Both the position numbers and the translations under genes were made by a program. A stretch of DNA of 64,000 bases from Thuidium tamariscinum. Its lineage: Eukaryota; Streptophyta; Bryopsida; Hypnales; Thuidiaceae. The stretch lies in NCBI GenBank assembly GCA_947034885.2, contig OX344755.2, positions 25,055,052 through 25,119,051 of the forward strand, read 5' to 3'. The notes beneath the pieces are model-generated. The model had not been told where the DNA came from and searched no databases. It saw only the letters and a list, made by a program, of their open reading frames with translations. Below are positions 1 to 64,000 of the stretch, one piece after another (position 1 is the first letter of the stretch; each line of letters begins with the position of its first letter).

Positions 1-354
1 AGACAATTAGGTAAATTTTGAATTTTATAATAACACAACACAATGGTAGTTTGCACACAAATGGTCATAGTCATTGCGCAAACATAATATTTTACAATTG
101 CTAACATGGTGATTTTGTAAAAACAATCTAACGGTGTTAATTGGCCAAAAATCTTTTGTGTCAAGAAATTCTAGTCGAGGATTTAATGCTAAAAATTGCA
201 TGGAAAACATAGCACTAGGGTAGAACTTTAGATTATAGGATAATGTCTTGCTCACTACAAATGTTAATAACTTGTCATTACTTGCATTGGCCCTAGTATA
301 ATTTTATTTTTCAAATTTTTCAAATTTTTGAATGGCCCAATGTGCAAATGCAAG
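1..354 (+). other. Probable intron sequence of the dynein intermediate-chain gene
   Basis: AT-rich sequence with no exon I could support, ending in an AG acceptor directly before the exon at 355. It is presumably intron of the gene whose 5' part lies outside the window. Confidence 0.5.
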
Positions 355-2897
355 GATTTGGAATATTTGAATCTGATGAAGTTGAAGAAGGTTCCAAGCC
401 AAAACAAAGGCGCACAACCACAACCTTTCATATCTCGACGTTCTGCAGGGTTGTGTTTTGAGTTTTCAAAAAAAGATATTGGGTATGGAGGTTCACTACT
501 TCACTATCGGATGATTGCATGAACCACTTGTGCTATTTGTTGCATTTTGCAACAGTATTCTTGACTTTTTCTAGAATACTATGAAATTAGAAAACTAATT
601 TTTAAATTTTTAAAAAAATGCGACTTATGTATACACCTTTAAGACAAGGCAACCCCTGGAAGGATTCTATAGAAAAATTCTCTAAGTAGGAGAACTTGAA
701 AAGTGCCAAACCTTAAGAAAATACATACCTTCATGTTTTAATTAGGAAAAAATAGTAAAAATAAGTAAATACAAAAAATAAAAAGTGACCATTTGCAAAA
801 ACTTTATAGTGATGGTCATTCACCAAAAAGACCACCAAAATAATATTTTATATGTTTCAAAATTCAAGCAAAAAGAAGCTCACTTTGTAGACTTCCACAC
901 CACATAAAATTAATTACTTTCAAAAATCCTTCCTTGTAAAGGTAGAAGTCTACTATAATACCATATCATCTAAATTTCATCTTTAAATCATTAAAAAAAA
1001 AGGTACTCCTTAGAATTAAAAACCTCCAAATTGTCATTTGTGACATTCAATCACTAGTAGTATTTTAATATTAAACTATTTTTGAAAATTATGAAAAAAT
1101 TACATAAAGTGTATGATAGTCATGAGTACCTTCTTTAGAAATATTGAGTCATTTGGAGCAAAAATGAAAAAGTTATGGTCAAAAAATTGAACAACATGAG
1201 ACATGTGACGGAAAATAGTACAAGTGTTTTATGCAATCACCCTATCCTTCTTTTGCCTATGGAGAGATTTATTTGGAACTTGGAAAACAGTCTTTTATGA
1301 AGATGAGTGTGGAACTTGATTGTTACATTTCATATTAGGTTGTTGTATTCTAGTATGATGTGGAGTTGTTACTTGTCAATTGGGATAGGCAGGATTTACC
1401 TTGTAGGTTCAGAGGAAGGACCCATCTATAAGTGTGATCGCTCCTATAGTGAGCAATATGTAATGATCTACATAGGCCACAATGGCCCTGTATATGAGGT
1501 AAGGCACCTATTCTATATCTACAATCCTTGAAATATCTCTTTTGCTAAAAGGAATTATACAACTTTGTACTCTCTTTTAGATCACATTTTGGTACTACTT
1601 TACTCTTGGAATTGGTAGAACCAAGAATGAAGGTGTTTACTTTGAATTAAGGTAATTCTATGCATGGGGTGTAGGTTCGGTGGTCGCCGTACGTGCCATC
1701 CTTGTTTCTTAGTTGTAGCACTGATTGGACAGTACGACTTTGGAGTGAAGATCAAGTTAGTAGTTCTGCAGAATTTTTTTGCCTTCTCTATAGCACTCTC
1801 ATGGACAAGCACTCTCTCCCAAAGCTTGCATGAGATTCTCAAATAGACCATTAGTTTTTTATAAAACTCTTGCATACTACAATACAAATGTCACATTACC
1901 TAGGAGTTCTACTAAACCTTTTCTATATTGTAATAATGATTATACTCAAATGTTGATCTTATATTGCAACCCTTCATTGCTTTGTAACCTGATAAGGAAG
2001 ACCTGATAAAAAAAAGTGGTATGCATCTTAGGAAGGAGCTCTACTTGTGTTTCAGACAACAAACATGGCTATAGCTGATGTTCGATGGTCATTTGATTAT
2101 GCTTGTGTTTTTGCAGTGGCCTCTACTGATGGTCATATAGAAGTATTTTCTAAATTTTGCCTCTACCTTTGGATTTGAATAACTAATGTCTCTTAGTGCA
2201 ATTCATATGGGTATGCCTTTTAATATTCTCATACATGTATGTAGATTCCTTGAGGTGTACATATGTATCACTACTGTTGATGCTTCATACGTGAAGTAGA
2301 AGAAGGTTTATTTTACATAAGAATGAAAGCATTGTGTTTGTCGGGGGACCTTCACGTTCCATTACAATTCGTTACATGGCAGATGTGGGACTTGCACCTT
2401 TCAGTCATGAAACCAGTGATGGCTCATTTGATAGATGACGAGAGTATGTTGTCATGCATGATGTTCTCTGAAGAATCACCAGTGATTCTTGTAGGAGGCA
2501 ACAAAGGTGCCTTTTATATCCTAAGATTTGTAAGTACTCTCAACCACTTCCCTCCACTCCAATTCCTTACTTGATATTAGGTTGCCTTACTCATAGAAAT
2601 ATATACTCTTTAGGTGAGGTTTATCTTTGCTACCCAAAGGACAAAAGAGGTAGATTTCTTATGACACGTTATGTTTCCAAATACGTATGATTTGCACATC
2701 TCAAGATTCCTAACTCTCTCTCTAGCAACCAAGTACACATAGATTTGTTGGATCCAATAATGATGATACTAAATATTTCAATTGGAATTTCTTAAAATGT
2801 ATAGGATGGATTGTCAAGGGAACAAACAGACGAGGCAGAATCCCAAAAGCTTAAAGATACACTAGCAGCATCAGTCACCCGTCATGGTGCAGTGTAG
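355..2897 (+). CDS. Axonemal inner-arm dynein intermediate chain, DNAI4/WDR78/IC138-type, 3' part (5' end outside window)
   Basis: Six exons were traced: 355-482, 1393-1498, 1675-1755, 2032-2142, 2383-2529 and 2805-2897 (stop TAG). Together they give 666 nt with consistent phases, i.e. 221 residues plus stop. The product is the C-terminal WD-repeat propeller. Visible motifs are RRSAGLCFEFS, IYLVGSEEGPIYKC, GHNGPVYE, FLSCSTDWTVRLW, LLVFQTTNMAIADVRW, FAVASTDGHIE, MWDLHLSVMKPV and SPVILVGGNKGAFYIL, then a short charged tail. From family knowledge this arrangement fits the intermediate chain of inner dynein arm I1/f, which is built into sperm flagella and regulates motility; outer-arm DNAI1 is the nearest alternative. 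The reading frame is open through all six exons, so nothing here indicates a pseudogene, though upstream exons are not visible. Intron 355-482/1393 carries MITE A1. Expression in male gametes is inferred. Confidence 0.85.
509..1242. mobile_element. MITE A1 (family A) in a dynein-gene intron
   Basis: This is a 734-bp non-coding element with terminal inverted repeats related to GGGTGATTGCAAGAAACA. The left end reads GGATGATTGCATGAACCAC and the right end GTGTTTTATGCAATCACCC. It is flanked by a direct 4-bp duplication TATC (505-508 and 1243-1246). It is collinear over its whole length with A2 at 38319-39051. No transposase is encoded, so it is non-autonomous. It sits wholly inside an intron and does not break the reading frame. 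Confidence 0.85.
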
Positions 2898-5800
2898 CGT
2901 ATTATTAGATACATCCATTGAATGGCTTGCATGCTTTTCGCCAAACTCTTGTTTTAGGACAACATTGGATACGGACTTTATAGCAACTAGGAAACTAGTC
3001 ATCTCAAACCCACTTTTTAGTTATCATTGAAATAATTTCAAACTTTGCGTTTTGAATTACTTTAGTATTTTTTTTGATCATGTATAACATTTTCAATTAC
3101 TTTAGTTAGTTTTTTAATTTCAAATTCCATTGAATCCACATTTTTTTTCTATTTATTAATTTATAATCATTCTTCATATTGTAAATCCAAGTCTATAACA
3201 TTACTTTATATTTTCTTAGTTGATATTCAAACCATCAAAAACCTCAATTAGTTCAAAATGAATATTTCCAAAAGTTATATACAATGTTTTATTATTATAA
3301 TAACTACCAAAATTTCTAAGTATTATTTTATCTTCCATATCATAGACATTAATTTGTTTTCTTGAGTAACAAGATATCTACATAATTGTAGAAAATCACA
3401 CCACAATCCACCAACAATTGAGCTCTTTGATATTTTTCCTATGAACTAATCTAATTATTTGAAGATACATTTGATCTATATATTAGATATTTTCAACCTA
3501 TTCTATTACATAAATCATATAAAAAAAGATTCATTCAATTTTATGACAAAATCCTTCATTTTTTTTTTTTTTTTTTTTGGCACAAATGAAAGGGGAATTC
3601 ATTGCAAAGAAAGAGAATACAAACCACCCCACCACAAAAGGCCAGGGAGAGTCCTTCATACTTTTAGAATTCTTCTTACCAAACATTGCTTTAAATAATG
3701 TACTATGCTTATTCACAACTTTATTGATGGTTGAATATATCATGATATGTAACAAAATCAAATAAACAATATTTTACATTATATTGTACTTGTATTAGTG
3801 TTTAGGAGATTATTACATTCAATTTCTCATCTAATTTTTCCATAATATAAATATGAATTTTTCCAAAAATGGTACAACCTATACAAAATTACTAGAGGTA
3901 GAAATATACAAATGTACAAATTTCTTTGAAAATCAATATGAAAATTCTAGTTTGATAAAACAAACTAATGAATTGATATTCAAATATAAACCAAATACAA
4001 TCACATCTCTACATTTAATTTTGCTTGTGAACTGTATCATTGAACTTTTACTTCATACTTTGACAAAGATGCAATTTAGGTAGACTAGCAACTTCACTAG
4101 ATTTATAAAAAATAGAATGTAGAGACAAAATTTAATCTTAATCTTTAGAAAATGCTTAGATTGAAACAAATTTTTTGTCTACAACTCACTAAAATTACAT
4201 AATTAAAGAAAAATATGACAAAGTTGGAAAGAACAATGGATAAGATATACATGTCATGAAGTCAATACAACATAGGAGAAAATTGTGCACAATTGATACA
4301 AAATATATAAAAATAGGTTTCAAGAGATGTTGAATTTGCATCCAGGATGTCTTGTAAGGATAAGCTTCGAAGTCCTAACTTTTGAAATAACCACTAGATC
4401 TTTATAATAGATGAAGCAAACAAAAAAGTATTTTGAAAATGAATTTTTTTTCCTTAAATATTAAGCTTTAATGAAAAAACAAAATCTAAATAGGAGGTTC
4501 TATATGTCTATAATGATCAATTTCTTTTGATGGGTAGCCTTCATACTTCTTGAAATAGTTGCAAAAGAAATCAATACTTCAACTACTTCAAACAACTTAA
4601 TAGCTATAAATTTTTTAAAGACTTGTTTTTTCTTGGCCAGCAACTTGCAACCAAACAAAGTTGTGACACCACAATCCAAAAACAATTGTCGGAGTTGATA
4701 CAATCCAAACAATCTTGCCTCACCTACCATATTCAACAAACCAAGACCAATAAAGCTAAACATAGTTGGCATTGAAGACTATAGGTAGAAGGTTATAAAT
4801 TTTTTTTTTATTGAATGAACAAGTAAAATATCAACTTTTATTCTACAAAATTCATTCCCCTTCAAAACTCTACACTAAAATAATTGTAAAAAGAACTAGG
4901 TGATATGGCCAATTGTAATAATACACTAGAATGTAACGAATATCAAAATTTCCTTATAAGATAGTAAGAGATAAGACCAACTATTAGACTAACTATCTCC
5001 TAAGCAAATTTGCCTTAGTTAAACATTTAGATCTAAAATGATTAGAAAAGCCTAGTCACTAAAGTTTAAATATTATAAATCCAACTCCTTAGTCTTGTCT
5101 TGACTACCTCTGTGCAAACTCGTCATTCAATCAATGAGCACAACCACCATCAACTCTTTGATTGTATGGTGGTGGTGGTAGTGAATGGATTGCTTATAGA
5201 TGTTTAGAAAATGAGAAGAATGCTTATTGGCTTACACTTAATTTTAAAATGACATGAAGGAGGAAATGTACTAACCTTGATGTTAATCCCACTTTTGTAT
5301 TGGTCTTAATGATGAGCATACCTAATTTGTTTGTTTTTGTTTCTCTTTCTTTAGCTAAGACTTGCTTGTAGATTTTTCATCCTCACTCCATGTCAAAAAA
5401 GAGCAAATTTTAGATTTTGACCTTGAAATATTAGAGGGTGAAAAAATTAATGATGCAAACTAAAAAAAAGGAAGATGTTTGGGCACTAAATTTGCATGAT
5501 TTAAATTGTGATCTATTAGTTTATGAGGTCCATTTTGTTATAAACAAAAACTATAACATCTTTTCCTTGCTTAGAGTGCATCACATCTACTTGGCTAACA
5601 AGATCAAGAAAAGATGATTGTTTGCATGAAGAAAATGAAAAAAAACTAGTTTCAATATGTTGTTGATTTGCTACAGGCACCTATAAGGAGTATGGATTCA
5701 TTCTTGAGGTACTCCTCTCATCTAGGGCAAAAGTTGTAAGCAACTACATATACAAATAAAAATATTATAAACAAAGAATAAGTCTCTTCTTACACAATAC

Positions 5801-6968
5801 TTAAGATGGACAAAATCACTAGACACAACAATAAACAATAATATGATGACCTCAAACAAGACTTTTGGTAGAATTAGACTCTATCAAGAATTCTTAGCAT
5901 CAACAAAAAAAAACATGTAATGAATCATTAAAAGCAAGAAAAGTACACCCAGAGTAGTACGTGCATCTAAGTTGTTGCACACAAGCTACCACTTTTGTGA
6001 AGCCTATTACAGTGGAGTGAGATCCCAATTGACTGGCCATCATTGTTGAAAGACACCAATCCACAATGCCATCTCGAATTCCTCTTCGAAATCACCTTAA
6101 AAGATCCTCTTCGAAATCACTTTAAAAGATCCTCATCTCATCTACACCATTGTCACAATTATCTAAGGTCCTTCACAATGCTTCAACTCTCACCTTTTTC
6201 AATTACGAAAGGCACAACCACAACCTCAAAAACAATCTCTCAATTATACAAACCACCACGTTGTTGCTAGTTGAAAGGAAGTAGAAGTCAATAGTAGAAT
6301 GCAAAACCTAATCAACTACTGTTGAATTTTGCGTGAAGTGTATGCTTGTTGGTCCTTGTAATGTAAATGTGATATTATTTATTTAATTAATTAATTAATT
6401 AAAAAAACAAAGAGCCCAAGGTCCACCCAAGATAGCCTCCCCTAGCCAACCAAAAAACCACCTAAACAACCTCTCCTTAGTGACCTCCAAGTAAGCCCAA
6501 GTTCAAAAGAAAGGTCTATCCAAGCAATCTTCCCCCTTAACTAACCAAGGGTCTACCAAAGCCACCCCTTCCCCTAACCAAGCACATGTCAACCTATATT
6601 GTGTGGTGTGAATAGGGTTATAGATAAAATTTGGATACAAAGATCCCAAACCCATGATCGATGCCATGATCCGTTTGTCCAAAAGGATAGAGCCACTAAA
6701 AGTCCAGTGGTTTTTCCATTCCATTAATACGAATATTCAATAAACTTCAGCATAACTCTCCAAACCCACAAACGAAACTATTCAACTGGAACACCTGACC
6801 AGCTAAACGGTCTGTCATAGGAAATGGCTGAAAGCGCGTCCAAATGGATGTAAAAATTTCGAGTGGAACACCAATGATTGGCTGGTGTAGGTCAATTAAT
6901 AAAACATCACAAAACTCAAAAGGAGTTCTGCAAGGCACTTTACAAAAGAAGAATGCGCATAAGGAATG
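2898..6968. other. AT-rich region between two genes
   Basis: No convincing gene was found. It holds long A/T runs, a perfect-in-length 25-bp tandem duplication at 6081-6105 and 6106-6130, an AATT microsatellite around 6380-6402, and a C/A-rich stretch at 6410-6600 with repeated CCCAAG and CCACC motifs. The part next to 6969 probably includes the 3' untranslated region of the minus-strand fucosyltransferase gene, but I could not place a poly(A) signal. An open frame at 4500-4772 (minus) resembles nothing I recognise. Confidence 0.4.
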
Positions 6969-9900
6969 CTATTGTCTTTGGCATGAGCTAAGACTTCCTC
7001 TCGATTGCAAATCACAACTCAAAAGCTGCCTAGTATTTACGGGTTTTTTCTTGGGAGTAATTTTGATTGGATCAGTCTCAGAACACAAACAATCCGGTAG
7101 AGGATTTGTGTAGAAAGCTTCTTCAGTTCTAAAACGGTCCCTTCCTTTCGTCCCTGTTATAGGACCTTTCCTTGTTCGTGGCGCACCTTGCCTGCAAAAA
7201 CAGCTCAAAAAGGTTCAGAATCAATTCATGGTGTCAAATAGTTCTTAGAATTTGTAAAATTGGTTGTACTGAAGAGAATCCGGAAGAAGAAACTCAGCAT
7301 GCTGTTAGGGATCCTTCCTCTAGACCCAATGCTTTGAAGATCCCCAATACTAGATTCAGGATGCTCTAGGAACACCCTCGAAGATACAAACCCTAAATAA
7401 CGGAGCGAGTGGGGTTCGAGTTAAGGCTGGAACGGCAGCTAGTCTATTCCCCTTCGGGTCTAATTAAGAATATACAGAAAAGTAATACCATAGAATGGAC
7501 TCATTGACCTTTGGTTTCATAATGCACCAGGGTCCTCGATACCTGGGATACATCCCTGCTATATACCCTTTAGAATGCTGGGTCTGCACAGCGGGTCCTC
7601 CTATACTACTGAGTCCTTCATTTATATATGTGACACGTGAACAACCTTTATGGGGAAGGAATGAAACATCAGAAGTAGTAAACTTATTACCTCTTCTTGT
7701 GGATGTCTGTAATCAACCCTGCAAGCTTAGGGCCTTCGGTAAGCTCTCCAGTATCAAGCTTGTCAAAGAGAGCTACGAGCTCCTTCCTGTGAGAACCAGG
7801 ATGGGTCGTGTCAAAATACAAGAGTACATGAGGAACAACATAAGACTTCCAGTTTTTAAAGATGCTTTGAACTAGGTAGCGATAATGAATAAAGCACATA
7901 CATCAAGGAGTCTGAAATGTACAGTCTCGCGAAAACAGACCTGTCTGGGGTAATGGTCTTGCGGTGCTCAAGATACCGCCGATGCCCTTCTACAGCCCTT
8001 GCCATGTTCCCAGAGTAAGAAGGTACGAACACATCACTTTCGATCGAAACGATGTAGTCCAGTGCAGCCATTTGAGAGGAGTGATTGACGAATGGTGCAA
8101 GCTCCTCGGCGGTTGCGACAGTCTCCTGCATGCACTCACTTTCATGTTCAGGACCATCTGCGCAAAACTCTAAAATTTGTACATATACTGACAATCAGCA
8201 CAAAAACGCAATGGCCCAAACAGCTCAGGAATAAAGTTTAGATGAGAGAATCACATGAGTAGCACTAAAATTCATTGCAGGACATGAAGTTCCAAACTTA
8301 TCAGAATATACAAGCTTCCACAGTTTCTTTAATTAGTCCGACACTCTGGATGGTAAAAATGAATGGGCTCACCTTCCGCAAGACATTTGGAAAACGAGAT
8401 AAAAGACCCGCCATTCGTTCATCACCACCATAAATCTCTCCAGCAGCAATGTAAATTGGAGTACTTTTCGGATAGCCCAAGGCCATCAAGAAAATCCCGA
8501 CTTCAGTTGGTGTCAGCGGGCAATAACCTTTAACCCTTTGGTCTGTAGAGTTGATGTCCTTCACCTTCCAATGAGCTGTCTGCTTTCTAAAAAAGCATAA
8601 GAATGCATTTAGTGCATAATCTTAATAAACAAACAGTAAAATGGATGTATTCAATGAAGGCGCGTATATATATAAATAAATGTACTTAACGACCCACCAA
8701 TGTGGAACGGGATACCAAAAATATCTTATTCAAAGGACACATGCTCTATCCAGAAAATTCTATAGAGGGAGCTAACACCAGCAAGAGACCACTGAAAGAT
8801 AGAGAAAGAAGATACGATGGAAATTCCAAACCTTATCTTGGTCAATTCATCAGCTTCTTGAGGTGTAAGACCATAGGTGCAGCCACTGAAGGCCAACATA
8901 TCCTTTTCATACCGGAGGTGCAGAGCAATATAAGGTCCGTTTGTCCTTATTTTCTCAACAAGTCTCTGGAAAGAAAAAAGAAGATTCAGAGAGCATATGC
9001 CAATGCCACGACAAAAATTCGAAAGGAAATAACGAGACTAGTGCTACGAAGTGCAAAATATCGCGAACTATGTCCTGGATAGGTAAACCAATAACAAATA
9101 CTAATGAAAAAAAAAAGGTTGATGAATTGATGATGGACTTTGAGACGAGCAGGATAATACCTTTCCAAATTCCTCAATGGCATGTGAAAATCGAAGAGCA
9201 TCATAATGCACTCGACATCGCAACCTTTGAATGTCTTCAGGCAAGTCATTATTCGCCAAGCGTTGATCAGACTTTGAGGCACGTATGACCTGCACAAAAT
9301 CAAGATTGCCACCAAACTCTTCAAATTCCATGACCGATAAAACATTATTGAGTAGAACATACTCAAAATCCTGTACATATAGCGCACAAAACAGAAAAAA
9401 AAAAAAAAAAAAAAAAAACACGAAAGAACCCCACAGGTCCTAGCAATTACACACATGAAAAAAACGTTTGAGAGAATTTTTTGCTAGAAAACTAAACAGA
9501 GGGTTAAAATAACCAAAAGAAAGTCCGACACTAGAGTTCTTCTAGACGTCACCCTTCCATGTCCCTCATTAGACCCTCTTTCATTTCTAGTTGTAATTGA
9601 ATAGTTATTTGAATAATGTTCTTGTTATCAAGATTGCATGTACGGTAATCACATTGACATTTTTCTTCCTAAATTGAAATTTTGGCTCCACTTTCTACAC
9701 TAAACCGCAAAAAATACACCCAAGGCTTTCTACTACCATTTGAGAGGCAAAGAACTTTTTGACCGTCCTTTGAGGCCTGAATTCCAAGGGTGATACCAAA
9801 CCTCAATTTAGGAATGAGACAACTCAATGCAATTAGATTGCATGCAATCATGCCTTCTTGTCATTCCAAGAAGAACATAATTCCAATACAAATTTAAATG

Positions 9901-12900
9901 CAATCTACATTAGGAGTTGAAAATTGAAAGAGGGGCCAAATAAAAGGCAGCATTTTGTGACTTCTACGATATCTCTAACCTAACAGAAACTTCTGGCATC
10001 TTTAGAACTTGCAAACGGCCCTTGAAAGGTAAGTTCAAGATACCTTGTAATCTTTCCAGACAGGGGCAATGACTTCCTCATAGTATCTAACATGGGACCA
10101 GCTTTGAAACTGTTTCCCAGCTTTGGGTGCCAATAAATATTCTGGCGGAAGTGACTTCACCACATGAACGTCACCTTCTAAAGCCTCAATAAAATGGTCT
10201 ACATCAAATATGTCCGAAAAGTTGCTGCACAGTCAAGTGGAACATGCAAGTAAGCAGAGGGCCAAAATGAATTATATTACCCAGATGTTGCCGGATTACA
10301 TAACTTTTCATGAGGATCACATCAACCCACTGCCCTAAGTTCACTCAAACCATGCCATGACATCCTAAACCTAGATAGGAATGTAGTACAACAACTTCAA
10401 GAAAATACCAAATTACCAAATGTGGCACCGACCTTTTAGAATGCAAGTCCACACGATATCAACACTAAACAGAGAGAACTAAAAATGTACACTAGTTCCA
10501 AGGGATAATCGAAATTTCCATAAATTGATTTTTAATAAGGCCTTCTTGTGTAAGCGTGATGCATCTAAATACGGAAGGAACCTATTTAATCACCGCAGCT
10601 GGAATCTTTGTTTCAGAAACGGAAGCCGTGACTAACTATGCTGAAAAAACCCTTACCTAGAATCCTGCCAAAATGATCGTTTATCAAGCTCTGGAACAAC
10701 CAATGTAGCATTTAATATGCGTGCAACCGCCACCATATCACAAATCTGTCACAAATAAAAGTAGTTTTACAAACCGCTTGGCAGACAATATTCAGCCTCC
10801 TTACACATGAAACAGGAAGATTTGTGCAGACGGATATTCTTTTACAACCATCAAATTGGAGGTAAAATTTTGAAAACCGGAGATTCAAAGTTTTTATGCA
10901 AATTGAGAACCAGAGGATAGAAATCAAAGAAGATCAACAATCATAAGTAGTTTCCTTTGATAGACAATACATCAATTATCAACTACACATTACACATGAT
11001 CATGACAACAAAAATTATTTTCTACGTTGAAAAACGCACTTGACTCCCTTAAACATGTTGCAAAGACAGAGGATGAACAAACCATCTAAAGCAATATTGC
11101 CACAAATAAAAATCAACAAAGAGTCTAATGCAGCAATACAATCAAACTGGCAGAGTTTAGGTTGTAACGAAACCATACCCCAGCACGCATCTGATTCAGA
11201 CCTCCATTACTTTGCACCACAAGAAACCCTCTAGATTTAGCTGGACCTGCTTTCCAGTTCAGAAATCTTATGGCATTGATATAATGATTACGATTTGATT
11301 GAGTTAAGTCAAGTCTAGATATTGAAAAAAAAAACGACTAAGGGAAATATATAGATAGAAGTTCAGTTAAAAGTTTAGATCTATTATCAAGAACACAACC
11401 TGCTCACAAAGCTACCAAACTGATGCTCTAAAGTCAACCGTATTTCAAGCCTAACACCTCTAAAATCAGGTAAAAGTCCTTTTTATACAGATGCTTTGAT
11501 ACAGGTGCAGGAAATAGCGTACTAAGAAAAGGAGTCTCCAGGCTTCCTATGGCTGGAATAGATAATTCCAACAATAAAATGAAAATTATACATAAAAAAG
11601 ATTCACCTGAGTAAGACTTGCTAGGCACAACGCAAGGATGATATCCTCGGTTGGGAGGAGGCTTCCAAAGTTTCTTAAATTCCACCGACTGTATCACGGA
11701 TATAAAAGTCATCCTCACGACATAGTAAGTTGACATCTTGAGTTAAAACTAATTAAGAAACTAGTACTCTGTGTTTGTCATTTATTCTCTTCAGACCTAT
11801 CGCCAAAAATTGCCTTCCAGTTTCCAATTGGGAAGAGACGAAGTCAGTAGCAAAAAACAAACAAACTGATATACATCTCAGATCTAAAAGGATCAATACC
11901 TACAAAGCATGATAATAGGATTATCACACGAAATACAGTGATACCATGACAGGAAGACTTGCATGAAAAGAAAAAAAAATCAGAACCCTTCGACTACAGG
12001 AAAAGCTCATAATCACTTCTAGAGTATTCATAACACTGTCAACTATCAAGGCCTGTGGTCACACTTCACACTAGAGGTTGCAATGCGTCTCAAATACCCG
12101 TTAGTATGTTCTCGACATAGACAATGAACAAGATCTCACCTCTACATCCGTACTTGGCAATTGGGATAACTGGGGGGGGACAAGCGCTTGTTGCACACTC
12201 AATTCACTAGCTCTGGGCTGTACTCCATAATCACCAGGCTGAAATAGAAGGAAAGAGATGCCGTCAAAAATGAAACTGAAGTGAGGTGAAGAGAGGTAAG
12301 GACCTCCTCAATTTCTACACCCATTGTAAACGACAATATAACAATCGAGATCATACCAGCTAAATTTACTGTCAGGTAATAAGAGCCACCGAGAGACTTA
12401 TCATGTTCAAAAAAACAGTCATCCGTAAGCGTTAATGAAGCCGTGCCAGGGAAAAAGAACTGCGCTTTGAGATGTTCCAAGAGTCTAATTTTAAGGAATG
12501 AGAGTCTATCCTTCAACCGTCCGAGAAATTCTTGCTTTCTGCAAATTGAGCGAGCCCAAGAATTCCTCGACAATGACTTAAAGCTCCTTAATCATGTCTA
12601 CACCTCCAATGAATATCATTTGTGACACAAATTTCACGGGAATAGAAGAACCACGAGAGAATTTAAAATCCAGATCTCCTCTGAAAGTAAACCTGAACTC
12701 CAAGGAAAATGATTGCAAGTGGCACGAAGGTAATCGGAGAAATACCTGAGAAATTATATAAGGCGAAACAGCCTCTCTTTGAGACCGCAAGATGGAAAGC
12801 ACATCGGGATAGAAGAACGTTGAAAATAACGCTCCTAGTCCAACACTAAGATACCCCAGCATCCATAAGAATCGAACAATACTAGCTCCAGATCGACCTC

Positions 12901-12943
12901 TTTGCCGTCGTGCCTGACCTGAAGTTACTCCCTGCCGGTGCAT
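6969..12943 (-). CDS. GDP-fucose O-fucosyltransferase-family protein (plant GT106/PF10250-type clade)
   Basis: Twelve coding exons in transcript order are 12943-12746, 12238-12140, 11688-11607, 11246-11179, 10745-10657, 10224-10044, 9289-9161, 8965-8832, 8586-8373, 8125-7941, 7786-7691 and 7191-6969. They sum to 1698 nt, or 565 residues, within the family's usual range. The start ATG lies 11 nt inside the first coding exon, whose AG acceptor precedes 12954. Residues 1-21 are basic, and about 22-45 form one hydrophobic signal anchor, giving a type II Golgi-like topology. Sugar-nucleotide features are [10 protein letters not shown] (about 140-149), [24 protein letters not shown] (298-311, Arg300 being the conserved HxR arginine), [24 protein letters not shown] and [16 protein letters not shown]. 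The C-terminus has the clade's [14 protein letters not shown]. Acceptor substrate is unknown; relatives act on proteins or on cell-wall glycans such as RG-I, so O-fucosylation is not proven. Confidence 0.93.
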
Positions 12944-12954
12944 AATGCTCCTCC

Positions 12955-15452
12955 CTGAAAGCGACCCAAAGTTTATTAGCTTACTCATACTTATAATCTT
13001 TGCCTCATGAGAGCATGGACCCTCAGTCCGCAGCACCGGTAAAAACCCAGAACCTACTACTTGTATTGGCGTACCAACACTAACCAATTGTGACAGCCCA
13101 ACGTAGCATGAATACTGGCCACAGTAGCGTCCGTCCAACATAATGTGCATCATTAGTTGAAAGGTCAGTAATTTTCTGAAATAACTCATGATTCAACAGT
13201 TACTCATTTAAATGTACATTGTGATTTATTGTTAGAAGGTCCAGAAATATAGTTCATTTCCTCAACACATAGGAAACGGCTAAGAAGCAGAATTGATTAC
13301 ATATGTTCTTGAGAAGTAAAGCTCATGAATATCAAGCCAGCGTCTTTCAGAGAACCCTCTCACGTCCAAAAACATTTGTTGCATCTCCAAAACCTGCTTA
13401 AAGGTCCTGGTGTTTGAGAAACAAGAGTTTCAGGTGAGGATCGATCGTCGGCAAGAAGCACCGTTCGGTTGTACACACATACACGACTTCGAAACAGTCT
13501 CACTAAAACTAAGCTTGTCGTAAATTATATCCGTCAACCATAAGCACTACTGACTAAATCAAATATGCTCCAGAAATAAGGAGCTCAGACTCCATTGTGA
13601 AACCTCAGTCATTTCCAGGCACTCAAAACCCACCACAAGGCCCACGACGTATGTCCTTGTTCAATACCACGTACCTCTTTAATACGGAGAGCAACTGATA
13701 AAAAATCCTTGCCGCGGGCAAGCTTGACAAGTCATAAAGAGGCCGCTCCGCATTCAAAAGGATGACACAACAGCCTAACAATTAAAGTTCTCTTGCTGAG
13801 TAGCACATAAAGTAGCCGAGGAAGAAGGGCATTCTGGACAGCACAATGCGCTGTCTGGACCGTAGTAACAGTTGCAAACTTTCATAATTGGCCAGTGCAA
13901 CTAGTTCAGTGGATCCTACATTATTGATATTATCTCCAACTCCGCAGTTACACCACAATCTTCTCTAGTTTTCAGTCTCATGTAGTTGCTCCCTGAAACA
14001 TCACGAATGTAAACTGAGGTCAAAGTCCTCTCTTCAACATTTGCATCCATGACCATAATGACAAAAAGGAAAACAAAAACAACAATTTAAAGAAAATCAA
14101 AACTAGTCGCACCAACCAAATGTTCTTTACAAAGGCTGCTCAGGGCAATTTTAAGCCCAACCATTTCAAATTTGGTACAGTTTACTCTTTAATCTAAACA
14201 GCAGCCTCTGTCAAAAACAGGATCATCCTCTCTATGCATCAAGTGGACCTCGTAGGATCAAACCTAAGTATCGATACTAATAAAAAAAGGATTCACATTG
14301 TGTAGTAGCAAAATTCCGTACTCTAATTCCTCCCGCCTGTCAAAAGCAACGCAGGTCCAAATGTCCAAACCCTACAACCCTCGCTTCCAAAAATGATACG
14401 GCTCGGTCTAGAAGACCAGACAACTCGAATGGCAGATACAGAGGCTCCAAACTTCTTCAGAGCTTACCACAACATAAGCTACATCTAAAAAATTCCTTCC
14501 AACCTAAACAGATTAAAAAAACTGTACATTTCGGCTTCTAAAACCATCGCGGGATCATAGCCACAATGCCGCCCCTGTAGTGCTGAGTCCAGTATCTGCA
14601 TCCAAGCTCCTCATTCCCAACCCCGAACCCTCCAAAAAAGCTTCTAAACTCCGCACCTGGAAATGCCTCGTAATTGAATTTACCAAAATTAAACCTCAGA
14701 GCTGCCAAGACGGATTGCGTGACGTCAAATCTATCACACACGACGAGCTCAAAACGAATCAAGAGCAAACTCTACAGAGTGGACGTCCACGCCCTATTAC
14801 TCAGTCGGAAAAAGCTGATTCCATGGAGGATTTGCCTTCAGTAGAGGAGTTCACGGACAACGTGCAGATATCGAGGTTCCGAACTATTTCACGGCTTTAC
14901 CGCAAACAGAGCTAGAGCATCACTCTACCCGAACCTTCTTCCAACTCAAAGTGACAAAATGGTCTCATATCTCGTCTAGAACCGTCGCGAGATCACATAG
15001 CAACACCGCCAGCCCTGCAATGACCAATCCCTCCATCTGAACTCATTCCCAACCTCCAAAAGCGAATTAAACTCTGCCCAGAGAAATGATCTCTCCACGC
15101 TTGTTTTCGGCAACACTAACCCTCCAACCTCGGACACCACAAATGGCTTTGAATCACGTCAGAGCGATCGCAAACAACGAGCTCCATACCGAATCCAAAG
15201 TAAACTCTACGATCGGCGTCACTTCCTAACTAAATGGTCCGAGCTCAAAATTATACATCCAATCCGAGCTCAACGATTCGTCGACAACCTTGCTAAGAGC
15301 GGGCAGCAGGCGAGACGAAAACCGAGGGGCAGGGAGGGGAAGTAGCAACGCGAAACACGCAACGCAAAAAGCACCTCAAATTCAAAAATCACTGCCGAAA
15401 AAAAAATGAAGAACTGGCAGCAGCAAGCAGCACAATCTCTTGAAACATTCAC
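12955..15452 (-). other. Leader intron of the fucosyltransferase gene
   Basis: About 2.5 kb with no supported coding exon and no recognised repeat. The donor (gtgaat at 15452) and acceptor (tttcag before 12954) both fit consensus. Open frames here, including 14580-14915 on the plus strand, show no recognisable domain. Confidence 0.45.
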
Positions 15453-15720
15453 CTAGACGATGCTCTCCACGGACATCGCTACGGAGCCTGTCGACGAATT
15501 CCTTCGACGCACCATGACAGCACCATGGCGGGTGAGCTCGTCGATGACGAGGTCGAAGTCGCTTGCTGCAACAAAGTGGATCTGCCAGTACATCTGAGTG
15601 CAGATCTGGCGATGGATGGGTCGAATATGGGAAAAGAAATGGACTCGGAGTGTCGCCCGGATCATGGAAATTCGGGCGATACAAAGGCTCCCTCCCGCTC
15701 ACTGCTTGATTTTAGGGTTA
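15453..15720 (-). other. Putative 5'-untranslated first exon of the fucosyltransferase gene, with upstream ORFs
   Basis: On the minus strand the sequence CATCGTCTAG is followed by a consensus donor gtgaat at 15452. That donor pairs with the acceptor before 12954 to make a leader intron of about 2.5 kb. No ATG in frame with the main CDS was found in this exon. Two short overlapping upstream ORFs do occur: one starts ATGGTGCGTCGAAGG and ends at the TAG of the splice site. The 5' limit is arbitrary because the transcription start is not visible. This is inference from splice signals and composition. Confidence 0.5.
15711..15720 (-). promoter_or_regulatory. Telo-box-like motif near the fucosyltransferase 5' end
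   Basis: The minus strand reads TAACCCTAAA, matching the plant telo-box core AACCCTAA except at its edge. It lies close upstream of the predicted leader exon. Function is inferred from the known placement of such boxes near transcription starts. Confidence 0.3.
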
Positions 15721-18036
15721 AGCCCAGCTTCGCTGTGGTGAAGACGACGGACTCTGATTGCTTCGTTCGTCGTCTGGATGGATTTTGGTGGATGAATTAA
15801 TCTCGCCATCTCCTTGTGTTGAATGGGCGGTAAAGCAATGGTAACTTAAGTTACTGCTGGCTGGGTGAGTTGAAGGCTTGCCTGTTCCCATCTGGTGGAC
15901 CAGCGACCAAGGAACCACGAACCAGGACTTTTTATTGGCTGTGGACTGAACCATGAGGACCGAACCGGAGGACCATTGCCGGGCACTGACAAAAGCTGAA
16001 TGTGAATGTCAAGAAGATTGAGTATTTGAGTAACTGTAAATTTAATTAATTACTTTAAAAGAAGGTTTGAGTACAGTAATTGCACCTAATCCCAATCCTT
16101 TCTAAAATTGATCCAATCCTTGCTTGAAATGTAATCATTCTTTTGGAATATTGCAAAGAAAAAGGTATATATTTCTCCAAGATATTTGGAAGATGATAAA
16201 TGGGGTTATTGCTTTCAATAAAAAGAGACAATGGAGTTGTCAAGGTTTGAGCCAATAATAGAGGGGATTATTAGAAAATGTCAAAAGGAACCTCCAAGCA
16301 TCAATCAATAATGTTGTGTTACTCATGCAAATGTCATTTTCTTATGGAAATGACCATTAAAAAAAATTAATGCAATGTCTTGAAGATGCATAAAGAACAC
16401 TCTTTCGATATTCAATAAGACTCAACAAAAAATTAAGCAATTTTATGATTGAAACATTGCTAAGTTGTTTATTTCTGTGCAATTAGACATAGGTACTTTA
16501 AGATATTATTTAGAAAGCAAAGTAATACTACATGAACAATTGAAAGACCCCTATAGCATAATTGCTTGTTCTATTTATTTTTGATTGTGTAGAAAGTGAT
16601 GTAGATATTCAATAGAGTGAAGAAGCTATCTTCATCTACAAGTATGAATTAATCATCTAAAGTAAATTTATTTATTCATCCTAATTTATCCAAGCATCCA
16701 AAAATAGTAGTATCATCTTGAATTTTATAAGCAATGCATCAATTTTATCTATAAAGAGTTGAATTTGCATCTAAATATTTCTCGAACAAACATTTTATTT
16801 TTTAGTAAGAAACTAATATTATACCAAATGATTTTCTCCCAATGGACTCATTGAAGCTCAAGGTATTAAACCCATTGCAAGCTAAAAGACTATCTTATTT
16901 TGTTGGAATGGATGAATTTTAAACTATTTTTTCACATAAGATAAACACAAGTGATGGAGATAATTATTACTATTGTATTTTTTCAATTTTTATGATTTAT
17001 TGACATGTTATACTCAGATATCACCAAAGAGTCACTTGGACGTTCAAACTCAATGAAAAAGCATCTGTAATGGTCAATTATATCTCATTTTAAATGCCCA
17101 ATGTAGCTTCATTTTTACACTAACATGTAGTCAAAGAAGTACAATAATATTTATAAGACTCCAATATACAATTAAAGTATTATCACATAATAAAATAACT
17201 GTTCTTTCAACAAAGAACTTAGTCAATAGTTTCTTTCTCAACAAAAAAACCTCAAGCATCTCCAAAATTCTACTCAAAATTCTCTTAATTATTTAGATTT
17301 ATTATGTGACTATAAAAAGCTTAAAATATTTCTATTTTCATTGATAAGGTGAACTTGATAAGGGATTTTATTTTGTCAGCAACTATAAAATCTCTTCTCA
17401 CAATAAAATTTGACATTCCTTTTGGATTTAATTTTCATCATTAACCAAAAAAAACTCAAAAGATAGAATGTAGTTTGCATATTATTGCCATGAGAATTGA
17501 AAATTTTCAATTCTATATTCAAGATAATATTAGAAATTTAGTGTTTTATATCACTTTGTACCTCCTTTGAGTTAAGATTTTTTAGTATTAATTTCAAGAA
17601 TATTTTCTTTGAAATATTTTAGATGCAAATATGTCCATTTTAGAATGAAGCACGTGTTAGTAATTAAGAGATCATTTCTAGAGTTTAGGTAGAATATGGT
17701 TGGATTAATTTTTATGTAAAATTTATGTTCACTCAACATTGCATTGAAATCTTTTGACCTCATCAATAGGAGTAATCACACCCTCTTCACAACCCCACAC
17801 TTCTTTAGAAAATGGAAAGGTGATCCTGGGAAACAAGAGTCAATGGGGTCTTATGTTGGGTAGAGAACGTGTGACCCCCCTTTGGAAGGGGTTGAGTATG
17901 GAGATTCAATATGTAGATAATTAGTTTCATCTTCTAGTTGGATGAAATGATTTAGCTAGTTTCCGAGACTCAATTGAATGGAAGCTCTACCAAAAACAAA
18001 GCAAGTTCTTTTGAAGACAATGCTAATACCAATGAT
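15721..18036. other. Intergenic, no gene seen
   Basis: The part near 15.7-16.0 kb is GC-richer and probably contains the promoter of the minus-strand gene. The rest is AT-rich unique-looking sequence with no open frame that resembles a known protein. Confidence 0.4.
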
Positions 18037-18260
18037 GCAAGTATGTGAGCATAGAAATGTGAGCCTATGATCCTTGAGCCTATGTATAAGTAAGTATCCT
18101 ACATTCATTGAAGGTGTTTATAACATAAACACCCATGATATAGGTGTTTAGAACATAGATACACTATAACCATTGAGGTGTCTATAATATAGACATCTAT
18201 ACTATAGGTGTATAGAATTCTAGGCTCGTAGGCTCATACTTTCTATGCTCACATACTAGC
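18037..18260. mobile_element. Small MITE with 9-bp flanking near-duplication (Mutator-like)
   Basis: The 224-bp element has inverted ends: GCAAGTATGTGAGCATAGAA at the left and TTTCTATGCTCACATACTAGC-type sequence at the right. Inside are repeated GAGCCTA and AGGTGT(T/C)TA motifs. The flanking 9-mers ACCAATGAT and AACCATGAT agree at 7 of 9 positions, which suggests but does not prove a Mutator-type duplication. Confidence 0.55.
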
Positions 18261-18796
18261 AACCATGATGCTAACACCATCAAGGACAACATAAGCTCCA
18301 CTAAAGATGAGTTTGAAATGGGCAAGTGATGAGTAAAACTATGGAGTCATTAGATTAAAACTTTTGTTCACAAATCATTCTCTATGCCTATTATTTACCT
18401 CCATAGCAAATGAACAGACATAGGAAAGATTTTGCATACTTGGTTGTAATTTTCTCCCTTAAAATGATTAAGTTTGAATTAATTTGATGTACTATACATA
18501 TGAGAAGGAGATTTTACGCTATGACTTGATCCAATATTTATGAAAATTTAAATAAATACTATACTTGGCATAGTTGTGTATGTTGCTTGATTAAATGTAG
18601 ATTCATTCAAGTTGAACCTTAAGAAATTTATATTTGTAGCCCTATTGTATTAAATAGTGGTACTTGAAAATTGATAATAATTGTGTAGATAGTATGTGGT
18701 TAAGTGCATCTACAATGCATCCTCAGCAAATAAGCCTTGTAACATCAAATGGAGGGCCATTCTACATGCCTCGTATAGTATTGGTATTTTCTTTGA

Positions 18797-19876
18797 GGGA
18801 CATTGCAAAAAACTTTGACTACTTTTGTAGCACTTTGCAAAATTTGTTCTTGTCCAATGCTATAACTTTTGATTGATGAATCCAATGCCCAAATCAAAAG
18901 ATTATTTTTAGAGTTTTTGATTGCAATCATATTCTATATTTTTCAAAAAAATTTAAAAATCATTTTACATTTAAAAGTTATTTTTGTTAATTTGTCACAC
19001 TTTCAAGATTTGAGGTCTTTAATACTATTGAGTAGTTTAAAGTAATGATTTTTAGTTGAAATTTTTTTGGTATGTTTTTATAGTAAGTAGAAATGTCCCT
19101 ACCAAAGGACATCTAAAAAAACATTATTCTATGACCTCTACATTAGTGCAAATAGGCCTCCCTTGTGCGCACACACTTCAAAACATTAGAAATGGTTTTG
19201 AGCTCATTTTTTTAGTCAAACCTCATCACCAAGAAGTCTTTTCAAATGACCAATTTTTAATTTTGTTCCAAAAAAAATTTCCTATTTTTTACAAATTAAA
19301 ATGTCCATGTATGTATTTTGTAGGACATGTTCTTAGACATTGCATTCTAGTAAAGAAAATACATACATGGACGTTTTAATTTGTAAAAAATAGTAAAAAC
19401 AATTTTGAACAAAAATAAACATTGTTCATTTGAAAAGACTTCTTGGTGATGAGGTTTGACTAAAAAAATGAGCTCAAATCCATTTCTAATGTTTTGAAGT
19501 GTGTGCGCACAAGGGAGGCCTATTTGCACTAATGTAGAGGTCATAGAATAATGTTTTTTAGATGCCCTTTGGAAGGGACATGTTTACCTACTATAAAAAA
19601 ATACCACAAAAATTTCAACTAAAAATCATTACTTTAAACTACTCAATAGTATTAAAAAATCCAAATCTTGAAAGTGTGACAAATTAACAAAATTAACTTT
19701 TAAATATAAAATGATTTTTAAAAATATTTAAAAATATAGAATATGATTGCAATCAGAAACTCTAAAAATATTTTTTGGGTTTGGGCATTGGATCCATCAA
19801 TCAAAAGTTATAGCACTGGACAAGAACAAATTTTGCAAAGTGCTACAAAAGTGATCATTGTTTCTTGCAATGACCC
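18797..19876. mobile_element. Fold-back MITE C1 (family C), near-complete palindrome
   Basis: The 1080-bp element is made of two inverted arms of about 520 bp around a short centre near 19.34 kb. It is flanked by a TTGA duplication (18793-18796 and 19877-19880). The ends follow the GGGTCATTGCAAGAAACA pattern. The same predicted peptide (starting MTSTLVQIGLPCAHTLQNI) appears on the plus strand in the left arm and on the minus strand in the right arm, which shows the inverted structure directly. It is non-coding as far as I can see. Confidence 0.85.
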
Positions 19877-19880
19877 TTGA

Positions 19881-21500
19881 ACAAAATGACCTAATGTAAA
19901 GTTAGCAATCCAAACATCAAATGAACATTTTTCTATTATAAACCCAAAAAAAAATCTTCATTATAAAAAGGCTTTTCATAGAAACAAGGAAAGGTTGCAT
20001 TGATTAGCACATATAGCAATGCTTGAAAAGCATTGACAATAATGATTATTTCCTAAAGGGCCAACTCATAGGCCCTTGATATTTTGCAAATCAACAGTCT
20101 TGAGTAGTCGGATATCAAAGCCGTGGAATTGGAGGCCCCAATGATGGTTGCATTGTAGCTCAAATTTAAATAAAAATTTGTCTACATCCAACACAATATT
20201 GATATTGTGTATGTTTCCAAAAGGATTGCAAATGCTTGAACAATTGTCAAATAATATAGAAATTGTAGATATGTTTGAGAAAGATTATGTGCAATCAGGT
20301 AGACAAAGCATATGAGAAATTTCCAACTATTTAAGGCTTGGGTTTGTATAAAATCTTATTCACTATTTTGTATTTTTTTCATGTATTAATAGAGGTCATC
20401 TACTTACCAATGAAATCTTGTACAATTGTAATAATTTGTTGTACAAGAGTGATGGAAAAACATGGTGTAAATCTATTTGATAAGCAGTGTCCATTTGAAC
20501 CCTCAAGAATTAAGAGAACATAATGTCTATTCTTCAATTTCAATGCCAAATTTTTGGCAGGGTGAAATAAATCTCATATTTTGGAACATGGGATCTTGTA
20601 ACATAACAAGTTGGCATGTTTATCTCATTTTCAAATATTCAGAATTTCAATGTGAAAATTATTTTAAATTTCATTTAAAAATATATAATATTATGCAAAA
20701 AAGTACCAAACATAATACTTTTACAATGAAAAGAATAGTAGAGATGGAAGAAAATATTCTCTTTAATATTTTTAGTTTTTGATCTACGCCAAGAAATTGG
20801 ATCTAGAGAATTTTTTTAAACTTTGTATTTTTAGCAATATCATAAACATACAAGGTTCAATATGGTGTGATTAAGAACTAAAATAATTAGAATGATTCCA
20901 AACTTTTGAAGATGTTACAAACAATATCTTAGGGAGGTCACTTTGTCTTATATTTTGTAACCACATGTGTTAACTACACATTTGATTGGGGTCTATTTAC
21001 CTAGTGATTATGATTTTAAGGGACCCTTTTAGTAGAAAAAGCTACATGATCTTAATTTGAAGCACCCAATAGGTAATTATAAATGAAAATCTAGCTTACT
21101 TTTTGGCATGCTATAGTATTTATAAAGTTTAGGAATTTAGTTTTGTTTGATGATGAAGGATTTCAAGATGAATGTTTGGCCTGAAAACATACAACATACA
21201 AAAAATTTGAATCAAATTCAAAAGCAACATGAAACAAACAACAATTAATTAACAATTTCACACTAAACTTCTTGAATAACTAGAGAGTAGTCACTTTGAT
21301 TTCTAAAGTGTTTTTTCTATCATTAAAATATTTAGATGAAGTTGCACTTGAAGTGATCTTTTGACAAGTTAAATTGGCCATCTTTGTGTGTAGCTAGATT
21401 TACATAACAAATTCTTTTGGTTTAAAGTCAAATGACTTTAATCCCTTAAGGACCAAGGTCTATATTTGCCAAAAGAACACCCAAAAATGTGATTGCTATT
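19881..21500. other. Intergenic, no gene seen
   Basis: AT-rich. Short open frames at 20338-20523 and 20477-20782 show no recognisable domains. Confidence 0.35.
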
Positions 21501-21504
21501 TTAA

Positions 21505-22448
21505 CCCCTAAATGTATTTGACTATGTTTTGCCAAAAACACTTCAAAACTGCCACTTCTAGTACAACAGCAAAATATATATTTTTTTTAATTTTAAAACA
21601 AATGTAACCGTAGGATCTTATATTAAACTAGTTTGAGAATATGTGGAAAAAATTTCAGAAATTTCCACCGTATAGATTGCAAGATAATAGTGTTTGAATT
21701 GTCAAAAATGCTTTTTTTGTCCCTGCGAAAATCCGGGCAGCTGCACTTCAGTAGTTCACTTTTGTATGAAAAAAAGTCCAAAATGGTTGTTACTCTTTCG
21801 ATTCATTCTTTTAGTCAAGTTAGCTACATGCCTAAAAAAATTCAAATCATTTGGAGTTCTACAACATGTAGAAAACAATTAGTAAGTAGAAAGAGGTAGA
21901 AAATGAATCAAAATATTAAAATAGTAATAATTAATTTTTGAAATTGAAAATTTCCAATCCCAATGGTTGTAATGTTGTAATAGACAATCTTCACCTAATG
22001 TGTTTATTTTTTTTCAAAAATATTAAAAATTGAGTAAAATAATGGACTTCAAAGTTTATTTTGGAGTAGAGATTCCATAACTTCCCACAAACTACCTTCA
22101 AACTAAAACTCCCATAACTTTCATTTCACAAATCAAAATGGAATAATTAAAAGCTTTCCAAGTAGATAAAAATCTAAAGAATGAATTTCAAATTTCAAAT
22201 TTTTAAAAAAGTGATTTTTGAAGAAGTTTTTTCAGCTGCCCGGGCTGCCCGCCGAGCAAAAGAAATCACATATCATGCAATAACTTTTTATTCATGTTGT
22301 CAAAAGTTATGAAAATTGTTGGGCCTTAAAGCTACTCCTCGGACACACTTTGTATGAGAATTTCAAAGAAAAAAAATAAAAACTCCATTCGTAGTGAGCT
22401 GCCCAAAATTGCTATGTTGCCAAAAAAAGCAGTTTGGGCATTTAGGGG
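21505..22448. mobile_element. TTAA-flanked MITE D1
   Basis: The 944-bp element lies between TTAA at 21501-21504 and TTAA at 22449-22452. Its ends are CCCCTAAATG and CATTTAGGGG. It contains GC-rich patches such as GGGCAGCTGC and GCCCGGGCTGCCCGCC. It is collinear with D2 and partly with D3. There is no transposase frame. TTAA targets together with CCC...GGG ends are the hallmark of piggyBac and are also seen in Sola3; assignment is inferred. Confidence 0.75.
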
Positions 22449-22452
22449 TTAA

Positions 22453-23141
22453 AGAATCAAAAAAAAATTTAAACTATCTTTTTGCACATCTAAACATAGG
22501 ATCTTATACTTTATTACTATGAGAGTGTATGAAAAGAACTTCAAAAGTTTTGACTGAACAAATTGCAAAATATCTTTGTTTAAAGTGGAAAAAAAAGTTT
22601 TTTGAGCACATTGCCGAGATGCCAGATTGGATTAATTGACTCTGGACCTTGTTTTTTGTATTATATAGTTTTGAGCTATAAATATTTTTGGTGGAAAATT
22701 CAATTGAGGGTCTAGGAAAAAGGAAAAAAAACTTTAAAGCTTAATTTATTTCCTTTAAAAAATTGTTGAGTAGAAGAAGGTATAAAATAGAAGGAAAATC
22801 AAAATTATGTATATCTTGAAGATAAAATTAAAATGCACTAATAACAATAGTGAGATTGTTCTAAACAACAAAATAAACTATGTAGAAATTTTTTTCTTGA
22901 AAATTTGTAAAAAATAAATTTCATAATAAAATCTACAAGTAATTTATTCAAGCAGACAATGAAATTGTTGAAATAACAAGATTGTTCATAACTTTTTCAT
23001 AACAAATCCAAATAAAATGAATCAAAACCTTCCATGTAGAAAAAATATAATCTATGAGAAGAAATCTTTCTTTTTTAGAACTCAAATTTTAAATTTTTTG
23101 GGGGTTTAGAGTTTAGGCAACTCCTCCTCACAACTAAACAT
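22453..23141. other. Intergenic, no gene seen
   Basis: AT-rich. The left part repeats phrases also found near family D elements (ACTTCAAAAGTT, GCCGAGATGCC), possibly older mobile-element debris. Confidence 0.3.
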
Positions 23142-23655
23142 GTTGGGAGATTTTGTATATCTTTCTTTTGGTAGTTCATTTGAACTTGAAATTTGGAGCA
23201 CATATTATCAACATAGAGATGACTTCACAAAAGAAATTCATGGTAAAAAACCAATTTTTCAGCCCTTGGGAGGGTGTCAAAGTTGGCAATTGTGAAAATT
23301 TTCTCAAAACTACACCTGTTGGGAGATTTCAAATATCTTCTTAAAAAAAATTTACCTTGAAATTTTTTATACATATTAAAAACATAGAGATTGTTTCATG
23401 ACAAAAATTTCATAGAAAAAAAAAATTCAATCTTTGGGAGGCTGTCAAAGTTGGCAACAGTGAAAAAATTTCCACAGCTACCAATGTTGGTAGATTTTGA
23501 ATAACTTTTTTTTGATGAATTTTTTGGCCTTGAAAGTTGTAATTCATATTTTTAACTTAAAGATGATGCTGTGGTATAAATTTCGTGGTAAGATACCAAT
23601 TTTTGAGCTCTCATGAGGCTTTCAAAGTTGGCAGTATTAAAAATTTTCTCACTAC
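23142..23655. repeat. Three diverged tandem units of about 170 bp
   Basis: Units begin near 23142, 23318 and 23486, each with GTTGG(G/T)AGATTT. Each ends with a phrase like CTTTGGGAGGCTGTCAAAG followed by a TTGGCA(A/G) motif and a run of TTTTCTCA or TTTCCAC. Periods are about 176 and 168 bp. Units are clearly diverged, so this is an old duplication. Confidence 0.65.
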
Positions 23656-24297
23656 AAATTCGAAAACGACATTTTGATTGGTACCCCACTGTACAAGCAC
23701 TTGCTGGAAGCACTACTCTCCACTGGTGCTAACCGCCCTTGAATGGAATGAACTTGCCACTAGGCCAACCCATCACAATCTAGGTCTCACAATTTGGGAC
23801 TCACAGTGGGATTCATTCACTAAGACACAAATCAATCGGAACTCACCAATTGGGATGATACATACATGGCCTAGTGTGGAGTGGGACACCATCCAACTAG
23901 TATCAAGGAGTGCACAAGGACTTCATGGTAACACATAAGTCATGGTGAGACTCCAAAACCAACTTCACCACCCATGGCCACTTTGGCTCACCATGGCACT
24001 ATTTGGGAGGGAGGAGGGAGACCACACCTCTTTATGGTATTTTCTATAGGATTCAATAGACTCCCTCCACCTTAAAGGTCTCCAAAAACATCTAAGACAC
24101 CTATCTTAGAAGATCACCTATTTCCACATTGTTTTTCCAAAATTGGGCCCCAAAGGCCTCTTGAACTTCCGAACGAGATAATTTTTTTGCTTTGGACTCT
24201 AAATCTAGAGTGCAACCCTATTTTCTTGATTTAAATTTTTTGAAGATCATTGTGGACTACTTACTTTATTCAATCCAACAATTATTGAAGAAGTTAT
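23656..24297. other. Intergenic, no gene seen
   Basis: A moderately GC-richer block (23.68-24.06 kb) with no recognisable protein. Could be remnant of a retroelement, but no LTR, primer site or domain was seen. Confidence 0.3.
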
Positions 24298-25030
24298 TGG
24301 TGAATGCAAGAAACACTTGTACTTTTTATTGTGTTCTGTCACATCTTAGTTTCTAATTTGTTTTTTGGCCATAACTTTTTATTTTAGCTCCAAATGACTC
24401 AAAATTTATAGAAAATCTACTCATAACTATTATATACCTTACCTAATTTTTGATGATTTTTAAAAAATAATTTACTATTTTTAAACATCCCCAATAATTT
24501 CTCACAATGGATGAGATTTAGGGATTTTTTAGCACCTCATTTGTTATGCGAAAGAAAGCATCAAAAATTTTGCTCTCAAGATCTGAACTCCTTAAAAATT
24601 CTATTTGAACCCCCCAAAAAAAATTTGAGCTAGAATTTTGAAAGAATGGTCTCCTAATAGACTATTAGCTATTGTCTAAAGAAAATTTTAAAATACTTAT
24701 TTTTATGTGGTGTTAGTAGAAGTCCATGAAGAGAGCTTCTTTCTACATTTTTTTAAATCCTACAAAACATTATTTTGGTGAGTTTTTTGGTCAAAACTCA
24801 TCACCAAAAAGTCTTCTCAAATGCACACTATGTATGTATTTTTTTAAATCCTATTTTTTACAAATTAATATGTTAGAAGTTGTATTTTCTTCACTAGAAC
24901 TTTGGACATAGAATTCACATAGAATTCCAATGAAGAAAATACAACTTCTAACATTGTAATTTTTGCTAAATCCTTTTAGAAACATTGTAGTTCTACAATA
25001 GTGACTTGTCATGTCATGCAATGAAGAGGG
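24298..25030. mobile_element. Degenerate family A element (A3), reverse orientation
   Basis: It starts with GGTGAATGCAAGAAACACTT and then follows the reverse complement of the right half of A1/A2, including TTTTTGGCCATAACTTTTTA and GCTCCAAATGACTCAA. The far end is too diverged to place exactly, and no target duplication could be shown. Confidence 0.55.
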
Positions 25031-26328
25031 CACACCTGTGTCATGCTCCATTTTTAATAATGTATTGGGACAATCTTGGAACTTCTATCAACATATCTAA
25101 ACCCTTATGTATCAATTCTTGAACACACCTATTCTATTCAAGGCCATATATTTTTTCATTACACCTATAGTTTAGAATCATGAATAGTAGCCTATGCACC
25201 TATGGCTTTAAAAAATCTACTCTTATTCATTTCAAGTCAAAAAAATACATTCTCAATTGTCATAGATTTCTTTTTTATTTTCCTTTCAACAAATTTTTTT
25301 TGGAAACAAATCATTCGGTCCTTATTCCATAGATCAAATTTTCTCCTTCCATGCTCTTTTTTTGAGCTTCCTTCTTTTATACTTGCTTTGAAGTCTAGTA
25401 TCATACACATCCCACTTATTGTATACCTTTACTTATTGTGCATGGCACCACATTGGGCAATGCCATTTATTAGGCACTTTTAATCTCAATTGTCAAATCA
25501 TCTTGTGTAAAATCTCAACCTTCTAATGTTTCTCATATTCAAAAATATTATTAGTTTTATTACATGATCATAAACTTAGGCAATTCTAGATTAATATTCA
25601 TTGAAGAAGCATTGAGGAAAATAATATAACATATCAACGGAAAAAACAAATAACAAGTAGTTCTATATTCAATTCAATGATATAAATATCATATATTTAA
25701 TAAATCATAAGAAGAATTTTGGAGGCCTTTAAAGACTATTTCACACACATTCACCATGCTATGAACCCATCATTGCTTGTCGGATTAAAAAATAGTTAAA
25801 AAATCTATATTAAAATTTTAAAAACTATTTTTTTAAAATAATTAAATATTAATTAAATATTATTATCTGATGTGGCGATGGTTTGGCCACATCAAATGAC
25901 TTATGTGGTAGAATTCAATGAGTTACCACAATCCTAAAACTTGTTGTCTGCCAAAGGTAGAGCTTGAAGCAAAGAAATCCTCTGATGTTGTTTGTGTCAA
26001 TTTGCTTTTCTTTAATTGTTTGTTTCATTAGTTATAATGAAGTCTACAAAATCTAGCACTCTCCAATAAATTGCTTAATTGGTACCATTAGAAAATTCTC
26101 TACAATAAGGGATGCACAAGCTTTTTTTTTGTCGCATTTGGGCCTATAGTGTAAAAGCTTTTGAAATTTTGAAGTTCTTTACGAATAAAAAAATTTTAAA
26201 AATCAATTTTACTTCCAATGTGGCAACAACACAAGGCACACTAGTTATAAGTAATTTCACATTATTTATTATAAAGTTCCAAAAGTAATCTTATTATTTT
26301 TTATTCTATTATTTAGGATTACCTATTT
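25031..26328. other. Intergenic, no gene seen
   Basis: AT-rich. Around 25.78-25.91 kb a TAATTAAATATTAATTAAAT tract next to a GATGTGGCGATGG phrase resembles the centre of family F elements and may be an F fragment. Confidence 0.3.
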
Positions 26329-27058
26329 TAGATCATTGCAAGAAACACTTACCAGTTTTGTCTCAAAATGGCCTATTTCCATGAGTCCTGTGACTTTTGG
26401 AATAATTTTTCTTTAAATAAAATAAAATATGGATAATTTGAAGATCAATGAGAATATCATGTCTCTTAAAATTCAGACCTAAGAAAATTTACTTCTAAAA
26501 GTTATGCACAAAAAAAGGACAATGGAAAATACAATGAAAATAAACACTTTTTTCTTTTCTTTTTTAAAAATAGTAAAAAATTAAAATAAAATAAAATAAA
26601 ATAAAACATTTTTCCTAAGTTAAAAATTCTTCTTCTCCAATAAATTTCATCTTCAAAAAAAATATTTTGTGTTCTGTACAAGTGTACCTTGGTAGTGCAC
26701 TTTGAGCACATGTGGAAGTTGCACAGTATAATATTTTCAAAAAATATCTCTTGGACTTGTGTAACTACATTAGAGGACCATGCATGCCAATTTTTACCTC
26801 AAAATTTGATTTTTTGGGTCAAAAATAGGACTAAAAAACCCCAAAATGGCCTAAGTAGACACCCATTTGGGGGTAGTTTAAAAATAGTAAAATAATTTTT
26901 TAAGAACTGAAAAAATTACACAACATGTAAAACTTTTGTGTGCACCTTCAATCCAAATTTTAAGTCAAAAAAACAAAATTTAAAAAAGTTATAAGCAAAA
27001 AACTACCTAATTAAGGTCAAGGGGACAAAAAAAAGACAAGTGTTTCTTGCAATCACCC
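26329..27058. mobile_element. MITE B1 (family B)
   Basis: About 730 bp. The left end TAGATCATTGCAAGAAACAC and right end GTGTTTCTTGCAATCACCC match the shared A/B/C terminus. The flank is ATTT on both sides (26325-26328 and 27059-27062). The interior (GTTTTGTCTCAAAATGGC, TGGATAATTTGAAGA and others) is also found at the right edge of the window (B2). Confidence 0.75.
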
Positions 27059-27632
27059 ATTTGAAAATATTATTATTTTTAATTTCCTTCATTTCTTAGA
27101 GCTTCCTAACTAACTTTTAAATACAAAAGTTTCCACTTTCGACAATGTTGACACATCCATCCATCCATCATACCTTTAAGATAGGTTGTTTGTTTTGTTT
27201 TGTTGCATTAAGATCTCCCAAACTGTGCGTGCCTAGTTGCATTCTTGGTATTATCAGAAAGTCTTTGGTGAGGATGGGTATAAGGGAGAAACATTCATTT
27301 TCAAACAAGTCCCTTGCAATGGACTATAGACTCACCCAATTGCGTCAGTAGAGTTTCCTTAATGTGTTTGTTACATGCTTGATTCTAATTGGCTAACGCA
27401 TTTTAAGGACACATATAAATATTTGATTGGCTCATTATTGATTTTAGCAGGGTTTAGTTTTGGGTGCACCTATTGCACCAGTTTCACTAGTCTAGGGAGC
27501 CAAAACTTTGAAAAATTAGAGAAATTACATGCAACATCCAAAAACTCATTTTTTTTAATATTTATAATTTTCACTCACTAATACGAAAAAATATCATTTT
27601 TAGAAAAAATTTGCCTCCAACTATGCTGAATT

Positions 27633-28711
27633 GGGTCATTGCAAGAAACACCGACCACTTTTGTAGCACTTTGCAAAATTTGTTCTTGTCCAATGCTATA
27701 ACTTTTGATTGATGAATCCATTGCCCAAATCAAAAAAACTATTTCTAGAGTTTTTGATTGCAATCATATTTTATATTTTCTAGAATTTTAAAAAAATCAT
27801 TTTATATTTAAAAGTTATTTTTGTTAATTTGTCACACTTTCAAGATTAGGGGTTTTTTATACTATTGATTGGTTTAAATTAATGATTTTTGGTTGAAATT
27901 TCTGTGGTATGTTCTTATAGTAGGTAGACATTTCTCTACTAAAGGGAATCTTAAGAAACCTTATTTTACGACCTCTACATTAGTGCAAATAGACCTCCCT
28001 TGTGCGCACACTTCTAAACACTAGAAATGCTTTTGAACTCATTTTCTTAGTCAAACCTCATCACCAAAAAGTCTTCTCAAATGGACAATTTTTAGTTTTG
28101 TTCAAAATTGTTTTTCCTATTTTTTACAAATTAAAATGTCAATGTATGTATTTTCTAGGACATCATCTTAGACATTGAATTCTAGTAAAGAAAATACATA
28201 CATTGACATTTTAATTTGTAAAAAATAGGAAAAACAATTTTGAACAAAACTAAAAATTGTCCATTTGAGAAGACTTTTTGGTGATGAGGTTTGACTAAGA
28301 AAATGAGTTCAAAAGCATTTCTAGTGTTTGGAAGTGTGCGCGCAAGGGAGGTCTGTTTGCACTAATGTAGAGGTCATAAAATAAGGTTTTTTTAGATGCC
28401 CTTTAGTAGAAAGATGTCTACCTACTATAAGAACATACCACAGAAATTTCAACCAAAATCATTAATTTAAACTAATCAATAGTATAAAAAGCCCCTAATC
28501 TTGAAAGTGTGACAAATTAACAAAAATAACTTTTAAATATAAAATGATTTTTTTAAAATTCTAGAAAATATAAAATATGATTGCAATCAAAAACTCTAGA
28601 AATAGTTTTTTTGATTTGGGCAATGGATTCATCAATCAAAAGTTATAGCATTGGACAAGAACAAATTTTGCAAAGTGCTACAAAAGTGGTCAGTGTTTCT
28701 TGCAATGACCC
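27633..28711. mobile_element. Fold-back MITE C2 (family C)
   Basis: The 1079-bp near-palindrome has ends GGGTCATTGCAAGAAACAC and its complement, with an AATT duplication at 27629-27632 and 28712-28715. The same peptide frame (starting MQSKTLEIVFLIWAMDSSI) is read inward from both ends on opposite strands, showing that the arms are nearly identical. C2 is collinear with C1. Confidence 0.9.
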
Positions 28712-28859
28712 AATTCTTTATTTGAACGGTTTTGGGTGCTTCCATTGTAGGGACTTTGTTAGGGGGAATTTGAACCTACAATGTGAAAGTTATGGTTTTT
28801 TGAGTTATTTTTTATTTTATTAAATTAGAAAATTACTTTTTGCTTTCATTTTGGACATG

Positions 28860-29105
28860 GCAAAAGCATAGGGGCACACTATAGGAGAGGGTTCTAAAAC
28901 GGAGCAGGCTTTTGCAACCATCTTGTAGGGGCTCTTAAATGGACATGTGAACTTTGGAAAAATGAACTCTAGATTACAATGGAGCTTGATGAGGTTTGTT
29001 TTTACTTCTTCAATGGATGGTTTAAGAACTAGACTTGGTTCATTCCTAACTAAGTAGCTAGGTGCCTACTAATTTAATTCAAAATTAGAATTCGTTGTTC
29101 AACTA
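28860..29105 (+). repeat. Repeat J1, left part (interrupted by the mariner-like element)
   Basis: Matches, in reverse complement, 43.48-43.70 kb: for example GAGAGGGTTCTAAAACGG here and the complement of CTGTTTTAGAGCCCTCTC there, and AGAACTAGACTTGGTTCATTCC-like sequence. The repeat continues at 31602 after the inserted transposon. Confidence 0.7.
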
Positions 29106-29315
29106 CACTAAAGATGATATTTAGTGTTTAGTGACATTTAGTGTTTTTACCCCCCTACTAGTTACAACACTAAATCTAAACTTGTCCACAATTAGTGTTA
29201 GACTTGAATGCGCCACCTTCTCCTTCCTTGGAATTGCTTGGATTCTCAACTCCATTGCGCCGCCGCCTTCTTCCCTGGCTTTCCTTGCTTTCTCGCCGAG
29301 TTTTCAATTCAGTTC

Positions 29316-29500
29316 TCAGTTCAATTCAGTCAGCCCGAGTTTTCAGTTCGGTTCAGCCCGTGGTCTCCAGTTTAGTTCAGCCAGAGTTGCAGTTGGAGTT
29401 GAGTTCAGCTGGAGTTGCAGCCGGAGTTTGGTTCAGCCGGAGTTGCAGCTGAAGTTCAATTCAACTGGAGTTGGGAGGTTTCAACTCAGCCCGAGTTCCT
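29316..29500 (+). repeat. Imperfect short tandem repeats inside the mariner-like element
   Basis: Irregular copies of GTTCAGCCGGAGTTGCAG-like units, about 18 bp, occur upstream of the transposase frame. The block is GC-richer than its surroundings. Open frames across it give Ser/Phe/Val-rich low-complexity peptides and are unlikely to be real proteins. Confidence 0.55.
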
Positions 29501-29761
29501 TCCTGCCCCGACTATCGGGCTTTTTTCTGGGGGGGGTATAGTTCGCCGTTCCCGCCCATTGGCACATTTTGAATTTGCTGCCTCCACACATCTTCTCCTT
29601 CGCAGCTCCGTTTTCAGGCCCTCGCATCTTCTCACCAATAGGTCCATTTCAGGTATAGTAGCAACACCATTGCAATCGTCTTGTTGTCCTCTACATTATA
29701 TCAAAAATTGTTTTTTTTTTGTCAACATTTCTTGATTTTTTCCACGTTGTGGTTCAGGCTC

Positions 29762-31264
29762 ATGGCGGAAATCCCCCGACGTCTCCAGCAAGTTTCCACC
29801 ATTGCCACGCGAAAGCGGATCATGACATGGATGGTGCAAAACGAATCAGTCGATGATCTCCCCGGTCTCTACAACCGCACCATCCATGCTTTCCTCAAGC
29901 ATTTTCGAGGTCAACGAAGCTCCAATTTGATGCGTGCATCACGTTGGTGGGCACTCCGTGATCGATATTGCAACAAAGGAGAAGAGCCCTAAGACCTTCC
30001 ACCAATTTCATGCACCCGCAGCCGATCTGGAGGACAAAAACAGCTTTGTACAAAGGCAGCACCCGATCGTGGTCACAAACACTCCGAATGGGTACAATGG
30101 CTCTACCCGCTCTTACTTGATGCATTTGAGCATTACAAAAAAACTGGTGTGAAATTCTCTCCCCGTTTGCTAATTGAGTTAGCAAAAACGATCCTAGTGG
30201 ACCCTACATCCCCTTATACAGCCCAATCCGTAGATCCTAAGGACAATGTTTTATTGCTTGAAAAACTGACCTATTGTTGGATCCAGCAATTCATGCATGT
30301 CCAAAACTTTGTCCTCTTATCTCAAAGAGGTCGTCTCACTTGCAGTCCTGAAAAAGAACAAGAAATTGAGATGCAAGTTGCATACCATCTAGGAGTCTTA
30401 AATCGAGGATTTCAGGATGGCACCTTTGATGAAAATCTAATGGAGAATATAGACAAAACCCATTTTGTTCTAAACATGGACAATGATAGAACATTAGGCT
30501 TCCGTGGTGACACAACTATCAAATATGTCGAGGTAGTATCGGGTGGAGATTCAATGACAATGGTCATTAGAATCTCAGGGGGGCGACGATCCATGATCGA
30601 AGCTCCTATGTTGATCTTTACAAATCCGAACAGCAGTTATCCAATTCGAAGATTGGATGACAACATCCCGGGGGTATGTTATCGTACAGGTCCTAAAGGG
30701 TGGATGAATCAAACTCTATTTTCAGATTATTTTGTAGAACCACGAGCCTTCCAATCTGATGTCCATGGCCGCTCAAAATTTATTTGGGTAGATAATTGTA
30801 CCAGTCATAACATGACCCCAAGACTTACCACTGTTTTAGAAGCCAAAAATGCCATCTTGAAATACTTGCCACCTTGTTCAACCCACCTTTGCTAACCAGC
30901 AGACACGTTCATTATTTCTAAGGTGAAAGATGCATGGACCAAAAGATGAGAGGCAAAGAAAACAGACTTAATAGCATCGAATGCTTGGCAGAATATACCT
31001 CGAGCAAATGGTGGCTGGTCAGGAAAACTCTCAAATCCGGGTAAGAGGTTTTTCTTACAGTTAGTTGCTGATTCTGTTGAAGATGTCAACCGGGAACTTG
31101 ATTGTGACAATATCAGCTATGCTAGAAAAGCCATGATCAGATCTGGTATGTCTTTAGCTCTAGATGGCAGTTGGAGTGTGGAGCAACTTTTCCCACATTT
31201 GCAGGAGATAGTACGAAAGTATGGGCAGATTTTTCTAGGGCAGCATGTGCCTCCAAGAATCTAA
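29762..31264 (+). pseudogene. DDE_1/pogo-like transposase, disrupted by three in-frame stops
   Basis: One frame of 500 codons runs from ATG 29762 to TAA 31264 with no frameshift. It is broken by TAA at 29990-29992, TAA at 30893-30895 (in the family motif CQPAD) and a TGA near 30946. An N-terminal helix-turn-helix-like basic region is followed by a catalytic core with IDKTHFVLNMDN, VVSGGDSMTMVIRISGG, YRTGPKGWMNQTLF and WVDNCTSHNMT. The Asp residues of IDKTHF, VDN and PAD are the likely DDD triad. The stops are explained by single transitions (CAA to TAA, TGG to TGA). It is intronless and would cut and paste its own ends when intact. Confidence 0.85.
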
Positions 31265-31601
31265 AATTTGTACTTCCATGATTTTCAGAAATTACAATGT
31301 ACATTCCATCTTCATTATGTTATAAACCACTCTTTCATTGATAATGCTTGTTGTATACTTTTAATTAATCACTTCTAACTTCCTACGCTTTGAATGTCAT
31401 TGTTTTGCATGTATTTCCTGAATTTTCTAAATTCACAAACACTAAATTCAAACATGTCACTTTTTGGCAAGTCTCTCAAATCACCATAGTTCACATGTAG
31501 TGTTTGAATTGACATTTAGTGTTTTTACTTTCATAGGGTAATTGGCTTTTAGTGTATGCCTTTGTATTTAGTGTACAAGACACTAAATATCATCATTAGT
31601 G

Positions 31602-31975
31602 TACCTTCTTACAAGTATTGAAAAATCTGAAATAATGATTAAATCAAGCATTCGTTTCAGATTTTGAAAGGGACGCTTTTAGAAACCATTTCAATTACTT
31701 TACACATGTAGCAATACTAGTTTTTGAACAAACCCTGATTTTTTTTCAAAATATGCATGGATGGGTTTCCAAGGGCCTACGATCACAAATAGGGACCTCC
31801 ATCAGATTGTGTTTGAAATCTCATAACTAATTCAATAATGCTTCAAAAAATATGAAACGAGTTGTGTTAGATTCCTCATCTATTTCTCTTTGACTGAAAA
31901 AGAAGCTAAAAATATTTTCATCTCAGGAGATCCATGAAAAAGGTGGACCAGCCCTTAGATGAGCGGTTTCTGAGC
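31602..31975 (+). repeat. Repeat J1, right part
   Basis: Continues J1 after the transposon. It matches the reverse complement of about 43.09-43.47 kb, for example CCCTTAGATGAGCGGTTTCTGAGCCTC versus its counterpart near 43.11 kb and the phrase ATCACAAATAGGGACCT near 43.29 kb. No coding content seen. Confidence 0.7.
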
Positions 31976-32099
31976 CTCCTCCCTAATCCAAATTAAACTT
32001 GGGCTGTTCACTCTTTGTGAGAATAGACTCTTCCAAACATCCATCGTTGTCATGGTTGGTGGCCAGTTTTTTTCATGTAAGCTTAGACACAACCAAGAC

Positions 32100-32310
32100 T
32101 GGCCACTGCTCATGCCAAGACACATCATCACAATTTCCGAGCGAAATCTGGACCCCACGAGGATTCTTTTCCATCACGTGGTACTCCCACCAGGAAACTC
32201 ATTTCTTCAATAACTTCCTTGCAATTGAAACCTCATCCACTAACACAAGTGGCTGGCTTGGAAGAACAATGTTATCATGCAAAGTTTCATCAACTGAAGC
32301 TGGTTACTGT
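32100..32310 (-). pseudogene. Unidentified possible gene fragment with one in-frame stop
   Basis: On the minus strand one frame reads SVDETLHDNIVLPSQPLVL, then KK, a TGA stop, then VSWWEYHVMEKNPRGVQISL and a tail containing WHEQWPVLVVSKLT before TAA. Amino-acid composition is protein-like (Trp, His, balanced charge), unlike the surrounding low-complexity frames. I do not recognise the family. It could be a captured exon carried by a mobile element or chance. Confidence 0.25.
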
Positions 32311-33460
32311 AGTGAGTCAATCAGTTCTATTCATTTGCAAGAAAAAAAGCAACCTTCAGTTGGTCTCTATCTTTCCATTCATTTGTCCTGTACAAACACC
32401 CATAATCAACATTGCCCCCCTCCCCAAATGCAACACCTTTAATTGTACCCAAAAGTGACACTTCTTTTTTTGGGTTAGATATTGACTATTCAAAATGTAC
32501 ACAATCGAAACATGAAATTTAGTGCAGGTTTTTATATACACTTCAAAAACAACACATTGAAAATTCACATTTCATTTAACAATTGAATTATTTGTAAAGT
32601 CCCCCTACTTTGGGCATGACTTTTTTTGAAGTTGAGAAGGCAACTATAGTTGAAGCATCAAACTTTTTTGCAAGATACTTATACCACACGACTTCAAAAG
32701 TGGGGACCAAACTTTTTTAGGCACCATTTTGATGGAAAAATAAGTTTCATACCCACTTTTTAACTCAACCGGCTTTTTCACAAAACTCATGGGTTTAAAC
32801 CCCGATTTAGTGTACTTTACAAATAACTCAAAAAGGTATTGCAATTCTTTTTCATATGCCAAGAAGATGTAATAAAAAATGATTTATATTCACAAATAGC
32901 CGAAACTACACTCATTGTAAATTGGCATTGCGTGACAATGTCCTAAAAAATTTAAAACTTTTCATTCTCTTCTCTTCTCTCCCCCCCTTCTCCCCTTGAA
33001 ATTTTTAGAAACCAATTTAATTGACAAACAATAGTGACAATTCATCCCGTATTATGTATCCATATCCAATACTATACTTGTACTCATATCCAATATTCAT
33101 TATGTATTCATATATAATATGATATCCATATCCAATATTCATTTCATATCCATATCCGTATTTAGATTAAATCCCACAAAATCAATGCCAGCTTGTGATT
33201 TTTTGAAAAATCAACACTAATTTCAAAGATAAGCATTTTTTTTAAAACAATCAGTAGCTTGTAAATTTTTTGAGAGGGGGGGGGGCTGCTAATTAATTGA
33301 GTAGAGGGATGCAACCACTTTTTAGGACATTGTGTGTAATTAGTGATGATAATAGGTGCACATACATCATACTCAACTTTTACATCATTGGATTGAAACA
33401 AAAAGGTTTGCTTGGCATTGATGTCCAAGTTCCAAACTAACAAGGTAGGCACCTCACTAC
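32311..33460. other. Intergenic with short degenerate tandem repeats
   Basis: No gene seen. At about 33049-33165 there are degenerate copies of CATATCCAATATTCATT-like units. A poly-G run of about 10 lies near 33278. Confidence 0.4.
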
Positions 33461-33737
33461 TAAGGTGGGTACACTTAAAATTTCACCTCACCTAAAAGTG
33501 CCATCTATAGTAGTTGTACATTTCTGAATTCCATTATGTATCTATTTCGCTGGAGTGCTTTTAGAAACAGACTTTGAACCTTAATAACTTTTGCATATTG
33601 TATCCAAAATGCTGCGTTTTTTGGTGCATTGGAATGTGCTTTCACTTGCCAAGAAGACTATATGAAAATTTGATCAGACCAGTAATAGTTACTAGGCACA
33701 GTACCAAAAAGTGGCACTTTTAGGTATACCCACCTTA
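33461..33737. mobile_element. MITE E1 (family E), TA-flanked
   Basis: The 277 bp including TA on each side has ends AGGTGGGTACAC and GTATACCCACCT. The interior phrase AATAACTTTTGCATA and CTTTCACTTGCCAA are shared with E2 and E3. TA flanks suggest Tc1/mariner mobilisation. A partial second copy seems to follow at about 33742-33930. Confidence 0.75.
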
Positions 33738-33938
33738 ACCCAAAATTGTCACCATCACATTGTATCCATCTTCAGACTCAATATGTACCTATGTTGAAGA
33801 AATCATTTCAAAACTACTTACTACTAAAAAAAAGCATATAACTTTTGCATAGAATATCACATGTCAAGTTCTTTGGTATGTTAGAACCTCCTTTCACTTG
33901 CCAAAAAAAAATATGAAAAAAACATTCTCATAATAGTA

Positions 33939-35251
33939 AGAGCCGGTTCCCATTGGGTCACTGGACCTCCAGCTCTTGGAGGGCGGGCTGGATGGGAGCT
34001 TAACCCCTTCCAGGAAGGTCCAGCTTTCTATTGGAAGCCGGACCTCCAGAACCTGGAGGAGCTATAGCTCTCCATTGGAAAACGGTAAAAGAATTGAAAA
34101 GGTATTTACTGAACTGAATTCAAATCAATTTTATTAATTACTTTTATTAATCTATTATATTAATTTTTGTTATCAATTTATTAGGTTAATTACAATTATT
34201 AATTAATTTTGTTAATTATTGTTATTAATTGATTATATTAATTATTTAGGGTTATATTAATTGATTATATTAATTATTTTATTTTCATTTGAATCCATAA
34301 TATGAATTGAAAATTCACAAAATATTTTGTGCATGAGGAACAAAATAATTATTAATTTTTTCACTATAAACAAAAATATTATTCATGATTAATCAGTGAA
34401 CTTGATTGTTTAATGGAGAATGAAAATATTTTTGAAAATTAATTGACATAATTAATTAATTGAGTATTAACAAAAATATTATTGATTACAATTCCATTTA
34501 AATTTCTCTTTAATCCTTTATAGTAAACAAAAATAGTATTGGTTAAAAAACCATTTATCAAAACCATTGTTGATTAAACATCAAATATATTATATTGTTT
34601 ACAAAAAATATATTTCAACATTCCTTTTCATACTTTAGATTTTTAATTAATATTTACAATTATTCTAGAATTAATAAAAATAGTATTAATTATTAAATAG
34701 TACTCATATTTAATTTCTAAATTAATTAAAATTAAAATTAATAATTATTTAGTATGTTTGATTACGTTCTGTATTTGGAAACATGTTGAGTTGAGGACAA
34801 TTATGTTCATTTCAGAAAATTAAAAATTTGTTAGTCTACTTCATAATTTGCAGTATTTATATTAATATTGAAGCATGATTATTTCAGCAGTTATAAATAA
34901 TGAATAATAATTATTAATCAAATATTTCAGTATTTTCCTATCCGGTTGGGAGCCAAGCAAGGTAGCCAGCCTAAACTCAAGGCTCCCCATGTGAACAACA
35001 AAATTACTTTCAAGTTAACATGCAAAGGTAAGCACAGTAACTTGTGATCCTGAACCAGTATCCTGTAGCACAATCCGGTTTATTAATTACTATTGTTGGA
35101 GGGTTCCAGGTCTATTTTTGAGAGAAACATGACCCGGAGGCTGGAGGGGGACCTGGACCTCCGACTGGACGTCCAGCTCCCCAACCCCCACAATAGAAAC
35201 CCCTGGACCTCCCGGACCTGGAGGTCCAGGGCTTCAATGGAAACGCGCTCT
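33939..35251. mobile_element. Non-autonomous TIR element H with proline-codon-like CCTGGAC-rich ends
   Basis: The 1.3-kb element has ends AGAGCCGGTTCCCATTGGG and the complement of AGAGCGCGTTTCCATTGAAG. Both ends carry repeated subterminal GGACCTCCAG/CTGGAGGTCC motifs, while the 0.8-kb middle is very AT-rich (TTAATT repeats). Subterminal palindromic repeats with an AGAGC start resemble hAT-type MITEs, but no clear 8-bp duplication was seen. Confidence 0.6.
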
Positions 35252-36030
35252 AACTAAGCACAGAAGCGGTTTTGGGGGTGCCCACTTTCTACAGTACAGA
35301 TTCTGTCTCATGATGTTCAATTGGGAGGATATAATATAGAAAAGGGTAAGCTTAATTTTGGGATGAGTAAGATGGAGAGAGTTGTTTTTTTAATTTTAAT
35401 TTTAAAAAATTAATTAATTTTAATTTTAATTTTAATTTAAATAAGATGGAGGTAATTTGAGAGCTGGCTGAGTGGGCTTCAGATCGCAGTCATTTTGTAA
35501 TCATACAGTTGCTCCACATTGCAAGGTCAAAAGGCTAGTTCCCCTTACAGCTGGAGAAATGCCACTAGGACATGGGGAAAAAAAAATAATAAAAATTTGC
35601 CGGGGACTTGCTCCTTTGATTCGCTTGTACTCTTTCCATATATCAATGGAAGTGGTCCATGTGTTTAAGAAAATGACAAGGAAATAGCTACCATTTTGTA
35701 CAGTCAGCTTCCATCTTCAAAATTGAAAATCAAAAGGAAGATTTCATTTTTCTTCATATTTAAATATATGTGCATGTATATGTATCTATTATATTAATTA
35801 TAAACTGACTATCACAACCCTTGTCACCACCTTTTTTTTTCACAAAATGTTCATGTTTCAATCTTAGATATTTCATCTTGAATGTTTTTCATCTAATTCA
35901 TATTCTCCTATGTTCAATTAATGTTACACTGCAACAAATCCATGCTAGTGTATATCTGTGGATTGATTGATTGATCAATCAATCAATATTTGGGATGAAA
36001 AGGTGACCACACTTGTGAAAATGGATCATG
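35252..36030. other. Intergenic, no gene seen
   Basis: Contains TTAATTTTAATTTTAATTT low-complexity sequence around 35390-35440 and a GATTGATTGATCAATCAATC palindrome near 35965-35985. Confidence 0.4.
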
Positions 36031-36306
36031 CATTAGAAGATTTTTGAGGCCATTGGAAGACTGCGGGTTCCTGAACTACGGGAACACGGTTTCTGCCGCG
36101 TGAACAAAAATCTTACGTGATCGAGAGAGTGCCATGTCATAAAAAAATGGGGGGGGGGGGGGCTTTTTTTCATGTTTCAAGATCCAAAAAAAACTTCTTT
36201 TTTTGGAGGGGGGGAATGCTAACCTAACAACGGCCAGCAGTTACAGGAACAGTTTTGGGGAACAATCCCGAAACGGCCCTTTGGAGGCCTCAAATCCCCT
36301 CTAATG
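36031..36306. mobile_element. MITE F1 (family F)
   Basis: 276 bp, from CATTAGAAGATTTTTGAGGCC-type sequence to its complement GGCCTCAAATCCCCTCTAATG. GC-rich inner ends carry GGTTCCTGAACTACGGGAAC and CCGAAACGGCCCTTTGG. A poly-G run lies at its centre. It shares layout with F2 inside the CACTA-type element. Confidence 0.65.
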
Positions 36307-38246
36307 ATTGATCTATACAAAACTCATAGCTTGCACCAAATGAACTAAAAGCCCACATTTTAATAAATTTTATCAAACTTTTTTAATTGCAAACATACAA
36401 ATTCAAACTAAAGATATTAAAGATTGTAAGAGAAAACAAAATACTACAATATCACTTACAATTATAATGTTTGATCATGAGAGACTTGTTAAAAAGTTTA
36501 AAAGATATCCAAAGTCTTTTGATCTTTCAAAAATGAAAATAGTGTCTTCCTGCTAGGCCCCTGTAGATGGTGGCTTTGTATTTTCTCCTCTGCAATTATA
36601 TTTTGTTTCATTTATGCCAAAAAAAAAATGAAAATAGTGATTCCAATAAGTCTACATAACATGTGTGATTATTAAAGGGACAAATCTTGACTATATTATA
36701 TGGAGTAGTATTTTTGTCTAATAAGTCAACTATAAACAATTATATACATATAACTTATTATAGAAAAATGGTTTGAAGGATTTGGTATAATGAAGTGTTT
36801 CCTCTACCTTCCTAGCAAACAATTATAAAGAACAATAGATGAAATAATCCATTTATATATCTTGGCAAACATCATATTTAATATAATGTAAAATTGCACA
36901 CTCAATTTCAATAATGACATCTCTAATTGAATTTTAGGTTTAGTGTGGTTTACACTAAACTCTAAACCCTAAAATCCTACATAACCAATTATACATTTAT
37001 GACAATAGTGACAGGTTGCCAATGAGGCCCTCCTATGTTAGTTTGGAAAAGTCAACAATTGATTATGTCAAAAGATAAAATAATTTGCACATTCTTCTTT
37101 GGGATTTTTGAAAGAAAATCAAGCATTAGGGGAGAATTGAACCTTCAAAGAGGCCGCTTTGTATTGCAAGGGATTGGGTGGGAAGAGCCTTTTCAACTTA
37201 CTAATTGGGCCAAGAATTGCATGTTGAATTCAAAAATTTATCATCATTACCCAATCCATCTCTATAGTCTCATAACTATTTGGCAAGAAAGAGTCTTTTT
37301 ATCTCACTAATTATGCCAAGAATTGCATGATAAACTCAAAAATTGTCATCATTATCTAATCCATCTCCCAAATCTCCCAAATCTCATGATGATTCAATCA
37401 TGAAAGATGGAGCACACGCCTCCCGCAAATATCTATAAGCCAAGTGGATACATGCAATCCTACATGGAAGTAGTAATGATGATGTGGGCACTCTCATACT
37501 CATTTGATTTGTATTAAAATTAGTAAGAAATCTCAAAGCCTTTTTAAGGGTTCAATTTTCCCCTAATGCTTCTTGTTGAAGCAATTGTGTACATACCATC
37601 CATATCTTAAATAAAGTTGTTTGTTTTGTTTGTTTTGATTCTTTTATTTGTTATGATGAGATCTACAAAATCATGCATTCTCATTTGTGTTTATAGTACT
37701 TTAAGAAAGTTCATTTGTAAAGAAGGGTGCACGGACTTTGTTTTGTGATGTTTACGCTCACAACAATGATGATATTGAATTTCAAAGATTTTATAAATTA
37801 AAAAATTAGAAGATTTACTTTTCTTTTAAATTTATTATAGTATCAATGGCAACAATACATGGCATCCTAGTAATGTAAAGAAAGCTCCCAAATACCCAAC
37901 AAAAATGTTCAAAAAATTGTTTGTCCTTAACTCTAAAGTACTTTGCAACATCCAATTTTCGGACAATATATAGATTGAAAATTCATTTTCTTTTCCATTA
38001 CTATTTGGATGAAAGTCATTTTAATTTGCACAGATACTTTACAGATTTGTTTTCCTATATAATAGTTAGATTTGGTCTTAGTAGAGTACTATTTTTCTAA
38101 AGTATATTTATAGAAATATGTCAAGTGGTTGACCAAGCCAAAATTGCATTGATTCTAGTTCAAAACTAGATAAACTAAAATGTGGTCAAATCTAATTGAT
38201 GGAATTGACGGCCTCTCAACTTGGACGACCATAGTATGAAACACCC
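36307..38246. other. Intergenic, no gene seen
   Basis: AT-rich. An open frame at 37035-37310 has no recognisable domain. Confidence 0.35.
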
Positions 38247-39120
38247 CTTAGAGCAACCCCACAGCTACTTAGCAAAGCAACTTAGCAAATGAAATCAATG
38301 GACAATGTTCCTGCTGTAGGGTGAATGCAAGAAACACCTGTACTATTTGTTGCGTTTTACTACAGTACTCATGACTTTTTCTGGAGTACTTTAAAATTTG
38401 AAAATTAATTTGAAAAAAATTTGAAAAATATGAACAATGTATAGACCTCTAAGATGAAGGTTTTCATAGAAGGAAATTAATAGAAAAATTCTCTAAGTAG
38501 GAGAATTTGAAAAGCACCAAACCTCAAGAAAATACATACCTTCATGTTTTAATTTGGGAAAAATAGTAAAAATAAGTAAATACAAAAAATAAAAGGTGGC
38601 CATTTGCAACAACTTTATGGAGATGGTCATTCACCAAGAAAAACACCAAAATAATATTTCATATGTTTCAAAATTCAAGCAGAAAGAAGCTCACTTTGTA
38701 GACTTCCACACCACATAAAAATAAATTTTTTCAAAATCCCTCAGTTGGAGAGATGTAAATCTACTAGAAGACCATCTCATCCAAATTTCATCTCAAAATC
38801 ATTAAAAAAAGGTACTCCTTAGTACTAAAAACCTCCAAATTGTCATTTGTGACATTTAATCACTAGTACTATTTTAGTATTAAAATATTTTTGAAAATTA
38901 TGAAAAAATTATGTAAGGTCTATGATAGACATGAGTACCTTCTCCAGAAATCTTGAGTCATTTTGAGCAAAAATGCAAAAGTTATGGCCAAAAAACAGAT
39001 CAGCACTTAGATTGTGACGGAAAATAGTACAAGTGTTTCTTGCATTCACCCTGTAGAGAAAAACAATGGACCAGACCATCTACAGTGTTGCTTTGTTGAG
39101 TTGCTGTGGGCTGCTCTTAA
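38247..39120. mobile_element. Small MITE I (about 140 bp) interrupted by MITE A2
   Basis: The left end CTTAGAGCAACCCCACAGC and the right end complement TTAAGAGCAGCCCACAGCAA form inverted termini. The two halves lie at 38247-38318 and 39052-39120, separated by the complete element A2. This is a nested insertion, so A2 is younger than I. Confidence 0.65.
38319..39051. mobile_element. MITE A2 (family A)
   Basis: 733 bp, ends GGGTGAATGCAAGAAACACC and GTGTTTCTTGCATTCACCC, flanked by TGTA (38315-38318 and 39052-39055). It is collinear with A1 and retains better termini. Confidence 0.9.
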
Positions 39121-39498
39121 ACTCTAGAACCATCCTCCAATCCATCTGCATTGATTTCACACTTCTTTGGTGGAAATTTGTCTCCTGCATAAGAGCATCT
39201 CCACCGCATCGGTCAGAATTTGACTCAAAATCAGGCCCTTTGCAAGGTAGATGATAATGATCCATCCCGGGCAGAGTTGGAGAGCCCCACTGCTGAACAG
39301 TGCAAGAAACCCTCTAAAAGATGTTTTTATTTTTTTTAATCAATTTTTCAGTTCGTTTTGTCTTGAATTAAAACCCAAAAACATTGAGCATTTTTTTCCT
39401 TCAACGTCTTGTTTTTTTTTCCTTGAAGAGATCTCAAAGTTTTTTTGGTTTTTGAAATTCAAAATTTGAATTCCTAATTCAAACTAGTTGGAATTCAT

Positions 39499-39684
39499 AT
39501 ATCCCACATCGGTTGGAGCACCTCCCTCTACCCCATGGGGATATAAGGAGCCTTGCTCCATTGCATATTCACTTCTTCCTACATACACTTCATAGTGAAT
39601 GTAGGGAGGCTCGAGTTTCCATGAGAAATGGAACTCCCTACATCCTCTTGGGGTGGAGGGAGGAGTCCCAATCCATGTGGGATA
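39499..39684. mobile_element. Short fold-back element N
   Basis: The left arm ATATCCCACATCGGTTGGAG with CACCTCCCTCTACCCCA pairs with the right arm complement (ATCCCACATGGATTGGGAC, CTCCTCCCTCCACCCCA). A second inner stem is CCTACATACACTTCA/TGAATGTAGG. About 186 bp in all. The class is unclear. Confidence 0.6.
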
Positions 39685-39906
39685 GAAGAGACTATGAACT
39701 CATCTTTTTTTGAGATAAGAATTGTCTCATTTTTGTACATGAAATTGCTTGTTAGCATTTCATTTTTGAAGGAAAAAAATTGAAATTGGAAGGTCAGCAA
39801 GGTCTGTACCTCAATTTCAGGGTCAAAAGTGCAATCAAACTCCCTTCTAGCCCCTGGGTAAAACTCAGTATTTTCCTGTCTGCCCAGTAAATTTGATCCG
39901 GGTGGA

Positions 39907-40120
39907 TTGGCCCCCTCGCTCGGCCTTACCATGTTTTACCAGAGGTGCAATCAAAACAAAAAGCCCCCTAGTTTGGGCTGTAATCACCCCTACTTTTTTC
40001 ACCCCCTTGGCTAATTTGGGGTCTCTAATCGCAAATATGAATTCAAAATTTGCAAATAAAATTTGTGTGAAAAATAAAGAATTACAGCATTTTACCCAAG
40101 TGGCCGAGTGAGGGGGTCAG
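39907..40120. mobile_element. Family G-related MITE (copy G0)
   Basis: Inverted ends CCCCCTCGCTCGGCC and GGCCGAGTGAGGGGG enclose the family phrase TTGGCTAATTTGGGGTCTCT. Immediately to the right (40.13-40.50 kb) lies a GC-rich block of unknown origin with open frames that look like non-coding shadows. Confidence 0.5.
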
Positions 40121-40635
40121 TTCTCCCTGCCCGTAAATTTGGCCGCGCCCGGCCATACTTTGAGTCTTATTTTGTGTGGGGCGGGATACAGATAGTTGGC
40201 TGACCCGGCCAAATCCCAGTTTGAGCCAAATTCTGAGCTGCAGTGGGGATGGTCTAAGGTACCTCATCTTTTGCCTGCCCCGAGGAGCCGGGGCTTTGTG
40301 TCCCGGGACCCAGGGCCGGCCCTTTGGTCCATGGAACTGTGGGCAGATGACATCTGCTGCTGGGTCCGGGAATTCTGGCTGCCTGGCTGCTTTCTGATTA
40401 TTATTGCGGGAAGGGCCCCTCCAAGATCCTGTTTTACAGTACTCCCAAACCCGCCATTCATTCATTGTCATGCAATGGCAGGCAGGGGTGCCTGGTGCAC
40501 TCCCAGAGTTCAGTTTGCTTCACATAAGCTTAAAGTAAGTTAAAGTTGATCCCAGCCATGAGTCCCACCACCAACTATGATACCTGGGTCTGTCATTACT
40601 TTTGCACTGGACACGGCAACTATTTCGGAGGACAC

Positions 40636-40869
40636 TAAATCCTACCATCAAAGATGGGCCCAGCAGGGTAAATTTTGGGCTCTCTTGGAGAAAAGTGAAA
40701 AAACAACAACAAATTGTGACGTGTGTGTAGACCTCCCCTTGCTAATTGGGGTCTCTAATTGCAATAGGAATTATTCAGAATTTGGATAAAAAAATTGTTT
40801 GCAAAAAAATAGAAAAATCCTGCATTTCCCCCAAACCCTACTATGCCCGCCTTTGATGGTGGGATTTTA
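40636..40869. mobile_element. MITE G1 (family G), TA-flanked
   Basis: 234 bp including TA at both ends. The ends are AAATCCTACCATCAAAG and CTTTGATGGTGGGATTT. The interior TTGCTAATTGGGGTCTCTAA is shared with G0 and, inverted, with G2. Confidence 0.75.
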
Positions 40870-41106
40870 CGTCCTTCAACCATTTCCACTGCCAGTCTTC
40901 AGTTGTGAGAGACAAAATAAGTTATGTTATGTTATTCCCACTTCTTGGGACAGCATGTGGACAATAGAGAACTTACTATAAGCTTAAGTTACCTGAGGAG
41001 GAAGTAGATGCAAACCATCCAGAGGCTAATCTAATCTACTACAAAGTACAGAAAACATCTCTAATGATGCAAATTCATTTACTATATAGAACTTGTATGT
41101 TATGGA

Positions 41107-41501
41107 CTAAGAGCATCCCCATGCCTGCATTGTAAAGACCACAAATACATCACTATGGCGTGTCAGGGTTGTGGTACTGCCCCATGCCAGGCACGCCAAG
41201 TCAAAAGATCACCCAATTAACATTCCAAATTAAGAAGGGCATTGGTAAATTGTGTATCTTCCCTGTGCCTCACTATCCTTGTATTGTTCAATTATGACAT
41301 ATTTTAAAGGAATGTTTGGCCATTCGTAGCTCTGAGGCCCCCTACCCAGGGTCCCTTGCCTCGGGAGACATGCTTAATGGGTGAATTTGCAGTGTAGGCA
41401 TGGGACAGGTGAGATTATGAAGGATCTTTGCAAGTTAGCAACCCATGCTAGACCCCACTTGGCACCCTTGCTTGAGGTTTTTGGCATGGGATATTCTAAG
41501 A
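41107..41501. mobile_element. MITE-like element K
   Basis: Inverted ends CTAAGAGCATCCCCATGCC and GGCATGGGATATTCTAAG span about 395 bp. Additional GGCATGGG and CCATGCC copies lie inside. The AGAGCATCCCCA start resembles elements H and I. No target duplication was established. Confidence 0.5.
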
Positions 41502-42810
41502 CTTAGAAAATGCTCCAGAGTTGGGACTTGGATATTGTAACCTATCTTCTAAAGATTCATCATGAAGACTCATGTGGTTATTTATTAATTTTGATTTGAT
41601 TCCCCCCTGGATTTGTATACTATTTTTAGCCATCCATATGTACAGAGATATACATTTGAATACAAATATGTATACAAATTTCTTCTACCATCCTTTAGGC
41701 TTAGTTTTTTTTTCCACCCAAGCCCTATTTGTATTTTAAAGAATAGATCAGGTCAACAAACAGTACGGGTTAATGCATATCTGTATTTTTGTTTGTATTC
41801 TGATATTCCATACTTGTATATCTATGTCCATATTTGCCTTTCTATATCTACATCAACAATCATATTGACAATAGGGAAGGAGGTTTAATTTTCCAACCAA
41901 AATAATCGATGGTTTTAGTTTGGGGGAAGTAGGGTGGAGGGTGGCATAGGAGGCATGATCTTTTCAAGAGATAGTGTGACATAAGGCTAAGTTTAATAGT
42001 CCATCATAAACATTCTTATTTGTGCTTTTTGCAAATCTAAGGGTGTAAAAAGTAGATTTGCAATATAAATTATAATTCTTTTTTCACTGTCTTATGGAAT
42101 GATGACAAATTTGCCTTGAAAGTTAGACTTGACATTACAAAAGTATGGATCCAAACAAATTTCCTTGGCAAAATTTGGCTACAATCTTATGCCATTGGGA
42201 CAAATAGTATGTCTTTCGAAGTCGTAGTGAAAAAGATGTAGATTTTTTGGTATAAACCAAGTATGAAAAATTGATATGGTATATGTGTCATCTAGCCTTT
42301 GGTGGTTAAACCTTTTGAAAAAAACTAGAAGAAGCACACATATCATTTTGCCATTGGTATTTTGTCATTGCCTCTCAAACCATATTTGTATTTTTCTAAA
42401 AGTTGTAACTATATGGGATATATAGGATTGTTATATGTACTTCATATATTTTGTATAATTTGTGTTTCTCTCTCTCCATATATATATATTTCATAAGTTT
42501 CTATATCTATTCCATACATATTTGATATTATATCATATATATATATATATATATATATATTCAAAATCCATATTAAATATTGTAGAGTGCTAATCCAATG
42601 ACCAAGATCGTCTCTCACAATGGCAATCAATGGTGATTGTTCACTTTTTTAATTGGAGATCAGTGGCATTTGAGGAGGGGAGGATCAAGATCAATAACTC
42701 TAGATTTTTCCAAATAGGAAAGAGACTAATTGTAGGAACAAGTATTTGTATCTTTTAGGAGATAGTGAACTTCCATTCATCTAAAGGTGTCATTGAAAAG
42801 GGAAGGACAT
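41502..42810. other. Intergenic, no gene seen
   Basis: AT-rich with a perfect TA microsatellite at about 42537-42560. Confidence 0.4.
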
Positions 42811-43000
42811 TAAATCCTACCATTGAAGGTGGGCATGGCAAGGTGGATTTACCTCAGGGGAAAATATAGGGATTTTTTAATTTTTGCAATCAAAGACTCC
42901 AAATTAACCAAGTGAAGTCTAGAACATACCTTCAACACTACACAAAATAGGGGGCTTTTTCCACTTTTACCATGTTGGGTCCACCTTTGATGATAGGCCT
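42811..43000. mobile_element. MITE G2 (family G)
   Basis: The left end TAAATCCTACCATTGAAGGT matches G1. The right end CCACCTTTGATGATAGG is diverged. The interior CTCCAAATTAACCAAG is the inverse of the family phrase. Confidence 0.6.
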
Positions 43001-43084
43001 GCTTGAAAAGGCACCAATTTTGTTGCGTGCTCATTTTTTTATTTTCGAAATGTGCAAAAGTAGAAAGAAGTGCACAATCACAAA

Positions 43085-43700
43085 TTAAGGTAAGAGGTTC
43101 AGAAACCGCTCATTTAAGGGCTAGTTTGCCTTTATCATATATTTTTTTAGATAATAATATTTTTTGCTCATTTTTAAGTGAAAGAAAAATAAATGAGAAA
43201 TCTAATACACAAGTTGTTTCATAATTTTCAAAGCATTTATGAATTACTTATGAATTTTTAAATGAAATTTGGCATAGGTCCCTATTTGTGATTAGTAGGC
43301 CTTGGAAACCTACACATACTTAGTTTAAAAAAAATTATGGTTTTGTTCAAAAACTAGCATTGCAACATATAAAAAACAATAGAGATGGTTTCTAAATGCA
43401 GCCCTTTCTAAAACTAAAATGAATGCTTGAATCAATCAATGTTTAAGATTTTTTAACATTTGTAAGAAGGGAGTTGGACTGCCAATTCTTATTTTGAATA
43501 AAATTAGTATATCTATTCGATTAGTTAGGAAAGAACCCATTGTAGCTCTGAAACCATCCACTGAAGTAATATAAACAAAATCTTATCATGTTCTATATAA
43601 TCAAGAGGCCATTTTCCCACAATCAGGTATCCATTTTCACAGCCTCCTACTAGACGGTTGAAAATGCCTGAACTGTTTTAGAGCCCTCTCTTTCCTATAT
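43085..43700 (-). repeat. Repeat J2 with the unoccupied site of the mariner-like insertion
   Basis: In reverse complement this matches J1 left (28.86-29.105 kb) and J1 right (31.60-31.975 kb) without the 2.5-kb transposon. At the junction it reads GTCCAACTCCCTTCTTAC where J1 has GTTCAAC-TA, then the insertion, then TA-CCTTCTTAC. Confidence 0.75.
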
Positions 43701-44971
43701 TACACAAAAAACTGTCACCTAAGGTAGGATAGCCTACTACTGTCCCATTTTGTTGTTGTACAAAGTCAAGAAATATTCTTACATTTGCAATTCTAATCAC
43801 TTCATTTTTTAAAAACAAAATATAAAAAATTATAGGTGTACTTGTTAAGGACGAATCCTTCCACTTTGCTTAGTTTTAATGGCTGAAGTTTCACATTCTC
43901 AAAATGCATTCTATAGTAGAGGTATCCATAACCAATAAAATAAGCATCTTTGGACATGATCTAGGGTAGTGCAAGGCAAAATAAATATTTTCAAAGGTGC
44001 ATTGGGAGAAATAATAGAGATTGCAAAAAATTTGATAATTTTATCACTTGAATTGAATTATTATAAATTTTGAAAGGCAAAAGTTGGGCTTGACCTATGA
44101 CCAACATCTAGAGTCATCTAATTCTAATCATTCAAGAACTACTTTCCTATTAATTACTTCCTACTTTCCTACTTAATTTTGTGTCATTAACTTATTGGTT
44201 CAAACCTTGAAAAAGTACAAAGACACATTCCAAGGAGAAGACAGAAATCCATTCCAATCTTGGTTGACAATTGGGTGCCCTATTTATTGTTATGGGGCAT
44301 GTGTTACCCTCTACTATAACTTAGTAGTCTTCAAAATTGACTGAGCAAGCAAAGTTGAACATCATCCCACAATAATTTTATCAGAACTGTGACAGTAGAT
44401 AGTGGCACCCCAGTTTGCACAATTGTTGCTTGACATGCTACATGATGCACCAAACTATGTGGTTTGTCAAAGTCAGAACCAATAAAAGGATCCTCATGCT
44501 GTGAGGCATCAAATACATTAACACCAAGCTAATTTGTAAGCATCAAAATGAGATGATCAAGAAATGAGTGATGATTTAGAGCATTTGAATACTAAACAAG
44601 CCCCAAGTTGCACTATCGCTGGTTTCTTCTACACGAAACCACTACGCTAGTAAGCTGTTGATTTCGTCATGAATTTCTTCAGAACGGCATCTTCAAAGTT
44701 ATGCACCAAAACTATGTATCTGCTGAAAACCAACTGTAACCAAGAATGATAACCATAGCTCCATTCATTTGAATCTGTAACATTTGGTGATTGTAGAAAT
44801 GCTGTCATGTGTACTTCGATTTTTGTACAAAAAACTCTTGAGGAACGACCTGAATGACAACCAAAAAATCCCCAGGATAGCCGCTGGCCACTTGATACCT
44901 AGAAACGCCACCCTGCAGCCATTCTATCTATCTGAAAAAGCTCCTCCAGCTGCAAAATTTTTGGCCCAATG
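43701..44971. other. Intergenic, likely including the 3' UTR of the PARN-type gene
   Basis: No gene seen. The part nearest 44972 is downstream of the minus-strand stop codon. The poly(A) signal was not placed. Confidence 0.4.
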
Positions 44972-47900
44972 CTATTGCACTTCAATCCTGGAATCTCTCT
45001 CCGTCTCTTCTTCCACATGTTTAGCCTCATGTGGTTCATTGGTCTCTACGACTTGACCACTCGAGTCCTGCAGATGGAGCACTTCATTTCGCTGTGTAAG
45101 GTTGGGTTCTACGCTAGCGTACTCGGTCTTTTTGTGGACCTTGCCATGCAATATGTCGTCAATAATGGTACTAGCAGAAGCCAGTTGAGGAGAAAATCGC
45201 TCCAATCGTAAAATATCAGCTGAGTCGGCCAACCGCTCCGACGTCAAAGGTGATTTACAGAGATGCTCATAAGCAGGATATAGAGCTGCTCGAAAACTTG
45301 AAGGAATCGAGTCAGAAATGCGGGGTCCCTGCATCAACCTAAAAAATTGAAGCATGTGACAAGGATCCCTGAAATGCAAAAATGCTGAGCTATCGTCCAC
45401 AATTGTGACATTCACAGGTGGGAATTTTCGCTCAGCGTTGAAAACTCTCTGCACAAGCAACCTTACTTCAGCCTCATCACTCCTAGAAGGAAACCCCCAT
45501 ACGAGTGCAACTGTGGAATGTTCTGGATGGCGATCCGCAGCGACTGATGTGGGTTCCCGGAGAGCTTTCACACCAGTGGCCTCTTTCCCAGTTGTGAGGT
45601 CTAACACCATGTTGCCTATCCATCCTAATGCCAACAAGTTTGCATAACTTGCAAAGCCCTGTTCTCCGACCTTCACGGCCTCCGGCAGTTTTCGAACAGT
45701 GGCAGCATCAACTTGAAGCAGGTGACAAGCCTGAGCAAACACGGAACCTGGATCGGACAGTACGGCAGGCAATATAAGATGGATACAAACAAATCATTTG
45801 CAGTACACTGACTTGTACTAATAGTGAGGGGGAAAATTAGTGTCACTACAGAATTATGCTTTTGTGGAAATTGATATAGTTAAGGAATACTATGGTACTA
45901 ATTCAAAATATCAACATGCACTAATTCAAAATAGTGGGACTACGGTAAATTGGTGTCACACGCACTAATTGGACAAACCAATGTAGGCCGGTTATCTTGA
46001 AAACCGTCAAACGAAAAGAGTGTTTGTAAAACAAATCACAGTGGCCTACAAAGAGCAGAAGTACCTGTCATGTAGGCATCGAAACCCGCTTCATGCTTCA
46101 ATCCGGTGTCTTTCGCGCCTCCATAAAGTTGGAACTCTTCCGCCACTTCAACCGCCACTTTCGTGAACGCAGTGTTAAGAATCTTCCCCTTTCCAAAATA
46201 GAACCTGCCAGAGGCCACTGCCTTATCTGCAAATCCTTGACAAATATGCGTGAACACCACAGCTAAAGAAGTGCTTCGGCTGGCTAAAATACCCCGTAAC
46301 GTTGGCTCCGCTCTGAGAAGATATTTCGTGTCAACAACACATGGGAATTGCTGCCGCAAGGAAGAAGAAAAATCCGCCGCTGTCGTAGGTAAAGCGCCAA
46401 CAAATTTGGAATAAATGTGTACCATGTCCAGTATGCAGTTGTGGCCCACAACAGGAAGTCCCGACGCCGCAATCGCATCCAACACTTTGCGAACCCCCAC
46501 AGCATGTGACACGCGGGCCTCTAACGCTCCTCGCTCTTCATCAGCCAACTCTTGAAGAAACTTGGTCATGTCTTCGTTAGGGGAGACGTAGATTATGCGA
46601 ATCCGGCTTCGTTCAGGTGGACCGTGGCCTCCCTTAGCAGTCACCACGGGGACGAGGTCGGGAAAATGTGTTCGAATTACCTGTTCAGTGCAAGACAATT
46701 CCACGAATTTTAGCCAAAAGGGTAGAAGAAAGAATTCTTGGATAACTCCATCAATCCTCGAAGGACCAAGGACCCATTTGAAGATATTGATCAGATGGGC
46801 TGAAGTTTCAGATCACTAGAACCGGTGAAGAACATTGTACTTGAAATTGAACAAAAGAAGTTTCTTATACGACCGCCTACTCAAAACTGTAAAAAGGACA
46901 TGAAGACTACTTTAGGGCTCACATTAGGTTTGGTCCTTTACATTAGGATAAATTTTCAAAGGATTTAGGGATTAGAGGAGCTTTTGGAGGCAATCAGCTA
47001 GATGTGTAAGATTTGCTACCAAAAAAACCCTCCATACGAGGCAAATACACATGCCAGTAGACAGTACTCCCAAGATTACAGAAGAATTCAGAAATTCCTA
47101 CCAAATGTCGCTACGAGAGACTGAAGAAATTTTGAAAAAATATGACAACACCAGTGCACCTGCTTGACGAGCCGCGCCTGGTGGTGGCTTATCACATCAA
47201 TCGTCAACGAGGGGCGTAAGCTTCCCAAAGATAATCCCATGTTGAAATCCTTGACTGGATTCTCCACATTAAGAGAGGATCCACCAGGGTTCAACAACTT
47301 CTCATTCGTCACTTGCCACTTCTGACGATTGAACAGAAGCTCATCACGCCATTTCCCAATCTGCGAACGAATCCTCTCAAAAAAGGCGATATCCCCTGAT
47401 CTCGTCAACGGATAATCAGAATCCTGTTGTACTGAAAATGAATGTTTATCGGGGGCTAAACCCACCAATACCCTCGCAGTAGCTTCCTGTTCATGCGAAA
47501 GATACGAAATTCCATCATAAATGCACGTATTGAAATCAAACCGATGCTTGGTCAAAAACTCCAGGGAGTTAGTCTGCGCGAAGAAACTCCTTGCAGGAAG
47601 TTCCAGATGCAGTTCGTCTCGAGGAAACACGAAAAAATTGTAAGGGTAAGCGATCCACTTTTTCTCTAGTTCGTTCCACTTGAATGGACACACCCCGCAC
47701 TGCCATACCGCAAATTTCTCAGCGGAGTGCTTCAGATTCTGATACCTGCAGTTAAAATATATTACACTACTTTTAGCCAAATGGCTAAAAGAGAAAATTC
47801 TTGGCTAGAAAAGCATTGAGGGCGATTACCTGAAAGGATCAAATTTGCTAACAGAATGAGTCAAAGACGCACCGAATTTTGTCAGAATGCTGAAGAATAT

Positions 47901-48767
47901 ATAATTTCTACCAAAAAATGGCTCAAAAAATATAAGAAGTTAAAGGATGTAGTAAAGTAAATCCACTTATTGGAAACATCTACCTAAAGGCTGACACTCC
48001 AATATCTTGCACAATGCTTTTTGAGAATGTCCACCACCTCAATATCAGAACTCGTGTCCAGTTTAAATCGTCTACTACTAAAACTTCTCACCCCTATTAC
48101 TTTACATTGGTATCCAAATCATGCATTGTTTGGTGCCATGGAATACTCTTAACTTGAAATCTAAGGAATTCAAAAACGCAATCACTCCAACAATAAAAAC
48201 TACGCTCAGTGCTTAAGTTGTCGCAAATAGTTGACGTTACTTTAATTTTGCTAATTTTGCAAAAACACACAGCAACACCAATGAGTACCTGGTTTCGTAG
48301 CTATCGAGCTCCCAGTTACGTCTCCACTTCGTACTCTCCACACCCGTCATCTCCAAATCTACCGCAACGAAATCAGCCCCGGCCAGATGCAATTTCAGCT
48401 GCTCCAGCGACTCTGCAAAATTGCGTCGCGTCACATTGGCCATGGATATCAGTCCTGCCGCTCCCTTTCCCCCTCCTTGTCCTCCTCCCCCTGCTCCTGC
48501 CCTCCCAGAAAGCCCTCTCCCCTGCCCTTGAACCCTAACCCTAATTCCAACATCATCTCCATCGCTGCGACTTCCACCTCCCCTCCGACTCGAACTTCCA
48601 TCCCTGTTTCCTCCGACGACCTCCGGGAAAGATCTGCCGTCAAGCCAGCGACATTGTACCAAATGGCGCGCCTGCAAACTCGTTGGAATATCGCAAGAGC
48701 CTGAATGGCGAAGGACACGCGGGAGGACGAAGAGAGTGCCTGGCCGCAGCCACGGCCGTAGGCACAT
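44972..48767 (-). CDS. Poly(A)-specific ribonuclease (PARN/AHG2-type, DEDDh)
   Basis: Four exons in transcript order are 48767-48289, 47745-47160, 46680-46065 and 45747-44972. They total 2457 nt, or 818 residues, longer than typical plant PARN because of the N-terminal extension. The catalytic set is complete: Asp137 and Glu139 in VAVDLEMTG, Asp440 in GHNCILDMVHIYSKF, His551 and Asp556 in KHEAGFDAYMTG. The His-Asp spacing of five matches the family. The enzyme shortens poly(A) tails 3' to 5'. The plant AHG2 member acts on mitochondrial mRNAs. Residues 1 to about 45 (MCLRPWLRPGTLFVLPRVLR onward) are Arg-rich and nearly free of acidic residues, consistent with a mitochondrial presequence. Internal Met109 (MANVTRRNF) could start a cytosolic form. 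Splice choice CAG|gtgcac for exon 2 was preferred over later donors because it keeps phase and family alignment. Confidence 0.92.
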
Positions 48768-50384
48768 CCTGAACCCTCACCACCCTCGCATTCTCCGAAA
48801 ACGTGACAAATCTGGCTCCGTCACAAAAATTTCGCGCACAAAATTCAGAGCTCAGAAATTAGGGTTTAAAGAACAAACAATCGTAGGAATTGGTTGAGAC
48901 CACCGTGTGAAGTGTGAACGGGCCCCTCCTATCCCACAGGCAGCTGTTTTTTTGGTGCGAATCAATGAACGGGGAGTAAAGCATTTAACTTACCGCGTCT
49001 AGAATTTCCGAATTGAATTCAAAGTTTGAAGAAAAAAACGGAGCATTTTAGAGGAAAAGAAGAGAAATTTTTCATTTTTTTAGGGCCTAGAATTGGTTGG
49101 TCTAAGAAATTGTAGTATTTTAGGTGGTTAAGCTAAAATTCCTTCCTCAACTATGGAACAAATTCTTGTGAAAATGGCTAAAAGAGAATTTTTTTGGCTA
49201 ATTTCATCAATGGAGCATTTGGGTCGGGGTGAACTATCCCCCGCAAAGCAACCATTTAATCTTCGATTGCTGTGAGTGCTATTATGTGACATTTGGATGA
49301 TAATCTACAATCGTCAAAAGAAGAGCTTGTTAGAGGTTGTTTTTTCATCCATTCTTTTTAGTTGACCTTTCATGTTGAGTTACAAAGAATACTGATATCC
49401 AATTGAATTCTTAGTTTAACTAGTGTTTGTTTTCATGTGGTTGAGAAGTAAAATAAAAAACAAATGAAAAAATTTGTTATTTTAGTGTATTTCGAGGAGT
49501 TGTTGCTACTTGTTCTAAATATAAATTTTCTCCCCCCAAAAGATATTTTTTGAAGTTGAGCCCAACTAATGTAATGAAGGTCATCTACTCCAGTTTCATT
49601 ACCAATTGGAATTTTGGTAAAATTCATAATATTGAATATTGTATTGTAGTTTGAACTTAGGATGTGTTTCCAATGTCTATTGTATTCTAATTATAGAATG
49701 ATATGGAAATTGAGTTTATACCATAATGTTTGTCACTATAATATACACACATGATGAAATTTTTCAAATTTTTTCAAATAATTTTCTATTTAATGTGATT
49801 TGCACTTCACTTTTTCTTTAAATTTTTTTATGAAAATCAAATTTTTCTCAAATTTTATAGGTAGTAAAGTAGAATTGGCACCTAACCCATGTCATTTCAT
49901 ATTTTTTGGACCTTTGTGGAATTAGTTACAAATTTTTGAAGTTGAAATACAATAGTCATTAAAAGTGACCACCTCTTGAAGTGTATATTGTTGGTACATT
50001 GAAGAAAGAAAAATATACTTCTATCTCTTTATTGCTTTTATAGCAGCATACTATGGCTTATTGCAACTTGGGCCCTCTAAAAGAAATTCTCAAAGAAACA
50101 ATCTTTGTATGGTATAAATACTTTTAATTGAATTTTGAAATTTTCCATTCATAAGGAGATTTTTTCATAACCCCTAATTTGCAAGATGGATTTTTTCATA
50201 ATCTCTCTCAAGGAAGTTTCATGTTATTTTTCTACAATATCTATAGTAAATATGCAAGCATTAGACAAAATGTATCAAATATAGCAAGTTATTATAGTTT
50301 TATCAAAGAATGTAGAACATCTTCTTAGAATGGCTATCTAAACAAAAATATAGAGCAAGTTTTCTAATTTTGGAAAGAAAGCAC
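48768..50384. other. Promoter side of the PARN-type gene and AT-rich intergenic DNA
   Basis: 48.77-49.0 kb is GC-richer and presumably promoter and 5' UTR. Beyond this the sequence is AT-rich with no gene seen. Confidence 0.4.
48859..48867 (-). promoter_or_regulatory. Telo-box upstream of the PARN-type gene
   Basis: The minus strand reads AAACCCTAA, the plant telo-box, about 90 bp upstream of the start codon. Such boxes are common near transcription starts of plant genes for RNA and ribosome functions. Confidence 0.45.
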
Positions 50385-50661
50385 TAAGGTGGGTACACCC
50401 AAAAGCGCCATGTTCCTAAAAGTGCCATCTACAGTGCACATACATTTCCGAAATCAGTCATGTTCACAGACTGTAGATGGCGCTTTCAGAAACAAACTTT
50501 GACTGTTAATAACTTTTGCATACGGTATCCAAATCCTGCGTTCTTCGGTGCGTTGGAACATGCTTTCACTTGCCAACAAGACTACATCAAAATTTGAACT
50601 CATTAATAGCAGGAACTAGGCTCAGTATGAGAACGTGGCGCTTTTGGGTGTACCTATCTTA
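50385..50661. mobile_element. MITE E2 (family E), TA-flanked
   Basis: 277 bp including TA. The ends AGGTGGGTACACCCAAAAGC and GCGCTTTTGGGTGTACC are the best preserved in the window. Interior GTAGATGGCGCTTTCAGAAA is shared with E3. Confidence 0.85.
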
Positions 50662-51556
50662 GATGAATTCAATATGAAGACCTCAAAAATGTAAACCCTT
50701 ATTGCTTCCAACTAGGAAGTAAATGTAAAAATAAGCCTCTATTTAATAATTATCAATTGAGTATTTTTTTTACTTCTCTTAACTAATTTGAGGTCTATGA
50801 TCATTAATATGAATTTATAATTTCAAAAATTGATTATTGGTCACAAATAATCAATTTAGGCATTTTCTATACTAAAAGGTGAAAATAGAGGCATTGAATA
50901 CACTAGGTGAAAGAATTAATCCTTTGCTTTACAATCACAATCCTTTTAGCGAGCCTTTTAGGGCCAAAAATGTCTATTTTGGTCATTTGAATTTGAATTT
51001 TAGGAGTAATTCCAAGCCCATGGTCCACCTCAAAGTAAGGTTTGAATGAAATAAGAGGGCACAAAAATTGTGCATCTTATAAGTGAATATATAGTAATTT
51101 TGAATGAATATTGAATCCATAAGGAAAGAATCTAAGTGAGTCAAAAGAAATTTGAATCTCACAAAAAGTTCCATTTGTACACAAATTCATGTGAAACCAA
51201 GGAAATGATTACCAAAAGAATTTCACATTCCTTCCATGCTCCCAAATCAAGACAAATTTGAGTTTATTTGATTTTGTGAACTATAGACAAGCAATGACTT
51301 GAGTGCAAATGAGCCTAGAAAGGCTCCTTAGGCCTTAAAGGGTTAAGGGCTATAGAGGCTACTTTGGGATTCTTTTTTTGGCAATTTAATGTATTGATAC
51401 AAACAAAGATTCCTTTATTAATCGAAAAATATCCTATTTAAGAGAGTTGATTACATTGGAACCATTAGTCCTACAAATGGAAGATTATTTGAATACTTCA
51501 TCTACAAATTGAGTTAGTGACCATTATGAAAAGACCAAACTAATCAAGTTTATGAA
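50662..51556. other. Intergenic with a possible degenerate G element
   Basis: Around 50.70-50.93 kb the phrase CTTAACTAATTTGAGGTCTA recalls family G. No gene seen. Confidence 0.35.
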
Positions 51557-51597
51557 CACTACTAGAAATTCAGTGACCGAAACAATAGAATTTCAAT

Positions 51598-51939
51598 CAT
51601 AAGAGGATTTTCAGCTCCTGTACAAGACTGCGAGTTCCCAAACGCTGGGAACGCGATGCTGATGTGGTCGAGCGACTGCCACGTCAGAAAATAATATTTT
51701 TTTATTAATTTTAATTAAATATTAAATATTTTAAAAATATTTTTTTGAAAAAAAATTATTTTTTTAAATCATTTTTTTTCTCTTTAATACATTCTGAAGT
51801 TTTTTGAAAAAAAAAAATTTAATTTTTTTTTTTCAAAATTCAAAAATTCAGACTTGCAGGGTGCTGGTCTGCAGCAGTGGGAACAATTTCGGGGAACACC
51901 CCTGAAACGGTCTCCTGGGGGCCCAGAAATCCTCTTATG
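51598..51939. mobile_element. MITE F2 nested in the CACTA-type element
   Basis: 342 bp with ends CATAAGAGGATTTTC and GAAATCCTCTTATG. It shares GAGTTCCC...GGGAAC and GGGAACAATTTCGGGGAAC-type GC-rich arms with F1 around an AT-rich centre. Confidence 0.65.
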
Positions 51940-52332
51940 GCAAATCTATTGATTGCGTCTGTTGTTTCAGACGTGTTGTTTTGGCCATTTCTCAATACAA
52001 ATCTGTTTTTTTTCTGTTGTTTTGGACAAGGTCAATTTTGATTTTTTTTTTTCAATTTTAAAAATGAATTTTTGGGCTGACCGCCATGTGGCGGCCCCGT
52101 GCACCGCCACGTAGGCACCTCCATGGAGGTTCACACTCCCATGGAGGTTCGGACCTTGGACCTCACGGTTGAGGTCCAAGGTGTTAACCAACACACCATG
52201 CACAAATTTGGGTGTCCCAAGGGTTTGTGAAATTTTTTTTGAGTAGTAAGTTCAATATTTTTTCTTGTGTTTGTAATAATCAGCGGACTTCAGGCACCAT
52301 TTAGGCATAGTAAAACACATTTTTTTGAAAAA

Positions 52333-52580
52333 CTTTAAACTAAGAAAAGTTTTATATTGAAGTTAAATTTCACCTCCAACAATCCGTTTGTGATTTTGAT
52401 CCTCCAATCAAAAGTTATGAACAAAAATCAGAGAGGATGTTTGAAAATGTGAAAATAAATTTTCCTAGCTACTCCTCTCTGATTTTTGTTCATAACTTTT
52501 GATTGGAGGATCAAAATCACAAACGGATTTTTGGAGGTGAAATTTAACTTCAATATACAACTTTTCTTAATTGAAAGTTT
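52333..52580. repeat. Long near-perfect hairpin
   Basis: The left arm 52333-52437 and the right arm 52473-52580 are reverse complements over about 105 bp with few mismatches, separated by a 35-bp loop. The arms include ATCAAAAGTTATGAACAAAA and its complement. It is internal to the CACTA-type element. Confidence 0.85.
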
Positions 52581-52926
52581 CTTGAAATTTTTTATTCTAC
52601 TATGTGAGAATGGACTCCAAAGTCTGCTGAATTGAGAAAGGACTGAATTTTACATGATTAAGTTTTTTTTTAAAGTCATTGCACTTAGATTTTCGAAGAT
52701 TCTAAGAAGATTCTGAAAAGATTCCAAAGATTCCAAAAAAATGCCAAGAAGATTCCAAATTCAACTAAAACTTGTTGATTTGGTCATTACACTATCCAAA
52801 TCAACAGAAAGTAGGCGCCATTCTGTTGATTTTTATAGAAAGTTAAAAAATGGTCATTCCCTTGCCCCAAACAACAGAAATCAATTGATTTTCTGTTGTT
52901 TTGGTCATGCATTTCTAGTAGTGGAA

Positions 52927-54819
52927 TGTGTAGAATTGATAGTTAAGTATCTATTATTGACTTGTCTAATTTGTATTGTTTTTAATCTTCATACAAGTGC
53001 CTTCATATATATGCTAATGAATTGGAGTGCATTCAAGTGTACAAAACATATATGTGGGTAGCGAAAAGAGGAAAATGAGAAGATCAAGTGAAGCAAAAGT
53101 GGAAGTGGTTGGCATTTATTAAAGAATAAGTTGTGTATACATTTATTAGTGTAAGGAATGAATTGTATTAGGATCATGATCTTCTAAAAAACATATATGT
53201 TGACTGGAGTCTTATTTCAAAAGAACTTGATTGTAAATAAAATGATGACTAATACATTAGAATTTAATGAACATTAGCTAGCTTGATGCTACATAATTCA
53301 CTTAAAGTTTAGATTAGATTGAATCCATTTCATAATGAAACTACATTGCATTTCATTCTTTAAGACCCCAAAGTTCTTTTTACAATTTATATTTTTTCCA
53401 ACAAACATTTCAAATTATGTTAAATTTACAAGCATAAATACTAAATCCATATTGGCATCTATGACTATTGAATTGCAAACTAACAATCTTACCAAGGCAA
53501 GGAAAGACAATCCAAATTAGTAAATGGATTACAATTTGTAGGATTGGAATTGAAAATGGACAATCTAAAACACTGATGTATTACAATTTGATATGAGAAA
53601 TGCAAATGGACAAGGGAATAGATGAGATTGTAATGGGCCATGTTTGTCCAAATTAAGTGGAGCCAAGGCAACATCATGTTGTGGTTTGGACACATTGGAG
53701 TTTGTTGGTGCTATAGGTGGAATTGAAATTGGAATAGGCGACAAAATTTGATGTGATTGTAAAGGACTATGTTTCAAGGAGTACAATTAATGAGGCTCAA
53801 GTAGTGTTGTTTTGTGGTTCACTACTTTCAATGAGCATTACAAGAGTAAATGGCAAAACAATGAGCAATGCAAGAATGAAAAAGATCCTTTAAAGATTTT
53901 TTAATGCCATTATGCATTCTTTTTAAAAAACAAAGATGAGCGACAAATGAACATATGAAAGAGATGTGAGATGAAAAGAGTAAGAATTATGAATTATAAA
54001 TTAGGATTTCACTCCGGATCCATATTTTGTGCTCTTAATCATACTTTAATTTTATACAATCATGAGACTAGTTATCATTTTGGCTTTCACACTATGAATT
54101 CGTTAGTTCTGGATTTGATGTTTTTAATTCATTTTCTATAACCTAAAGAAACTAGCTTTGGTTTTTTCTTGAAATGGAACTTGAAGAGTTGAGAATAGAG
54201 AGATAGCGTAAAGCATCCCTTGTGACATGGAAGTAAGAACATCAAGTGAAAAACTAAGGATGGATTTTCTAATATAATATGAGTGTTAATTGTATTGTTT
54301 AGTACAATACTACAAAAACTTCACTTTTTGAAAACATTCATCTCTTTTCACTCCATACAATACTCTTGTAGGTAGGCACTCCATGGTTTAGAAGACCATG
54401 GATTTACCACACCTTTTAAGTTGCATATTTAATCCTATAATACCACAACTACTATAAAATGATTGATTGATGACTTTTAACTTGAATTTTTTTCATTGGA
54501 CCAGTTGTCTTCATTGTAGTCATATCTTTTATTTTCAGATTTTTTAATAATCATATATATTTGAATTTTGTTTTATTAACTTGTCACATTTTTAGATTTT
54601 GTGGTTTTAGTACTATCAACTATCAAGTACTGAGAAGTATGATCTAGAGCTAAAATTTATGTGGTCTAATTTTTCAACAATTAGAAGAGATGTTCCATAT
54701 GAGGGACTTCAAAACATATATTATTTTTCAGTCTCCAAATTTGCACATTTAGAGTCCCTGTACATAGACACATTTGAACATTGAAGATGGTTTGACCTCA
54801 TTCTTATAGTGAAATTTAA
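52927..54819. other. Intergenic with possible left half of a decayed family C element
   Basis: No gene seen. Between about 54.54 and 54.82 kb the phrases AACTTGTCACATTTTTAGATT and GATGGTTTGACCTCATT follow the order of a family C left arm, heavily diverged. Confidence 0.35.
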
Positions 54820-55818
54820 CCCCTAGTTCTTTAACGATGTTTTCTTCCAAAGTGCTTCTAAACTGCAATTTCTAGTACAATTACCAAATTTTGGATAAAA
54901 ACATTTTTAGACATATATATAACTATAGGATAGACCTTCAAGTTTGTTTGTTTGAAAAGATGTGTAATTTTTTTTAGAAATTTTCATTGTCTAAATTGTA
55001 AGATATTATCATTTGAATTGACTAAAATATTTTTTTTGGCCATTTAAAAAATTAGAGTCATGCACTTCACAAACTCCCATTTGGATGGAAAAATGTTCAA
55101 AATGATAGTGCTTCTTTATATTCATTCTTCAAGGCAAGTTGGTTACATGGTTGGAATTTTTTAGATCAATTCAAATTGTACAACATGTAGGATAAACATT
55201 AGTGAGTAAAAACAAGTAGAGAATGATTTAAAATACTAAATTGTTAAGAATTTAATGATAGAATTACACATTTCAATCCTTTGCTTAAAAAAACAAACAA
55301 AAAAACAAAAACATTTGAAAACAAAAACAAAAAAACACATTTCAATCCCAATGGTTGTAATGATGTAAAAAACAATCCACATCCTATAACTTTATATTTT
55401 TCAAGAAAAATTGAAAATTGAGTACAATAAAGGACTTCAAAGTTTATATTTGAGTAGAAAATCCATAATAGCCAATGAAGAAAACTCCTTATAACTTTCA
55501 TCCCACTAAACAAAATAGAATGATTCAAAACTGCTTACCATGTATATTATAATTCTAGAAAAACAATTTCAAATTTTATTTATAAAAAAGAATTTTTTTT
55601 AATCTATCAAGATTGCTTAACCAAGAAAAGAAACTACATATTATATAATAACTTTTGATCTATATAGTCAAAAGTCATAAAAATTGTTGGGCCTCAAAGC
55701 TAATCCTCATACACAAGCTATGTGAAAACTTAAAAGAAAAAGATTAAAGCTCTATTTGTAGTGAGCTACTCAAAATTTCTATATTGTCAAAAAATGTAGC
55801 TTGATCCTTCAATAAGGT
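54820..55818. mobile_element. TTAA-flanked MITE D2
   Basis: About 999 bp between TTAA at 54816-54819 and 55819-55822. It is collinear with D1 (TTCTAGTACAA, CAATCCCAATGGTTGTAATG, AAAATTGTTGGGCCTCAAAG) but its right terminus is degenerate. It lies within the probable decayed family C copy. Confidence 0.65.
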
Positions 55819-55822
55819 TTAA

Positions 55823-56587
55823 TCATCACTTCCTTGATGCACTTCCTTAGGATGCATGAAGGAAAAGGTTTGTCCTACTCTATGAGCTATCTAGAAAATC
55901 ATTTCATTTTTTGTGAAATACTTGGATATAGTCTTTGATATAGTCTTGTAAGCACAACAAAGTACGCAGTGCTACTTAACATTAAAAAAAAGATACTTCT
56001 TGAAAGTGCAACAAATCTACAATATGTTTGAGAATCCAAGTATTTTGAACACAATTGAAAGCTTTTCCTTCTAATATAACAAAGTATTGAGCATTAGAAC
56101 CCTAGTTTTTGTCAAAGAGGAACAAAATTGACCACTCATTCTTACAATAAGTCCCTTATGGGTCTATAAATCTTATTATTTTTAGCAAAGTATCTTAGTG
56201 ATGTGTCTTTGATAGGTCTTGTATATTCAAGGTTAAGTGTCCTTTGGATGAGAGGAAAACCAATATACTAGATATATTAGAAGCCTTTTTCATCTATTTT
56301 CTTTCAGATTTGATGAAGAGTGTATGCACATTGAGAAGGAGCTTTCTAAATGTGTTTTTGTGGGGTTACATTTCAGTCAAAGTGCTCAAATTGTGAAAAA
56401 AATGGTGGCCACTATGAAAGAAGACCTTACTCATATAATTCTTTGATTGGGGCAACCTTTTCTTAATGTGAAAAATTATTTTTAAAGAGCTCCCGATGAA
56501 GTAAATAGTGCAATAATAATATCTAGGGTGTCCAATTAATTCCTAAATGCTTAAGGCTTTTTTTGAGTTTCTAAGAATTTGCTTTAA
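55823..56587. other. Intergenic, no gene seen
   Basis: AT-rich sequence without recognisable coding content. Confidence 0.3.
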
Positions 56588-56900
56588 CCCCTAAAGGACC
56601 AAACTGCATTTTTTGGCAACATAGTGCTTTCAGGCAGCTCATTACAGATGGAGTTTTGTTTGTTTTAAAAAAAAATTAATACAATATGTGCCCAAGGAGC
56701 AGCTTTAAGGCCCAACAATTTTCATAACTTTTGACTACATAGTGAAAAAGTTATTGTATGATATGTAGTTTTCTCTACTTGGTGGGTAGACTAGGTAGCA
56801 AAAAAAGATTCTTCAAAAATTACTTTTAAAAAAAATTAAAATTTGAAATTGGTTTCTTTGAAGTGGTTTTGGTGAAAACATAGTCAAAAACCTTTAGGGG
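56588..56900. mobile_element. TTAA-flanked MITE D3, internally deleted
   Basis: 313 bp between TTAA at 56584-56587 and 56901-56904. The ends CCCCTAAAGG and CCTTTAGGGG are perfect inverted repeats. It keeps one end region of D1 in reverse orientation (GGCCCAACAATTTTCATAAC) and lacks the middle. Confidence 0.8.
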
Positions 56901-57239
56901 TTAAATTGAACAAAAAGTCATCATTTTGATAAATTGCATCAATTTCTTAAAATTATAAATGTATAAATTCAACCAGATACATTAGGAATCATATTAAAAA
57001 ACAAACAAACAATGTTACTTATGAATTGAAACATTATGATCTTTGATTGTAAGGGTGTTAAAATTGCAAAAGTGATTTGAAGTCTTTCAATCCTCTTTTC
57101 ACATATCAAATCTAAAAAGTTGGTCATTAAAGAAATGAGGTTAAAGGGCATAACATGCTAAACCACAATCAGTTTATGGCTTAATAAAATCTACTTTGCA
57201 TTTTCTTAGAATTTCTAATGTAATTTATGCTCTAAGATC

Positions 57240-57802
57240 TATTGAAGCATGTATTTTCTAGGACATTTTTTGGACATAGAGTTTTGTTCTAGAAAACACA
57301 TGCTTTAATGTTTTAATTTGTAGAAAATAGGAAAAATAATTTTCAACAAATGTAAAAATTGGCCATTTGGGAAGACTTTTTGGTGATGCTATTTGACTAA
57401 AAAAATGAGGTGAAAACCATTTCTAATGTTTGGAATTGCACACGCAAATAAGGCCTGTTTGCATGAATGTGGAGGATACAAAATAATGTATTTTTAGATT
57501 TCCTTTGGTAGGAACATGTCTACCTACTAAGAAAATATACCATAGAAATTTCAGCTAAAAGAAATTAATTTTAACCGCTCAATAGTACTAAAAACCTCAC
57601 TATGTCAAAGTGTGACAAATTAACAAAATCAAATTTTAAATATAAAATGATTTTTAAAAATTTCTGAAAAATAAGGAATACAATTTTTGTCAAGATCTTT
57701 AGAAATACATTTTTTGTTTTTGGCATTGGATTCATACATCAAAAGTTATAGCGCTCCAAAATTAGAACACAACCAAATTGCTAGGTGTTTCGTGCAATCA
57801 CC
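57240..57802. mobile_element. Decayed right half of a family C element
   Basis: It begins at the family C centre (CATGTATTTTCTAGGACATT) and continues collinearly with the right arms of C1 and C2 to GTGTTTCGTGCAATCACCC. The left half is separated or lost. Confidence 0.65.
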
Positions 57803-57865
57803 CTATAATCTATGAAAAAAAACTTTTTAAAATTTTAATTTTAATTTTTTGTAAATGTTTTTTTC

Positions 57866-58050
57866 CATTAGATGATATCTGAGGCCTGCAAAGGGCCATT
57901 TTGGGATTGTTCTCGAAACGGCCAAGAGTTGTTAGGCTAGCATTTAAAAATTTAAAAAAAAGGATCCTGAAATGCAAAAAGAAGTCTAAAATTTAAAAAA
58001 GAAAATGTGGCACTACCCCTGGCACATCAAATTCTTGAAATTTTGTACTT
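57866..58050. mobile_element. Truncated family F element (F3)
   Basis: CATTAGATGATATCTGAGGCC-type start followed by GGGCCATTTTGGGATTGTTC and CGAAACGGCC, the reverse orientation of F1. The far end is diverged. Confidence 0.45.
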
Positions 58051-58170
58051 CACTATATTCTTGGTAGACTGCAGGAACTTGCAATTTCTTACACCCCTCA
58101 AATTACAATCTTTTTTCAATAAAAGAAATTTTTTCAATAAAAGAGATTTGGACTACATTGCATATTGAAC

Positions 58171-58438
58171 TAAGGTAGGTACACCCAAAATGGCACCTGA
58201 CCTTAAAGCGCCCTGTACAACGTGCATACATTTTCAAAATTAGTCATGTACCCAGACTGTAGATGGCGCTTTCAGAAACATACTTTGACTTTTAATAACT
58301 TTTGCATATGGTATCCAAATCCAATGTTCTTTGGTGTGTTGGAACGTGCTTTCACTCACCAACAAAACTGTAAAAAAATTTGAACAACATAATAACATGA
58401 ACTAGGCACAGTATGAAAAACTGGCGCTTTTGGGTGAA
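58171..58438. mobile_element. MITE E3 (family E), right end lost
   Basis: Starts TAAGGTAGGTACACCCAAAA and is collinear with E2 up to TGGCGCTTTTGGGTG, after which the terminal TA side is missing. Confidence 0.7.
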
Positions 58439-59992
58439 TGCAATCAATTCTTAGGTGACAAAAATTGAATAACAATTAGTGGCTACAATAGGAACTTTGA
58501 CTCTATGAATGTAAATTCATTGTAGCTAGAAGTGACTTTTGAAGCCCTTCATGTAGTGACCAACTACAGAATATTATGAGTACTTTTGGTCAATAGGATG
58601 ATCATAATAGATACACTTCTTGTTGATTTTAGGGTACTTTATAGACTCTTTAGGGTCATGATGGGCATCACACTTCAAAAATTTATAACAAATTCATGCA
58701 TCATCAAAAAATGTAATTTCAATTGCTCTAACCATTTCTCAAACTTGTCTTTAGGTGGAGTTCTTTTTCTAAAAATTCCAGCCGAATGGTATGAGGGCCA
58801 AACTCCTCATTTTACCCATGCATGATGAGCTGTTCTACCTTACTCAGCAGACCACTGATTTTCAGCTACAATGAGAGAGAAATAGACTGAATTGCAACAG
58901 GTTTGAACACCCACGGGCATGGGGGCAGAAATCATCCCTGATTTGCTCAGACACATTTTTGGTGCACAATTATAGACCCGTCCTTCAAGGGGAAGGCTCT
59001 ACGAGATCGAACGATCGAAGTCATCGAACTATCGAACTCACTTGTCGAAGGTCTCTTCTTGAGTTCGAGGACCTGAATCTAATTAATGACTAACATTAAT
59101 TGTTGCAAGGAAAGAAAAGCTAATGCCCCATTGATAGAAACAGCCACATCCACGCGCACGCACTAGTAGTCTGGCACCTCTCAGGAATAGCTTGGGCTTT
59201 TTCACACCCCGGTGACCCTGGCACCCTGCCTTCGAAACGATCAGCTGGCACGAAATTAAAGAAAATAACACGAAAGGAACTCAGACAGTCAGCCAAGCTT
59301 GTGTAATAAATAGTTGACAAAAACATGTCTCTAAAATTTCATTTTTAGCATCCACGTGACTTTCCAATCACCTCGGAATCGTGTTCGGCACAGGGCAGAA
59401 GTAATTTGCACCTGGTTTGTGCCGTTTTGGCGCGCCTGCCTTTTGGTTGCATGTGAGATGCCAAATTTTGAATACGTCTCCACCTAGGTCGTGAGGTGTA
59501 CGTTTTCTGTGTACACGTCGATCTGCTTTTCTCACACAAAATCAAAGACCCAACAATGATCACTTCCAGTGTTACTAACTTGCTCAAGTGGTAAATACTG
59601 CAGCTGTGCATGTACCGGCAATCATCGATCTACTGAAAAGAAGATTAATTCCAAGGACATTGTTTTCAATTCATGTGAAATGCAATCTAGATTGTCTTGC
59701 AGAGCTTGGTGCCAGAGACCCATTTGGGAGGCACCGAGAGTACGTAACGCTTCGATCGTGTTGATCTTTGCCTGCGGGATGCAATTAAGTAGTGCAAGTA
59801 GCTAGATTGAAGTACTTCCAGAAAACTCTTCGTTCGATCAAGCAGGGCCAGGCTTTCGGCGTATTCTGCTTGAGGCCTAACCTTGAGCGTGCTGGTCCAT
59901 GATGTTTGTCTACTTGGGAGTTAGTTCTGTTCAGCTGGATTAACTCGAGCTTGTAGGTTATCGCGTTGGAGGACGCGTACGGAGGGAGCAGG
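58439..59992. other. Intergenic and promoter side of the peroxidase gene
   Basis: No gene seen. 58.9-59.9 kb is less AT-rich and unlike the MITE-filled DNA to its left. It presumably holds the promoter, but I could not name a specific TATA box. Confidence 0.4.
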
Positions 59993-62594
59993 ATGACGTT
60001 GTTGAGACTGGCACGAATGGATGGAGCTCGGCCCTGCTTGCTGGTTCTCCTGATCATTCTCTTTGCAGTGAGCACAGAATGTTTGGATGTAGGATTTTAC
60101 AAAACAAACTGCCCAGCTAATGCTAATGTGGAGGGGGTGATTAAAGCTGTGGTACAAGCCAAGTATCGGAGGGACAAGACTATTGTTCCCGGTCTCTTGC
60201 GAATGTATTTCCACGATTGTTTTGTCCAGGTATGTAAGCCCAACAGTGTCCTTTACTTGCATGGTAAATGAAGGGAGCCAGCCCGGAGGATTAGAGATTT
60301 TTGATGAATTTTAGATATGATGCCTCTTCAACAGTTATTAGACCACGTAAGCAATGGGTCGTTGGGGCTGATTTCAATGGTATTGCACTGTCACAAAAAA
60401 GCTTCACGAATTTCTTTCAGAAGCTGAATCTCCAGAAACACTAAAGTGGATTGCCACTTCCATTTACGCAATTATGGGCGGTTATGCCACGATTGCTTCT
60501 AGATATGTAGTTGTCTTTGGCTTGTTTTAATGTTTGATAATAATCTCACTATATGAATAGCATGGTTATATCTAAAAATGTTGTCCTTCTTCGGCAGTAT
60601 GGAGTCGTTTTGAGACCTTTGACTGAGCAAGATCTAATATGATCCAACGATTTACGTTATGTTTAGGAACCTGAAAATTCAGTCAACATTGTCTTGAAAA
60701 TAAGACCCCTGGACACCTCCACTAGCCAGCTTGTTATTCCTTATAACTATGCTTGTCAAAATCTTAGGATGGGGTATGTCTTCGCAAGGTACAACCAGCT
60801 GGGTCGATGGCAATATGCGCGCAGTGCACACAACAAATTACACTACTTGTAAAATGCAACTCTGCCGTGTGCCTCTCGTCACAGAATTTTGCTCAAGACT
60901 CTGAATACATTCATGTTAGCTAGAGCGTATTATTTGGTGCTGCATTAATCTTTCCTTCAGGCTCTTGTAAGACTTTGATTCTATTGAACTGATTTTTGTT
61001 ACTATCTGTTAAGGGGTGTGATGCGTCGTTGTTGCTGAATACCGGCTCTGGAAACGAAGAGAGGGACTCTGTGCCCAACCAAACAATTCATGGCATTGAC
61101 GTAATTGACGCTGCCAAGCTTGAAGTGGAAAAAGTTTGCAAGGGTGTCGTTTCGTGTGCCGATATTACTGCTTTGGCCACCAGAGACGCAGTTGAACTGG
61201 TATGCACACAATAAAACGTCCTTGTTGCAATGTAGAACATATTCTCATTCTAGTTTTAGTTGAAGACTCCCCCGAAGTTAGAAAATGCCATAACATTATT
61301 CAGCAATGGGGCTGCGGTGTGATTAAATCCACCGTGAAAAAGCCGAAACTTTTCAGTTGGTTCTAAATTCTGGCACAGTAAAATATGGTTTAACTTTCTA
61401 CCAATCTTCTCTTTGATTTCTTCTTCAATCTTGGCAATGTAATGGTCTACTGTATGGTGGAGATCTCGAGGCCTCGTTTAATAGAGCTTTGGCAATCCTG
61501 AATACAGGACTGAACTGCTACACTAATTAACCACTGAAATTGACAGGCTGGTGGTCTGCATTACGATGTGCCTTGCGGTCGTTCGGACGGACTTTTCTCT
61601 TCTAAAGCCGCGGCAGACGCAGGTCTTCCCGGTCCTACTTCAAGCGTGATGGCAGCTGCAAGTCTATTTCGAGCCAGAGGCCTCAGCAAAACCGACATGG
61701 TTACCCTTCTAGGTGAACTTGAGAGTCTCCTACCCATGAGCACCAACCATAACATTCTTAAGCAGATACGCTCCTATGCACCTTTACAGAGATAAACCCA
61801 AACTGTTTTTGCACTTCATCTGCAACTCAAAATGTAAAGTTTTGCCAATAGATCTATAGAGTTTTCTTCAACTCAATTCGCTCAATAATCGTTTGGGATT
61901 TGAAATAAAACAATTTGATGAGTATGGTGGTGCACTCTACATTGATTTTTCTCAAAAACATACCCAAGCATAGAATTCACCTCAACAAATCAACAATCTA
62001 GTGTGATAAGGACTTACTTGTGAGCAGTAGAGACAGTGCAACTCATGAACGAAATCATCAAATATGGGAAATGCATTTCGTGGGTTTCACTTGGATGACA
62101 TTGATATTCGTAAATTTGACACCATAAGTATGTATCGGTCCGTGTTTCGATGTGCGCGCGCAGGTGCACATACAGTTGGAGTTGCGCACTGCGTCTTCTT
62201 CCGGGACCGGTTGTACAACGGCAAAGCAGGCGGAGGCGCTGACCCCAACATGAACCAAACCCTGGTGAACCGACTAACCAAAATTTGCCCCGCCACTGAT
62301 ACCTCGCAACTGGAACCCACCGCCCCCAAAGCGGACCTGGACGGCACGACCCCCCAAACCATCGACAACGTGTACTACAAAGAGCTGCAACAGAACAGCG
62401 GCGTCTTGCAGCTGGATCAAGCTCTCACCCAGGATTTGGCTGCCAGTCAGGTCGTGAACTCCTTGGCCAGCAGCACGGACTCGACCTTCTTCAAGGTCCA
62501 GTTCGGGCAAGCGCTTGTCAAGCTCGGCAACATTGGCGCACCTCCGACAACTCTCGGTCGGTCGGTGCGCCGAGTTTGTACCAAACCCAACTGA
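59993..62594 (+). CDS. Class III peroxidase, secreted
   Basis: Four exons, 59993-60229, 61014-61199, 61547-61712 and 62164-62594, give 1020 nt and 339 residues. The three introns and their phases match the ancestral class III peroxidase structure. A signal peptide covers residues 1 to about 30 (hydrophobic LLVLLIILFAV), and the mature protein starts near LDVGFYKTNCP. Distal haem residues are Arg70 and His74 in LLRMYFHDCF; the proximal ligand is His199 in GAHTVGVAHC. Eight conserved cysteines fit the four family disulfides: 40-121, 76-81, 127-335 and 206-238. LPGP matches the substrate-access loop. It oxidises phenolics with H2O2 in the cell wall or apoplast. An alternative start is Met9. Oddity: GRSDG replaces the usual GRRDG and an extra Cys151 precedes it. 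Confidence 0.96.
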
Positions 62595-62686
62595 ATATTT
62601 GAGGCAGAACCGAACCATGGATTGCAAAAAACACGAGCTGATTGTAGGGGAGACTTGGGAGACAGTATGTAGTGTGAGCTTTTGGG

Positions 62687-62692
62687 AATAAA
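62687..62692 (+). terminator. Poly(A) signal of the peroxidase gene
   Basis: AATAAA lies 93 nt downstream of the stop codon, at a normal distance for a plant 3' UTR. Confidence 0.5.
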
Positions 62693-63415
62693 TTTGCAAC
62701 TAAAATAAGAGATGAACAATTAGGAGAACACTACATTTTATAGAAAACTCCCAAAAATTTAGGATTGAGATGGAAAAAAAATTCTCCCAGAAATTGAAGG
62801 ATGATATTCTTGAGTGTTTTAGATATGTATTGTACTTTGGGGTTTATTGCAAGGCTCACATTGAGCTATAGAAAGGATAATATGTACTAAATAATTCAAT
62901 GTTGGTTGTTAAACCTAAGTTGGTTGTTAGCCACAATATCTTCTCCTCTAAATTAGTACATTGTAACTAGTATATTTGAGAGATCTATGTCTCTTTCAAA
63001 AGTGTGGAGAATGTAGGATTGTAATCCTAAGCTAATCTCTTTTGTTTCAACCACTGTGTACTGAATAGAAATTAATGGAAGGAAAAGGGTTATGGGTAAT
63101 TTTTGACCTTGCAAGATAATATCAATTTTTTTATGTTGATGTATTAGAAGTAATTGTAATTGACAATTTTTTTGCGATTATGAGAATTAAGAAAGAAAGA
63201 AAGAAAAAAATTTGAAATCAAAGTTTCTTAAGGCAATATGTAAATTGTTAGAAGCAATCCAGATGTCTAAGAATTCATAATTGCTAGTAAAAAATTCTAT
63301 AGAAAATTGTGTAGAAAACTGTCTATATTCAAATCCAAATTTTATTGAGTCTATTTCTAGAGGTTTTGTGTACTCTTCAAATAGTGGTAATCACATACCA
63401 ATCTAAAGACAATAA
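62693..63415. other. Intergenic, no gene seen
   Basis: AT-rich with a short GAAAGAAAGAAAGAAA tract near 63192. Confidence 0.35.
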
Positions 63416-64000
63416 TGGTCGTTGCAAGAAACACTTACGGGTTTTGTCTCAAAATGGCTCAAAATCAATGAACCCTGTGAGTCTTGTGACCCTTTGAAAT
63501 AAAAAATTTTTAAATTGAAAAAAATATGGATAATTTGAAGAGCAATGAGAATATCATGTCTCTTTAAATTCAGACCTAAGAAATTTTTTCTCTAAATGTT
63601 ATAGACAATGGAAAATACAATGAAAATAGCTCTTTTTCACTAATTTGGTAAAAATAGTAAAAAAATTCAAAAAATGAAATTGAAAAATCCATTTTTTTTT
63701 CAAGTAAAGGTCTTTCTTTTCCAACAAATTTCATCTTTGGAAAAAATAAATTCTATTCTCTACACTTGCGCAAAGTCAGCCACTTTGACGACATATGGAG
63801 GTTGAATAGTATAGTATTTTCAAAAAATCTCTTTGCGGTCTTATGTAACTTTAGGTGAGGTCCTTGCATGCCAATTTTCATCTCAAAATTTGCATTTTTG
63901 GGTCAAAAATAGGACTAAAACCCCCCAAAATGGCCAAAGTAGACACCCAATTGGGGGTAGTTTAAAAATAGTAAAATAATTTTGAAAAAATTGAAAAAAT
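63416..64000. mobile_element. MITE B2 (family B), truncated by the window end
   Basis: Starts TGGTCGTTGCAAGAAACACT and is collinear with B1 (CAAAATGGC, TGGATAATTTGAAGA, GACACCCAATTGGGGGTAGT) until the window ends. Confidence 0.75.

Follow-up and report, generated by a model that had tools for sequence, protein, structure and literature searches.

Among DNA transposons with terminal inverted repeats (TIRs), hAT elements have a target site duplication (TSD) of 8 bp, Mutator elements have one of 9 bp (range 8-11), and CACTA elements carry CACTA ends and a 3-bp TSD. Tourist-type MITEs of PIF/Harbinger begin with a G-rich TIR, as do the elements described below. Sola3 targets TTAA, and Chapaev, known from animals, has a 4-bp TSD and ends of its own. 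Seven TIR superfamilies are listed for plants in the relevant passages of PMC10741241, namely Mutator, CACTA, hAT, PIF, Tc1, Sola and Ginger; the same passages give Tc1/mariner a 2-bp TSD, TA, and Ginger a TSD of 4-6 bp and 5'-TG...CA-3' ends. Sola is described with a 4-bp TSD and TIRs of 11-1124 bp, and as present in the moss Physcomitrella, in statements from PMC10741241 and PMC9033089, and the target of Sola2 is given as AT-rich AWWT in an extract of PMC3627910.

The window analysed here is a 64,000 bp stretch of DNA (C7:25055052-25119051) in a genome of 363,211,507 bases on 19 contigs. The host is a photosynthetic eukaryote, since the genome contains 49 matches to PF00504 (chlorophyll a/b-binding family). 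The elements of the window, which fall into groups A, B and C, are listed in Table 1; matches to the element library span 6190 of the 64,000 bases. The TSDs TATC, TGTA, TTGA and AATT reported in the first-pass annotation were all recovered, TTGA being read by eye, and a fifth, ATTT, is only probable because the flanks of 26330-27058 are TTTT/ATTT as called and its left end needs a one-base shift. No second end was found for the A-like stretch 24298-24962, which is probably truncated or decayed, and no left end for the C-like fragment, 57803 being a single end.

Table 1. Elements with the common terminal motif in the window
Feature	Position	Strand	Ends and TSD
A-family MITE, 734 bp	509..1242	+	TSD TATC at 505-508 and 1243-1246
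C-family palindromic MITE, 1080 bp	18797..19876	.	TSD TTGA at 18793-18796 and 19877-19880
A-like stretch, one R end (TGGTGAATGCAAGAAACA)	24298..24962	+	library matches 24299-24535 and 24616-24962
B-family MITE, 729 bp	26330..27058	.	R end at 27058
C-family palindromic MITE, 1079 bp	27633..28711	.	TSD AATT at 27629-27632 and 28712-28715
A-family MITE, 733 bp	38319..39051	+	TSD TGTA at 38315-38318 and 39052-39055
C-like R-end fragment	57249..57803	-	GGGTGATTGCACGAAACA end at 57803
B-family L end	63416..64000	+	element continues past window end

With 3 mismatches or fewer allowed, the 18-base end GGGTGATTGCAAGAAACA matches the window 12 times, against 0.12 expected; none of 100 shuffles reached 12. 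The common terminal motif seen in the first-pass annotation therefore holds, and the genome-wide search that it had proposed for the 18-bp terminus returned 4,541 exact copies (2240 + 2301) and none of the reversed control pattern. A looser pattern, with S allowed at position 5 and 2 mismatches, occurs 23,142 times (11555 + 11587) versus 13 times for controls. The window is richer in these termini than the genome average, with 11 where simple division gives about 4 per 64 kb. If each element has two ends and about 0.73 kb, the terminus count corresponds arithmetically to some 11,500 elements, which would make up roughly 2-3% of the genome. The 57-base end of one subfamily is present in 223 exact copies, and the exact 18-base end is absent from viral contigs. 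At 67 termini, G occupies positions 1, 2 and 3 in 60, 65 and 62 cases and T occupies position 4 in all 67. Identity over the first and last 18 columns of the element alignment is 92-99%, compared with 83-88% overall, a difference that is partly circular because the copies were retrieved by their ends; the alignment, used for end conservation and for grouping, leaves out three elements with nested inserts (L015_4545, L014_5671 and L055) and window_18797.

Duplication of the target was studied in the window on C7 and over the initial 4.7 Mb of C1, where copies were picked by exact ends and are therefore not a random sample. The window together with twenty C1 stretches of 10 kb each (264 kb in total) contained 72 termini, which were paired automatically into 27 facing pairs with 18 single ends left over. 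Exact 4-bp repeats flank 21 of these 27 pairs, whereas 2000 shuffled pairings gave 1.08 on average and never more than 6. No pair has an exact flank repeat at k = 3 or at any length from 5 to 11, and at k = 2 there are 4 matches in 27 versus a shuffled mean of 3.01. In twenty further stretches of 2 kb, extending inward from exact ends, a partner was located 17 times, and the 4-bp TSD is exact in 15 of these pairs. Pooled, 36 of 44 pairs carry an exact TSD drawn from 29 different words; of the remaining eight, five are off by one base, two by two (L022_4749 and L053) and one by three (L026_4700). A C2 copy with TGAA/TGAA and the window element 18797-19876 with TTGA/TTGA are additional to the 44. 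AT content is 78% in the 36 TSDs and 68% in the sequence flanking the 27 pairs; none of the TSDs is TTAA and four match AWWT. On C1, two pairs of ends separated by about 10 kb (4864936/4875171 and 37369182/37378942) lack a matching TSD. The 4-bp duplication of varied sequence put forward in the first-pass annotation is thus confirmed, with flank duplications not absent from the 44 pairs sampled and not of another length in the 27 compared at other lengths.

Empty target sites were sought by comparing the joined flanks of 36 elements, one TSD copy each, with the sampled DNA. Among the matches listed, at least four insertions have an empty homologous site. For the palindrome at window 27633-28711, the stretch L017 8219-8327 is an empty homologue, 88% identical and with a single AATT. 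Element L015_4781 lies within a B element, and many B elements without the insertion run continuously across its TATT site, the empty site holding exactly one TSD copy; this nested arrangement reads TATT/TATT inside CCAT/CCAT. For L010_4919 a 95% ungapped empty homologue is found in the same stretch, with ACTC for ACTT, and L013_3613 is inserted in another repeat of which other copies are empty, the best one with ACAA for ATAA. L015_4545, whose match was to its own right flank, was left out of the count. These empty homologous sites reject a recombination artefact.

The elements are short and non-coding, with TIRs, a TSD and a high copy number, as is usual for MITEs. Thirty-six of the 44 are 711-756 bp long, and the longest stop-to-stop frame is 107 aa in the 45 paired elements (the 27 and 17 pairs and window element 18797-19876). 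Of 25 non-palindromic elements, 21 have their best match between arms at the ends; it spans 14-36 bp in 20 of these and 90 bp in the remaining one. The other four have it away from the ends. Inward of the termini the two ends are typically unlike: CATAACTTTTG, or a variant of it, lies about 70 bp inside the R end and is missing from the L end.

The first-pass annotation took the interiors of A, B and C to be unrelated, which applies only to the direct comparison of B with C. Matches of at least 60 bits connect all 28 elements into a single component, which rejects three unrelated families. A and B align over 94-302 bp at 67-73% on the R end bearing ATAACTTTTG, although for four A copies the match to the B element of the window is limited to 30-36 bp. 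Between the C copies of the window and A copies, alignments extend for 79-396 bp at 65-78%, except for a single 42-bp match. The B-C link runs via A, since the direct match of B with C is confined to about 30 bp of the end. In a set of 41 elements there are groups of 22, 14 and 5 at 200 bits, and all 41 unite at 60 bits. We read A, B and C as branches of one lineage. The three groups also make one superfamily by the Repbase rule, quoted from a section of PMC4455052 as equal TSD length and alignment of terminal positions 1-11 with at most 1 mismatch: the TSD is 4 bp in all three groups, the consensus R end is GGGTGATTGCA in both A and B, and the window C ends are GGGTCATTGCA; the left end of B, GGGTCGTTGCA, has 2 mismatches where the rule allows at most 1. 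Thirty-eight elements have a neighbour that aligns over at least 600 bp, and identity to the nearest one lies between 71% and 95%. Single insertions look younger than this divergence between copies because mismatches within TSDs amount to 4 in 100 positions (27-pair set, two odd pairs set aside), and several source lineages appear to have been active side by side.

Three elements of 1079-1080 bp are palindromes with the R-type end at both sides: window 27633, window 18797 and L025_3198, with arms 98, 92 and 87% identical. The left end of window 18797 has diverged (GGGACATTGC). All three did insert, since they are flanked by TSDs (AATT, TTGA and ATCT, respectively). As elements bearing the R end twice are flanked in this way, two R ends would seem to suffice for transposition. 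One palindrome is predicted to fold into a single 1079-nt hairpin of -831.5 kcal/mol. A full-length inverted repeat and a strong hairpin are also features of palindromic (foldback) MITEs; the palindromes reported here differ in branching among asymmetric 730-bp MITEs, with at least two origins on the tree. That tree omits L023_4746, L014_7024 and L017_3961, in which the R motif was not recognised, and includes L024_4059 as a branch 1.21 long that is probably wrongly oriented. The arms within each window palindrome (18797-19876 and 27633-28711) are closer to one another than to those of the other copy, which suggests arm-to-arm copying within an element. The palindromes themselves probably arose by doubling of the R end.

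An abundant MITE supergroup with a 4-bp TSD is therefore real. With a probability of about 0.88, its members are non-autonomous DNA transposons of one diversified lineage with short TIRs, moved in trans by a transposase. Bounded by short inverted termini (GGGTSATTGCAAGAAACACTT...), the elements would be moved as DNA by this enzyme, which would make a 4-base staggered cut in a nearly random, mildly AT-rich target; fill-in on both sides would leave the 4-bp duplication. The route would be cut and paste, and one enzyme family, presumably a DDE-type transposase of Sola1 or of an unassigned superfamily, may serve all lineages. Movement by a single transposase in trans, put forward in the first-pass annotation, is what we infer.

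An autonomous element with the same ends, proposed as a check in the first-pass annotation, did not emerge: neither a transposase nor a coding element with these ends was found in the 45 paired elements, where no frame exceeds 107 aa, or in searches with five Pfam families. The near-duplicate loci L040/L041 and locus L044, the latter with a 155-aa frame beyond the MITE part, have no partner end within 2 kb. This bears on the view that a common plant superfamily (PIF/Harbinger, hAT or Mutator) includes the elements as odd members and that its enzyme cuts with a 4-bp stagger in this genome, a view that we regard as unlikely. The genome is indeed rich in PF13359 matches (best 150 of 331 candidates scored) and in long-frame matches to the hAT dimer domain PF05699 (best 150 of 714), and AAAAGTTATG is common to the R ends and the hAT 3' region. 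However, the six top PF13359 loci have neither a MITE terminus nor a TIR pair within 1.5 kb flanks, and the only PF13359 match less than 5 kb from the R ends listed (100 of 223) adjoins an ordinary MITE. No MITE terminus lies in the roughly 620 bp 3' of the stop of two 1061-aa hAT ORFs, the hAT ends lying farther out; in the 1118-aa copies about 30 bp past the stop were read, and hAT flanks were covered in four copies in total. None of the 33 matches to PF10551 (MULE) is within 10 kb of the same 100 R ends, the nearest being at about 18 kb by eye. PF12762 has two matches in the genome, with a MITE terminus at neither, and PF13546 has none. The TSD points the same way. Exact repeats of 3 bp (PIF/Harbinger), 8 bp (hAT) and 8 to 11 bp (Mutator) flank none of the 27 pairs, the ends are GGGT in place of CACTA, whose 3-bp TSD is likewise not seen, and the 2-bp matches stay near the shuffled mean, which removes Tc1/mariner. 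Tourist-type MITEs are equally short, non-coding and high in copy number; these elements differ from them in a TSD that is 4 bp and varied rather than 3 bp, and in the six PF13359 loci lacking these ends. The misfit with the usual plant superfamilies noted in the first-pass annotation stands, given a genome-wide motif and a varied 4-bp duplication in the sampled copies. Its suggestion of Ginger fares less well. Elements moved by a Ginger-type, integrase-like enzyme would share with Ginger and GingerRoot a TSD in the range of 4-6 bp, but the ends here are GGGT...ACCC with the TSD directly outside, not TG...CA, and 5- or 6-bp TSDs are absent from the 27 pairs; this origin is highly improbable.

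Non-autonomous members of Sola, most likely Sola1, which has been reported from Physcomitrella, are a tentative identification, less likely than not. The 4-bp TSD found here is that of Sola, short TIRs fall within its variable range, and Sola1 is the best-known candidate because Sola is listed for plants with a 4-bp TSD and a moss host. Against this, only 4 of 36 TSDs fit the AWWT of Sola2 and none the TTAA of Sola3 or of other TTAA users, which rejects those two; Sola1 was compared by description rather than by terminal sequences, and the PF00504 matches identify the host as green without proving it a moss. The alternative, a superfamily absent from the present classification for plants and without kinship to any of the seven listed, is slightly less likely still. 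It would be a plant superfamily with GGGT...ACCC ends (GGGTGATTGC being the end sequence of these elements), a random 4-bp TSD, many diverged lineages alive and repeated R-R palindromes with homogenised arms, a description that we offer with equal reserve. It is reached by elimination, and Sola1 and animal superfamilies with 4-bp TSDs, e.g. Chapaev, lie outside that elimination. In its favor, no superfamily whose diagnostic marks were compared agrees with both the ends and the TSD, and a survey of 207 plant genomes sorts its MITEs by end and TSD into five superfamilies and Micron, as stated in the sections consulted of PMC12550479.

That classification makes mislabelling possible: a lineage of about 11,500 copies with a 4-bp TSD could have been assigned wrongly or dropped in plant MITE surveys, and '4 bp' does not occur in the main text of PMC12550479 as available. 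A moss genome annotated with 29.13% TIR elements, CACTA having the largest share (portions of PMC11704416), is one place where this could be checked. Among the literature matches listed, which do not cover Repbase, no paper on these elements was found. The palindromes offer a natural test of the end sequences that a transposase requires, and their 1.1-kb hairpins, as modelled, might be sources of small RNAs.

Other mobile elements and repeats were observed in the same DNA. Seven PF13359 matches of identical score, in 458-aa frames, are a recently amplified Harbinger family. The matched region is free of stops in nearly all of the 150 hAT matches listed out of 714, and dozens of these matches belong to frames with a length of 1061 or 1118 aa. 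Identity between two of the 1061-aa copies is 99.6-99.8% across 1.9 kb, and the hAT copies are a very recent burst. A Merlin-like PF12762 match at C4:25125772-25126173 lies in a 333-aa frame with two internal stops, the other match to this family being a weak fragment on C6. The window contains a pogo-like DDE_1 (PF03184) transposon at 29104-31603, with an ORF at 29993-30892 and 24-bp inverted ends of its own (TACACTAAAGATGATATTTAGTGT), which rule it out as the source of the MITEs. A separate high-copy repeat of 348 bp is nested in a MITE at L014 6095-6442 (within 5671-6707; probe positions 425-772), its other 39 scored matches being 92-97% identical. A short repeat family occupies window positions 33459-33726, 50383-50650 and 58169-58436; copy 50383-50650 ends in GGTGGGTACACCCAAAAGCGCC...GGCGCTTTTGGGTGTACC and also bears ATAACTTTTGCAT internally. 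Another repeat family is located at 21500-22453, 55340-55803 and 56582-56850, copy 21500-22453 having the ends TTTAACCCCTAAATG...CATTTAGGGGTTAAA, and its members at other loci have sequence in common with the 3' region of the abundant hAT.
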